Source: Lepisosteus oculatus
Taxonomy: Eukaryota; Chordata; Actinopteri; Semionotiformes; Lepisosteidae
NCBI RefSeq assembly: GCF_040954835.1
Contig: NC_090709.1
Location: forward strand, 39,094,276-39,158,275
Direction: 5' to 3'
DNA length: 64,000 bases
In this document: one piece after another, positions 1-64,000 of the stretch
Numbering within the stretch: position 1 is the first letter of the stretch
How the letters are laid out: each line of letters starts with the position of its first letter
Program-made: the position numbers and the translations under genes
Notes under the pieces: model-generated
Database searches by the model: none
The model's input: only the letters and a program-made list of their open reading frames with translations
Told to the model about the DNA's origin: nothing

Positions 1-15
1 ACAGGAGACAGGAGA

Positions 16-215
16 CACTGTCCTCTTGAAGAAGCCCTTACAGCCCTCACAGCTGTACACACCATAGTGCTTCCCTGAGGGAGAGGAGACACACTCCTGA
101 GACAGGAGACACACTCACTCACACACTGCTCTCCTGCAGGGACAGGAGACAGGAGACACTGTCCTCTTGAAGAAGCCCTTGCAGCCCTCAGAGCTGTACA
201 CACCAAAGTGCTTCC
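16..215 (-). pseudogene. rxrb: Two truncated tandem copies of the start of rxrb DNA-binding-domain exon
   Basis: On the minus strand two copies, 141 bp apart, each show a splice acceptor (CTCTCCCTCAG) followed by about 57 nt of the exon that continues from CAICGDRSSG. The left copy (16-74) reads [18 protein letters not shown], the second half of zinc finger 1. The right copy (157-215) reads [18 protein letters not shown], so a zinc-binding Cys is Ser and Tyr is Phe. Both leave the receptor sequence at the same place, just after KRT, where a real exon should continue. The functional exon therefore probably lies beyond the left edge and these are duplicated acceptor-plus-exon-start pieces. The left copy could be part of the real exon if the assembly is wrong here. 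Confidence 0.75.
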
Positions 216-239
216 CTGAGGGAGAGGAGACACACTCCT

Positions 240-840
240 GAGATAGGAGACACACTCACACACTGCTGGCTGTCCAGAGAGGACAGGCTCAGTGACCACA
301 GCCTGGATACACACACTGGACACAGGCAGACCAGGCTGTCCAGAGAGGACAGGCTCAGTGACCACAGCCTGGATACACACACTGGACACAGGCAGACCAG
401 GCTGTCCAGAGAGGACAGGCTCAGTGACCGTAGTCTGGACGGACACACTGGACACAGGCAGACCTGGCTGTCCAGAGAGGACAGGCTCAGTGACCGCAGC
501 CTGGACACAGACCTGGCTGCCCATAGAGGACAGGCTCAGTGACCACAGCCTGGACACACACACACTGGACACAATGCAGACCTGGCTGCCCAGAGAGGAC
601 AGGCTCAGTGAGCACAGCCTGGACACACACACTGGACACAGGCAGACCTGGCTGTCCAGAGAGGACAGGCTCAGTGAGCACAGCCTGGACACACACACTG
701 GACACAGGCAGACCTGGCTGTCCAGAGAGGACAGGCTCAGTGACCACAGACTGGACACACACACTGGACACAGGCAGACCTGGCTGTCCAGAGAGGACAG
801 GCTCAGTGACCACAGCCTGGACACACACACTGGACACAGG
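240..840 (+). repeat. 66-bp minisatellite derived in frame from a retroposon ORF
   Basis: About nine units of about 66 bp. One frame stays open and reads units such as HSLDTHTGHRQTWLSREDRL. The last unit runs directly into the retroposon-type sequence at 841, which continues with DRLCSHC, so the array looks like an expansion of 22 codons of that ORF. It lies in an intron of rxrb, antisense to it. Confidence 0.7.
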
Positions 841-1275
841 TAGACCTGGCTGCCCAGACAGGACAGGCTGTGCTCCCACTGCCAGTGGGGAGAAATAGAG
901 ACAGAGGTGCACTTCCTACTGCACTGGGACAGATACTCTGGGATTAGAGAAACATTCTTCCCTAAACTCAGAAACCTAATCCCAGAGTTCCCACCCCTGC
1001 CAGAATCCCAGCGGGTCCCGATCCTACTGGGAGAGGGCGGAGGGAACTCCGCTGAACTGGCGGCCCAGTGTGTGATCTCCTGTCCCAGCCAGAGCCCCAG
1101 TGAGCCTGTCTCCCAGTCCTGCTCCTGTCTAGATGGAGAGACCGGAGGACCGTGTCTGTACTGTAAATGTCTGCAGCTCTGTGTTCCATGTTAACTGTAT
1201 GTGTTTTGCTGTGGCAACACTGACTGTACTGACTTCACGCCAGTAAAGCGCCTTGAACTGGACTGGACTGAGCTG
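841..1275 (+). mobile_element. Non-LTR retroposon 3' end (C-terminal part of RT-type ORF and tail)
   Basis: The plus-strand translation DRLCSHCQWGEIETEVHFLL followed by HWDRYSGIRETFFPKL matches the Cys/His-containing C-terminal tail seen in many fish LINE-type reverse transcriptase ORFs (C-x2-C, then H-x4-C; here the last Cys is Trp). The reading frame later passes an ordinary stop, and the block ends with CCAGTAAAGCGCCTTGAACTGG and short ACTGG-type repeats, typical of a LINE 3' end. No RT catalytic region is present, so it is a 5'-truncated dead copy in an rxrb intron. Confidence 0.6.
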
Positions 1276-1341
1276 ACGGCACAGGAGAGAGAGAGGAGAG
1301 ACAGGAGAAGGAGAGGAGACTCGGACAGGGCGCTCTCTCAC

Positions 1342-4300
1342 CTGAGGAGCGGTCCCCACAGATGGCACAGAGGCGCTTCTGGGACATCATGGGCCCGGGG
1401 CTGTGAGCCGACATGGGCTTCAGGCCGAAGGGAGGCTTGACGTCGTCGGAGCTGGTGACCGTGTGCAGCCCAGACATGGACACTGTGGAGTTAATCTGAC
1501 ACAGAGACACAGGGGTTCATACACTGACTGGACACTCCAGGACATGAACACTGCACTGAGAGAGAGAGGGGTTCATACACACACACTGACTGGACACTCC
1601 AGGACATGAACACTGCACTGAGAGAGAGAGGGGTTCATACACACACACTGACTGGACACTCCAGTACATGAACACTGCACTGAGAGAGAGGGGTTCATAC
1701 AGACACACTGACTGGACACTCCAGTACATGAACACTGCACTGAGAGAGAGAGGGGTTAATACAGACACACTGACTGGACACTCCAGTACACTAACACTGC
1801 ACTGAGAGAGAGAGGGGTTCACACAGACACCCTGACTGGACACTCCAGTACATGAACACTGCACTGAGAGAGAGAGGGGGTCACACAGACACACTGACTG
1901 GACACTCCAGTACATGAACACTGCACTGAGAGAGAGAGGGGTTCATACACACACACTGACTGGACACTCCAGTACATGAACACTGCACTGAGAGAGAGGG
2001 GGGTTCATACACACACACTGACTGGACACTCCAGTACATGAACACTGCACTGAGAGAGAGAGGGGTTCATACAGACACACTGACTGGACACTCCAGTACA
2101 TGAACACTGCACTGAGAGAGAGAGGGGTTAATACAGACACACTGACTGGACACTCCAGTACATGAACACTGCACTGAGAGAGAGAGGGGTTCATACAGAC
2201 ACACTGACTGGACACTCCAGTACATGAACACTGCACTGAGAGAGAGAGGGGTTCACACACACACACTGACTGGACACTCCAGTACATGAACACTGCACTG
2301 AGAGAGAGAGGGGTTCATACAGACACACTGACTGGACACTCCAGTACATGAACACTGCACTGAGAGAGAGAGGGGTTCATACAGACACCCTGACTGGACA
2401 GACTGGGAGGGAGCCCCACTCACCTGCGGGCTGCTGATAGGGCCATACCCCACGCTGGGGGTGCCGGGAACGCAGGGCGACCCCAGCGAGGAGCTGATGA
2501 CGGAGAAGGGGGACCCCAGGCTGCTGATGGGCGAGTTGACCGCCGTCGTCATGGGGGGCAGGGGCGTCATGGCGGCGGCCGGGGGGGCCAGCGAGGGGGA
2601 GCGCTGCGCTGAGGGGGGGGAGGAGACGGAGGAGCTGTCGGGACTGCGGGAGTCTGAGGGAGAGGATATCAGCTTCAGCAACGCGGCCGGGCTGCTTGTT
2701 CCCCACCCCCACCCCCCTCTGTGTACAGAAGAGCCTCCTGTCCTGACTGGAGGAGCTCACCCAGCTGTGTCTGGAGAGAAGCCAGGGTATCGGCTTCAAC
2801 CACAGGGCTGGGCAGCCTGTTCCCCACCCCCACCCCCCTCTGTGTACAGTAGAGCCTCCTGTCCTGACTGGAGGAGCTCATCCAGCTGTGTCTGGAGAGA
2901 AGCCGGGGTATCGGCTTCAACCACAGGGCTGGGCAGCCTGTTCCCCACCTCCACCCCCCTCTGTGTACAGCAGAGCCTCCTGTCCTGACTGGAGGAGCTC
3001 ACCCAGCTGTGTCTGGAGAGAAGCCAGGGTATCGGCTTCAACCACAGGGCTGGGCAGCCTGTTCCCCACCTCCACCCCCCTCTGTGTACAGAAGAGCCTC
3101 CTGTCCTGACTGGAGGAGCTCACCCAGCTGTGTCTGGAGAGAAGCCAGGGTATCGGCTTCAACCACAGGGCTGGGCAGCTTGTTCCCCACCCCCACCCCC
3201 CTCTGTGTACAGAAGAGCCTCCTGTCCTGACTGGAGGAGCTCACCCAGCTGTGTCTGGAGAGAAGCCAGGGTATCGGCTTCAACAGCAGGGCTGGGCAGC
3301 TTGTTCCCCACCCCCACCTCCCTCTGTGTACAGAAGAGCCTCCTGTCCTGACTGGAGGAGCTCACCCAGCTGTGTCTGGAGAGGAGCCAGGGTATCGGCT
3401 TCAACCACAGGGCTGGGCAGCCTGTTTCCCACCCCCACCCCCCTCTGTGTACAGTAGAGCCTCCTGTCCTGACTGGAGGAGCTCACCCAGCTGTGTCTGG
3501 AGAGGAGCCAGGGTATCGGCTTCAACCACAGGGCTGGGCAGCCTGTTCCCCTCCTCCACCACTCTCTGTGTACAGAAGAGCCTCCTGTCCTGACTGGAGG
3601 AGCTCACCCAGCTGTGTCTGGAGACTGTGACACTCCCACTTGGAGCTACACTGTAGCTGTGTGTCTCCAGCACTGCACAGGCTGACAGGCTGAGAAACAC
3701 AGACTGACAAGACAGGCAAGAGAGACAGACCGACACTGGCAGGGGGAGAGACAGAGACACAAACAAGACAGGCAAGAGAGACAGACCGACACTGGCAGGG
3801 GGAGAGACAGAGACACAAACAAGACAGGCAAGAGAGACAGACCGACACTGGCAGGGGGAGAGACAGAGACACAAACAAGACAGGCAAGAGAGACAGACCG
3901 ACACTGGCAGGGGGAGAGACAGAGACACAAACAAGACAGGCAAGAGAGACAGACCGACACTGGCAGGGGGAGAGACAGAGACACAAACAAGACAGGCCGA
4001 GAGGCAGACCGACACTGGCAGAGGGAGAGACAGAGACACAAACAAGGCAGGCCAGAGAGACAGACAAGACACTGGCAGAGGGAGAGATAGCGACAGACAG
4101 AGACACACGGACGGGCTGAGAGACAGACCGAGAATCAGACAGACAGGCGGGTCTATAAACGCCCGCAGACAGACAGAGAGAGACTCAGACAGACGGCCTG
4201 GTCTGTATCCGCTTACAGACAGACGGGCCTGGCTATAAATACCCACAGACGCGCTGCCTGCGCTCCGAGTGAAGACCCACGGCGGCCAGAAAACACGAGT

Positions 4301-4438
4301 GATTCCCCACAGCCCGCGGCGGCAGCACACGCTCGCACGCCCAGCCCACTCCCCGACGTGAAACACAAGCGGCTCAAAACAAATATACCCCCCGACATGA
4401 CGATTTCCAACCGTCCTCTTACCTCTACTGTCGCCCAT
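1342..4438 (-). CDS. rxrb: Retinoid X receptor beta, N-terminal exons (partial, continues off left edge)
   Basis: Nuclear receptor that binds 9-cis retinoic acid and partners many other receptors. Three coding exons on the minus strand: 4423-4438 (MGDSR, ends phase 1), 2424-2653 and 1342-1495. Joined, they start MGDSRDSRSPDSSSVSSPPS, pass through SPISSLGSPFSVISSSLGSP and QINSTVSMSGLH and end in KRLCAICGDRSSG, the first two zinc Cys of the DNA-binding domain. This is the A/B domain, 133 codons plus one base. It closely resembles fish rxrb as I know the family. Splice sites are GT-AG and phases agree. Intron 1 is filled by 121-bp and 56-bp arrays and intron 2 by a 62-bp array. The rest of the DNA-binding domain and the ligand-binding domain are outside the window. 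The upstream CpG island (about 4440-5580) is its likely promoter. Confidence 0.95.
1497..2400 (-). repeat. 62-bp minisatellite filling rxrb intron 2
   Basis: About 14 units. On the minus (sense) strand each unit has CCCCTCTCTCTCTCAG followed by TGCAGTGTTCATGTACTGG. The array starts about 25 bases after the exon 2 donor and its last unit merges into the acceptor of exon 3. Same family as the arrays at 17566, 18535, 29060, 37575, 40785 and 50390. Confidence 0.9.
2685..3630 (+). repeat. 121-bp tandem repeat, about 8 copies (rxrb intron 1)
   Basis: Units read CTGTGTACAGAAGAGCCTCC through to GGGCTGGGCAGCCTGTTCCC and run of C. The same unit recurs at 18970, 31085, 33055 and 39885, always on the plus strand whatever the host gene's direction. 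It resembles an interspersed fish repeat (GCTTGTTCC-ACACCCCCAC-CTCTGTGTA) that has become tandem. Confidence 0.9.
3690..4095. repeat. 56-bp minisatellite
   Basis: Six to seven units containing GACAGACCGACACTGGCAG and GACAGAGACACAAACAAG. Lies in rxrb intron 1. All three minus frames are open through it, which is a by-product of composition. Confidence 0.85.
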
Positions 4439-4439
4439 G

Positions 4440-5580
4440 GCGGACGCCTGGGCCTCTGTGGTGGCGGGGGGGCGGCGGCGGCGACAGTCCGATCAGGGCG
4501 CCTCGGCTCCCGGCCGGCGACTCAACTCCAGCCCGAGGCCTCACTCGGGCCTCCGGGCCAAAGCTCCCAAAACACGGGTCTGGGCGCTTGCGTCTCAGGA
4601 ACTCCCAAGACCCTCCCCTCGTCGACAAGTCGAACTCTTTCAAATTAAAAGAATAAACGAGGGGCTAAAAAAACGCCAATAACAACAAGAACAACAACAA
4701 CACTCCGACTCCGAAAGCCAGTGAGCTGGGAGAGCCGAGCTGTCGAAGTTTCCAGACCTTCGCCGCCGCCGAAGCCAAACGGAAAACAACAACAGCAGCA
4801 GCAGCAGCAAAATCGAAGCGTTTTCACCCACGGAGAGAGGGCCAGAAAGTGCAAAAAAACAAACAAACCCCACAACAAAAACAGTCAATTAAACTGGAAA
4901 TAAAAGTGAACCAGCGCTGGTATTTCCCGAACTCGCAGGGGGAGAAAGGGAGAGAGAGAGAGACTCGCTGTGCACCGCTGCCAGTCAGAGTAAGTCAGAA
5001 AAACACACACGCGAGAAAACAAAAAACACGAGTGGAAAATCCACGGGCCCCCCCCCCGCTTTTGCGCTGGAATAAAATAACCCCCCGCAGCCTACGAGGG
5101 CATTAGAGCGGAGGAAGAGCATAAAATAGAGAAGTCGGACCCGATCCTGACTCTACGTCCCCTCTCCTCTCTCTCTCTCCCCTCCTCCTCTCATCTCATC
5201 TCGCTTCCTTTGCTCCTGTTCTGCATTTTAAACGCAAGAGGCGCTGCTCGGGCAACTGCAGCCATTTTGGCTCCGCCGCACGTTGGAGGGGGGAGGGGGA
5301 AGGGGTAGGGGGGCGGGGCCGGCGGCGCCAGGCGAGGGAGGCCGGAGCCAAAATGGCGGACCGCGGGGCAGCCAGTTTCCGCTCGCAGGGAGGGAGACTC
5401 AGCCGCCTCCTTCCTCCCCTCACCCCACTACAACCCGACCAGTCTCCCCACCGCCGCCGGGTCGAGCACAGCCCTCCGTCTTCGAGCTCCTGGCGGCGTC
5501 CGTTTGTGTTAAATCCGTTGGTCCGCTGTTGTTTTGATTCTCGTACAGGAAGCGTAGGCTCTCCCTCCTGCACGGTTTCA
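4440..5580 (-). promoter_or_regulatory. rxrb: CpG-rich rxrb promoter and 5' UTR region
   Basis: GC- and CpG-rich sequence directly upstream of the rxrb start codon. It has two inverted YY1-type motifs, CAGCCATTTTGGC near 5259 and CCAAAATGGCGGAC near 5348. A 77-codon plus-strand ORF begins at the second motif (5353) but resembles no family I recognise. No TATA box is evident. The exact transcription start cannot be read from the sequence. Confidence 0.5.
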
Positions 5581-5861
5581 CTGTGACCCCTGTTGTGTTA
5601 TTCCCTTCCACCCGGGAGAAAGAACTGTGTGTTTTGTTGCAGTTGCAGTTGCTGGAAGGGCAGGCGGGGAGAGGGATCGAGCCCCAGCACAGCCCCGAGC
5701 AGAAAGAGGAGGTGCCACAAACACACACACGGACGGGCGGGCTGGCTGCAGGGCCTTACGTAGACACTCGAGCCGAAGGCTGACTCTCATCCCGGGGTCA
5801 GAGTTGGCAGAGCTGACGGTGAGGGAGCTGCACTGCATTTTAATTTCGTTTTAAAGACGAT

Positions 5862-5895
5862 TTTATTGAAGTCAAAGAGTTTTATTGGCACTCAC
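5862..5895 (-). terminator. Candidate polyadenylation signals (minus strand)
   Basis: Two ATTTTATTG/GTTTTATTG blocks read AATAAA on the minus strand, just past the 5900-7090 array. They could serve slc39a7 if its 3' UTR includes that array; the signal at 7163 is the nearer alternative. Confidence 0.3.
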
Positions 5896-5904
5896 TGCCA
5901 GGCA

Positions 5905-7090
5905 AACCTGGAGCGGATCAGACTGCTGCACACTGGGAGTCTGACAGCACTGTCACACCTGGAGCGGATCAGACTGCTGCGCACTGGGAGTCTGACAGCA
6001 CTGTCACACCTGGAGCGGATCAGACTGCTGCGCACTGGGAGTCTGACAGCACTGTCACACCTGGAGCGGATCAGACTGCTGCGCACTGGGAGTCTGACTG
6101 ACAGCACTGTCACACCTGGAGCGGATCAGACTGCTGCGCACTGGGAGTCTGACAGCACTGTCACACCTGGAGCGGATCAGACTGCTGCGCACTGGGAGTC
6201 TGACAACACTGTCACACCTGGAGCGGATCAGACTGCTGCGCACTGGGAGTCTGACAGCACTGTCACACCTGGAGCGGATCAGACTGCTGCGCACTGGGAG
6301 TCTGACAACACTGTCACACCTGGAGCGGATCAGACTGCTGCGCACTGGGAGTCTGACTGACAGCACTGTCACACCTGGAGCGGATCAGACTGCTGCGCAC
6401 TGGGAGTCTGACTGACAGCACTGTCACACCTGGAGCGGATCAGACTGCTGCGCACTGGGAGTCTGACTGACAGCACTGTCACACCTGGAGCGGATCAGAC
6501 TGCTGCGCACTGGGAGTCTGACAGCACTGTCACACCTGGAGCGGATCAGACTGCTGCGCACTGGGAGTCTGACTGACAGCACTGTCACACCTGGAGCGGA
6601 TCAGACTGCTGCGCACTGGGAGTCTGACAGCACTGTCACACCTGGAGCGGATCAGACTGCTGCGCACTGGGAGTCTGACTGACAGCACTGTCACACCTGG
6701 AGCGGATCAGACTGCTGCGCACTGGGAGTCTGACTGACAGCACTGTCACACCTGGAGCGGATCAGACTGCTGCGCACTGGGAGTCTGACTGACAGCACTG
6801 TCACACCTGGAGCGGATCAGACTGCTGCGCACTGGGAGTCTGACAGCACTGTCACACCTGGAGCGGATCAGACTGCTGCGCACTGGGAGTCTGACTGACA
6901 GCACTGTCACACCTGGAGCGGATCAGACTGCTGCGCACTGGGAGTCTGACTGACAGCACTGTCACACCTGGAGCGGATCAGACTGCTGCGCACTGGGAGT
7001 CTGACTGACAGCACTGTCACACCTGGAGCGGATCAGACTGCTGCACTGTCACACCTGGAGCGGATCAGACTGCTGCGCACTGGGAGTGCG
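5905..7090. repeat. About 48-52-bp minisatellite, roughly 24 copies
   Basis: Units of CACCTGGAGCGGATCAGACT and GCTGCGCACTGGGAGTCTGA, differing mainly by an extra CTGA in some copies. Highly homogeneous, so recently expanded or homogenised. No gene here. Confidence 0.9.
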
Positions 7091-7162
7091 TTATACCACA
7101 GACCTGCGTATAGGTAAAACGACAATAACCTCGTACAACCAAGAACTATTCTTCTGTGACAT

Positions 7163-7168
7163 TTTATT
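7163..7168 (-). terminator. slc39a7: Polyadenylation signal, probable slc39a7 3' end
   Basis: TTTATT on the plus strand is AATAAA on the minus strand, about 1.2 kb beyond the slc39a7 stop codon, next to a poly-T run on the plus strand. Confidence 0.45.
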
Positions 7169-7534
7169 CTTTTTTTTTTTTTACAAAAGAAAAGAAAAGT
7201 AATTCACACCATCCAAAATGAAATAAAACCATGAGGCTAAAGACGAGCTAGTCAGCCACTTCTCTCTCTCTCTCTCGCCCCTGAGGGGGCTGGAATGGGC
7301 TGAGGGGGACGGGACCCCCCTCTCTCACACAGAACCCCACGACGGCCCCCAGCTGGCAGCAGTGCACTGTGGGCAGGGGTGTGGTGAGCATGTGACAGAC
7401 ACGAGGGCTCCGACGTTACCGGGGCAACCAGACCGGTACTTCCTGTCTGTACACACGGGTGTGTCTGCACACACTCACACACACACACAGGGCACAGCCC
7501 GAGATGCACACCTTACGGAGAACTGTGAAGAGAG

Positions 7535-8150
7535 GGCTGTCCACTCCTGGTCCTGGAGGGGTCAGTCAGTCAGTGTGTGTCCACTCCTGGTCCTGGAGGG
7601 GTCAGTCAGTGTGTGTGTCCAGTCCTGGTCCTGGAGGGGTCAGTCAGTGTGTGTGTCCAGTCCTGGTCCTGGAGGGGTCAGTCAGTGTGTGTGTCCAGTC
7701 CTGGTCCTGGGGGGGTCAGTCAGTGTGTGTGTCCAGTCCTGGTCCTGGGGGGGTCAGTCAGTGTGTGTCCAGTCCTGGTCCTGGGGGGGTCAGTCAGTGT
7801 GTGTGTCCAGTCCTGGTCCTGGAATAGTCAGTCAGTGTGTGTGTCCAGTCCTGGTCCTGGAGGGGTCAGTCAGTGTGTGTGTCCAGTCCTGGTCCTGGAG
7901 GGGTCAGTCAGTGTGTGTGTCCAGTCCTGGTCCTGGAGGGGTCAGTCAGTGTGTGTGTCCAGTCCTGGTCCTGGAGGGGTCAGTCAGTGTGTGTGTCCAG
8001 TCCTGGTCCTGGGGGGGTCAGTCAGTGTGTGTCCAGTCCTGGTCCTGGGGGGGTCAGTCAGTGTGTGTGTCCAGTCCTGGTCCTGGAATAGTCAGTCAGT
8101 GTGTGTGTCCAGTCCTGGTCCTGGAGGGGTCAGTGTGTGTGTCTGCAGTC
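7535..8150. repeat. About 36-38-bp minisatellite in slc39a7 3' UTR
   Basis: About 16 units of CCAGTCCTGGTCCTGGAGG and GGTCAGTCAGTGTGTGTG. It lies between the slc39a7 stop codon and the poly(A) signal. Confidence 0.85.
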
Positions 8151-8339
8151 ATGACACTGTGACCTCTGACCCCAAACACTGGAACACTGGCACCCCCCCG
8201 GCACTGAGCCCCCCAGAAGACAGACAGACCGTGACCTCAGAAACGACAACTAAAGAAGTAACAAAAATAATCCTCCTCCTCCCCCTCCGGTCAGTCTGTG
8301 CTCAGCGCTCCCGCGGGTGGGCCGCGGTACCCCCCCCCC

Positions 8340-11300
8340 TCACTCGTACTCGGCGATCAGGACCATCATGCCCACCCCGAACAGCAGCGCCAGCACCTCC
8401 AGCAGGGACTGGGCCGGGCCGGCCTGGCCCAGCAGCAGCTCGGGCAGCACGGTCACCGTGGCGATGTACACGAAGCCCCCCGCGGTGAAGGGCAGGACCC
8501 AGGCGGTCGCCGTGGCGCCCGCGCCCTCGGCCAGCAGCGAGCAGGCGGTCCCCGCCAGCGCCCCCAGGGCGGTCAGCAGCTGCAGCAGCATGGCCTGGAC
8601 ACAGGGGGAGAGGGCACGGCGGTCAGCGGAGGGGAGACAGAGAGACAGAGTGGACAGCGGACAGTACCTTCCTCTTGGTGCAGCCCGACTGGACCAGGAT
8701 GGCAAGAGAGAGACGGGGGACAGGGGACAGGGGACAGTACCTTCCTCTTGGTGCAGCCCGACTGGACCAGGATGGCGAGAGAGAGAGTGGACAGTGGACA
8801 GTGGACAGGGGGACAGCGGACAGTACCTTCCTCTTGGTGCAGCCCGACTGGACCAGGATGGCGAGAGAGAGAGTGGACAGTGGACAGGGGGACAGCGGAC
8901 AGTACCTTCCTCTTGGTGCAGCCCGACTGGACCAGGATGGCGAGAGAGAGACAGGGGACAGCGGACAGGGGGACAGTGGACAGGGGGACAGTGGACAGTA
9001 CCTTCCTCTTGGTGCAGCCCGACTGGACCAGGATGGCGAGAGAGAGAGTGGACAGTGGACAGGGGGACAGCGGACAGTACCTTCCTCTTGGTGCAGCCCG
9101 ACTGGACCAGGATGGCGAGAGAGAGACGGTGGACAGTGGACAGGGGGACAGCGGACAGTACCTTCCTCTTGGTGCAGCCCGACTGGACCAGGATGGCGAG
9201 AGAGACAGTGGACAGCGGACAGTGGACAGTGGACAGGGGGACAGTGGACAGTACCTTCCTCTTGGTGCAGCCCGACTGGGCCAGGATGGCGAGAGAGAGA
9301 GTGGACAGGGGGACAGTGGACAGTGGACAGTGGACAGGGGGACAGTGGACAGGGGGACAGTGGACAGTACCTTCCTCTTGGTGCAGCCCGACTGGACCAG
9401 GATGGCGAGAGAGAGAGTGGACAGCGGACAGTACCTTCCTCTTGGTGCAGCCCGACTGGACGAGGATGGCGAGAGAGAGAGTGGACAGTGGACAGGGGGA
9501 CAGTACCTTCCTCTTGGTGCAGCCCGACTGGACGAGGATGGCGAGAGAGAGAGTGGACAGTGGACAGGGGGACAGTACCTTCCTCTTGGTGCAGCCCGAC
9601 TGGACCAGGATGGCGAGAGAGAGAGTGGACAGTGGACAGGGGGACAGTGGACAGGGGGACAGTGGACAGTACCTTCCTCTTGGTGCAGCCCGACTGGACC
9701 AGGATGGCGAAGTCTCCGATCTCGTGTGGGACCTCGTGCAGCAGGATGGTCACCGTGGTGACAACCCCCACCGCGGGGCTGATCAGGAAGGACGCCCCGA
9801 TGGCCAGCCCGTCCGTGAAGTTGTGGGTGAAGTCGGCCGCCAGGTTCAGGTACCCCGAAACCTTGATATCTGTACAGGCAGAGAGACAGGCTCAGACGCC
9901 CCGAAACCTTGATATCTGTACAGGCAGAGAGACAGGCTCAGACGCCCCGAAACCTTGACATCTGTACAGGGAGAGAGACAGGCTCAGACGCCCCGAAACC
10001 TTGACATCTGTACAGGGAGAGAGACAGGCTCAGACGCCCCGAAACCTTGACGTCTGTACAGGCAGAGAGACAGGCTCAGACACCCCGAAACCTTGACGTC
10101 TGTACAGGGAGAGAGACAGGCTCAGACGCCCCGAAACCTTGACGTCTGTACAGGCAGAGAGACAGGCTCAGACGCCCCTAAACCTTGATATCTGTACAGG
10201 GAGAGAGACAGGCTCAGACACCCCGAAACCTTGACATCTGTACAGGGAGAGAGACAGGCTCAGACACCCCGAAACCTTGATATCTGTACAGGGAGAGAGA
10301 CAGGCTCAGACACCCCAAAACCTTGACATCTGTACAGGGAGAGAGACAGGCTCAGACACCCCGAAACCTTGACATCTGTACAGGCAGAGAGACAGGCTCA
10401 GACACCCCGAAACCTTGACATCTGTACAGGGAGAGAGACAGGCTCAGACACCCCTAAACCTTGATATCTGTACAGGGAGAGAGACAGGCTCAGACACCCC
10501 GAAACCTTGACATCTGTACAGGGAGAGAGACAGGCTCAGACACCCCGAAACCTTGACATCTGTACAGGGAGAGAGACAGGCTCAGACACCCCGAAACCTT
10601 GACATCTGTACAGGCAGAGAGACAGGCTCAGACACCCCGAAACCTTGACATCTGTACAGGCAGAGAGACGGGCTCAGACACCCCGAAACCCCATTATCTG
10701 TACAGAGAGACAGAAGCCCATGAACACACCGCGAGACCAGCTTCCACAGACTGTCCCTCAAGTACCTGTCTGTCTCTCCACCTCCTGCTCCTTCCTCTGC
10801 TCCTGGGCCTGGCTGTCGGTCTTCCTCTGCCTCACCCCCTCCTGCTCAACCCTCCCCCCCTTCTCCTCCGGCTTCTCCGGCTTCTCCGGCTTCTCCGGGG
10901 CTCCTGGGGGGAGAGAGGGACAGTGAGAGAGAGGGACCGGGAGAGAGAGAGAGGGGGAGAGGGGACAGTGAGAGAGAGGGGACAGGAGAGAGAGGGGGAC
11001 CGGGACAGGAGAGAGAGGGGGAGAGGGGACAGTGAGAGAGAGAGAGGGGGAGAGGGGACAGTGAGAGAGAGGGACCGGGAGAGGGGACAGTGAGAGAGAG
11101 GGACCGGGAGAGAGAGAGAGAGGGACCGGGAGAGAGGACAGTGAGAGAGAGGGGACAGGAGAGAGAGGGGGAGAGGGGACAGTGAGAGAGAGGGGACAGG
11201 AGAGAGAGGGGGACCGGGAGAGAGAGGGACCGGGAGAGAGAGAGGGGACCGGGAGAGAGAGAGGGGACCGGGAGAGAGAGAGGGGACCGGGAGAGAGAGA

Positions 11301-13418
11301 GGGGACCGGGAGAGAGAGAGGGACTGGGAGAGAGGACAGTGAGAGAGAGGGACCGGGAGAGAGAGAGGGACTGGGAGAGAGGACAGTGAGAGAGAGGGAC
11401 CGGGAGAGAGAGAGAGGGACCGGGAGAGAGAGGGACCGGGAGAGAGGACAGTGAGAGAGAGGGACCGGGAGAGAGAGAGGGACCGGGAGAGAGAGAGGGA
11501 CCGGGAGAGAGAGGGGACAGTGACCTGTACCTACCGTGGGTGTGAGAGTGGGAGTGGGAGTGGGCGTGGGCGTGCCCCCCCTTCAGCAGGCGCACAAACT
11601 TCTCCACCACCAGGAAGGCCACGATGCCGGCCAGCACCCACAGCCCCACCGACATCATGTGGCCGTGAGCGCCACCTGCAGGGGGAGGGAGGGGACAGCG
11701 CCGCCTGAGACACTGCTGATCCCCCAGTCTGCACCCGCTTCCAGGAAACACCCCCCCCCGCCCGCCCGTCAATCATACCCGAGTGGGAGTGTCCATGGTC
11801 ACCTGACTCCTCCTGGCCCTGGGAGTGGCTGTGTCCCTCCTCACCGTGGTGCGAGTGAGGCTCTGAAAGAGAGGAGTCCAGACCCTCACACAGAGCCCTG
11901 AGACACTCCTCACGCAGAGAGAGGAGTCCAGACCCTCACACAGACCCCAGAGACACTCCTCACACAGAGAGAGGAGTCCAGACCCTCACACAGACCCCAG
12001 AGACACTCCTCACACAGAGAGAGGAGTCCAGACCCTCACACAGACCCCAGAGACACTCCTCACACAGAGAGAGGAGTCCAGACCCTCACACAGACCCCAG
12101 AGACACTCCTCACACAGAGAGAGGAGTCCAGACCCTCACACAGACCCCAGAGGCACTCCTCACACAGAGAGAGGAGTCCAGACCCTCACACAGACCCCAG
12201 AGACACTCCTCACACAGAGAGAGGAGTCCAGACCCTCACACAGACCCCAGAGACACTCCTCACACAGAGAGAGGAGTCCAGACCCTCACACAGACCCCAG
12301 AGACACTCCTCACACAGAGAGAGGAGTCCAGACCCTCACACAGACCCCAGAGACACTCCTCACACAGAGAGAGGAGTCCAGACCCTCACACAGACCCCAG
12401 AGACACTCCTCACACACAGAGAGAGGAGTCCAGACCCTCACACAGACCCCAGAGACACTCCTCACACAGAGAGAGGAGTCCAGACCCTCACACAGACCCC
12501 AGAGATACTCCTCACACAGAGAGAGGAGTCCAGACCCTCACACAGACCCCAGAGACAATCCTCACACAGAGAGAGGAGTCCAGACCCTCACACAGACCCC
12601 AGAGACACTCCTCACACAGAGAGAGGAGTCCAGACCCTCACACAGACCCCAGAGACACTCCTCACACAGAGAGAGGAGTCCAGACCCTCACACAGACCCG
12701 GAGGCTCACCCAGCGCGTGTGGGATCAGGTGCAGGAAGGCGTCCCCCAGCAGCCCCCCGGACGCGAAGCTCAGCAGGACCTTCAGCAGGCTCTGGTGCTG
12801 GTCGGTGTTGGACTGGACCGGTATCAGGAAGAGGATGAGGAAGGGAGCCGCGCTGATCAGCAGGGTGGCGCCCACAGCCTGGCCAGGTCAGAAGGGGACA
12901 GGCCGGGTCAGAACCGGACAGGGCGGGCCGGGTTGGCGCCTCTCAGCCGACCAGAGCTCGGCGGTGTCGGTCTCGCGCTCTCTCTCTCTCCGTACCTGAG
13001 TCCACAGCTCCAGCGTGCTCCTGCCGTCTCCTGCTCCTCTCTCCCGTCTCGCACTCCCGTCGGCGAGCGCGTCCCCGTGCGCGTGGGGCTCAGAGTGAGC
13101 GTGCGCGTGCGAATCCCCGTGCGAGTGGGCGTGCGAATCCCCGTGCGAGTGGGCGTGCGAATCCCCGTGCGAGTGGGCGTGCGAATCCCCGTGCGAGTGG
13201 GCGTGCGAATCCCCGTGCGAGGGCAGGTTGGCCTCGGCGCTCCACTTGCTGGCGCCGTGGTGCATCTTCCCCCCCCCGTGCGAGTGGCCGTGGCAGCCGC
13301 CGCCCCCGTGCGAGTGGGAGTGGGAGTGGGAGAGCGCGGGCTGGAGGAGGGCGCCGGCGGCGAACAGCGCCGCCCAGAGGACAGACAGGCGCACTGCGCC
13401 TCTCCCTGCCATTGTCAT
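8340..13418 (-). CDS. slc39a7: Zinc transporter SLC39A7 (ZIP7, KE4/Catsup family)
   Basis: ER/Golgi zinc exporter of the LIV-1 ZIP subfamily, moving zinc to the cytosol. Seven coding exons (minus): 12996-13418, 12710-12878, 11779-11862, 11535-11675, 10766-10903, 9673-9869, 8340-8594. They join in phase to 468 aa, about the length of human ZIP7. There is a signal peptide ([20 protein letters not shown]), then a long His-rich lumenal part with [19 protein letters not shown] and five tandem SHGDSHAH-type units (DNA 13085-13220). Membrane segments follow ([39 protein letters not shown]). A second His-rich region precedes a charged [11 protein letters not shown] loop. The metal-site motifs [13 protein letters not shown] and [17 protein letters not shown] are intact. 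Start may be Met at 13418 or 13412. Minisatellites built from both edges of exon 6 flank that exon. Confidence 0.96.
8660..9672 (-). repeat. Array copying the 3' edge of slc39a7 exon 6 with its splice donor, about 12 copies
   Basis: Each unit (about 72-115 bp, typically near 79) contains, on the minus strand, GCCATCCTGGTCCAGTCGGG then CTGCACCAAGAGGAAG and the donor GTACTGTCC. The real exon 6 ends with exactly this sequence (encoding [12 protein letters not shown]). Between copies are GGACAGTGGACAGGGGGACA-type fillers on the plus strand. Confidence 0.92.
9870..10695 (-). repeat. 46-bp array copying the 5' edge of slc39a7 exon 6 with its splice acceptor, about 18 copies
   Basis: On the minus strand each unit has CTGTCTCTCTCCCTGTACAG followed by ATGTCAAGGTTTCGGGGT. 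The genuine exon begins after TCTCTGCCTGTACAG with ATATCAAGGTTTCGGGGT. The copies nearest the exon are the most exon-like (ATATCAAG). Confidence 0.92.
10910..11520. repeat. GA-rich array (GAGAGAGAGGGACCGG units)
   Basis: Imperfect units of about 18-40 bp made of GAGAGAGA, GGGACCGG and GGACAGTGAGAG, filling slc39a7 intron 4. Confidence 0.85.
11866..12705 (-). repeat. 52-bp minisatellite filling slc39a7 intron 2, about 16 copies
   Basis: On the minus strand the unit is GGTCTGTGTGAGGGTCTGGA then CTCCTCTCTCTGTGTGAGGA. It runs from about 8 bases after the exon 2 donor right to the polypyrimidine tract of exon 3. The same family occurs in agpat1 intron 3 (27945) and TRIM intron 1 (36610). Confidence 0.9.
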
Positions 13419-13534
13419 CCTTCACACCTGGGGGGAGAGAGAGAGAGAGAGACAGGACTGGACCTGTAATTAACGCTAACTAACCACCCCAGCCTGCTCG
13501 CACCCTGGGCCTGCGGGTCACAGAGCTCTTTGCA

Positions 13535-14140
13535 CACAGGAGGGGACCTGCACCAGTAACCCCACCTGGGAGACGCTCAGATACCATTGTGCACCAGTAA
13601 CCCCACCTGGGAGACGCACAGCGATCAGTCTGCACCAGTAACCCCACCTGGGAGACGCACAGCGATCAGTCTGCACCAGTAACCCCACCTGGGAGACACA
13701 CAGATACCATTGAGCACCAGTAACCCCACCTGGGAAACGCACAGATACCTTTGTGCACCAGTAACCCCACGTGGGAGATGCACCAGTAACCCCACCTGGG
13801 AGAGGCACAGAGACCATTGTGCACCAGTAACCCCACCTGGGAGACACACTGCGATCATTGTGCACCAGTAACCCCACCTGGGAGAGACACTGCAATCATT
13901 GTGCACCAGTAACCCCACCTGGGAGACACACTGCGATCATTGTGCACCAGTAACCCCACCTGGGAGACATACAGCGATCAGTCTCCACCAGTAACCCCAC
14001 CTGGGAGACGCACAGCGATCACTGTGCACCAGTAACCCCACCTGGGAGACGCACAGCGATCAGTCTGCACCAGTAACCCCACCTGGGAGACGCACAGCAA
14101 TCACTGTACACCAGTAACCCCACCTGGGAGACACCCCTCG
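13535..14140. repeat. About 42-bp minisatellite upstream of slc39a7 coding exon 1
   Basis: About 14 units of CACCAGTAACCCCACCTGGG and AGACGCACAGCGATCA, with more base variation than most arrays here. Confidence 0.85.
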
Positions 14141-14199
14141 ACCCCTGCACCCCTGTAAGATCACAAGCACACCAGCACCATCCCAAGTCCTACTGATAG

Positions 14200-14900
14200 C
14201 AACACCTCTGATGGACCTGCGCTGGCCAGCGGGTGTCCCCCGGCCCGGGGCCCTGCCGGACTCTCCACACGGATAAACCCGCTCCGAGCCGGGGAGAGGC
14301 GCCCGCGCCGCAGGAACATGAACTCCTGGGTGTCTGCATCCACGCACACGCACAGACAGACACAGAGACAAACTCTCGCATCAGCACGGGTGCGTGTGTG
14401 TGTCTGTGTGTGATAAATGAGCGCACCTCCCCGGCGAGGGTCACCCTGAGCCCGGACGTGTGTGTGTCTGCGACAGCTCGCTCACCGGTCCGGAGAAGCA
14501 GGCCGCCCCTGTGCGTGTAGCCGGGTTTCTGATGCGCGGTACTCCGGCTCGCCGTGTCTGTCTCTCTCTCTGTCTCGGCACAGACGTGGCACAGCAGCCA
14601 ACACAGACTCTCGCGAGATTTCCCTCCCCCCCCCTTGACAGCCGGGCAAAGGCGGCGGAGATCTCGCGAGACGCCCCTGGCCCGGATGCCGGATGCCGGA
14701 TGCCGGATGCGGGGGGCGGAGACAAAGGGGGGCGGGACACGGGGCTGTCGGCAGCGGCTGGCTGGCTGGTGGGGGAGGAGGGAGCGGTACGTCAAGGCTC
14801 CGGTTCCGGGCTGGCGCGGCGACCGCCGGCGCTTTGGTTCCGGGCGCGTTTGTGGGTCCAGGCCAGCTGAGCTGAGCTGAGCTGAGCTGGACACCGCCAA
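14200..14900 (-). promoter_or_regulatory. slc39a7: CpG island, probable slc39a7 promoter with two TCTCGCGAGA motifs
   Basis: GC-rich region upstream of slc39a7. It carries two copies of the palindrome TCTCGCGAGA (14609-14618 and 14662-14671), a known element of TATA-less CpG-island promoters. A short GGATGCC tandem (14691-14711) and an AGCTG tandem (14865-14888) follow. The motif is symmetric, so direction is inferred from the neighbouring gene. Confidence 0.5.
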
Positions 14901-14989
14901 CGGGCTGCCTCAGAGCGACAGCATGAGGTGAAAATCAGGGCACGGACGGAGCAGTGTAGTCGATAAGTGACGTAATTACCCCTAATCCC

Positions 14990-15215
14990 CCACCTGTAAC
15001 TGACTGGACTGGGAGCTGGACTAGTTCTTCACTGGGATTATAATCAGACTCCACTGACACTGACAGAGCAGTCTGAGACTCTCCAGGCTGGACTGGGAGC
15101 TGGATTAGTTCTTTACTGGGATTATAATCAGACTCCACTGACACTCTGAGACTGAGACTCTCCAGGCTGGACTGGGAGCTGGATTAGTCTTTCACTGGGA
15201 TTAATCTGGATTCCT
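14990..15215. repeat. Degenerate tandem repeat, about 2.5 copies
   Basis: Repeats of GGACTGGGAGCTGGATTAGT with ACTGGGATTATAATCAGACT. A related GTCTGATTATAACCCC piece lies just before the agpat1 array at 23920. Confidence 0.6.
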
Positions 15216-15253
15216 TGAATAAGACTGAGACATCAGCTATGAATAGAATAACA

Positions 15254-15259
15254 TTTATT
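15254..15259 (-). terminator. rnf5: Polyadenylation signal, probable rnf5 3' end
   Basis: TTTATT on plus is AATAAA on minus. It lies about 1.4 kb beyond the rnf5 stop codon, in AT-rich sequence after the long GT-rich array that would form most of the 3' UTR. Confidence 0.5.
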
Positions 15260-15314
15260 ACAAATATACAGATAATATTGACAAATCACCTCCATCATAT
15301 TTAATACTTTGCTC

Positions 15315-15371
15315 GTGCACATGTGTGTGTGAGGAGTGTGTGTGTGTGAGGAGTGTTTGTGTCTGTGTGAG

Positions 15372-15446
<75 letters not shown>

Positions 15447-15761
15447 GTGTGTGTGTTTGTGTGTGAGAGAGAGAGGAGTGTTTGTGTGTGTGTGAGAGGA
15501 GTGTGTGTGTGTGTGAGGAGTGTGTGTGTGTGTGAGAGAGAGGAGTGTTTGTGTGTGAGAGAGAGGAGTGTTTGTGTGTGAGAGAGAGGAGTGTTTGTGT
15601 GTGTGAGGAGTGTTTGTGTGTGTGTGAGAGGAGAGTTTGTGTGTGTGTGAGAGGAGTGTTTGTGTGTGTGAGGAGTGTTTGTGTGTGTGTGTGTATGTAT
15701 GAGAGGAGTGTTTGTGTGTGAGAGGAGTGTTTGTGTGTGTGTGTGTGTGTGTGAGAGAGAG

Positions 15762-15792
<31 letters not shown>

Positions 15793-16112
15793 GTGTGTGT
15801 GTTTGTGTGTGAGAGAGAGAGGAGTGTTTGTGTGTGTGTGAGAGGAGTGTGTGTGTGTGTGAGGAGTGTGTGTGTGTGTGAGAGAGAGGAGTGTTTGTGT
15901 GTGAGAGAGAGGAGTGTTTGTGTGTGAGAGAGAGGAGTGTTTGTGTGTGTGAGGAGTGTTTGTGTGTGTGTGAGAGGAGAGTTTGTGTGTGTGTGAGAGG
16001 AGTGTTTGTGTGTGTGAGGAGTGTTTGTGTGTGTGTGTGTATGTATGAGAGGAGTGTTTGTGTGTGAGAGGAGTGTTTGTGTGTGTGTGTGTGTGTGTGT
16101 GTGAGAGGCTCC
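15315..16112. repeat. GT-rich microsatellite/minisatellite array
   Basis: Runs of (GT)n interrupted by GAGAGGAGTGTTTGTG. A block around 15430-15720 is repeated nearly exactly at 15780-16080, so the array itself was duplicated. Long ORFs of Thr/His/Ser are artefacts. Confidence 0.9.
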
Positions 16113-16675
16113 ACAGTCTGATCCTCCTGGTCGAGTGTGACCAGAGACCGAACGCTGAGATTCTGGGGGCGCGGGACGAGACCATCTGCCCCGTGCCCGC
16201 AGGAACATCGCCCCAGGGGTGTGAGGGGACGCCCCAAAAGCCCCGCGAGCAGAGGGGGGGGGGTTAGTTAAGACAGACGATGAAGTCCTTAAGATACGAG
16301 TCAATGAAGATAAGAGCCAGGCTGACCCCCGACCCCCGACCCCCGACCCCGAAGAGACCCGAAGGGTTAAAACTATTTCGATTGACAACAAACAAACAAG
16401 CACAGGAAATAAGAGAAGGCCCCCCAGCACCCCGGCCCCCCGCATCGAGGGGGAGGGGGATTCTGGGACAGGCCGGGGGGGGGGGCGGTACCGAGACCGA
16501 GTTCCGGTTCTGGAGCGGCGCGGACGCAGAGCCCACACGCACAAGCGCGTCACCGCGCGCGGCGGGCGTGTTAATACAAGAGGGGTCAGGGGTCGAGACA
16601 CGCCAGGGGAGGGGGGGGCGCCCCCCCGCAGGACGACACCTCGCCCGCCCCCCCGGCCCCCCCGGCCCCCCGCCC

Positions 16676-19463
16676 TCAGATGCTCAGCAGCCAGAAGAAG
16701 AAGAAGATGGCGACGAAGAGGAACAGGGAGTCCTGCCAGCTGTTGCCGTTGCCGGGGTTACCGTTGTCCGGGTAACCGCCGCCTGGGTGGGGAGTATCTG
16801 GGGGCGAGGAAGAGAACCCCCAAATCAGAACAGATTCCAGCTGGAGAGTCGCTATATAACCTCATGATACTGAGAGCACAACACACACACACTCCTGTAC
16901 AGACACACACACTCCTGTAGAGACACACACACACACTCCTGTACAGACACACACACTCCTGTAGAGACACACACACACACTCCTGTACAGACTCTTACTG
17001 GACACACTGTAGAGACACACACACTCCTGTAGACTCTTATTGGACACACTGTATAGACACACACACACTCCTGTAGACTCTTACTGGACACACTGTATAG
17101 ACACACACACTCCTGTACAGACTCTTACTGGACACACTGTATAGACACACACACACACTCCTGTACAGACTCTTATTGGACACACTGTATAGACACACAC
17201 ACACACTCCTGTACAGACTCTTATTGGACACACTGTATAGACACACACACACTCCTGTAGACTCTTACTGGACACACTGTATAGACACACACACTCCTGT
17301 ACAGACTCTTACTGGACACACTGTATAGACACACACACACACTCCTGTACAGACTCTTATTGGACACACTGTATAGACACACACACACTCCTGTAGACTC
17401 TTACTGGACACACTGTATAGACACACACACACTCCTGTAGAGACACACTGTACCTGCGCGGTGAAACGGGTCATTGGTGTTGAAGACTGTAGTGAAGAAA
17501 CCAAAGGGAAACGCACCAATACCGAAGGACATGTGGAACCCAGTGTCACCGAAACCCTGGAAGGGCTGAGAGAGAGAGAGGGGTTCATACACTCCAGTAC
17601 ATGAACACTGCACTGAGAGAGAGAGGGGTTCATACAGACACACTGACTGGACACTCCAGTACATGAACACTGCACTGAGAGAGAGAGAGGGGTTCATACA
17701 GACACACTGACTGGACACTCCAGTACATGAACACTGCACTGAGAGAGAGAGGGGTTCATACAGACACACTGACTGGACACTCCAGTACATGAACACTGCA
17801 CTGAGAGAGAGAGGGGTTCATACAGACACACTGACTGGACACTCCAGTACATGAACACTGCACTGAGAGAGAGAGGGGTTCATACACACACACTGACTGG
17901 ACACTCCAGTACATGAACACTGCACTGAGAGAGAGAGGGGTTCATACACACACCCTGACTGGACACTCCAGTACATGAACACTGCACTGAGAGAGAGAGG
18001 GGTTCATACAGACACACTGACTGGACACTCCAGTACATGAACACTGCACTGAGAGAGAGAGGGGTTCATACAGACACCCTGACTCAGTGACTCACCCCTC
18101 TGCTCTCCGGCTCTGGTCTCTGTCCCTGAGGTCGAGGAGGAGTTTTCAATCTATAAAAACACCAAGAAAGAGTTAATTCATGAAGCTGAGCAAAGATACC
18201 AACAACTGGAAAACAGGAAACCTCCTGAGTCTTTCAGAAGACCGGGTTTCGCAGTGCTCTGTGGTCCGACTGTTACCACTAGACAACGGGTCAGATGTAA
18301 AACCTGGAAAGGAAGGGACTGCTGTGCAGCTGGAGTCTATGAGCACTAAAAACCTGCCCCACTTCACTCAGACAGACACTGGCGCACAGTGGACACACAA
18401 CGGACAGGACAGGACAGTACCGTGGGTCATCCTGACTTGAGCTCCCTCTTCCATACAGAGGAATAACGTTCTCCCGGCTGATCCCGGCCTTACACACTGG
18501 ACACTGCTGTCTGCTGGGGCGGGTCTCCAACCACTGAGAGAGAGAGGGGTTAATACACTCCAGGACATGAACACTGACCTGAGAGAGAGAGAGACTGACT
18601 GGACACTCCAGGACATGAACACTGACCTGAGAGAGAGGGGTTCACACACACACACTGACTGGACACTCCAGGACATGAACACTGCACTGAGAGAGAGAGG
18701 GGTTCATACAGACACACTGACTGGACACTCCAGTACATGAACACTGTACTGGGAGAGAGACAAACTGACTGAAAGTTACATTAAACATACACCAAGGAAG
18801 AAATTAAAAAAACACTTACTTGGTGTAGACATGGCCAGCTGTTTCATGAAAGAAAGCAAAGAGATTTGCATTTAATTTCAGAAAGGTTACAAACAAGAAG
18901 TCACTATGCACATTAGACCCGTTTGGTGGGTCAGTAGCTAATTGATCAGAGGAATTCATCCAGCTGTTCCACTCCCCCACCCCCCTCTGTGTACAGAAGA
19001 GCCTCCTGTCCTGACTGGAGGAGCTCACCCAGCTGTGTCTGGAGAGAAGCCAGGGTATCGGCTTCAACCACAGGGCTGGGCAGCCTGTTCCCCACCCCCA
19101 CCCCCCTCTGTGTACAGAAGAGCCTCCTGTCCTGACTGGAGGAGCTCACCCAGCTGTGTCTGGAGAGAAGCCAGGGTATCGGCTTCAACCACAGGGCTTG
19201 GCAGCCTGTTCCCCACCCCCACCCCCCTCTGTGTACACACACACACAGACAGTGTCGCTGCCTCTGAGCCCCGACCCCAGCTCGCACCAGAACAGATGTC
19301 CGCACAGGCTGATCACCGCGTCCCTGGCCGTGTCCAGGCAGATGTTACACTCGAAGGTGGCCCGGTCGCGCTCCGTGTCCCGGCCCAGCCCGCCTCCCGT
19401 CCCGCCCCGGTCGCCGTCCTCGGCCGGACCGCTGTCCGCCGTGCGCCTGGGCTCCGCCGCCAT
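16676..19463 (-). CDS. rnf5: RNF5 RING-finger E3 ubiquitin ligase (ER membrane)
   Basis: ER-anchored E3 ligase acting in protein quality control. Six coding exons (minus): 19288-19463, 18820-18838 (a 19-nt micro-exon), 18421-18533, 18096-18150, 17454-17565, 16676-16797; all GT-AG with agreeing phases, 198 aa (human 180). The protein starts [20 protein letters not shown]. The C3HC4 RING is [20 protein letters not shown], then LFCWPCLHQWLETRP, then CPVCKAG. The micro-exon supplies WPCLHQ including a RING Cys. Then come [15 protein letters not shown], a Pro-rich linker, the conserved [16 protein letters not shown] and a C-terminal anchor [16 protein letters not shown]. It is head to head with agpat1, as in human. 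Two introns hold 62-bp arrays ending exactly at their acceptors. Confidence 0.96.
16870..17450. repeat. About 45-60-bp minisatellite in rnf5 intron 5
   Basis: Units of ACACACACTCCTGTACAGAC, TCTTACTGGACACACTGTAT AGAC-type sequence. It begins immediately after the exon 5 donor, whose GTACAGTGTGTC resembles the unit's ATACAGTGTGTC on the minus strand. Confidence 0.85.
17566..18090 (-). repeat. 62-bp minisatellite at the acceptor of rnf5 exon 5
   Basis: About 8 units; the last CTCTCTCTCTCAG is the acceptor used by exon 5 (CCCTTCCAGGG). Sense orientation. Confidence 0.9.
18535..18755 (-). repeat. 62-bp family array at the acceptor of rnf5 exon 3
   Basis: About 3.5 partly deleted units; the last CTCTCTCTCAG is the acceptor of exon 3 (TGGTTGGAG). 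Sense orientation. Confidence 0.85.
18970..19240 (+). repeat. 121-bp family, about 2 copies (rnf5 intron 1)
   Basis: Same unit as at 2685, plus strand, with the TGTGTACAGAAGAGCCTCC block. Confidence 0.9.
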
Positions 19464-19654
19464 GTTTGTTTACCTGCCTGGCTCGCTCGCTCGCTCGCTC
19501 GCCTCCGGTCTCTTCCGGTTTCCGCCGGTGACACGCCGGGCCCGTAATTCACCGAGTAGAGGCGCCTCCCGGCTTGGCGTCGAGCATGAATGGGTCGCGA
19601 TTCTTTCAGAAATGCGTTTATCCTGCGCTCTGTTTTTATCATATTCAGGTTCCC

Positions 19655-20305
19655 CACACTTGTGCTGTGCTTTAACCCTGCTCTCACTGGGCTGTACTGC
19701 GCTGTACTGTGTTTTTACCCTGCTCTCACTGGGCTGTACTGCGCTGTACTGTTTTTACCCTGCTCTCACTGGACTGTACTGCACTGTACTGTGTTTTTAC
19801 CCCGTTCTTACTGTGCTTTACTGCACTGTACTGTGTTTTTACCCTGAGCTCACTGGGCTGTACTGCGCTGTACTGTGTTTTTACCCTGATCTCACTGGGC
19901 TGTACTGCGCTGTACTGTGTTTTTACCCTGCTCTCACTGGGCTGTACTGCACTGTACTGTGTTTTTACCCTGCTCTCACTGGACTGTACTGCACTGTACT
20001 GTGTTTTTACCCCGTTCTAACTGTGCTTTACTGCACTGTACTGTGTTTTTACCCTGATCTCACTGGGCTGTATTGCACTGTACTGTGTTTTTACCGTGAT
20101 CTCACTGGGCTGTACTGCACTATACTGTGTTTTTACCCTGTTCTTACTGTGCTTTACTGCACTGTACTGTGTTTTTACCCTGTTCTTACTGGGCTTTACT
20201 GCGCTGTACTGTGCTTTTAACCCTGATCTCGCTGGGCTTTACTGCACTGTACTGTGTTTTTACCCTGATCCTACTGGGCTGTACTGCGCTGTACTGTGTT
20301 TTTTT
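19655..20305 (+). repeat. About 44-bp minisatellite upstream of rnf5
   Basis: About 14 units of CACTGGGCTGTACTGCGCTG and TACTGTGTTTTTACCCTG. Lies between the rnf5 start and the CCAAT-rich block. Confidence 0.85.
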
Positions 20306-20689
20306 GCCGTGAGAGAAGGAGAAACGTTGTCAGGTTTGTCAGAAACAAAAGACCCCAGTTCATCAAAGTGTATCAAACTCCTACACGTGATTGGAGCTAT
20401 CTGTCTATTTAAATTAAATCCATATTCATGAATAATGTGTCTGTATCATGAATTTAATTAAACAGACGTTCATCCCGACATTTGTGTGCAACTTTTCTTC
20501 TATACAGGACGAGACGACACTGCTCTAGCGTGTATGAAGTGACTCGGTTTTCCAGCGTCTTTGGAAAGAAGTGTTAAGTAGACGGAGCTAAGACGATCTT
20601 TCTTTGCGCTGAAATGTGGAAACGAGGTTTTAACAGTGTACGGTAGCCCACCAGCGAGCATCCTTCCCTCCGACATCGGATCTGGATGT

Positions 20690-20960
20690 TCATTGGACAA
20701 TCCTGCCGCCACTCAAACCTGAGCCCCTTTCGCTGGGACATGATTGGACGAGCTGCCGGAGAACCGCCTCTCTTTCTAAAGGCGATTGGGTAGACGTCAC
20801 GCCACTCAATTCGGCCTCGCCGCCTCAAACGGGGGGCAGGTGGGCGGGGCGCCGGGGTGGGGGAGGGGCGGTATCGCCCGACCTGCCCCGGCGATTGGAC
20901 GCCGCGGATGTCCGTCACTCTGCAGCTCTGCCGCTGGACAGCTGGGTAAGTAATGGCGAG
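20690..20960 (-). promoter_or_regulatory. CCAAT-box cluster with CRE half-site
   Basis: Four ATTGG motifs on plus (CCAAT on minus) near 20694, 20743, 20786 and 20893. One is followed by GACGTCA. Composition is that of a promoter. It could serve rnf5 (minus), agpat1 or an unrecognised transcript; no coding exon is evident between it and rnf5. Confidence 0.4.
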
Positions 20961-21039
20961 AACGGAGGCCGCGAGCACGGTCGCTTCGCCCCGACAGGCC
21001 CAGGTGACAAAACTACATTTCCCAGCAGGCTTTTGGCCT

Positions 21040-21330
21040 CTCCCCCCTCTCGGGTCCGTCGCTTTGGCCAGGTGCTGGAGCCTATCCCAGCGGGCAACGG
21101 GCGCAAGGCAGGACAACACCCTGGACGGGACACAAGTCCGTCACTGAACACACACACACACACACCAGGGTCATTTCTTCAGAGAAGCGACCGGACCGCG
21201 GGAGCAATCCCACGCGAGCGCGGGGAGAACATGCAGGCTCCACACAGACAGCGCCCCCGGGGGTTGGACCCGGGACCAGCGCGCCGGTGTGCGCCGCCGA
21301 GGTCCCGCTCCACCCGTCCAGAATCCCCCG
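21040..21330 (+). mobile_element. Retroposon tail-like interspersed repeat
   Basis: Contains GGTGCTGGAGCCTATCCCAG, CACCCTGGACGGGACACAAG and GGGGAGAACATGCAGGCTCC. These phrases are characteristic of L2-type/SINE 3' regions common in fish genomes. Assignment to a named family needs a repeat library. Confidence 0.5.
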
Positions 21331-21530
21331 GGCCTGGGCCGGGCTGGGCTGGGCCGGACTCGCTCTGGTCGGACCCTGTTTCCAGCTCCGCGCCCGATTA
21401 TACGTGCCTATTTCCTCGCTCGATACGTCGGTGTCCATCGCTGTCCGGCACACGCGTGTCCTGCGAGTCAGATTCACCCCCCCCCCCGACCAGGCGTCCG
21501 TGCGACCCCCCCGGGAGACGCGCATTCAAA

Positions 21531-21627
21531 GAGTCCACACGTACACGTCTCCGCTCTGTTCCCGTCCCGCTGACTCCCGCTGACTCAGCGGGACGGGAAC
21601 AGAGCGGAGACGTGTACGTGTGGACTC
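21531..21627. repeat. Perfect 43-bp inverted repeat, 11-nt loop
   Basis: Left arm 21531-21573 begins GAGTCCACACGTACACGTCT; the right arm 21585-21627 is its exact reverse complement and ends ACGTGTACGTGTGGACTC. The loop is CTCCCGCTGAC. Confidence 0.97.
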
Positions 21628-21794
21628 CCGCTCGGCAACAGCTGAAGAAACAGAAATGTTCTCTTGTGGCGCCCTTCCTGCACGAGGTCCCTTTTTGTGG
21701 GAGGAATTTGAAGCGGCCGGGATGTAGGGCGGATTCCCACTGGATGAGCGAGGAAGACACTCGCAGACACGCTGGCCTGGAGACGACCCCTACA

Positions 21795-22480
21795 CGTGTG
21801 TGTGAGACTGTGTGTGTGTGAGAGAATGTGTGAGAGAGAGTGAGAGTGTGAAAGAGAGTGTGTGTTTGTGTGAGAGTGTGAGATTGTGTGTGGGTGTGAG
21901 AGTGTGTGTGAGAGAATGAGAGTGTGTAAGTGTGTTTGTGTGAGAGTGTGAGGTTGTGTGTGGGTGTGCGAGTGTGTAAGTGTGTTTGTGTGAGAGTGTG
22001 AGGTTGTGTGTGGGTGTGAGAGTGTGTGTGGGAGTGTGTAAGTGTGTTTGTGTGAGAGTGTGAGGTTGTGTGTGGGTGTGAGTGTGTGTGTGAGAGTGTG
22101 TGTGAAAGTGTGAGGTTGTGTGTGGGTGTGAGAGTGTGTGTGAGAGTGTGAGATTGTGTGTGGGTGTGAGAGTGTGTGTGAGAGTGTGAGAGTGTGTAAG
22201 TGTGTTTGTGTGAGAGTGTGAGGTTGTGTGTGGGTGTGAGAGTGTGTGTGAGAGTGTTTGTGTGAGAGTGTGAGGTTGTGTGTGGGTGTGAGTGTGTGTG
22301 TGAGAGTGTGTGTGAAAGTGTGAGGTTGTGTGTGGGTGTGAGAGTGTGTGTGAGAGAATGAGAGTGTGTAAGTGTGTTTGTGTGAGAGTGTGAGGTTGTG
22401 TGTGGGTGTGAGAGTGTGTGTGAGAGAATGAGAGTGTGTAAGTGTGTTTGTGTGAGAGTGTGTGAGTGTGTGTGTCTATA
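21795..22480. repeat. GT-rich array
   Basis: Units of GTGTGTGAGAGTGTGAGGTT and GTGTGTGGGTGTGAGAG. No gene. Confidence 0.85.
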
Positions 22481-22579
22481 TACTGTATCTATGAACAGCG
22501 GCGGTTGTTTTCAGTAACAGGGTGTCTGACCACCGGGCTGATTCTGAACAAGCTGCTCAGTGCGACCCGATAGCCTTGT

Positions 22580-22672
22580 AACAACAACAACAACAACAAC
22601 AACAATAATAATAATAATAATAATAACAACGACGACGACGATGACGATGATGATGATGATGATGATGATGTT
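22580..22672. repeat. Compound trinucleotide microsatellite
   Basis: Successive runs of (AAC)n, (AAT)n, (GAC)n and (GAT)n, each triplet run passing into the next by single-base change. Confidence 0.9.
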
Positions 22673-22924
22673 TATTAATTGTATGGGGGTTATTATACAT
22701 TTGATATTTTCTCTCCCTCCCTCCTTCTCTCTCTCTCTCCACCAATTCCGTTGGGTTTGTTTTTCCGAAATGTGACAAAAAGGCCGGTTGTGCGCATTTC
22801 GGACCCGGCCGGTCTCAGTCACAACCGGCACCTTCCGGCCCGGTCCGGCCATGTCCGGTCCGGTCCCGTCCCCCCCGGCGCCTCGCAGCCTCCGCAGCTG
22901 CATAGCAACAGTAACCAAGGACCC

Positions 22925-23068
22925 GGTGTCTCGGTGAAGCGAGAGAGAGAGAGGGAGAGAGAGAGAATTGAATTGAGAGAGAGGAGAGAGAGAGAGAGAA
23001 TTGTATTGAGAAAGAGAGAGAGGAAGAGAGAGAGAGAGAGAGAGAGAGGAAGAGAGAGAGAGAGAGAT
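22925..23068. repeat. GA microsatellite
   Basis: (GA)n with interspersed GGA and AATTG blocks. Confidence 0.85.
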
Positions 23069-23079
23069 GGCCTCTTTCA

Positions 23080-23621
23080 TCGCCGCCCCGCGGCTCTCCT
23101 GTCGTGCGATCTGCCCCCCGTCTCCCTGCGTGCTCGTGTCGCTCCTGGGGGGCCTGAGTGTCCTGTAATCGCCATGCTGCCGGACTGACCCCGCCGACCG
23201 GCGACACGGGAGCGAGCGGCACCGAGCGGTACCGGTACCGCCCGGCGCAGCCCCGCCGCGAACGGGTCCCTCCTCCTCCTCCTCCCGCCGGCGACACGGA
23301 ACGGACTCGATCCGCCGCCGCCGCTGTTGTTGTTGTTGTTGATCTCCGCGGTCGATGTTTCTGCGTCCAGGGAAGACAAGACACAGACAAGGCAAGACAA
23401 GACAAGAGCAGACACAGCGCGCCGTTCCCACCCGTTTTCCGGGTGTCCGTGTGCGTGTGCGTGGATCTATTGACGGGGCTCCGGCTGGACGGCCGGCGCA
23501 GCCCCGTTGAAACCCGACCACCGGACCGGACCTCTCGGAGCCCGGAACACGTCGTCTCTCCTGTTCGGGGTTTTTTGGTTTCCTCCTGCCGAGTCTCGGC
23601 CTTCCCGCGGCCGCCGGAGAG
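23080..23621 (+). promoter_or_regulatory. agpat1: agpat1 promoter and non-coding first exon
   Basis: CpG-rich block ending in GCCGCCGGAGAG followed by a strong donor GTAAGCGC (exon end near 23621). No ORF in it resembles AGPAT1, and the first coding exon starts one base before its ATG, so this is the likely 5' UTR exon. The transcription start is not determined. Confidence 0.55.
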
Positions 23622-23939
23622 GTAAGCGCAGCGGGGGGGGGCGGTCGTGACGCTCCGGTATCCCCCGGGGCCGTGTTTCCGTGCGGCTCGGGAGAGGGAC
23701 AGCTGTCCAGGACCGCGGGACAGAAACACTGGGACGCATCGCCCGTGGCTTCGCGTGGGATCGCTGACCGCCGTGGGCAGTGGGCTCGGCTTAGTCTGGA
23801 TCTGATTATAATAACCCATCCAGCTCCCAGTCCAGTCCAGTCCAGTCCAGTCCAGTCCAGTCCTGTCCAGTCCTGTCCAGTCCTGTCCTGGAGATTCTCA
23901 GCCTGCTCTGTCAGTGTCAGTGGAGTCTGATTATAACCC

Positions 23940-26751
23940 CTCTGTCTCTCCCAGGATGGAGCTGTGCTCAGTGCAGTGTGTACTATACTAACCCCCCTGT
24001 CTCTCCCAGGATGGAGCTGTGCTCAGTGCAGTGTGTACTATACTAACCCCTCTGTCTCTCCCAGGATGGAGCTGTGCTCAGTGCAGTGTGTACTATACTA
24101 ACCCCTCTGTCTCTCCCAGGATGGAGCTGTGCTCAGTGCAGTGTGTGTACTATACTAACCCCCCTGTCTCTCCCAGGATGGAGCTGTGCTCAGTGCAGTG
24201 TGTGTACTATACTGACCCCCCTGTCTCTCCCAGGATGGAGCTGTGCTCAGTGCAGTGTGTGTACTATACTGACCCCTCTGTCTCTCCCAGGATGGAGCTG
24301 TGCTCAGTGCAGTGTGTACTATACTAACCCCCCTGTCTCTCCCAGGATGGAGCTGTGCTCAGTGCAGTGTGTACTATACTGACCCCTCTGTCTCTCCCAG
24401 GATGGAGCTGTGCTCAGAGCAGTGTGTGTACTATACTAACCCCCCTGTCTCTCCCAGGATGGAGCTGTGCTCAGTGCAGTGTGTACTATACTAACCCCCC
24501 TGTCTCTCCCAGGATGGAGCTGTGCTCAGTGCAGTGTGTGTACTATACTGACCCCCCTGTCTCTCCCAGGATGGAGCTGTGCTCAGTGCAGTGTGTACTA
24601 TACTAACCCCTCTGTCTCTCCCAGGATGGAGCTGTGCTCAGTGCAGTGTGTGTACTATACTAACCCCCCTGTCTCTCCCAGGATGGAGCTGTGCTCAGAG
24701 CAGTGTGTGTACTATACTAACCCCCCTGTCTCTCCCAGGATGGAGCTGTGCTCAGTGCAGTGTGTACTATACTAACCCCCCTGTCTCTCCCAGGATGGAG
24801 CTGTGCTCAGTGCAGTGTGTACTATACTGACCCCTCTGTCTCTCCCAGGATGGAGCTGTGCTCAGTGCAGTGTGTACTATACTAACCCCCCTGTCTCTCC
24901 CAGGATGGAGCTGTGCTCAGTGCAGTGTGTACTATACTAACCCCCCTGTCTCTCCCAGGATGGAGCTGTGCTCAGTGCAGTGTGTGTACTATACTGACCC
25001 CTCTGTCTCTCCCAGGATGGAGCTGTGCTCATTGCAGTGTGTGTACTATACTGACCCCCCTGTCTCTCCCAGGATGGAGCTGTGCTCAGTGCAGTGTGTA
25101 CTATACTAACCCCTCTGTCTCTCCCAGGATGGAGCTGTGCTCAGTGCAGTGTGTACTATACTAACCCCTCTGTCTCTCCCAGGATGGAGCTGTGCTCAGT
25201 GCAGTGTGTACTATACTGACCCCCCTGTCTCTCCCAGGATGGAGCTGTGCTCAGTGCAGTGTGTGTACTATACTGACCCCCCTGTCTCTCCCAGGATGGA
25301 GCTGTGCTCAGTGCAGTGTGTACTATACTAACCCCTCTGTCTCTCCCAGGATGGAGCTGTGCTCAGTGCAGTGTGTACTATACTAACCCCTCTGTCTCTC
25401 CCAGGATGGAGCTGTGCTCAGTGCAGTGTGTACTATTCTGACCCCCCTGTCTCTCCCAGGATGGAGCTGTGCTCAGTGCAGTGTGTACTATACTAACCCC
25501 TCTGTCTCTCCCAGGATGGAGCTGTGCTCAGTGCAGTGTGTGTACTATACTAACCCCCCTGTCTCTCCCAGGATGGAGCTGTGCTCAGTGCAGTGTGTAC
25601 TATACTAACCCCTCTGTCTCTCCCAGGATGGAGCTGTGCTCAGTGCAGTGTGTGTACTATACTAACCCCTCTGTCTCTCTCCCAGGATGGAGCTGTGCTC
25701 AGTGCAGTGTGTGTACTATACTGACCCCTCTGTCTCTCCCAGGATGGAGCTGTGCTCAGTGCAGTGTGTACTATACTAACCCCTCTGTCTCTCTCCCAGG
25801 ATGGAGCTGTGCTCAGTGCAGTGTGTGTACTATACTGACCCCTCTGTCTCTCCCAGGATGGAGCTGTGCTCAGTGCAGTGTGTACTATACTAACCCCTCT
25901 GTCTCTCTCCCAGGATGGAGCTGTGCTCAGTGCAGTGTGTGTACTATACTAACCCCTCTGTCTCTCCCAGGATGGAGCTGTGCTCAGTGCAGTGTGTACT
26001 ATACTGACCCCTCTGTCTCTCCCAGGATGGAGCTGTGCTCAGTGCAGTGTGTACTATACTAACCCCTCTGTCTCTCTCCCAGGATGGAGCTGTGCTCAGT
26101 GCAGTGTGTGTACTATACTAACCCCTCTGTCTCTCCCAGGATGGAGCTGTGCTCAGTGCAGTGTGTACTATACTAACCCCCCTGTCTCTCCCAGGATGGA
26201 GCTGTGCTCAGTGCAGTGTGTACTATACTAACCCCCCTGTCTCTCCCAGGATGGAGCTGTGCTCAGTGCAGTGTGTACTATACTAACCCCTCTGTCTCTC
26301 CCAGGATGGAGCTGTGCTCAGTGCAGTGTGTACTATACTAACCCCCCTGTCTCTCCCAGGATGGAGCTGTGCTCAGTGCAGTGTGTACTATACTGACCCC
26401 TCTGTCTCTCCCAGGATGGAGCTGTGCTCAGTGCAGTGTGTGTACTATACTAACCCCTCTGTCTCTCCCAGGATGGAGCTGTGCTCAGTGCAGTGTGTAC
26501 TATACTAACCCCTCTGTCTCTCCCAGGATGGAGCTGTGCTCAGTGCAGTGTGTGTACTATACTAACCCCCCTGTCTCTCCCAGGATGGAGCTGTGCTCAG
26601 TGCAGTGTGTGTACTATACTAACCCCTCTGTCTCTCTCCCAGGATGGAGCTGTGCTCAGTGCAGTGTGTGTGCTAACCCCCCTGTCTCTCCCAGGATGGA
26701 TCTGTGCTCAGTGCAGTGTGTACTATACTAACCCCTCTGTCTCTCTCCCAG
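23940..26751 (+). repeat. 55/57-bp array of about 50 copies carrying agpat1 acceptor and start codon
   Basis: Every unit holds TACTATACTAAC (branch-point-like), CCCCTCTGTCTCTCCCAG (acceptor) and GATGGAGCTGTGCTCAGTGC, i.e. the intron end plus the start codon and first five codons (MELCS) of agpat1 exon 2. The last unit is the real splice site and start codon. 55-bp units end the frame as an 11-codon ORF; 57-bp units stay in frame with the next copy. Confidence 0.95.
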
Positions 26752-26752
26752 G

Positions 26753-29700
26753 ATGGAGCTGTGCTCGGCCCAGCTCCTGCTGGTGGCTGTGCTGGTGCTG
26801 CTGCCCCTGCTGTATGAGTGGAGCCCCTCCTTCAGGTACTACTGCAAACTGGGCTTCTTCTACGGCTGGATCCTGGCGCTGGCCGTGCTCGCAGTGCCCA
26901 TCTGCGCCGCCAGGGGGCGCCACGTGGACAACATGAAGTGAGTGACGCCGTGGGCCCGGGCCGTCTTCCTCACCCCCACCCCCCCCGCCTGTGTGGTCTT
27001 CCTCACCCCCACCCCCCCCGCCTGTGTGGTCTTCCTCACCCCCACCCCTGCCTGTCAGGTCTTCCTCATTCCCTGCTTCTGTGGTCTTCCTCATCCCCTG
27101 CCTGTGTGGTCTTCCTCATCCCCTACCTGTGTGGTCTTCCTCATTCCCTGCTTCTGTGGTCTTCCTCATCCCCCGCCTGTGTGGTCTTCCTCACCCCCAC
27201 CCCCCCCGCCTGTGTGGTCTTCCTCACCCCCACCATTACCTGTGTGGTCTTCCTCACCCCTGCCCCTCCTGCCTGTGTGGTCTTCCTCACCCCCGTCCCC
27301 CCCGCCTGTGTGGTCTTCCTCACCCCCGTCCCCCCCGCCTGTGTGGTCTTCCTCACCCCCGCCCCCCCCTACCTGTGTGGTCTTCCTCATCCCTGCCCCC
27401 CCTGCCTGTGTGGTCTTCCTCACCCCATCCCCCCCGCCTGTGTGGTCTTCCTCACCCCCTCAACCCCTGCCTGTCTGGTCTTCCTCATCCCCTGCCTGTG
27501 TGGTCTTCCTCACCCCTGCCTGTGTGGTCTTCCTCACCCCCTGCCTGTGTGGTCTTCATCCCATATCCCAGAATTCCACACCACAGTCAGGCGCACTGCC
27601 TTCTGGGTACAGGACGTCACTGCCGGGTTCGGCGCGCGCTGGCCTCCCGCTGCCAGGACGGTTCGGTTGGTTTCCAACGGTATAACGCCTGTAGATGATA
27701 CACGCTCAGCTCGCGACGCGCTACAGGCTGCTCAAGCGATCCGTGTCGCGCGATTCCTGACTCCGCAGAAGACGAGACACCCCTCTCCCCTCTCCCTCTC
27801 CCTCCCCCAGGGTCCTGCAGTTCATGCTCCTGCATCTCAAGTACTTGTACCGGATCCGCGTGGAGGTGACGGGCTGGGAGAACTTCCCACAGACTGGCTC
27901 CTACGTCGTCGTCTCCAACCACCAGAGCTCCCTGGACCTGCTGGGTCTGTACTCCTCTCTCTGTGGGAGGAGCGTCTCTGGGGTCTGTGTGAGGGTCTGT
28001 GCTCCTCTCTCTGTGTGAGGAGTGTCTCTGGGGTCTGTGTGAGGGTCTGGACTCCTCTCTCTGTGTGAGGAGTGTCTCTGGGGTCTGTGTGAGGGTCTGG
28101 ACTCCTCTCTCTGTGTGAGGAGTGCCTCTGGGGTCTGTGTGAGGGTCTGGACTCCTCTCTCTGTGTGAGGAGCGTCTCTGGGGTCTGTGTGAGGGTCTGT
28201 GCTCCTCTCTCTGTGTGAGGAGTGTCTCTGGGGTCTGTGTGAGGGTCTGGACTCCTCTCTCTGTGTGAGGAGTGTCTCTGGGGTCTGTGTGAGGGTCTGG
28301 ACTCCTCTCTCTGTGTGAGGAGTGTCTCTGGGGTCTGTGTGAGGGTCTGGACTCCTCTCTCTGTGTGAGGGGTGTCTCTGGGGTCTGTGTGAGGGTCTGG
28401 ACTCCTCTCTCTGTGTGAGGAGTGTCTCTGGGGTCTGTGTGAGGGTCTGGACTCCTCTCTCTGTGTGAGGAGTGTCTCTGGGGTCTGTACTCGTCTCCCT
28501 GTGATCTATGTGCCTGTGTTTTCTAGGGTTGATGGAAGTATTACCTCCGCGTTGCGTTCCCGTGGCGAAACGAGAGCTCCTATACGCCGGCTCAGCTGGA
28601 CTGGCCTGCTGGCTGGCCGGAGTCGTCTTCATCAATCGCCGGAAAACCGACGACGCCATCGAGGTCCTCAGCGACACAGCGAAGGGCCTGCTGAAGGAAG
28701 ACGTGAGTGACGGGCCGGCCGGTCTGGGAGAGGCGAGGAGGAGAGCCTCCCGTCCGGATCAATGGTTCACGCCCTCCGTCTCTCCGCAGGTGAGGGTGTG
28801 GATATTCCCAGAAGGAACCCGAAACCACGACGGCTCCATGCTCCCCTTCAAGAGGGGGGCCTTTCATCTGGCCGTACAGGCGCAGGTGAGCATGCTGGGA
28901 AATGTAGTTTTCTTCTGGACGAGGGTGAGGATTGTTCGCCCGGCTGTTCGAAGAATCTGACTCTGTCTTTCAGGTGCCTATTGTTCCTGTGGTGATGTCG
29001 TCCTATAAAGACTTCTATGATAAAAAGCAGAAAAAGTTTAACAAAGGTATGGTATTCAAGATCCCTCCCTCAGTGCAGTGTTAATGTCCTGGAGTGTCCA
29101 GTCAGTGTGTCTGTATGAACCCCTCTCTCTCTCAGTGCAGTGTTCATGTACTGGAGTGTCCAGTCAGTGTGTCTGTATGAACCCCTCTCTCTCTCAGTGC
29201 AGTGTTCATGTACTGGAGTGTCCAGTCAGTGTGTCTGTGTGAACCCCTCTCTCTCTCTCAGTGCAGTGTTCATGTACTGGAGTGTCCAGTCAGTGTGTGT
29301 GTATGAACCCCTCTCTCTCTCAGTGCAGTGTTCATGTACTGGAGTGTCCAGTCAGTGTGTCTGTGTGAACCCCTCTCTCTCTCTCAGTGCAGTGTTCATG
29401 TACTGGAGTGTCCAGTCAGTGTGTGTGTATGAACCCCTCTCTCTCTCAGTGCAGTGTTCATGTACTGGAGTGTCCAGTCAGTGTGTCGTATGAACCCCTC
29501 TCTCTCTCAGTGCAGTGTTCATGTACTGGAGTGTCCAGTCAGTGTGTCTGTATGAACCCCTCTCTCTCTCAGTGCAGTGTTAATGTCCTGGAGTGTCCAG
29601 TCAGTGTGTCTGTATGAACCCCTCTCTCTCTCAGTGCAGTGTTCATGTACTGGAGTGTCCAGTCAGTGTGTCTGTGTGAACCCCTCTCTCTCTCTCAGTG

Positions 29701-30426
29701 CAGTGTTCATGTACTGGAGTGTCCAGTCAGTGTGTGTGTATGAACCCCTCTCTCTCTCAGTGCAGTGTTCATGTACTGGAGTGTCCAGTCAGTGTGTCTG
29801 TGTGAACCCCTCTCTCTCTCTCAGTGCAGTGTTCATGTACTGGAGTGTCCAGTCAGTGTGTGTGTATGAACCCCTCTCTCTCTCAGTGCAGTGTTCATGT
29901 ACTGGAGTGTCCAGTCAGTGTGTCGTATGAACCCCTCTCTCTCTCAGTGCAGTGTTCATGTACTGGAGTGTCCAGTCAGTGTGTGTGTATGAACCCCTCT
30001 CTCTCTCAGTGCAGTGTTCATGTACTGGAGTGTCCAGTCAGTGTGTGTGTGTGAACCCCTCTCTCTCTCAGTGCAGTGTTCGTGTACTGGAGTGTCCAGT
30101 CAGGGTGTGTGTATGAACCCCTCTCTCTCTCAGTGCAGTGTTCATGTACTGGAGTGTCCAGTCAGTGTGTCTGTATGAACCCCTCTCTCTCTCAGTGCAT
30201 TTTTCATGTACTGGAGTGTCCAGTCAGTGTGTGTGTATTAACCCCTCTCTCTCTCTCAGGAACGTGCCATGTTGTTATCCTCCCTCCTATCCAGACATGT
30301 GGTCTGTCTGCGGACTCGGTGCCCCAGCTGACTGAAGACACTCGTGAAATCATGTTGTCTGTCTTCACCCGGATTTCCCAGGACACACAACACACACCCA
30401 CCGACACACAACACGCTACACACTGA
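26753..30426 (+). CDS. agpat1: 1-acyl-sn-glycerol-3-phosphate acyltransferase alpha
   Basis: ER membrane enzyme that acylates lysophosphatidic acid to phosphatidic acid in glycerolipid synthesis. Six coding exons (plus): 26753-26937, 27811-27944, 28527-28702, 28790-28885, 28974-29046, 30260-30426; phases agree, 276 aa (human 283). The N-terminus MELCSAQLLLVAVLVLLPLL is a membrane segment, followed by YYCKLGFFYGWILALAVLAV. Catalytic NHX4D is NHQSSLDLLG (residues about 99-108); GLMEVLPPRCVPVAKREL, the FPEGTRN substrate-binding motif and VPIVPVVMSSYKDFY follow. The tail ends QHTPTDTQHATH. Nearly every intron holds a minisatellite, and intron 1 ends in the start-codon array. Poly(A) signal at 31528. 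Confidence 0.96.
26965..27560. repeat. About 30-bp C/T-rich minisatellite in agpat1
   Basis: About 20 units of GCCTGTGTGGTCTTCCTCAC followed by C-rich spacers, in the intron after the first coding exon. Confidence 0.85.
27945..28495 (+). repeat. 52-bp minisatellite starting at the donor of agpat1 exon 27811-27944
   Basis: About 10 units. The donor itself (GG then GTCTGTACTCCTCTCTCTGT) is the first unit; later units read GGTCTGGACTCCTCTCTCTG. Shared with slc39a7 intron 2 in the same sense. Confidence 0.9.
29060..30259 (+). repeat. 62-bp minisatellite filling the last agpat1 intron
   Basis: About 19 units from shortly after the donor (29047) to the acceptor of the last exon (30259). Contains an internal duplication: the block 29080-29510 recurs near 29570-29945. 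Sense orientation. Confidence 0.92.
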
Positions 30427-30489
30427 AAGACTGAACAAGCAAACAGCACACACGGGTCAGCTGGGTGTCTGGTGCACAGACTGACACCC

Positions 30490-31083
30490 TGACCGACAAA
30501 CCCACTGCCAACACTCTGATTGGGTGACGCTCTGAGACACTGACCAATCCTCTGACACACTGACCGGCTGGCACACTGACACTCTGACACACTGACTGAC
30601 CCCCTGCCTGACTGGCCCTCTGGCACACTGACACTCTGATACAGTGACTGACCCTCTGACACAGTGACTGAACCCCTGACACACTGACTGACCCTCAGAC
30701 ACAGTGACTGACCCTCAGACACAGTGACTGGCCCTCTGGCACACTGACACTCTGACACACTGACTGACCCCCTGCCTGACTGACCCTCTGACACAGTGAC
30801 TGACCCTCTGACACACTGACTGACCCCCTGTCTGACTGGCCCTCTGGCACACTGACACTCTGACACAGTGACTGAACCCCTGACACACTGACTGACCCTC
30901 AGACACAGTGACTGACCCTCTGGCACACTGACTGACCCCCTGCCTGACTGACCCTCTGATACACTGACTGACCCCCTGCCTGACTGATCCTCTGACACAC
31001 TGACTGACCCTCTGGCACACTGACTGACCCCCTGCCTGACTGACCCTCTGGCACACTGACTGACCCCCTGCCTGACTGATCCT
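30490..31083. repeat. Short degenerate CTGAC-rich array in agpat1 3' UTR
   Basis: Units of GACACACTGACTGACCCCCT and GCCTGACTGGCCCTCTGGCA of varying length. No gene; minus-strand ORFs are composition artefacts. Confidence 0.8.
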
Positions 31084-31345
31084 CAGGGTATCGGCTTCAA
31101 CCACAGGGCTGGGCAGCCTGTTCCCCACCCCCGCCCCCCTCTGTGTAAACAAGTGATTTCTCAATACAAACCACCAGAGGGCAGTAGAGGACCCATCCAG
31201 TTAGTGTGACCGCTGGTAACTGGCTGCTCTGAAGATCTCATCGAGATGTTTCTAGAAGGAATCTGTTGTATCGTCGTCAAGAACACAGCTGGGCAGCTTG
31301 CTCCACACCCCCACCACCCTTCGCGTAAGGAATACAAATCACTGA
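31084..31345 (+). repeat. Two diverged copies of the 121-bp-type interspersed repeat
   Basis: 31084-31150 has GGGCTGGGCAGCCTGTTCCC; 31285-31335 has CAGCTGGGCAGCTTGCTCCA with CACCACCCTTCGCGTAA, an older single copy. These suggest the tandem 121-bp arrays grew from an interspersed element. Confidence 0.6.
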
Positions 31346-31527
31346 AAGTATCTGAGCTGAATTTACAGAGAAGAGGGACAGAAATCTTTCATTGCCAAAC
31401 TTCGGTCATGGTTTGTGTGTTTTGAGTAAAGCAAGTGAACCTTCTCTTGGCCCTGTAGTCAGTGTGTGTGTGTGTTCTCTTCCTCTCTGCTCACAATGGT
31501 GTCTGTGGGAGATGTGCTATCCCTTGA

Positions 31528-31533
31528 AATAAA
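31528..31533 (+). terminator. agpat1: Polyadenylation signal of agpat1
   Basis: AATAAA in CTTGAAATAAAACTTGTGTTGTG, about 1.1 kb beyond the stop codon, with a downstream GT-rich stretch. Confidence 0.7.
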
Positions 31534-31564
31534 ACTTGTGTTGTGATTGTACCTGCCTGGGCTC

Positions 31565-31789
31565 TGTCTCTCTCTCACACACACCCTGTCTCTCTCTCAC
31601 ACACACACAGACAGCCTGTCTCTCTCTCTCTCACACACACACAGACAGCCTGTCTCTCTCTCTCACACACACACAGACAGCCTGTCTCTCTCTCTCTCAC
31701 ACACACACAGACAGCCTGTCTCTCTCTCTCCTCTCTCACACACACAGACAGCCTGTCTCTCTCTCTCTCACACACACACAGACAGCCTG

Positions 31790-31825
<36 letters not shown>

Positions 31826-31865
31826 CCTGTCTCTCTCTCTCACACACACAGACAGCCTGTCTCAG
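31565..31865. repeat. Alternating CT/CA microsatellite
   Basis: Repeats of CTGTCTCTCTCTCTC and ACACACACACAGACAG between the convergent agpat1 and TRIM 3' ends. Confidence 0.9.
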
Positions 31866-31954
31866 GACAGTCCACTCTGACACAGTCCTCAGAGGAGAGC
31901 TCTTTTATTCCACACAGAGGTCACTGCAAGGCCGAGCGGAGCGGAGACTCTCGG

Positions 31955-32461
31955 GGTTCAGCAGGAGGGGGGGCTCACTCTCGGGGTTCAGCAGGAGGGG
32001 GGGCTCACTCTCGGGGTTCAGCAGGAGGGGAGGCTCACTCCCGGGGTTCAGCAGGTACAGGGGTTCACTCTCGGGGTTCAGCAGGAGGGGAGCTCACTCT
32101 CGGGGTTCAGCAGGAGGGGGGGGTTCACTCTCGGGGTTCAGCAGGAGGGGGGGGTTCACTCTCGGGGTTCAGCAGGTACAGGGGTTCACTCTCGGGGTTC
32201 AGCAGGAGGGGGGGCTCACTCTCGGGGTTCAGCAGGTACAGGGGTTCACTCTCGGGGTTCAGCAGGAGGGGGGGGGGCTCACTCTTGGGGGTTCAGCAGG
32301 AGGGGGGGCTCACTCTCGGGGTTCAGCAGGAGGGGAGGCTCACTCTCGGGGTTCAGCAGGTACAGGGGTTCACTCTCGGGGTTCAGCAGGAGGGGAGGCT
32401 CACTCTCGGGGTTCAGCAGGAGGGGAGCTCACTCTCGGGGTTCAGCAGGAGGGGGGGGGGC
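31955..32461 (-). repeat. 30-bp array copying the C-terminal end and stop codon of the TRIM gene, about 17 copies
   Basis: The gene ends CTGCTGAACCCCCGGGAGTG A (LLNPRE, stop). Directly after it, units of CTGCTGAACCCCGAGAGTGA and GCCCCCCTC repeat. So the coding end plus stop codon was amplified into the 3' UTR; one-base changes put the copies in other frames. Confidence 0.9.
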
Positions 32462-34836
32462 TCACTCCCGGGGGTTCAGCAGCCGCAGCGGCTCGGCGCG
32501 GGGGTCGGCGCTGGGGTAGAAGAAGGGGTACAGGGGCTCCCCGAAGGGCGCCCCGGCGTAGGTGAGCAGGGGCTCCATGCGGTCGGCGTCGTAGAAGGAG
32601 AGCTGCCCCCCCTCGCAGTCCAGGAAGACCCCCACGCGGCGGCAGGCCCGCCCCCCCACCGTCCAGAAGCCGCCGTCGGGCGCCAGGACCACCCAGCCGC
32701 CACGCTCGGCCCCCGCCTCGGCCACGCCCACGTCCCAGTCCGGCCGGTCGCCCACGTCCACCTCCCAGTAGTGGCGGCCGCGCGAGAAGGCCTGGCGGGC
32801 CAGCGCGCAGGGCGTGACCTCGAAGCGCTCGGCCGGCGCCGGGGGGCTGGCGGGGGGGCTGGAGGGGACCCCCCCGGGCGGCGCCGGCGGCTCGCGGGGG
32901 GCGTGGCTGTACCGGGCCGCCGTCAGGTCCGCCGTCAGCGACAGGAAGGGGTTGGCCGTGGCGGGGTCGAGGGTCAGGGGGCACGGCGCTGCGGGGGGGA
33001 GAGAGAGGTCGCAGGTCAGCAGCACACCACCGCGACAAAATAATCATCATAATAATAACCACAGGGCTGGGCAGCTTGTTCCCCACCCCCACCCCCCTCT
33101 GTGTACAGCAGAGCCTCCTGTCCTGACTGGAGGAGCTCACCCAGCTGTGTCTGGAGAGAAGCCAGGGTATCGGCTTCAACCACAGGGCTGGGCAGCTTGT
33201 TCCCCACCCCCACCCCCCTCTGTGTACAGTAGGGCCTCCTGTCCTGACTGGAGGAGCTCACCCAGCTGTGTCTGGAGAGGAGCCCCAGGGTATCGGCTTC
33301 AACAGCAGGGCTGGGCAGCCTGTTCCCCACCCCCACCCCCCTCTGTGTACAGCAGAGCCTCCTGTCCTGACTGGAGGAGCTCACCCAGCTGTGTCTGGAG
33401 AGAAGCCAGGGTATCGGCTTCAACCACAGGGCTGGGCAGCCTGTTCCCCACCCCCACCACTCTCTGTGTGAAGCCGTGCACGGAGAGGAGGCCGAGGGTC
33501 GTGCTCGTGCAGCTCTGCTCCTGTGGTGACTGCGTGCAGGTGTGTGTGTGTGTGAGTGCTGTTAACTCGTGAAGCGATTGCTCGCCCGCCCACTCGGAAA
33601 AAGACAGAGGCGGGAGAGAGACCCAGGCTCTATTCTGAGAGACACAGCAGGGCCTCGCTCAACTGTAACACACCGCGCAAAACCACAGAGACGCACACAC
33701 ACACAAACACACACCGAGAGGAGTTTCACTCTTACTATCACCTTACTGTAACAGACTGCTCTACTGTACTGGGACTGGAGCTCCTACTGTAACAGACTGG
33801 TCTACTGGACTGGGACTGGAGCTCCTATTGTAACAGACTGGTCTACTGCACTGGGACTGGAGCTCCTATTGTAACAGACTGGTCTACTGGGACTTCTGGG
33901 ACTGGAGCTCCTACTGTAACAGACTGGTCTACTGCACTGGGACTGGAGCTCCTATTGTAACAGACTGGTCTACTGCACTGGGACTGGAGCTCCTATTGTA
34001 ACAGACTGGTCTACTGTACTGGGACTGGAGCTCCTACTGTAACAGACTGGTCTACTGCACTGGGACTGGAGCTCCTACTGTAACAGACTGGTCTACTGCA
34101 CTGGGACTGGAGCTCCTATTGTAACAGACTGGTCTACTGCACTGGGACTGGAGCTCCTATTGTAACAGACTGGTCTACTGGACTGGGACTGGAGCTCCTA
34201 CTGTAACAGACTGGTCTACTGGGACTTCTGGGACTGGAGCTCCTATTGTAACAGGACTGGTCTACTGCACTGGGACTGTGTGTGTGTTGTTTATGAACTC
34301 GGTGACTGTGCAGTGTGTGTGTGTGTGTTGTTTATGAACTCGGTGACTGTGCAGTGTGTGTGTGTGTATCCTGTTTATGAGAGAAACACCTGCTGCAGCC
34401 TCTCCTCTCCTCTCGCCTGACTCGGCAGTTTCCTGCCACGCTGACTCAGAGAGGGAACCGCAGACAGGCTGCGACTGCAGCAGGGCACCTGAGGGCAGCC
34501 CCCCCGCGCCCTGCGCCCCGCCCCGCCCCCCGCGGCTCACCTGGGTCCAGCACCCGCCTCATTCTCCTCCACACGGCCCACTGCAGGGGCCCCCCGTACA
34601 GGCCCAGGTCCAGCTGCCCTCCGGCGGCCTCGGGCACGGCCAGCGGCGCCCTCAGCCTGCGACACACACGACATCATCAGGCCGCGCCGCCGGCCCGCAG
34701 AGGTGCGCTCTGGGACACGTAGTCCCGGGCCAGGGCCGCGGGCGAAGAGGGGAGGAGGGTCTCAGAATACACGTCCTCACCTCTGCGTCATCTCCTGCAG
34801 GTCCTGCTGAGACAGCGCGCAGGGAGCAGGGCAACT

Positions 34837-34875
<39 letters not shown>

Positions 34876-37553
34876 TAGCTTACACTTATATGGCGCTTTT
34901 CTGGACACTTCACTCAAAGTGCTTTACAGGTAATGGGGATCCCACTTCACCACCAGTGTGTACCCCACCTGGATGATGCTCCAGTCCTCTCACACACAGC
35001 AGCTCTCAGGGGGAGGAGAGCAGAGGGATGAGGCCAGTTCAGAGAGGGGGGTGATCAGGAGGCCATGATGGGTCAAGACCAGGGGGGTAATTGGGGCAGG
35101 ACGCTGGGGTAACACCCCTACTCTTCTCGAGAGACACCCCGGGATTGTTAATGACCACAGAGAGTCAGGACCTCGGTTTGACGTCTCATCCGAAGGACGG
35201 CGCCTGTTTACAGTCCAGTGTCCCCCGTCACTATACTGGGGCATCAGGACCCCCACAGACCGCAGGGTGAGAGCGCCCCCTGCTGGCCCCACTCACACCT
35301 CCTCCAGCAGCAGCCTCAGCTCTCCTCCCAGGAGTCTCCCCTCCAGGTACTGGCCAGGCTCCCCCTGCTGGGCTCCAGTGGGCTGTGAGCTGGGTGAGCG
35401 CCCCCTGCTGGCCCCACTCACACCTCTCCCAGGAGTCTCCCCTCCAGGTACTGGCCAGGCTCCCCCAGCTGGGCTCCAGTGGGCTGTGAGCTGGGTGAGC
35501 GCCCCCTGCTGGCCCCACTCACACCTCTCCCAGGAGTCTCCCCTCCAGGCACTGGCCAGGCTCCCCCTGCTGGGCCCCAGTGGTCTGTGAGCTGGGTGAG
35601 AGCGCCCCCTGCTGGCCCCACTCACCCCTCTCCCAGGAGTCTCCCCTCCAGGTACTGGCCGGGCTCCCCCTGCTGGGCTCCAGTGGGGCTGTGAGCTGGG
35701 AGCTGCAGGGTGACGTGGCTGCTGGCTGATTCATTCATTGCGCCTACAATCTGGATTCCTCACCCTCCCATGGGGACAGTGACAGCCTCGCTACCTCGTT
35801 AACTCGTTAACTCGTTACCTCGCTCCAGGGACGGGCAGTGACTTGCCTTGATGAGGGCCGGGGCGTGACGCACCTCCTGGCCCAGCCGGCCCCGGAGCGA
35901 CGTCACTTCCTGCAGCAGGCCGGCCACTTCCTGGGCGGCGCGGCCGGCCGCCGCCCGCCGGAGCCCCAGCAGGCGGTCCAGGTCGGAGTCCAGGCGGGAG
36001 CACAGCGCCCCCTTCTCCCCCTCCAGGAACTGCAGGAGCGCGTCCACCTGGCTCACGATGCCCGCCCTCAGGGCGGCGGCCGACTCCTGCGCGGGGCGGG
36101 AGGGGGTCAGCGCTGCGGCACTCTGGGAGATCGGCACGCTCACACTCGCACTCGCACTCTCACACTCTCACACTCTCACACTCTCACACTCTCACACTCT
36201 CACACTCGCACTCACACACTCGCACTCACGCACTCGCGCACTCGCGCACTCGCGCACTCACGCACTCGCGCACTCACGCACTCTCACACTCTCACACTCT
36301 CACACTCTCACACTCTCACACTCGCACTCTCACACTCTCACACTCTCGCACTCGCACTCTCGCACTCGCACTCTCGCACTCTCGCACTCTCGCACTCTCG
36401 CACTCTCACACTCTCACACTCGCACTCTCACACTCGCACTCTCACACTCGCACTCTCACACTCGCACTCTCACACTCACAGCGCTCCCCGCCTCTCACCT
36501 TCAGCTCCTGGATCTCCTTCTCCTTCTCGAGCTGAAAAGTCTCCACTCGCTCCTTCTGCTTCTCGAAGTCTCGCAGAGCCTCCAGGAAATTATCCTGCAA
36601 GAGACATAGTCTCTCTCTGTGTGAGGAGCGTCTCTGGGGTCTGTGTGAGGGTCTGGACTCCTCTCTCTGTGTGAGGAGCGTCTCTGGGGTCTGTGTGAGG
36701 GTCTGGACTCCTCTCTCTGTGTGAGGAGCGTCTCTGGGGTCTGTGTGAGGGTCTGGACTCCTCTCTCTGTGTGAGGAGCGTCTCTGGGGTCTGTGTGAGG
36801 GTCTGGACTCCTCTCTCTGTGTGAGGAGTGTCTCTGGGGTCTGTGTGAGGGTCTGGACTCCTCTCTCTGTGTGAGGAGTGTCTCTGGGGTCTGTGTGAGG
36901 GTCTGGACTCCTCTCTCTGTGTGAGGCGTGTCTCTGGGGTCTGGACTCGTCTCTCTCACCTCGCACTGTGTGAGGACCTCCTCCAGGGGCGCCAGGCTGT
37001 GAGTCTTGTGCTCCTTGGAGACGGCGCACACCACGCAGATGGCCACGCTCTCCTCCAGGCAGTACACTTTCAGGGGCTCGCTGTGGGTGGGGCACCCGCC
37101 CGCCCCTCCTCCTGCCCCTGCCCCCTCCCTCCCCCCGCCCCCGCCCTGCTGGCCTGCGCTCCTCTCCCCCGGCCCCTGCCCCTCCGCGGGGCCCGGGAGC
37201 GAGGCGGGCGCGGGCGCGGGCGGCGGCGGCCGGGCGGCGTCGCCCCCTGGTGCCGTCCGGCGGTACTGCAGGCCCAGCCCGCGGACCCGCTCCACGATCT
37301 TGGCCAGCAGCTTGTTGCTCTTCAGGGTGAACTGGGGGAAGATCTCGCGGCACAGCAGGCAGGTGTAGCCCCCCTCGCCCTCGCCCCCTCCTCCTCCTCC
37401 TCCTCCCTCTTTCCAGTAGTCCAGGATGCACTGGCGGCAGTAGTTGTGCTCGCAGTCCAGCCGGACCGGGTCGGAGAAGAGGGCGGAGCACAGCGGGCAC
37501 GTCACCTCACTGGCCAGGCTCTGGGCCAGCCCCGCCTCCTCCAGTGATGTCAT
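32462..37553 (-). CDS. TRIM-family E3 ligase (RING, B-box 2, coiled coil, B30.2)
   Basis: Six coding exons (minus): 36960-37553, 36499-36594 (96 nt), 35847-36086 (240 nt), 34781-34803 (23 nt), 34541-34656 (116 nt), 32462-32988; 531 aa. The 96/about 231/23/116-nt pattern is the classic C-IV TRIM layout. RING: CPLCSALFSDPVRLDCEH, CRQC, CLLC. B-box 2: CPTHSEPLKVYC, ICVVC, KEHKTH. Between them is an unusual Gly/Pro/Ala-rich linker of about 70 residues. The coiled coil is LQFLEGEKGALCSRL and following. B30.2 has LDPATANPFLSL, HYWEVDVGDR and FLDCEGGQLSFYDADR. The exon 3 donor is GC (AAG/GCAAGT). A start at 37577 is also open. Likely substrate recognition through B30.2 in innate immunity; I cannot assign an orthologue. 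Confidence 0.93.
33055..33475 (+). repeat. 121-bp family, about 3.5 copies (TRIM intron 5)
   Basis: Same unit as at 2685, plus strand, antisense to the TRIM gene. Confidence 0.9.
33735..34265 (-). repeat. 41-bp minisatellite (GTCTGTTACAGTAGGAGCTC family)
   Basis: About 12 units in TRIM intron 5. The same family, in the same sense relative to its gene, fills class I A intron 5 at 44100-45405. Confidence 0.9.
34835..35715 (-). mobile_element. 5S rRNA-derived SINE-like element with four tandem heads
   Basis: On the minus strand the head reads CACCCTGCAGC ... GCCCAGCAGGGGGAGCC ... CCAGTACCTGGAGGGGAGAC TCCTGGGAG, matching the 5S rRNA internal promoter region (GCTAAGCAGGGTCGGGCCTG, GTACTTGGATGGGAGACCGC). 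The head is repeated about four times with a 105-bp period. A body follows (CCTTCGGATGAGACGTCAAA, GGTCTTGACCCATC) and an (ATT)n/(AAT)n tail near 34840-34870. It lies in TRIM intron 3. Confidence 0.7.
36140..36480. repeat. CACTCT/CACTCG hexamer microsatellite
   Basis: Runs of CACTCT, CACTCG and CGCACT in TRIM intron 2. Confidence 0.9.
36610..36950 (+). repeat. 52-bp family in TRIM intron 1
   Basis: About 6 units of GGTCTGGACTCCTCTCTCTG. Here the family is antisense to its host gene, unlike in slc39a7 and agpat1. Confidence 0.9.
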
Positions 37554-37574
37554 CCCCACTTCTGTACACCTGAA

Positions 37575-37985
37575 CACGGCACTGAGAGAGAGAGGGGTTC
37601 ACACACACACTGACTGGACACTCCAGTACATGAACACGGCACTGAGAGAGAGAGGGGTTCATACACACACACTGACTGGACACTCCAGTACATGAACACT
37701 GCACTGAGAGAGAGAGGGGTTCATACAGACACACTGACTGGACACTCCAGTACATGAACACTGCACTGAGAGAGAGAGGGGTTCATACACACACACTGAC
37801 TGGACACTCCAGTACATGAACACTGCACTGAGAGAGAGAGGGGTTCATACACACACACTGACTGGACACTCCAGTACATGAACACTGCACTGAGAGAGAG
37901 AGGGGTTCATACAGACACACTGACTGGACACTCCAGTACATGAACACTGCACTGAGAGAGAGAGGGGTTAATACAGACAGGACTC
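37575..37985 (-). repeat. 62-bp minisatellite at the acceptor of TRIM coding exon 1
   Basis: About 6.5 units. The real exon start after CTCTCTCTCTCAG is TGCCGTGTTCAGGTGTACAG; the unit's TGCAGTGTTCATGTACTGG is a close relative. Sense orientation. Confidence 0.88.
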
Positions 37986-37994
37986 AGCTGGAAA

Positions 37995-38190
37995 GAACAA
38001 CAGAGAGCCCCTCAGTCATAAACACACACAACAGGACAGGAGACACAGTGAGAGAGAGGAGATCACAGGGAGCCCCTCAGTCATAAGCACACACAGCAGG
38101 ACAGGAGACACAGTGAGAGAGAGAGGAGAGCACAGGGAGCCCCTCAGTCATAAACACACACAGCAGGACGGGAGACACAGCGAGGGAGAG
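37995..38190. repeat. About 61-bp repeat, 3 copies
   Basis: GGAGCCCCTCAGTCATAAAC with ACACACAGCAGGACAGGAGA, upstream of the TRIM coding exon. Confidence 0.8.
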
Positions 38191-38254
38191 GAGCTGTATG
38201 AATGAATTCAGAAGCCAGAAGGAGGACACATCGAGAGCTCGGTGTAAAACTCAC

Positions 38255-38420
38255 CTCTCTGCGTCCTGCCTGAGCGCTCTCTCTCTGCAGTGACACCAGC
38301 GTGTGAGCTGACTTCCTGTGACTCTGCCCCCTCTCTCAGAGGGCGTGAATGAACTTCCTCCTCCTCCTCCTCCTGGCGGCTCTGCGGAGTCCGGTCACCA
38401 GCTTCATCTCCGGACCTGTC
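38255..38420 (-). promoter_or_regulatory. Probable TRIM non-coding first exon and promoter
   Basis: On the minus strand a donor (GCAGAGAG then GTGAGTTTTACACC) ends a possible 5' UTR exon at 38255. ETS-type ACTTCCTG sites are nearby. Start site not determined. Confidence 0.35.
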
Positions 38421-38539
38421 AGGCTGAGCCGGCGCTCCAAGCCCACCAGCTGACGTCCAGTTTAGGGGTGAAGAGATCGTTTAGGGGTTCACCGACTGTC
38501 AGAGGAGAAGCAGCTTATTTACAGATGCAGGAGTCGACA

Positions 38540-39305
38540 TGCAGCCTGCACTGACAACACTGCACTGACAACACTGCACTGACAACACTGCACTGACAAC
38601 ACTGTACTGACAACACTGTACTGACAACACTGCACTGACAACACTGCACTGCAACACTGCACTGACAACACTGCACTGACAACACTGCACTGACAACACT
38701 GTACTGCAACACTGCACTGCAACACTGCACTGACAACACTGCACTGACAACACTGCACTGCAACACTGCACTGACAACACTGCACTGACAACACTGCACT
38801 GACAACACTGTACTGACAACACTGCACTGACAACACTGCACTGCAACACTGCACTGACAACACCGCACTGACAACACTGCACTGACAACACTGCACTGCA
38901 ACACTGCACTGACAACACTGCACTGACAACACTGCACTGACAACACTGTACTGCAACACTGCACTGCAACACTGCACTGACAACACTGCACTGACAACAC
39001 TGTACTGACAACACTGCACTGACAACACTGCACTGCAACACTGCACTGACAACACTGCACTGACAACACTGCACTGCAACACTGCACTGACAACACTGCA
39101 CTGACAACACTGCACTGACAACACTGTACTGCAACACTGCACTGACAACACTGTACTGCAACACTGCACTGACAACACTGCACTGCAACACTGCACTGAC
39201 AACACTGCACTGACAACACTGCACTGCAACACTGCACTGACAATACTGCACTGACACACTGCACTGACAACACCGCACTGCAACACTGCACTGACAACAC
39301 TGCAC
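38540..39305. repeat. CACTGACAACACTG array (about 14/20-bp units)
   Basis: Mixture of CACTGACAACACTG and CACTGCAACACTG units. The long Cys/Val/Ser ORFs on the minus strand are artefacts. Lies between the TRIM and class I A promoters. Confidence 0.9.
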
Positions 39306-39662
39306 AAAGAGCCGAGACACAGCACTCACTCTCCACACGGGGGCGTCTCTTTGGAAACTCTGGCCGAGGGGGACAGCGCCCCCTGGCGGCCCAGCAGGAG
39401 TCCTGCAGCGCGCTGGTTCGCTGCTTCTGCCTGGAGGTGTGAGACCCCGGCGCTGGGCTGGGCCGGGCCGGGCCGGGTCGAGGGCAGAACCGGGTCTCCC
39501 TCGGGTCCGGGGGCAGCCAATAACCCCCCCAACACCCTCGCCCAGGCGACAGCACTGCCTAGCAACCGTCGCCAGGCAGCGCGAGGGGGCGGGTGGAGCA
39601 GCCGGTTCTGCCGGATTCCCGGGACGCCGCAGCGCCGCAGTCTGAGTCCGGGCGCTGGGGCG

Positions 39663-42600
39663 ATGGCGGTTCTCGAGGTGCTGCTGCTGCTGCTCTCCTG
39701 CGGGGCCGCGGGGTCAGGGGCCGGTGAGTCACGGGCTGGGCGCCGTCTGGGGGGGGGCTCTGGGGAGCGCCGGCGGAGGGCGGGGTACGATTCTGTCCGC
39801 GGCTGACATCCCGTCTCCTTTCCTGGCTCCTCCGTATCGAACCGGCCAGGCTATGCGTGTCGGGGCTTCAACAGTGGGGCGCAGTTCGCTTGTTCCCCAC
39901 CCCCACCCCCCTCTGTGTACAGAAGAGCCTCCTGTCCTGACTGGAGGAGCTCACCCAGCTGTGTCTGGAGAGAAGCCAGGGTATCGGCTTCAACAGCAGG
40001 GATGAGCAGCCTGTTCCCCACCCCCACCCCCCTCTGTGTACAGAAGAGCCTCCTGTCCTGACTGGAGGAGCTCACCCAGCTGTGTCTGGAGAGAAGCCAG
40101 GGTATCGGCTTCAACCACAGGGCTGGGCAGCCTGTTCCCCACCCCCACCCCCCTCTGTGTACAGAAGAGCCTCCTGTCCTGACTGGAGGAGCTCACCCAG
40201 CTGTGTCTGGAGAGAACCCAGGGTATCGGCTTCAACCACAGGGCTGGGCAGCCTGTTCCCCACCCCCACCCCCCTCTGTGTACAGAAGAGCCTCCTGTCC
40301 TGACTGGAGGAGCTCACCCAGCTGTGTCTGGAGAGAAGCCAGGGTATCGGCTTCAACCACAGGGCTGGGCAGCCTGTTCCCCACCCCCACCCCCCTCCGT
40401 GTACAGCCACCGCTGGCAGCATTTGTTTTTAGTTTTTCCAGTGGGTTTTCAGTTCCGATTCCAGTGACATTCAGGAGCGAGAGAGACTGACAAACCCCGG
40501 ACGACCTGAAATAAAACCCCAAACGTGCGAGGGGAATCGAAACGCAAATCCTCCCGCAGAGCTCCTGTTGAGACAAGCCAGGCTCCAGCTCTCCCATGAC
40601 AGAGGGGGGAGCAGGAAATAGTCACCTGCTTCACAGGAACGTCTCAGGAATGTGTTTACTCCGATCGGCACACATTCCTGACACACTTCCTGGTTCTCCA
40701 CGGGTTTAAAACTCATATCTAATATTCGAGATGCATATTTGTTTTTCTTCCGGTTTGTGGCTCAATGTGCAGTTACTGAAATGTCCTGGAGCGTCCAGTC
40801 AGTGTGTGTCTGTATGAACCCCTCTCTCTCTCAGTGCAGTGTTCATGTACTGGAGTGTCCAGTCAGTGTGTGTGTATGAACCCCTCTCTCTCTCAGTGCA
40901 GTGTTCATGTACTGGAGTGTCCAGTCAGTGTGTGTGTATGAACCCCTCTCTCTCTCAGTGCAGTGTTCATGTACTGGAGTGTCCAGTCAGTGTGTGTGTA
41001 TGAACCCCTCTCTCTCTCAGTGCAGTGTTCATGTACTGGAGTGTCCAGTCAGTGTGTGTGTGTGAACCCCTCTCTCTCTCAGTGCAGTGTTCATGTACTG
41101 GAGTGTCCAGTCAGTGTGTGTGTGTGAACCCCTCTCTCTCTCAGTGCAGTGTTCATGTACTGGAGTGTCCAGTCAGTGTGTGTGTGAACCCCTCTCTCTC
41201 TCAGTGCAGTGTTCATGTACTGGAGTGTCCAGTCAGTGTGTGTGTATGAACCCCTCTCTCTCTCAGTGCAGTGTTCATGTACTGGAGTGTCCAGTCAGTG
41301 TGTGTGTATGAACCCCTCTCTCTCTCAGTGCAGTGTTCATGTACTGGAGTGTCCAGTCAGTGTGTGTGTATTAACCCCTCTCTCTCTCAGTGCAGTGTTC
41401 ATGTACTGGAGTGTCCAGTCAGTGTGTGTGTATTAACCCCTCTCTCTCTCAGTGCAGTGTTCATGTACTGGAGTGTCCAGTCAGTGTGTGTGTATGAACC
41501 CCTCTCTCTCTCAGTGCAGTGTTCATGTACTGGAGTGTCCAGTCAGTGTGTGTGTATGAACCCCTCTCTCTCTCAGTGCAGTGTTCATGTACTGGAGTGT
41601 CCAGTCAGTGTGTGTGTATTAACCCCCCTCTCTCTCTCTGTTCCAGAGAGACACTCCCTGCACTATATATACACTGCCCTCTCCAAGCCTGTAGATGGCA
41701 TCCCTGAGTTCACAGCTATGGGGGTGCTGAACGACAGGCGGATCGATTACTATGACAACTGGATCATGCAGAAGATTCCCAAGCAGAGCTGGATGAAGAC
41801 AAACATGCCTCAGGAATACTGGGAGAAGGGAACCCAGTCCAGGAAGAGCAAGGAGCAGTGGTTCAAAGTCAACGTTGGGATTCTGATGGACCGGATGAGA
41901 CAGAACAACTCTGGTGAGCTGGACATCATGTGTCTCCTGTCCTGAAGTCTGTGTAGCTCCTCCTGTGTCTGTATGAACCCCTCTCTCTCTCAGGGCAGTG
42001 TGTGTATGAACCCCTCTCTCTTTCTCAGGGCAGTGTGTGTATGAACCCCTCTTTCTCTCTCAGGGCAGTGTGTGTGTGAACCCGTCTCTCTCTCTCAGGG
42101 CAGTGTGTGTGTGAACCCGTCTCTCTCTCTCAGGGCAGTGTGTGTGTGAACCCGTCTCTCTCTCTCAGGGCAGTGTGTGTGTGAACCTGTCTCTCTCTCT
42201 CTCTCAGATCTCCATATTCTCCAGTGGATGCACGGCTGTGAAATCGAGGTGCAGCCTGGCTCTGAACCCCAGTTCCTGAGGGGCTACGATCAGTACAGCT
42301 ACGATGGGCGGGACTTCCTGTCTTTCGATGAGTCCAAAATGCAGTGGGTGGCGCCGGTCCGGCCCGCTGAGCCCACGAAGCACAAGTGGGACCGCGAGCA
42401 GATTCTGAACCAGTACACCAAGGGCTACCTGGAGAGGGAGTGTGTGGACTGGTTGACCAAGTTCCTGGGGTTCGGAGAGCAGCAGATCAAGAAGTCTGGT
42501 CAGTGTGCTGGACAGTGTGTGGTCCTTACTGGACAGTGTGGTCAGTGTGCTGGACAGAGTGTGGTCCTTACTGGACAGAGTGTGGTCAGTGTGCTGGACA

Positions 42601-45600
42601 GAGTGTGGTCCTTACTGGACAGAGTGTGGTCAGTGTGCTGGACAGTGTGGTCAGTGCACCAGTGTGTGGTCATTACTGGACTGTGAGGTCAGTGCACCAT
42701 TGTGTGGTCAATGTGCTGGGCAGTGTGGTCAGTGCACCAGTGTGTGGTCAGTGTGCTGGAATGTGTGGTCAGTGTGCTGGAATGTGTGGTCAGTGCACCA
42801 GTGTGTGGTCAATGTGCTGGGCAGTGTGGACAGTGCACCAGTGTGTGGTCAGTGTGGTCAGGGTCAGGAGTGTGTGGTCAGTGTGCTGGAATGTGTGGTC
42901 AGGGTCAGGAGTATGTGGACAGTGCTGGTCAGTGTGGACAGCGTGTGTCCAGTACACAGAGCCAGACAGATCAGAAAGTGTTTGGTCGGTAGTGAGTGCT
43001 GACTGTGGACAGTGTCCAGTCGGTCAGTGGCTGTGCCTGCAGTAACACTCTCCTCCCCCACCTGTCTCAGTTCCCCCTGATGTCCACATGTTTGCCAAGA
43101 GGTCACTGACCCCCGGCCAGCTCACGCTGACCTGCCTGGCCACGGGCTTCTACCCCCCCGACGTCCAGGTGGACCTCTACCGGGACGGGGTCATGCTGCT
43201 GGAGAAGGACAGGGTGCTGTCCAGTGGGGTCAGGCCCAACGGCGCTGAGGAAGACACCTACCAGCTGAGGAAGAGTCTGGAGATCCGGGAGACGGACAAG
43301 AGGAGCTACAGCTGTGAGGTCAAACACAGCAGCCTGAAAGAGCCTGTCGTCAGGCAGTGGGGTAAGGACCTGTCTGTCCCTCTGCCAGTCTGTCTCTCTG
43401 CCAGTGAGGTAAAGACCCTGTCCTGACCCGTCTGTCTCTCTGCCAGTGAGGTAAAGACCCTGTCCTGACCTGTCTGTCTCTCTGCCAGTGAGGTAAAGAC
43501 CCTTCCTGACCCGTCTGTCTCTCTGCCAGTAAGGTAAAGACCCTGTCCTGACCCGTCTGTCTCTCTGCCAGTGAGGTAAAGACCCTGTCCTGACCTGTCT
43601 GTCTCTCTGCCAGTGAGGTAAAGACCCTGTCCTGACCTGTCTGTCTCTCTGCCAGTGAGGTAAAGACCCTTCCTGACCTGTCTGTCTCTCTGCCAGTAAG
43701 GTAAAGACCCTGTCCTGACCTGTCTGTCTCTCTGCCAGTAAGGTAAAGACCCTTCCTGACCCGTCTGTCTCTCTGCCAGTGAGGTAAAGACCCTGTCCTG
43801 ACCTGTCTGTCTCTCTGCCAGTGAGGTAAAGACCCTGTCCTGACCTGTCTGTCTCTCTGCCAGTAAAGTAAAGACCCTGTCCTGACCCGTCTGTCTCTCT
43901 GCCTGCCTGTCTGTCTCTCAGGGGGCTCACCGTGGGGCTGTGACAGCGCCGGCGACAGTGCCTCCGCAGCGGTCATCTTGGGGCTCGCCGCGGCTCTGCT
44001 CGTCTTGCTGGGCGGGGCGCTAGTGCTGCTCGTCTTGCACAGGAAGGGCACGCTGGGTAAGACCGCCTGTCCTGCCTGTTCCACACTCCCGCCACCTTGT
44101 GTGTCCAGTAGACCAGTCTGTTACAGTAGGAGCTCCAGTCCCAGTGCAGTAGAACAGTCTGTTACAATAGGAGCTCCAGTCCCAGTGCAGTAGACCAGTC
44201 TGTTACAGTAGGAGCTCCAGTCCCAGTACAGTAGAACAGTCTGTTACAGTAGGATCCAGTCCCAGTGCAGTAGACCAGTCTGTTACAGTAGGAGCTCCAG
44301 TCCCAGTCCAGTAGACCAGTCCTGTTACAATAGGAGCTCCAGTCCCAGTGCAGTAGACCAGTCTGTTACAGTAGGAGCTCCAGTCCCAGTCCAGTAGACC
44401 AGTCCTGTTACAATAGGAGCTCCAGTCCCAGTGCAGTAGAGCAGTCTGTTACAGTAGGAGCTCCAGTCCCAGTGCAGTAGAGCAGTCTGTTACAGTAGGA
44501 GCTCCAGTCCCAGTCCAGTAGACCAGTCTGTTACAATAGGAGCTCCAGTCCCAGTAGTCCCAGTAGACCAGTCTGTTACAATAGGAGCTCCAGTCCCAGT
44601 GCAGTAGACCAGTCTGTTACAATAGGAGCTCCAGTCCCAGTGCAGTAGAGCAGTCTGTTACAGTAGGAGCTCCAGTCCCAGTGCAGTAGACCAGTCTGTT
44701 ACAGTAGGAGCTCCAGTCCCAGTGCAGTAGAGCAGTCTGTTACAGTAGGAGCTCCAGTCCCAGTCCAGTAGACCAGTCTGTTACAATAGGAGCTCCAGTC
44801 CCAGTAGTCCCAGTAGACCAGTCTGTTACAATAGGAGCTCCAGTCCCAGTGCAGTAGACCAGTCTGTTACAGTAGGAGCTCCAGTCCCAGTCCAGTAGAC
44901 CAGTCCTGTTACAATAGGAGCTCCAGTCCCAGTGCAGTAGAGCAGTCTGTTACAGTAGGAGCTCCAGTCCCAGTGCAGTAGAGCAGTCTGTTACAGTAGG
45001 AGCTCCAGTCCCAGTCCAGTAGACCAGTCTGTTACAATAGGAGCTCCAGTCCCAGTAGTCCCAGTAGACCAGTCTGTTACAATAGGAGCTCCAGTCCCAG
45101 TGCAGTAGACCAGTCTGTTACAATAGGAGCTCCAGTCCCAGTGCAGTAGAGCAGTCTGTTACAGTAGGAGCTCCAGTCCCAGTGCAGTAGACCAGTCTGT
45201 TACAGTAGGAGCTCCAGTCCCAGTGCAGTAGAGCAGTCTGTTACAGTAGGAGCTCCAGTCCCAGTCCAGTAGACCAGTCTGTTACAATAGGAGCTCCAGT
45301 CCCAGTACAGTAGACCAGTCTGTTACAGTAGGAGCTCCAGTCCCAGTAGAACAGTCTGTTACAATAGGAGCTCCAGTCCCAGTAGTCCCAGTAGACCAGT
45401 CCTGCAGGGGAAGATGGAATGGAGATGCAGTCTAGTAACAGGAACCCAATTCTCTCTCTTCCTGACAGCTCTGTCGGCAAAGTACAATCTGGTCAACGTC
45501 AAAGACACCCAGACCAAAGGTCACGAGGTCAGCGGGCCTGCGGTCAGCGTCAGTGGGCCTGCGGTCAGTGGGCCTGCGGTCAGCGTCAGTGGGCCTGCGG

Positions 45601-46130
45601 TCAGCGTGCCTGTGGTCAACGTCAGTGGGCCTGCGGTCAGTGGCCCTGTGGTCAGTGGGCCTGTGGTTGGCGTCAGTGGCCCTGCGGTCAGTGGGCCTGT
45701 GGTCAGTGGGCCTGTGGTCAGCGTCAGTGGCCCAGCGGTCAGCGGGCCTGCGGTCAGCGCCAGCACAGAGAGTGGGCTGCAGGCCAGGGCCAGCTTCGGT
45801 CTGGTCCCGGGTCAAGGTCATTCGCCGGTCAGCTCGGAGAGCAGCGCTCACCCTGCGTGTCCTGTCCCCGCGGGGGGCTCGACTCGGGGGACGCAGTCCC
45901 CCTGTCCCCCAGGCACCCCGGAGGCGCAGTCCCCCTGTCCCCCAGGCACCCCGGGGGGCTCGACTCGGGGGGCGCAGTCCCCCTGTCCCCCAGGCACCCC
46001 GGAGGCGCAGTCCCCCTGTCCCCCAGGCACCCCGGGGGGCTCGACTCGGGGGGAGTCCCCCTGTCCCCCAGGCACCCCGGGGAGCCCAGTGGAGCGTCAG
46101 CCCCTGCTGCCCTCCAGGGGTGAGCCCTGA
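39663..46130 (+). CDS. MHC class I heavy chain, gene A
   Basis: Presents peptides to T cells with beta-2-microglobulin at the cell surface. Exons (plus): 39663-39723 leader [17 protein letters not shown]; 41647-41913 alpha1; 42208-42498 alpha2; 43071-43361 alpha3; 43922-44056 transmembrane; 45469-46130 tail. All junctions are phase 1; 568 aa if the last exon is read to its stop. Alpha1 keeps YIYT, the Tyr59 equivalent (EYW) and an Asn-Asn-Ser sequon at its end. Alpha2 has paired Cys ([14 protein letters not shown]) and the peptide-anchor run TKHKW plus Tyr159; the Tyr171 equivalent is Phe. Alpha3 is an Ig C1 domain ([19 protein letters not shown]). These features suggest a classical type. The tail, after [16 protein letters not shown], is two in-frame repeat blocks and may instead be spliced at 45533. 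Confidence 0.92.
39885..40408 (+). repeat. 121-bp family, about 4.3 copies (class I A intron 1)
   Basis: Same unit as at 2685, here in sense with the host gene; plus strand as everywhere. Confidence 0.9.
40785..41646 (+). repeat. 62-bp minisatellite at the acceptor of class I A alpha1
   Basis: About 14 units ending in CCCCCCTCTCTCTCTCTGTT CCAG, the alpha1 acceptor. Sense orientation. Confidence 0.92.
41960..42207 (+). repeat. About 37-bp CTCTCTCAGGGCAGTGTGTG array (class I A intron 2)
   Basis: About 6 units; the last CTCTCTCTCAG is the alpha2 acceptor. The homologous intron of gene B (57870-58610) has about 20 units, so the array length differs between the paralogues. Confidence 0.88.
42499..42960 (+). 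repeat. Degenerate GTCAGTGTGCTGG array after class I A alpha2
   Basis: The alpha2 donor is GTCAGTGTGCTGGACAGTGT, and the intron is made of variants of it (GTGGTCAGTGTGCTGG, GTGGTCAGTGCACCAG). Mirrored at 57120-57574 in gene B. Confidence 0.85.
43345..43915 (+). repeat. About 42-46-bp array copying the alpha3 exon end and donor, about 12 copies
   Basis: The real edge is GGCAGTGGG then GTAAGGACCTGTCTGTCC. Units read GCCAGTGAG then GTAAAGACCCTGTCCTGACC, preceded by CTGTCTGTCTCTCTGCCAG. So each unit has an acceptor-like tract, a few exon-end bases and a donor. The last tract is the real transmembrane-exon acceptor. Confidence 0.88.
44100..45408 (+). repeat. 41-bp minisatellite in class I A intron 5, about 31 copies
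   Basis: Units of AGACCAGTCTGTTACAGTAG and GAGCTCCAGTCCCAGTGCAG. Higher-order structure: a block around 44430-44830 is repeated around 44930-45290. Confidence 0.92.
45528..46090 (+). repeat. Two in-frame coding repeat blocks in the class I A tail
   Basis: Block 1 (45528-45760): GTCAGCGTCAGTGGGCCTGC units encoding [11 protein letters not shown]. Block 2 (45865-46085): units encoding [19 protein letters not shown]. All lengths keep the frame and the exon ends [13 protein letters not shown], stop. Confidence 0.8.
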
Positions 46131-46139
46131 GCCGGCCAT

Positions 46140-47070
46140 CCAGCGGCAGACACTGGACGACACTGGACACAGGCGTGGACACCAGACACTGGACGACACT
46201 GGACACAGGCGTGGACACCAGACACTGGACGACACTGGACACCAGACACTGACACTGACACGCCCGGGGGTCATCGTGCCCGTCTGCTGCTCAGACTCAC
46301 TCACACACAAGCATAGTCTCTCTCTCTCTCACACTCACACTGGGATAGTCTCTCACACACTCACTCACACGCAAGCGCAGTCTCTCTCTCTCACACACTC
46401 ACTCACACGCAAGCGCAGTCTCTCTCTCACACACACTCACACTGGGATAGTCTCTCACACACTCACTCACACGCAAGCGCAGTCTCTCTCTCACACACAC
46501 ACACTCACACTGGGATAGTCTCTCACACACTCACACACACGCAAGCGCAGTCTCTCACACACTCACACACAAGCGCAGTCTCTCTCTCACACTCACACTG
46601 GGATAGTCTCTCACACACTCACTCACACACAAGCGCAGTCTCTCTCACACTCACACACAAGCGCAGTCTCTCTCACACTCACACACAAGCGCAGTCTCTC
46701 TCACACTCACACACAAGCGCAGTCTCTCTCTCTCACACACAAGCGCAGTCTCTCTCTCACACACACACACAAGCGCAGTCTCTCTCTCACACACACACAC
46801 AAGCGCAGTCTCTCTCTCACACACACACACACAAGCGCAGTCTCTCTCTCTCACACACACACACAAGCGCAGTCTCTCTCTCTCACACACACACACAAGC
46901 GCAGTCTCTCTCTCTCACACACACACACAAGCGCAGTCTCTCTCTCTCACACACAAGCGCAGTCTCTCTCTCTCACACACAAGCGCAGTCTCTCTCTCTC
47001 ACACACAAGCGCAGTCTCTCACACTCACACACACAAGCGCAGTCTCTCTCTCTCACTCACACTGGGACAG
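46140..47070. repeat. GACACTGGAC repeats and CT/CA microsatellite
   Basis: 46140-46255: about 3 units of GACACTGGACGACACTGGAC. 46290-47070: about 25 units of CTCTCTCACACACAAGCGCAGT. Both lie in the presumed class I A 3' UTR. Confidence 0.85.
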
Positions 47071-47397
47071 TCAGACACATGGAAACACACACGGCGACAG
47101 ACTCAGACACACGCCAAGGTCCAGACAGTCCTCCAGGAAGTCTGCCTCCGGTCGCGAGCGCCGCGTCTCGGAGAGACCCCAGGGCTCTCCCTGGGTACCC
47201 CCTCTCCTCGCTCCCCGCAGCAGGGAAAACGTTAACTGAATTCTTCTGGACTTCTGCGACCAGAACCTTCTGCGATACACCCTGTCTTCATGAGCTCCAG
47301 CCTTTCCCACTAACATACAGCTTGCCTGGACATTTGGAGGTGCATTATCGCACATATTAACGGTGTAATGGTGATATTCTGTTCCTCGGGAGACCTG

Positions 47398-47403
47398 AAT
47401 AAA
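47398..47403 (+). terminator. Polyadenylation signal, probable class I A 3' end
   Basis: AATAAA in GACCTGAATAAAACCGTG, about 1.27 kb beyond the stop, after a stretch of unique sequence (47071-47397). Confidence 0.5.
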
Positions 47404-47689
47404 ACCGTGTTAACAAGGGGGCACCCTGGTGCGCAGTGGTTAATACAGACACGCCGACTGGACTGAACACTCCAGCACATGAACACAGAGGCGCTCGGGC
47501 AGCCCTGAACACAAGGCGGCGGCAGAGCTCTCCGGCCGAGAAACCATGGAAACCCCATCCCTCAGCAGTGGGCGGAGCCGACTGTCAGGAAGTCCGTACC
47601 TGGGCAGAGAGACGTCTTCTCCCGGAGAAAAGAACTCCTCACCCGTCTGGAGCTCTTCTCCGGGCTCTCCCCTCGGAGCTCTGGACAGT

Positions 47690-48480
47690 AACGGGGATCC
47701 CCTCCTGCTCCACCAGTGTGTACCCCACCTGCATGAGGCTCCAGTCCTCTCACACACAGCAGCTCTCAGGGGGAGGAGAGCAGAGGGATGAGGCCAGTTC
47801 AGAGAGGGGGGTGATCAGGAGGCCATGATGGGTCAAGACCAGGGGGGTAATTGGGGCAGGACACTGGGGTAACACCCCTACTCTTCTCGAGAGACACCCC
47901 GGGATTGTTAGTGACCCCAGAGAGTCAGGACCTCGGTTTGACGTCTCATCCGAAGGACGGCGTCTGTTTACAGTCCAGTGTCCCCCGTCACTATACTGGG
48001 GCATCAGGACCCACACGGACCGCAGGGTGAGAGCGCCCCCTGCTGGCCCCACTCACACCTCCTCCAGCAGCAGCCTCAGCTCTCCTCCCAGGAGTCTCCC
48101 CTCCAGGTACTGGCCAGGCTCACACCTGCTGGGCTCCAGTGGTCTGTGAGCTGGGTGAGAGCGCCCCCTGCTGGCCCCACTCACACCTCTCCCAGGAGTC
48201 TCCCCTCCAGGTACTGGCCAGGCTCCCCCTGCTGAGCTCCAGTGGGCTGTGAGCTGGGTGAGAGCGCCCCCTGCTGGCCCCACTCACACCTCTCCCAGGA
48301 GTCTCCCCTCCAGGTACTGGCCAGGCTCCCCCAGCTGGGCTCCAGTGGGGCTGTGAGCTGGGTGAGAGCGCCCCCTGCTGGCCCCACTCACACCTCTCCC
48401 AGGAGTCTCCCCTCCAGGTACTGGCCAGGCTCCCCCAGCTGGGCTCCAGTGGGCTGTGAGCTGGGTGAGAGCGCCCCCTG
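47690..48480 (-). mobile_element. Second 5S-derived SINE-like element with four tandem heads
   Basis: Nearly identical to the element at 34835-35715, including body and 105-bp head repeats (GTACTGGCCAGGCTC on plus). It lacks the (AAT)n tail and is preceded by other repeat debris (47405-47690). Similarity suggests recent duplication or conversion. Confidence 0.68.
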
Positions 48481-48484
48481 CTGG

Positions 48485-48735
48485 CTCCCGACCCGTCACC
48501 CTCCCAGACCCAGGACCCCAGCGTCTGAGTCAGGCCCTGCGCACAGCCCCCGTCACCCTCCCAGACCCAGGACCCCAGCGTCTGAGTCAGGCCCTGCGCA
48601 CAGCCCCCCGACCCGTCACCCTCCCAGACCCAGGACCCCAGCGTCTGAGTCAGGCCCTGCGCACAGCCCCCCGACCCGTCACCCTCCCAGACCCAGGACC
48701 CCAGCGTCTGAGTCAGGCCCTGCGCAGAGCGACGG
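48485..48735. repeat. 60-bp repeat, 4 copies
   Basis: GACCCGTCACCCTCCCAGAC with CCCAGCGTCTGAGTCAGGCC, between the two class I genes' 3' ends. Confidence 0.88.
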
Positions 48736-48861
48736 GCCAGAGCCTCCGGGCTGCAGACCCCCTCCCAGCGCCGCGCCGCGCCGCTGGTGACCTTTGACCC
48801 CCGCTGGGAGCGAAGACAAACTGGCCGAGACCGCCATCGCGGAGTTTCACAAGAATATAGC

Positions 48862-48867
48862 TTTATT
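48862..48867 (-). terminator. Polyadenylation signal of class I gene B
   Basis: TTTATT on plus is AATAAA on minus, about 1.4 kb beyond the gene B stop codon, followed by unique AT-rich 3' UTR-like sequence at 48870-49280. Confidence 0.6.
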
Positions 48868-49289
48868 ACCTCACATGAGCATCACGCCGAATTTCTCTCG
48901 TTTACCAACGAGACACAGACACACAGAGACAGGATATAAAAATACTGATTTGGAAAAAACAACATCTTTTAAATGCAATTTCATCTGAAATCTTCGCTTG
49001 CCTAAAAAGGATGATGATATACGCCGATTATATACAGATTAAAGGCCAAGGCCAGTCGAGAAAGTGAAAGTGCGCACCTCTCGTGAATACAGACGGACGA
49101 GCGCGTGTTAAGAGCGCCCCCTAGCGCCGCGCAGAGGAGAATCCCGTCAGTTCAGTTCAAGGGGCTTGACGAGCATGGCCGACGAGTACAATCAGTGTTG
49201 CCACAGCAGATAAAATAATGAAACGAACATGGTAAAAAACGCAAAATCTCTCTCTGCCTCAGCGCACGTCGCAGAAGAGACCCCAAAAC

Positions 49290-50088
49290 TGGCTCTATAA
49301 TTCATTAACAAGCTGTTGAAGAGATCTGCAGATTGTCTCTATAATTACTTAACAAGCTGCTGAAGAGATCTGGAAATTGTCTCTATAATTAATTAACAAG
49401 CTTCTGAAGAGATCCGCAGATTGTCTCTATAATTACTTAACAAGCTGCTAAAGAGATCTGGAAATTGTCTCTATAATTAATTAACAAGCTTCTGAAGAAA
49501 TCCGGAGACTGTCTCTATAATTAATTAACAAGCTGCTGAAGAGATCTGGAGATTGTCTCTATAATTAATTAACAAGTCGCAGAAGAGATCCGCAGATTGT
49601 CTCTATAATTAATTAACAAGCTTCTGAAGAGATCTGGAGATTGTCTCTATAATTAATTAACAAGCTTCTGAAGAGATCTGGAGATTGTCTCTATAATTAA
49701 TTAACAAGCTTCTGAAGAGATCCGCAGATTGTCTCTATAATTAATGAACAAGCTGCAGAAGAGATCCGCAGATTGTCTCTATAATTAATGAACAAGCTGC
49801 AGAAGAGATCTGGAGATTGTCTCTATAATTAATGAACAAGCTGCAGAAGAGATCCGCAGATTGTCTCTATAATTAATTAACAAGCTTCTGAAGAGATCTG
49901 GAGATTGTCTCTATAATTAATGAACAAGCTGCAGAAGAGATCCGCAGATTGTCTCTATAATTAATTAACAAGCTTCTGAAGAGATCTGGAGATTGTCTCT
50001 ATAATTAATGAACAAGCTGCAGAAGAGATCCGCAGATTGTCTCTATAATTAATGAACAAGCTGCAGAAGAGATCCGCAGATTGGTCCT
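49290..50088. repeat. 40-bp AT-rich minisatellite in class I B 3' UTR
   Basis: About 20 units of GATTGTCTCTATAATTAATT and AACAAGCTTCTGAAGAGATC. It is the only AT-rich array in the window. Confidence 0.9.
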
Positions 50089-50283
50089 AATTAATTCACA
50101 CGTCGCAGACTGGATCCCAGATCTGCTCGTGCTTCCCTTAACCCTTTGCTGCCGGGGCCGGTGTGTACTCAGGCTGGGCCGACAGGAGTGCAGAAGTGCT
50201 CATGAGGATCTGTGGAGTCATCCGGAAGAGGAGAGTAGCTCAGGGGACAGTGTGGGGACAGTGTGGGGACAGGGTTACACTGA

Positions 50284-53200
50284 CTAGACAGGTAGCACAA
50301 AGGGCACACCCTCTGGGATCAAGCCACCATTAGGCTGGGTCTGTCCTCCATTAGAGATCAAGGGCACTGATACACCTGGGAGAGAGAGAGAGACAGAGGG
50401 GTTAATACACACACACACTGACTGGACACTCCAGTACATGAACACTGCACTGAGAGAGAGAGGGGTTCACACAGACACACTGACTGGACACTCCAGTACA
50501 TGAACACTGCACTGAGAGAGAGAGGGGTTCACACAGACACACTGACTGGACACTCCAGTACATGAACACTGCACTGAGAGAGAGAGGGGTTCATACACAC
50601 ACACTGACTGGACACTCCAGTACATGAACACTGCACTGAGAGAGAGAGGGGTTCACACAGACACACTGACTGGACACTCCAGTACATGAACACTGCACTG
50701 AGAGAGAGAGGGGTTCATACACACACACTGACTGGACACTCCAGTACATGAACACTGCACTGAGAGAGAGAGGGGTTCACACACACACTGACTGGACACT
50801 CCAGTACATGAACACTGCACTGAGAGAGAGAGGGGTTCACACACACACACTGACTGGACACTCCAGTACATGAACACTGCACTGAGAGAGAGAGGGGTTC
50901 ATACACACACACTGACTGGACACTCCAGTACATGAACACTGCACTGAGAGAGAGAGGGGTTCACACAGACACACTGACTGGACACTCCAGTACATGAACA
51001 CTGCACTGAGAGAGAGAGGGGTTCATACACACACACTGACTGGACACTCCAGTACATGAACACTGCACTGAGAGAGAGAGGGGTTCACACACACACTGAC
51101 TGGACACTCCAGTACATGAACACTGCACTGAGAGAGAGAGGGGTTCACACACACACACTGACTGGACACTCCAGTACATGAACACTGCACTGAGAGAGAG
51201 AGGGGTTCACACACACACTGACTGGACACTCCAGTACATGAACACTGCACTGAGAGAGAGAGGGGTTCACACACACACACTGACTGGACACTCCAGTACA
51301 TGAACACTGCACTGAGAGAGAGAGGGGTTCATACACACACACTGACTGGACACTCCAGTACATGAACACTGCACTGAGAGAGAGAGAGGGGTTCATACAG
51401 ACACACTGACTGGACACTCCAGTACATGAACACTGCACTGAGAGAGAGAGGGGTTCATACAGACACACTGACTGGACACTCCAGTACATGAACACTGCAC
51501 TGAGAGACAGAGGGGTTAATACACACACACACTGACTGGACACTCCAGTACATGAACACTGCACTGAGAGAGAGAGGGGTTCACACAGACACACTGACTG
51601 GACACTCCAGTACATGAACACTGCACTGAGAGAGAGAGGGGTTCATACACACACACTGACTGGACACTCCAGTACATGAACACTGCACTGAGAGAGAGAG
51701 GGGTTCACACAGACACACTGACTGGACACTCCAGTACATGAACACTGCACTGAGAGAGAGAGGGGTTCATACACACACACTGACTGGACACTCCAGTACA
51801 TGAACACTGCACTGAGAGAGAGAGGGGTTCACACACACACTGACTGGACACTCCAGTACATGAACACTGCACTGAGAGAGAGAGGGGTTCACACACACAC
51901 ACTGACTGGACACTCCAGTACATGAACACTGCACTGAGAGAGAGAGGGGTTCATACACACACACTGACTGGACACTCCAGTACATGAACACTGCACTGAG
52001 AGAGAGAGGGGTTCACACAGACACACTGACTGGACACTCCAGTACATGAACACTGCACTGAGAGAGAGAGGGGTTCATACACACACACTGACTGGACACT
52101 CCAGTACATGAACACTGCACTGAGAGAGAGAGGGGTTCACACACACACTGACTGGACACTCCAGTACATGAACACTGCACTGAGAGAGAGAGGGGTTCAC
52201 ACACACACACTGACTGGACACTCCAGTACATGAACACTGCACTGAGAGAGAGAGGGGTTCACACACACACTGACTGGACACTCCAGTACATGAACACTGC
52301 ACTGAGAGAGAGAGGGGTTCACACACACACACTGACTGGACACTCCAGTACATGAACACTGCACTGAGAGAGAGAGGGGTTCATACACACACACTGACTG
52401 GACACTCCAGTACATGAACACTGCACTGAGAGAGAGAGAGGGGTTCATACAGACACACTGACTGGACACTCCAGTACATGAACACTGCACTGAGAGAGAG
52501 AGGGGTTCATACAGACACACTGACTGGACACTCCAGTACATGAACACTGCACTGAGAGAGAGAGGGGTTCATACACACACACTGACTGGACACTCCAGTA
52601 CATGAACACTGCACTGAGAGAGAGAGGGGTTCATACACACACACTGACTGGACACTCCAGTACATGAACACTGCACTGAGAGAGAGAGGGGTTCATACAG
52701 ACACCCTGACTGGACACTCCAGGACATGAACACTGCACTGAGAGAGAGAGAGGGGTTCATACAGACACACTGACTGGACACTCCAGTACATGAACACTGC
52801 ACTGAGAGAGAGAGGGGTTCATACAGACACACTGACTGGACACTCCAGTACATGAACACTGCACTGAGAGAGAGAGGGGTTCACACACACACACTGACTG
52901 GACACTCCAGTACATGAACACTGCACTGAGAGAGAGAGAGGAGTTAAAACCCCCAAAAAAGGTCAGCTTACTGTTGCCGTTGGAGATGGTCTTGCCGTCC
53001 TGGGTGTGGTTCTCTTTACCAGTGTAGATGGGGCTCTCTGCAAGAGAGAGTTAAACTTATGTTTCCTGTGTGCAGAGAACCCGTGACTGTCCCCCTTGGT
53101 CTTCACCGCCTGCGGGTCTGTACCCCGTGGTCCAGGTGAGGAGACACCACCCCCCCCCACCCTGCAGTTCCCCTCCGCACCCCGGTCAGGCCAGCAGAAT

Positions 53201-56200
53201 GACCGGCACTGACCACACTGGCCGCCATCGCCAGTGTCTCCGGTTGGGGTGTCCTCGCTCCCTCCCTCTCTCCTTCACACACGCACGACACCCTACCCTC
53301 CCCCTACACTGCGGCCTGACCCGCGGAAAACTCACCGTTAGTTTGCAGATCGGTGTCAGAGCCTGTTGAGAGAGGAACACCTCAGTCAGTCACCGTGATC
53401 ATCATCACCACCACCACCCAGCGCAGCGCAGAGCCGCAGAGCACAGACAGGCTCGCTGGGACTCCACTGCAGGGGCGCAGAGCACAGACAGGCTCGCTGA
53501 GACTCCACTGCAGGGGTCAGAGCCGCAGAGCACAGACAGGCTCGCTGAGACTCCACTGCAGGGGTCAGAGCCGCAGAGCACAGACAGGCTCGCTGAGACT
53601 CCACTGCAGGGGCGCAGAGCACAGACAGGCTCGCTGAGACTCCACTGCAGGGGCGCAGAGCCGCAGAGCACAGACAGGCTCGCTGAGACTCCACTGCAGG
53701 GGTCAGAGCCGCAGAGCACAGACAGGCTCGCTGAGACTCCACTGCAGGGGTCAGAGCCGCAGAGCACAGACAGGCTCGCTGAGACTCCACTGCAGGGGCG
53801 CAGAGCACAGACAGGCTCGCTGAGACTCCACTGCAGGGGCGCAGAGCACAGACAGGCTCGCTGAGACTCCACTGCAGGGGCGCAGAGCACAGACAGGCTC
53901 GCTGAGACTCCACTGCAGGGGCGCAGAGCCGCAGAGCACAGACAGGCTCGCTGAGACTCCACTGCAGGGGCGCAGAGCCGCAGAGCACAGACAGGCTCGC
54001 TGAGACTCCACTGCAGGGGCGCAGAGCCGCAGAGCACAGACAGGCTCGCTGAGACTCCACTGCAGGGGCGCAGAGCCGCAGAGCACAGACAGGCTCGCTG
54101 AGACTCCACTGCAGGGGCGCAGAGCCGCAGAGCACAGACAGGCTCGCTGAGACTCCACTGCAGGGGCGCAGAGCACAGACAGGCTCGCTGAGACTCCACT
54201 GCAGGGGCGCAGAGCACAGACAGGCTCGCTGAGACTCCACTGCAGGGGCGCAGAGCACAGACAGGCTCGCTGAGACTCCACTGCAGGGGCGCAGAGCACA
54301 GACAGGCTCGCTGAGACTCCACTGCAGGGGCGCAGAGCACAGACAGGCTCGCTGAGACTCCACTGCAGGGGCGCAGAGCACAGACAGGCTCGCTGAGACT
54401 CCACTGCAGGGGCGCAGAGCACAGACAGGCTCGCTGAGACTCCACTGCAGGGGCGCAGAGCCGCAGGGCACAGACAGGCTCGCTGAGACTCCACTGCAGG
54501 GGCGCAGAGCACAGACAGGCTCGCTGGGACTCCACTGCAGGGGCGCAGGGCACAGACAGGCTCGCTGAGACTCCACTGCAGGGGCGCAGAGCACAGACAG
54601 GCTCGCTGAGACTCCACTGCAGGGGCGCAGAGCACAGACAGGCTCGCTGGGACTCCACTGCAGGGGCGCAGAGCACAGACAGGCTCGCTGGGACTCCACT
54701 GCAGGGGCGCAGAGCCGCAGAGCACAGACAGGCTCGCTGAGACTCCACTGCAGGGGCGCAGAGCCGCAGAGCACAGACAGGCTCGCTGGGACTCCACTGC
54801 AGGGGCGCAGAGCACAGACAGGCTCGCTGAGACTCCACTGCAGGGGCGCAGAGCCGCAGAGCACAGACAGATGAAAACGAAACACTGTACTTACTGCGGG
54901 GAGAGCCCGAAGAGTCTGAACCAGATGCTAAAAAAATAAAAAACACACACGAATGTCACACATTAAACACCGGCACCGGGTCACAGCACGACGATCGGGA
55001 GGACGCGACGCCTGCGAAGGGGTCGGAGCTCGAGGAGACAACGGGACCCGGCGGGGCTGCGGACTCTCTCACCTTTCTTCCTCCTGTGGGCGAAGAAGGC
55101 CAGGGCCGCCCCGCCTGCGACCAGCGCCACCACCAGCAGGACGACCGACACAACGATGGGGAGGTTACTGGGCGGGGAGGCGGGGGGGACCCACACCGTG
55201 CGTTCTGGAGACGCGGGGAGACAGACAGGGAGACGGGGCTCAGTGGAGCGGAGCAGGGGTGAGAGACGGGAGTGTCGCGCCGTGGTTCGGCACACGCCAG
55301 ACCCCCCTCAGGCGTGCACACTCGAGCACGTGCAAGCACACCAGAGCCCCTGTCGCACGCACGCACGCACACCAGAGCCCCTCTCGCTCGCACGCACGCA
55401 CGCACGCACACCAGAGCCCCTCTCGCTCGCACGCACGCACGCACACCAGAGCCCCTCTCGCTCGCACGCACGCACACCAGAGCCCCTCTCGCTCGCACGC
55501 ACGCACACCAGAGCCCCTCTCGCTCGCACGCACACCAGAGCCCCTCTCGCTCGCACGCACGCACACCAGAGCCCGTCGCACGCACGCACACCAGAGCCCG
55601 TCGCACGCACGCACACCAGAGCCCGTCGCACGCACGCACGCACACCAGAGCCCGTCGCACGCACGCACGCACGCACACCAGAGCCCGTCGCACGCACGCA
55701 CGCACGCACACCAGAGCCCGTCGCACGCACGCACGCACGCACACCAGAGCCCGTCGCACGCACGCACGCACGCACACCAGAGCCCGTCGCACGCACGCAC
55801 GCACACCAGAGCCCGTCGCACGCACGCACACCAGAGCCCGTCGCACGCACGCACGCACACCAGAGCCCGTCGCACGCACGCACGCACACCAGAGCCCGTC
55901 GCACGCACGCACGCACGCACGCACACCAGAGCCCGTCGCACGCACGCACGCACGCACACCAGAGCCCGTCGCACGCACGCACGCACACCAGAGCCCGTCG
56001 CACGCACGCACGCACACCAGAGCCCGTCGCACGCACGCACGCACGCACACCAGAGCCCGTCGCACGCACGCACGCACACCAGAGCCCGTCGCACGCACGC
56101 ACGCACACCAGAGCCCCTGTCGCACGCACGCACGCACACCAGAGCCCCTGTCGCACGCACGCACGCACACCAGAGCCCCTGTCGCACGCACGCACGCACA

Positions 56201-59200
56201 CCAGAGCCCCTGTCGCACGCACGCACGCACACCAGAGCCCCTGTCGCACGCACGCACGCACACCAGAGCCCGTCGCACGCACGCACGCACACCAGAGCCC
56301 CTGTCGCACGCACGCACGCACACCAGAGCCCCTGTCGCACGCACGCACGCACGCACACCAGAGCCCCTGTCGCACGCACGCACGCACGCACACCAGAGCC
56401 CCTGTCGCACGCACGCACGCACACCAGAGCCCGTCGCACGCACGCACGCACACCAGAGCCCCTCTCGCACGCACGCACACCAGAGCCCCTGTCGCACGCA
56501 CACCAGAGCCCCTGTCGCACGCACGCATGCACACCAGAGCCCCTCTCGCACGCACGCACGCACACCAGAGCCCCTCTCGCACGCACGCACGCACACCAGA
56601 GCCCCTCTCGCACGCACGCACACCAGAGCCCCCGTCGCACGCACGCACGCACACCAGAGCCCCCGTCGCACGCACGCACGCACGCCAGAGCCCCTATCCT
56701 TACCCCACTGCCTGACGACAGGCTCTTTCAGGCTGCTGTGTTTGACCTCACAGCTGTAGCTCCTCTTGTCCGTCTCCCGGATCTCCAGACTCTTCCTCAG
56801 CTGGTAGGTGTCTTCCTCAGCGCCGTTGGGCCTGACCCCACTGGACAGCACCCTGTCCTTCTCCAGCAGCATGACCCCGTCCCGGTAGAGGTCCACCTGG
56901 ACGTCGGGGGGGTAGAAGCCCGTGGCCAGGCAGGTCAGCGTGAGCTGGCCGGGGGTCAGTGACCTCTTGGCAAACATGTGGACATCAGGGGGAACTGAGA
57001 CAGGTGGGGGAGGAGAGGGTTACTGCAGGCACAGCCACTGACCGACTGGACACTGTCCACAGTCAGCACTCACTACCGACCAAACACTTTCTGATCTGTC
57101 TGGCTCTGTGTACTGGACACACGCTGTCCACACTGACCAGCACTGTCCACATACTCCTGACCCTGACCACACACTGGTACACTGACCACACATTCCAGCA
57201 CACTGACCACACACTGGTGCACTGACCACACATTCCAGCACACTGACCACACACTGGTGCACTGACCACACTGCCCAGCACATTGACCACACACTGGTGC
57301 ACTGACCACACACTCCTGACCCTGACCACACACTGGTACACTGACCACACACTCCTGACCCTGACCACACACTGGTCCACTGACCTCACATTCCAGCACA
57401 CTGACCACACACTGGTGCACTCTCCACACATTCCTGACCCTGACCACACACTGGTCCACTGACCACACATTCCAGCACACTGACCACACACTGGTGCACA
57501 CTGACCACACTCTGTCCAGCACACTGACCACACTCTGTCCAGCACACTGACCACACTCTGTCCAGCACACTGACCAGACTTCTTGATCTGCTGCTCTCCG
57601 AACCCCAGGAACTTGGTCAACCAGTCCACACACTCCCTCTCCAGGTAGCCCTTGGTGTACTGGTTCAGAATCTGCTCGTTGTCCCACTTGTGCTTCGTGG
57701 GCTCAGCGGGCCAGACCGGCGCCACCCACTGCATTTTGGACTCATCGAAAGACAGGAAGTCCCGCCCATCGTAGCTGTACTGATCGTAGCCCCTCAGGAA
57801 CTGGGGTTTAGAGCCAGGCTGCACCTCGATTTCACAGCCGTGCATCCACTGGAGAATATGGAGATCTGAGAGAGAGAGAGACAGGTTCAGACACACAGTG
57901 CCCTGAGAGAGAGAGACAGGTTCAGACACACAGTGCCCTGAGAGAGAGAGACAGGTTCAGACACACAGTGCCCTGAGAGAGAGAGACAGGTTCACACACA
58001 CAGTGCCCTGAGAGAGAGAGACAGGTTCACACACACAGTGCCCTGAGAGAGAGAGACAGGTTCACACACACAGTGCCCTGAGAGAGAGAGACGGGTTCAC
58101 ACACACAGTGCCCTGAGAGAGAGAGACAGGTTCACACACACAGTGCCCTGAGAGAGAGAGACAGGTTCACACACACACTGCCCTGAGAGAGAGAGAGGGG
58201 TTCACACACACACTGCCCTGAGAGAGAGAGAGGGGTTCATACACACACTGCCCTGAGAGAGAGAGACAGGTTCACACACACACTGCCCTGAGAGAGAGAG
58301 AGGGGTTCATACACACACAGTGCCCTGAGAGAGAGAGAGGGGTTCATACACACACAGTGCCCTGAGAGAGAGAGAGGGGTTCACACACACACTGCCCTGA
58401 GAGAGAGAGAGGGGTTCACACACACACTGCCCTGAGAGAGAGAGACGGGTTCACACACACACTGCCCTGAGAGAGAGAGAGGGGTTCATACACACACACT
58501 GTCCTGAGAGAGAAAGAGGGGTTCATACACACACAGTGCCCTGAGAGAGAGAGAGGGGTTCATACACACACTGCCCTGAGAGAGAGAGGGGTTCATACAG
58601 ACACAGGAGGAGGTACACAGACTTCAGGACAGGAGACACATGATGTCCAGCTCACCAGAGTTGTTCTGTCTCATCCGGTCCATCAGAATCCCAACGTTGA
58701 CTTTGAACCACTGCTCCTTGCTCTTCCTGGACTGGGTTCCCTTCTCCCAGTATTCCTGACCCATGTTTGTCTTCATCCAGCTCTGCTTGGGAATCTTCTG
58801 CATGATCCAGTTGTCATAGTAATCGATCTGCCTGTCGTTCAGCACCCCCATAGCTGTGAACTCAGGGATGCCATCTACAGGCTTGGAGAGGGCAGTGTAT
58901 ATATAGTGCAGGGAGTGTCTCTCTGGAACAGAGAGAGAGGGGGGTTAATACACACACACTGACTGGACACTCCAGTACACACAGTGTGGGACACTCCCTC
59001 CAGACTGAAGAGACTCAGTTCCCTCAGCCTGTCAGTGTGGGACACTCCCTTCAGACTGAAGAGACTCAGTTCCCTCAGCCTGTCAGTGTGGGACACTCTG
59101 AAGGGAGTCAGTGTGGGACCCTCCCTCCAGACTGAAGAGACTCAGTTCCCTCAGCCTGTCAGTGTGGGACACTCCCTTCAGACTGAAGAGACTCAGTTCC

Positions 59201-62200
59201 CTCAGCCTGTCAGTGTGGGAGACTCCCTTCAGACTGAAGAGACTCAGTTCCTCCAGCCTGTCAGTGTGGGACACTCCCTTCAGACTGAAGAGATTCAGTT
59301 CCCTCAGCCTGTCAGTGTGGGACCCTCCCTCCAGACTGAAGAGACTCAGTTCCCTCAGCCTGTCAGTGTGGGACCCTCCCTCCAGACTGAAGAGACTCAG
59401 TTCCCTCAGCCTGTCAGTGTGGGACCCTCCCTCCAGACTGAAGAGACTCAGTTCCCTCAGCCTGTCAGTGTGGGACACTCCCTCCAGACTGAAGAGACTC
59501 AGTTCCTCCAGCCTGTCAGTGTGGGACCCTCCCTTCAGACTGAAGAGACTCAGTTCCCTCAGCCTGTCAGTGTGGGACACTCCCTCCAGACTGAAGAGAC
59601 TCAGTTCCCCCAGCCTGTCAGTGTGGGACACCGAGTCTCTTCAGTCTGAAGGGACACTCCCTTCAGACTGAAGAGACTCAGTTCCCCCAGCCTGTCAGTG
59701 TGGGACCCTCCCTCCAGACTGAAGAGACTCAGTTCCCTCAGCCTGTCAGTGTGGGACACTCCCTCCAGACTGAAGAGACTCAGTTCCCTCAGCCTGTCAG
59801 TGTGGGACACTCCCTCCAGACTGAAGAGACTCAGTTCCTCCAGCCTGTCAGTGTGGGACCCTCCCTCCAGACTGAAGAGACTGCCGAGTCCAGGGCGGGG
59901 GTGACGTCACGAACAGCAGTAACAACACGACGCCACGCCTCCTGTTTTTCTCTTCTCGAAGTTTAGTTTCGCTTTCAGGGCGACACTCACCGCCCGCCGC
60001 CAGCGTAGCGCCCCCGGCCCCCTCCCCCGTGTCCCGGCGCTCAGGATCCACCCTCCGGGCCCGACGGGACGCCCGCTTTCCCGACTCTTGTCCATGTTTT
60101 CCCAGCGACGCCACACACACCCACACACCGGCCGAGCGACTCCGACTCTCTTCCGGGGGAGAGGGGGCGGGGCTCGGCGCTCTCCGCCAATCGGGGGGCG
60201 CGGCGCGCCTCTGACGTCACCGGTCGCCAGCCCGACCCGAGCGGCGCACGTTGGAGAATATATATTTTTTTTTGAAAACAAGTTCAGCCAAAAACCACAA
60301 CAACACCGCCGCGGCAACAAACTACAACACTAGCAAGGGCGCGTATAACGTGTATAAATATAAAAGAAACACCGTCAGGGGCTACATATTACACTATGAA
60401 TACGCATTATGGGGGAAAAAAAATATTAAACTAAGTAAAACAAAGATTTAGTAAGTTATTACGATTCGAAACGGCCTGCCGACAGGTCTCCGGGTCGATT
60501 TTCACTCGTCCCCAGACCGTTTCACTCTGGGTGCATAATGACGTGCGTGAGCGCTGCCGGGGGGGTTTTAGGGTTCGGATGATCCAGAGGACAGAGGAGG
60601 GGATCCCCAGACCGCAAGCGAACAGACACACACACACACAGAACAACACGCTGGCCGAGGCGATTACAGAGCTGGAGGGCTGCACCTGGCTAAGTCAGGA
60701 CTGCCGGCCCTTCGTCTAATAATTACAATAATAATAATAATAGTAATAATAATAAACGTTATTTTATATAGCGCCTTTAAAGGTGGCTTCTCAAAGCGCT
60801 TTACAGGAGGACAATAACAATAAATAAGAAGGCTACAACAATAAATAAGAAGATTTCACAAGATAGGACACAATTATAATTACAACAAAGGAACAAGGAA
60901 CAGGTTTCTTCCCTGCTGAAAAAAAGAAGAAAGAGAACACAACGTTTCGGCCGTGGAGCCTTCTTCAGGTGTGCTCCACGGCCGAAACGTTGTGTTCTCT
61001 TTCTTCTTTTTTTCCAGCAGGGAATAAACCTGTTACTTGTTCCTTTGCAGCCTACGCATGCTGACGCAGCTGCCCAACTGAACATAATTGCAACAACACA
61101 ACAATACCAATAGAGGAGACCGTGGAAGGTGGTATTAAGAAGAGCAGAGGGGTGAAGAATGGAACCAGTTCAGGAAAGGCTCTTCTGAAGAAGAGGGTTT
61201 GGGGTCTGGATCTGAAGGAGTTTAGAGAAGGTGACTCTCTGATCTCCGTGGGCAATAACAACTGCTTCCACGTCTATAGCGCTTTTCTGGACACTCCACT
61301 CAGAGCGCCGTACAGGTAATGGGGATCCCCTCCACCCCCACCATCCAGCAGCCTCATCTGCCGGTCTAGGGGCAGCCTGTTTCTCTCGTGTACTTGTGTG
61401 CTGTGGTCCTGTCAGTCTGTAGATCTCTGTATCTGCGCGCGTTTCGCACGTACTTGACTGCTGTACAGCGACTAGGAGCGCGTTTTGCACTCCCACCTAC
61501 CTCTACAGAGTTTATTTCGCATCGCTGTACTCGCGTGATTTTTAATTGTTCGACTAGTCCGACGCCTCTTTTTGCTGGTCTGGGGGCCGGGCTGCTGTCA
61601 CGCCTCGGTTTCGATAGATCGATAGAGAACTTGAACCTGAACCTGAACTTGAACCTGAACTTGAACCTGAACCTGAACTTGAACCTGAACCTCACATGTG
61701 GCCGGTACATGTACTGTGGTGGTACACTGGAGTTCTTACTGACAGATCGTTAAAACAAGTGTAAAAACGCAACGGGAGTCTCCTCCAGCTATCTCCATCT
61801 GTACGATAATATTCTTAACACTTCATGAAAGCAGATTAAACCCGGTAAAAAGGCCGTAGACCCGCCTCGACATCCATTTTGACCTGTTCCAACACAGGAC
61901 TCTATAGGAAAATCTACAGAACAGAACGGCCGTTTCTTCGAAGGGAAGGTCAATATCGGACTCTGCACACAATGGAAGGAGCGGTTTCAGTTGAAATTGA
62001 ACCCGGAACAGCAGCTCCACCGAGACTTTGAAACGACGCACTTCACTAAAAATGAGAATTAATAAGTTGATCATGTCGACTTTAGCACCCGGAGTGGAGG
62101 AACGCGTTTCACGTGTTTATTTGACCGAAAAGCGGGACAGGAGAGAACAAAAACAAAACAAAGAGAAAGGATTAAAAAAAGGGTATTTCTGTCCGAACAA

Positions 62201-62378
62201 AACTAGTTTCACTTTCGCGTTTCTCGACACAGGACGAAGCGGCTTCCGAGAAGGGCGACGGGCAGAAAGTCTCTCGACGGACCCAGGGAACTAGAAACCA
62301 TCCACCGGAATCTTCCTTACCGCCGCTGGCCGGCCAGCACAGGGCCAGCGCCAGGAGAAGGGCCGGTCCGCGGGTCAT
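50284..62378 (-). CDS. MHC class I heavy chain, gene B
   Basis: Nine coding exons (minus): 62321-62378 leader [19 protein letters not shown]; 58656-58922 alpha1; 57575-57865 alpha2; 56704-56994 alpha3; 55073-55204 transmembrane ([20 protein letters not shown], then HRRKK); tail exons 54895-54927, 53336-53362, 52972-53037, 50284-50375. Phases agree; 418 aa. Alpha3 is identical to gene A; I count two amino acid differences in alpha1 and three in alpha2. The leader, membrane segment and tail ([26 protein letters not shown], ending GVPFVLPV) are unrelated to gene A. Anchor residues (YIYT, EYW, TKHKW) and both alpha2 Cys are kept. Intron 1 is 3.4 kb and holds SXY- and ISRE-like motifs, so a second first exon near 59991-60126 is possible, though it lacks a hydrophobic leader. 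Confidence 0.92.
50390..52950 (-). repeat. 62-bp minisatellite filling the last intron of class I B, about 41 copies
   Basis: Largest array of this family. A higher-order unit of about 1.05 kb is visible: 50550-51490 recurs at about 51600-52550. Sense orientation; the 3' end is the acceptor of the last exon. Confidence 0.93.
53415..54872 (-). repeat. 41/50-bp minisatellite in class I B tail intron, about 33 copies
   Basis: Units of CAGACAGGCTCGCTGAGACT and CCACTGCAGGGGCGCAGAGC on plus. All minus frames are open for up to about 500 codons because the units lack stops; not a gene. Confidence 0.9.
55325..56700. repeat. 22-34-bp CACGCACGCACACCAGAGCC array
   Basis: About 50 units with variable numbers of the CACG tetramer. 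It starts at the alpha3 donor of class I B (GTAAGGATAGGGGCTCTGGC), whose GGGCTCTGG is part of the unit. It is nearly stop-free on both strands, giving false ORFs of up to 673 codons. Confidence 0.92.
57120..57574 (-). repeat. Degenerate GTCAGTGTGCTGG array after class I B alpha2
   Basis: Counterpart of 42499-42960, rearranged relative to it. Confidence 0.85.
57870..58615 (-). repeat. About 37-bp CTCTCTCAGGGCAGTGTGTG array (class I B intron 2)
   Basis: About 20 units on minus, sense; counterpart of 41960-42207. Confidence 0.88.
58980..59885 (+). repeat. 48-bp minisatellite in class I B intron 1, about 18 copies
   Basis: Units of CCAGACTGAAGAGACTCAGT and TCCCTCAGCCTGTCAGTGTG. One 62-bp-family unit (58935-58978) separates it from the alpha1 acceptor. 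Confidence 0.9.
59965..59976 (-). promoter_or_regulatory. ISRE-like element
   Basis: GAAAGCGAAACT on the minus strand fits the interferon-stimulated response element consensus GAAANNGAAACT. Confidence 0.5.
60187..60229 (-). promoter_or_regulatory. SXY-like MHC enhancer (X1, X2/CRE, Y/CCAAT)
   Basis: Reading on the minus strand: CTGGCGACCGG (X1-like), TGACGTCA (X2, 60212-60219), 20 bp, then ATTGG (Y box, CCAAT on plus at 60187-60191). Order, strand and spacing match the RFX/CREB/NF-Y module of MHC genes. The flanking 59990-60250 is a CpG island. Confidence 0.55.
60720..61330. mobile_element. Cluster of interspersed repeat fragments with a hairpin
   Basis: An (AAT)n tract and TATAGCGCCTTTAAAGGTGG block (60720-60810). 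Then an imperfect hairpin: arm 60911-60959, loop of about 13 nt, arm 60973-61022, centred on CACGGCCGAAACGTTGTG. Then a fragment at 61275-61330 (TATAGCGCTTTTCTGGACAC) shared with the 5S-SINE-like element at 34890. Confidence 0.6.
61628..61692. repeat. GAACCT/GAACTT hexamer microsatellite
   Basis: About 11 units of GAACCTGAACTT. Next to it, 61380-61620 and 61700-62200 show no gene or repeat that I can recognise. Confidence 0.9.
62205..62216 (-). promoter_or_regulatory. ISRE-like element in class I B intron 1
   Basis: GAAAGTGAAACT on the minus strand fits GAAANNGAAACT exactly. It lies about 100 bp downstream of leader exon 62321-62378. Confidence 0.5.
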
Positions 62379-62409
62379 CTGGGCCAGAAGCGCAGCAGCG
62401 ACGGGTCCC

Positions 62410-62820
62410 GGAGTCTGGAGCTGTCTCTCTCTCTCTCCTCTGGAGTCTGGAGTCTGGAGTCTGGAGCTGTCTCTCTCTCTCTCCCGGAGTCTGGAGCTGT
62501 CTCTCTCTCTCTCTCCTGGAGTCTGGAGCTGTCTCTCTCTCTCTCTCCTGGAGTCTGGAGTCTGGAGCTGTCTCTCTCTCTCTCCTGGAGTCTGGAGCTG
62601 TCTCCCTCTCTCTCTTCCGTGTGTCTGTAGCTGTCTCTCTCTCTCCTGCGTGTCTGTAGCTGTCTGACCCTCCCTCTCTCGCTCTCTCTCTCTCTCTCTT
62701 CCGTGTGTCTGTAGCTGTCTCTCTCTCTCTCCTGCGTGTCTGTAGCTGTCTGTCCCTCCCTCTCTCGCTCTCTCTCTCCCGTGTGTCTGTAGCTGTCTCT
62801 CTCTCTCCCCCCTGGTGTGT
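62410..62820. repeat. CT-rich array (GGAGTCTGGAGCTGTCTCTC units)
   Basis: Units of 27-45 bp: GAGTCTGGAGCTGTCTCTCT then GTGTCTGTAGCTGTCTCTC. Located immediately upstream of the class I B leader exon. Confidence 0.85.
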
Positions 62821-63221
62821 CTCTCTCTCACTTCCGCGTGTCTCTGCGGAGCCAGTCGACTCCGCCCCTGAGCCGCGCACAGACAGACGCACGGAGCAGG
62901 CAGGCAGCGCCGCCCCGACCAGCCCAGTGAATCAGCCCCAGCCCAGTGGGGAGCGTACTGCACGCGCACCAAACCATTAACTGGACTGGGGAACTGCCGA
63001 GGCAGCCTGGTGTCGGACCAGCGCTGGCTCACGCGGGGTGCGCGTGTGACGTGTGTGTGTGTGTCACACGGGGGTCAGCGAGGGTCACGTCACCCCTGGG
63101 CAGGGTCGTGGGAACAGCCCTCCCAGTCCTCGGGGTGTCCCAGCAGGGCGAGAGTGACCACAGCCTGGACAGAGGGGTCAATTCAGACACCGACGGGGGG
63201 AGCCCCGCGCCCAGCATGTGA

Positions 63222-64000
63222 GTGACCCCCAGTCTCTCTGTGAGGAGGAGGGGTCAGTGTCCAGTCCTCACTGTAAGAGCACCCCCACACCAGGAGTGAC
63301 CCCAGTCTCTCTGTGAGGAGGAGGGGTCAGTGTCCAGTCCTCGCTGTAAGAGCACCCCCACACCAGGAGTGACCCCAGTCTCTCTGTGAGGAGGAGGGGT
63401 CAGTGTCCAGTCCTCACTGTAAGAGCACCCCCACACCAGGAGTGACCCCAGTCTCTCTGTGAGGAGGAGGGGTCAGTGTCCAGTCCTCGCTGTAAGAGCA
63501 CCCCCACACCAGGAGTGACCCCCAGTCTCTCTGTGAGGAGGAGGGGTCAGTGTCCAGTCCTCACTGTAAGAGCACCCCCACACCAGGAGTGACCCCCAGT
63601 CTCTCTGTGAGGAGGAGGAGGGGTCAGTGTCCAGTACTCACTGTAAGAGCACCCCCACACCAGGAGTGACCCCAGTCTCTCTGTGAGGAGGAGGGGTCAG
63701 TGTCCAGTCCTCACTGTAAGAGCACCCCCACACCAGGAGTGACCCCCAGTCTCTCTGTGAGGAGGAGGGGTCAGTGTCCAGTCCTCGCTGTAAGAGCACC
63801 CCCACACCAGGAGTGACCCCCAGTCTCTCTGTGAGGAGGAGGGGTCAGTGTCCAGTCCTCGCTGTAAGAGCACCCCCACACCAGGAGTGACCCCAGTCTC
63901 TCTGTGAGGAGGAGGAGGGGTCAGTGTCCAGTCCTCGCTGTAAGAGCACCCCCACACCAGGAGTGACCCCCAGTCTCTCTGTGAGGAGGAGGGGTCAGTG
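63222..64000. repeat. About 76-bp minisatellite, 10 copies, running off the right edge
   Basis: Units of GAGTGACCCCCAGTCTCTCT, GTGTCCAGTCCTCACTGTAA and AGCACCCCCACACCAG. Begins at a donor-like GTGAGTGACC (63219) after an open plus frame ending SLDRGVNSDTDGGSPAPS. Confidence 0.9.

Follow-up and report, generated by a model that had tools for sequence, protein, structure and literature searches.

Introners are found in 5% of species and show no pattern of gain in vertebrates, according to the accessible part of PMC9860276. In human CBS, a 31-bp VNTR sits at the boundary of exon 13 and intron 13 (PMC5188458, accessible part), and non-LTR retrotransposons that target microsatellites are known (PMC4640811, accessible part). 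The DNA considered here is a stretch of 64,000 nt from Lepisosteus oculatus (GCF_040954835.1, NC_090709.1, positions 39,094,276-39,158,275 of the forward strand), referred to below as the window, for which an earlier note had proposed that minisatellites contain the adjacent exon edge as a rule. We favour another reading, with a probability of about 0.55: the apparent rule would be a matter of geometry, to which is added one dispersed family, u62, that would have been laid at acceptors by copying anchored at the 3' end, followed by tandem expansion.

Array content of the window

Arrays were called with TRF, some edges being judged by eye instead, and splice junctions were set by hand from homology to known proteins together with the GT/AG consensus. 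Array coordinates (Table 1) are positions in the window, negative numbers denoting the flank before its start. Minisatellite arrays make up 60% of the window, and in annotated intronic DNA their share is 76%; they are present in 31 of the 39 annotated introns, and in the 27 introns with a single array block the uncovered remainder has a median of 75 nt. In 20 random 10-kb windows, which are too array-poor to serve as a control for exons, arrays amount to about 1%. No known RNA family reached Rfam thresholds anywhere in the window, and no tRNA was found in it.

Table 1. Arrays at or near exon edges, and dispersed repeat families, in window coordinates
Feature	Position	Strand	Remarks
rxrb DBD2, end of 141-bp array	1..263	-	acceptor and about 60 exonic nt inside
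u62, rxrb intron before DBD1 exon	1495..2400	-	TRF 62 x 14.2 at 1521-2400
slc39a7 E7 donor array, local	8636..9710	-	38 exonic nt inside (TRF)
slc39a7 E7 acceptor array, local, 46-bp	9841..10690	-	29 exonic nt inside (TRF)
50-bp family filling slc39a7 intron 3	11868..12699	-	uncovered 10 + 5 nt (TRF)
u62 filling rnf5 intron 4	17565..18084	-	uncovered 11 + 23 nt (TRF)
u62 in rnf5 intron 2	18533..18760	-	E3 acceptor is last unit
agpat1 E2 array, local, 55-bp	23934..26766	+	50.7 copies (TRF)
50-bp family, agpat1	27943-28488		
u62 filling agpat1 intron 6	29065..30259	+	TRF 62 x 19.1; E7 acceptor is last unit
TRIM coding 3' end	31947..32482	-	stop codon inside array (TRF and eye)
50-bp family, TRIM	36611-36943		
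u62 before TRIM E2	37571..37979	-	9 nt short of acceptor, out of register
u62 before class I A alpha1 exon	40781..41646	+	TRF 62 x 13.8
35-bp u62 relative before class I A alpha2	41965..42207	+	GTGTGTGTGAACC, CT tract, CAG
class I A alpha2 donor array	42493..42941	+	6 exonic nt overlap
class I A alpha3 donor-like array	43372..43903	+	unit resembles donor
u62 in last class I B intron	50376..52938	-	2.55 kb; acceptor by consensus only
class I B alpha2 donor array	57141-57580		equivalent of A; 6 exonic nt overlap
35-bp u62 relative before class I B alpha2	57866..58603	-	
single u62 unit before class I B alpha1 exon	58923..58981	-	seed at 58955

Exon edges within arrays

A junction was counted as straddled when at least 10 intronic and at least 5 exonic nucleotides lay within one array. 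Eighty of the 81 junctions located were scored, the rxrb DBD2 acceptor being left out because its functional copy lies outside the window. Whereas arrays containing an exon edge had been claimed to be far above chance in frequency, five of the 80 junctions are straddled, against 46.6 ± 5.4 under circular rotation. A model in which one unit is seeded, uniformly, in each short intron predicts 14.5 ± 2.5 straddled edges without selection, and 12.0 ± 2.4 when up to 40 exonic nucleotides are tolerated, against 5 of 62 observed. Edges are thus depleted in arrays, and rotation and seeding together rule out an enrichment. The nearness of arrays to exons is the geometry of short, nearly filled introns: array ends fall near exon edges because the introns are filled with arrays and the uncovered remainder is short. 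A few units do include an exon edge, presumably because surplus splice sites or exon ends can be removed by splicing.

Most of the junction-spanning arrays named in the earlier note nevertheless exist, although not at a frequency that exceeds chance. The units that hold an exon edge are those at slc39a7 E7 (both edges, as had been claimed), agpat1 E2, rxrb DBD2 and the alpha2 donors of class I A and B, which had been listed as no more than suggestive. At rxrb, where an exon-start array had been proposed, the 141-bp array (23.8 copies by TRF) runs from position -2983 into the window and includes the acceptor and the start of the DBD exon; the real exon is located beyond the window (piece L001:6894-7076, minus; zf-C4, E=1.2e-27), and decayed copies of its start number 20 in L001 and two in the window. 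The agpat1 unit combines TACTAAC, a CT tract and CAG with 15 nt from the start of exon 2, among which is the ATG, in agreement with the earlier description, and the stop codon of the TRIM gene is likewise within its array, as read by eye.

Other spans, claimed or suggested, are less clear-cut. At the agpat1 donor (27944) two exonic nucleotides fall within the array, which is a weaker case than was made for it: the 50-bp unit is dispersed, and since it also occurs at 11868 and 36611 the array is not derived from that exon. Beside the class I A alpha3 donor the claimed likeness is confirmed in the sequence, the unit (CAGTGAGGTAAAGACC) being similar to the edge (CAGTGGGGTAAGGACC), although the TRF array starts 10-26 nt downstream. 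The alpha3 donor of class I B is followed by a different array, 8 nt away, and the TRF arrays at the rnf5 E5 donor and the TRIM E2 acceptor each stop 9 nt from the edge, so that none of these three is spanned.

The other dispersed families of the window have an orientation to the gene that is unlike that of u62, described below, in numbers too small to test: two sense and one antisense for the 50-mer, one and three for the 121-mer arrays, and none and two for the 41-mer.

The u62 family and its acceptors

u62 is a dispersed 62-bp minisatellite with 3,891 exact 39-mer matches genome-wide. Its unit has the look of a 3' splice site, with a branch-point-like TATTAAC or TATGAAC, then a CT tract and then CAG, and its head-to-tail arrays hold 2.7 to 75 copies. 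Each of the eight u62 places that the window contains is on the sense strand of its host gene, as judged from seed positions against the annotation. At rxrb DBD1 (1495) the terminal unit continues into the acceptor (gtatgaacccctgtgtctctgtgtcag/ATTAAC); the array in agpat1 intron 6 leaves 18 nt at the donor and 0 nt at the acceptor; and at the class I A alpha1 exon the CT tract of u62 is joined directly to TCTGTTCCAG. The alpha1 junction is constant, whereas the length of the array before it is not, there being 13.8 units in class I A and one in class I B.

Over 104 contiguous kb, an acceptor stands at the end of 11 of the 12 readable u62 places, in register at ten. On two other chromosomes, where the first 20 clusters in list order were taken and 18 were readable, an exon is reached by 15 of the 18, in direct register by 12, and in a third sample, from further contigs, by 7 of 11 clusters; in these last two samples exons were sought downstream in the sense of the unit only, and antisense arrays would score as having no exon. 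Pfam cut-offs were passed by seven of 18 u62 pieces and by none of six control pieces. Judged from the sequence, the last u62 unit usually appears to form the splice site that the genes seem to use. Counter-examples are an array at -14617, the out-of-register array of the TRIM gene and three clusters that are followed by no exon (L038, L047, L076); in L034, L041 and L049 an extra, native-looking tract separates the array from the exon. Of arrays that contain an exon edge there is no excess, but one of the three causes offered in the earlier note, an element that inserts at splice sites, does fit one family, u62, in the window, its flanks and other chromosomes. The u62 pattern is not confined to this contig; it is nevertheless regional, occurring on several chromosomes but not once in the 20 random 10-kb windows.

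It could be argued that this is the ordinary background of a gene-dense region that is rich in minisatellites and has very short introns, nothing in it being specific to splice sites. The array coverage, the short remainders and the depletion of straddled edges all accord with such a background, as does the TRF distance to the acceptor, for which the medians of u62 (12 nt) and of the other window arrays (53 nt) do not differ significantly (P=0.07). We regard it as unlikely, however, since it leaves unexplained why, in unrelated genes and on several contigs, one family should recur in the sense orientation and in register with the acceptors.

Overall, the counts do not support a better branch point in terminal u62 units, TTAAC being present in 15 of 22 terminal and 49 of 101 internal ones (P=0.11). 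Genome-wide, TTAAC with AG and then T is counted 1879 times, TTAAC with AG and then a non-T 43 times and TGAAC with AG and then a non-T 45 times, the non-T matches including array-internal variants (L075, L077). We do not maintain that CT tracts are without u62 unless they belong to an acceptor, for which 28 sites, two of them acceptors, had been adduced: the two 35-bp arrays, relatives of u62, account for 27 of these sites, and one independent site is left.

Host introns and the 5' ends of the arrays

In 13 of the 17 readable 5' ends a donor lies, by eye, 0-55 nt before the array, and u62 thus often fills the whole intron. The phase of the unit at these ends is variable. The donor is inside the first unit, or at most 4 nt away, in five of the 17 (L052, L057, L059, L062, L065), and eight of the 13 donor-linked arrays retain 9-55 nt of unlike sequence after the donor. 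The five close donors, together with the occurrence of many near-identical introns in unrelated genes, would suit a gain of the introner type, in which u62 would be a mobile intron and the source of all these introns. Yet all four introns checked are common to paralogues in the same genome (two in SERCA, one in a homeodomain gene, and rnf5 intron 4, the position of which is also found in the paralogue on C22). For these four, introner gain is rejected; because they are shared, they are to be seen as old introns taken over rather than new ones. The exon numbers of the window genes, which probably equal the human ones, would also count against introner gain, the least likely of the accounts considered here.

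Old positions, sense orientation and sharp 3' ends would also be expected if the spliceosome had effected a replacement, an excised u62 intron being reverse-spliced into spliced mRNA at an old exon junction and then copied back into the gene. A swap of the whole intron should give copies that share one 5' end, and so the differing 5' phase and the unlike sequence kept by eight of the 13 arrays count against such an event, which we judge very unlikely.

How u62 may come to lie at acceptors

A further account derives u62 from a retroelement with pyrimidine microsatellites as its targets, in this case the CT tracts of acceptors; u62 would be its tail or a relic of it, and the inserted unit would later have become a minisatellite. 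Elements with such targets exist, as mentioned above; the fixed orientation and the 3'-anchored, 5'-variable copies agree with an origin of this sort, and one cluster (L067/L047) has a CT-rich microsatellite next to it and no exon. Among the 17 readable array starts, however, no common 5' flank was evident by eye, and neither an element body nor an enzyme was found there; we consider this origin improbable, rather more so than the ordinary background. The 3' ends of u62 are at CT tracts, in sense, and as the tract is common to target and element this position alone does not tell one origin from another.

On the reading that we prefer, 3'-anchored copying with tandem expansion, a u62 copy would be laid down from the pyrimidine tract of the acceptor. 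Repair or replication could take another array as its template via the shared CTCTCTCAG, or else an array transcript could be copied by target priming. With both routes the 3' junction and the orientation are fixed, while the 5' ends vary. The native sequence of the intron would subsequently be lost, the array would lengthen and shorten through unequal exchange, and the last unit would be retained, since the gene has come to depend on it. A stronger version, which we hold only tentatively, makes u62 a short 3' splice-site module that spreads: by an RNA-templated or transcription-coupled process it would copy itself into the acceptors of transcribed genes and would come to occupy nearly the whole of old introns, with the result that genes on several chromosomes of one vertebrate rely on the same repeat for splicing.

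Should the pattern prove to be genome-wide, it would mean that one repeat can replace conserved intron bodies in a vertebrate while gene structure is unchanged, by a process intermediate between transposition and concerted evolution. The choice of the spliceosome among dozens of near-identical 3' splice sites could also be studied in the u62 arrays as a natural experiment, and they counsel caution in gene prediction and assembly in array-rich regions of this kind.

Comparison with known systems

No description of such a splice-site repeat family was found among openly licensed PMC papers. Introners, as presented in the accessible part of PMC9860276, resemble u62 in that one family with splice signals occupies introns of many unrelated genes; they make new introns, whereas the u62 introns tested are old and u62 is a tandem minisatellite. 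The microsatellite-targeting non-LTR retrotransposons (PMC4640811, within the same limits) share with u62 a simple-repeat target, and fixed orientation and 3'-anchored copies are to be expected of them; u62 differs in being 62 bp long and tandem, with no body or enzyme found. The internal tandem repeats of human segmental duplications, as far as the accessible part of PMC2812944 goes, are likewise intragenic repeats that alter exon-intron structure after duplication, but they are local and belong to recent human paralogues, in contrast to a dispersed splice-site family. Finally, the CBS VNTR, so far as the accessible text of PMC5188458 describes it, is like the arrays at slc39a7 E7, agpat1 E2 and rxrb DBD2 in having a unit that spans an exon edge; it is a single locus, whereas u62 is dispersed and appears to supply acceptors.

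Genes and arrays of the window

The genome-wide searches covered a 1.2-Gb assembly of 813 contigs, in which the window lies at G000:C14:39094276-39158275. Its genes were located by tblastn with protein queries, and Pfam agrees for eight of ten exon pieces (Acyltransferase, MHC_I, C1-set, RING, PRY/SPRY, Zip, zf-C4 and Homeodomain); no match was obtained for the VWFQN piece or for one that is CYP-like. Residues 1-45 of rnf5 also matched numerous RING exons at 38-40% identity on contig C4 (2.8-16.7 Mb) and on C14, which suggests a large TRIM-like expansion. TRF arrays make up 61% of the window at a score of at least 50, and 59.6% at a period of at least 10 and a score of at least 80.

Genes and repeats with their positions (window coordinates unless a contig or fetched piece is named; negative, upstream of the window start)
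Feature	Position	Strand	Basis
rxrb	window	minus	tblastn
slc39a7	window	minus	tblastn
rnf5	window	minus	tblastn
TRIM gene	window	minus	tblastn
agpat1	window	plus	tblastn
class I A	window	plus	tblastn
class I B	window	minus	tblastn
121-bp unit arrays	2663-3624, 18964-19237, 33057-33469, 39891-40406	+	
121-bp unit, single partial copy	31085-31150	+	
24-bp tandem repeat in slc39a7 coding exon	13101-13221		
rxrb DBD2 exon-end copies	L001:6562-6781		
Dispersed repeat CCACCTGGATGATGCTCCAGTCCTCTCAC...	34870-35700, 47650-48485		
Donor-like array after class I A alpha3	42941-43903		
31-bp array after class I B alpha3	55332-56704		
u62 array ending without acceptor	-14617		
u62 array beside N gap	73003 (gap on the side of about 72803-73002)		
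u62 module at 57-58-bp spacing	G000:C3:9384017-9385306 and 9945755-10382393		

Register of u62 with exons

In gene sense the unit of u62, a dispersed 62-bp minisatellite, resembles the end of an intron (...GTGTCTGTATTAACCCCTCTCTCTCTCAG): a branch-point-like TTAAC or TGAAC is followed by a CT tract and then CAG. The last unit joins the exon directly at rxrb, rnf5 exons 3 and 5, agpat1 exon 7 and the alpha1 exons of both class I genes, as well as at the final class I B exon, which is assigned from consensus only. The two alpha2 exons are joined in this way by a 35-bp relative. Each of the eight places where u62 occurs in the window is in sense orientation to its gene. In the 40 kb of flanks there are two further exons, which by eye resemble CYP21, and a homeodomain gene. 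The VLQ / VWFQN intron of this gene is occupied by 4.7 kb of u62 that begin 5 nt past the donor and continue up to the acceptor. Across these 104 kb there are 13 places, one unreadable at an N gap; 11 of the other 12 end at an acceptor, 10 of them in register. The TRIM array lies near its acceptor out of register, and one upstream array has no acceptor at its end. TRF distance to the acceptor did not differ significantly between u62 and other arrays in the window (P=0.07), and it is register and orientation, rather than this distance, that distinguish u62. The flanking piece L002 contains 2,700 N, including a gap right at the 3' end of a u62 array; such arrays may break the assembly.

An exact u62 39-mer has 1922 forward and 1969 reverse matches genome-wide, the reversed control none. 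The first 100 matches listed sit on C3 and C4, and u62 is absent from 20 windows of 10 kb taken from C1-C20, one per contig. A second sample took the first 20 clusters among the matches listed, reading 1.3 kb past the last match. Two arrays run off their piece; 15 of the 18 readable clusters reach an AG and an open frame, and 12 of 18 are directly in register with an exon, the exon calls being partly by eye. This sample's count includes L030, whose last unit (TATTAATC) escaped the script motif and was added on reading. L038 and L047 are without an exon and L037 is ambiguous. Pfam cut-offs were passed in seven of the 18 pieces (L031, L033, L034, L041, L043, L045 and L049); L048 fell narrowly below, L039 and L040 gave weak eRF1 matches, L035 (HEAT) and L038 (PAN_4) fell below and are regarded as chance, and six gave nothing. 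By eye we take the genes to include BCKDHA, paxillin, pelota, coronin, TUFM, CLCA and SERCA. For a third sample, a pattern requiring AG and then a non-T base gave 43 matches in 33 clusters (one read before), from which 11 were picked for spread: seven have exons, one possibly so, two are array-internal and one has none. Here Matrixin (L073) passed the Pfam cut-off, IF4E (L071) and MIP (L079) did not, and four pieces had no match. In both samples exons were sought on the sense side of the unit only. In control random windows, open frames after CTCTCTCAG gave Pfam matches at none of six sites, two short-frame sites being left out.

On C3 the splice-site module also recurs at a spacing of 57-58 bp instead of 62; this is a sister family whose spacer is shorter.

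Age and 5' ends of the u62 introns

Two introns of the SERCA gene on C4, ahead of residues ~429 and ~770, contain u62; exons begin at both of these positions in paralogues on C22 and C29, and at the second also in that on C6. The homeodomain exon that borders a u62 intron has counterparts on C9 and C27 with the same last residue, and C22 also carries rnf5 intron 4. As these intron positions are common to paralogues, u62 took over pre-existing introns in all four cases checked.

Array starts were examined in the 20 clusters of the second sample, of which three run off the piece. A donor, read by eye, lies 0-55 nt ahead of the array in 13 of 17 starts, in five of the 17 within the first unit or at most 4 nt from it, and was not seen at L050, L058, L066 or L067; the 5' flank of L067 is a CT-rich microsatellite. 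The phase of the unit at this end is variable.

Exon edges and arrays in general

It had been proposed in an earlier note that the edge of the neighbouring exon is included in minisatellites far more often than by chance. The reverse was found: of 81 junctions located from homology and consensus, 80 were used, and five are straddled (at least 10 intronic and 5 exonic nt within the array) vs 46.6 +/- 5.4 under circular shifts of position. Of the 80, 34 have an array no more than 40 nt away in the intron, because arrays are present in 31 of 39 introns and make up 76% of the 35.4 kb of intronic sequence. In 27 single-block introns a median of 75 nt is left uncovered (less than 50 nt in 10), and the block is placed nearly uniformly (mean smaller share 0.20 vs 0.25 expected, P=0.04); the eight introns without arrays measure 87-298 nt. 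Random seeding of units in introns that short, in a simple model on a hand-entered intron table, would straddle 12-14 of 62 edges, with five observed. The individual edge cases listed in that note are mostly real; since remainders are short and seeding predicts more straddling than is seen, they need no special cause.

The 24-bp array in slc39a7 encodes a His-rich stretch (HSHGDSHA) and is tolerated within the exon. The rxrb DBD2 exon has two downstream copies of its 3' end (query residues 53-70), and so is another exon with both edges copied. The same alpha3 donor is followed by a donor-like array in class I A and by an unrelated one in class I B; arrays thus turn over faster than exons since the class I A/B inverted duplication. 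Behind each copy of the CCACCTGGATGATGCTCCAGTCCTCTCAC repeat lies a tandem repeat of 204-207 bp (CTCCCAGGAGTCTCCCC...), as though a single mobile element had a tail that turned into a tandem array. The 121-bp unit also matches two random windows (L016 and L022).

Possible mechanism

Family identity, register, orientation within the window, old positions and a change of length at a constant exon junction (13.8 u62 units in class I A, one in class I B) are established. An apparent absence of u62 from the other CT tracts of the window is not counted as support, the evidence not being independent. Copying would begin at the CT tract of the acceptor and end at variable points, after which the native intron would be lost and the array turned over in tandem. 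The copying itself might proceed by DNA homology, by target-primed copying of RNA or through a CT-targeting retroelement.
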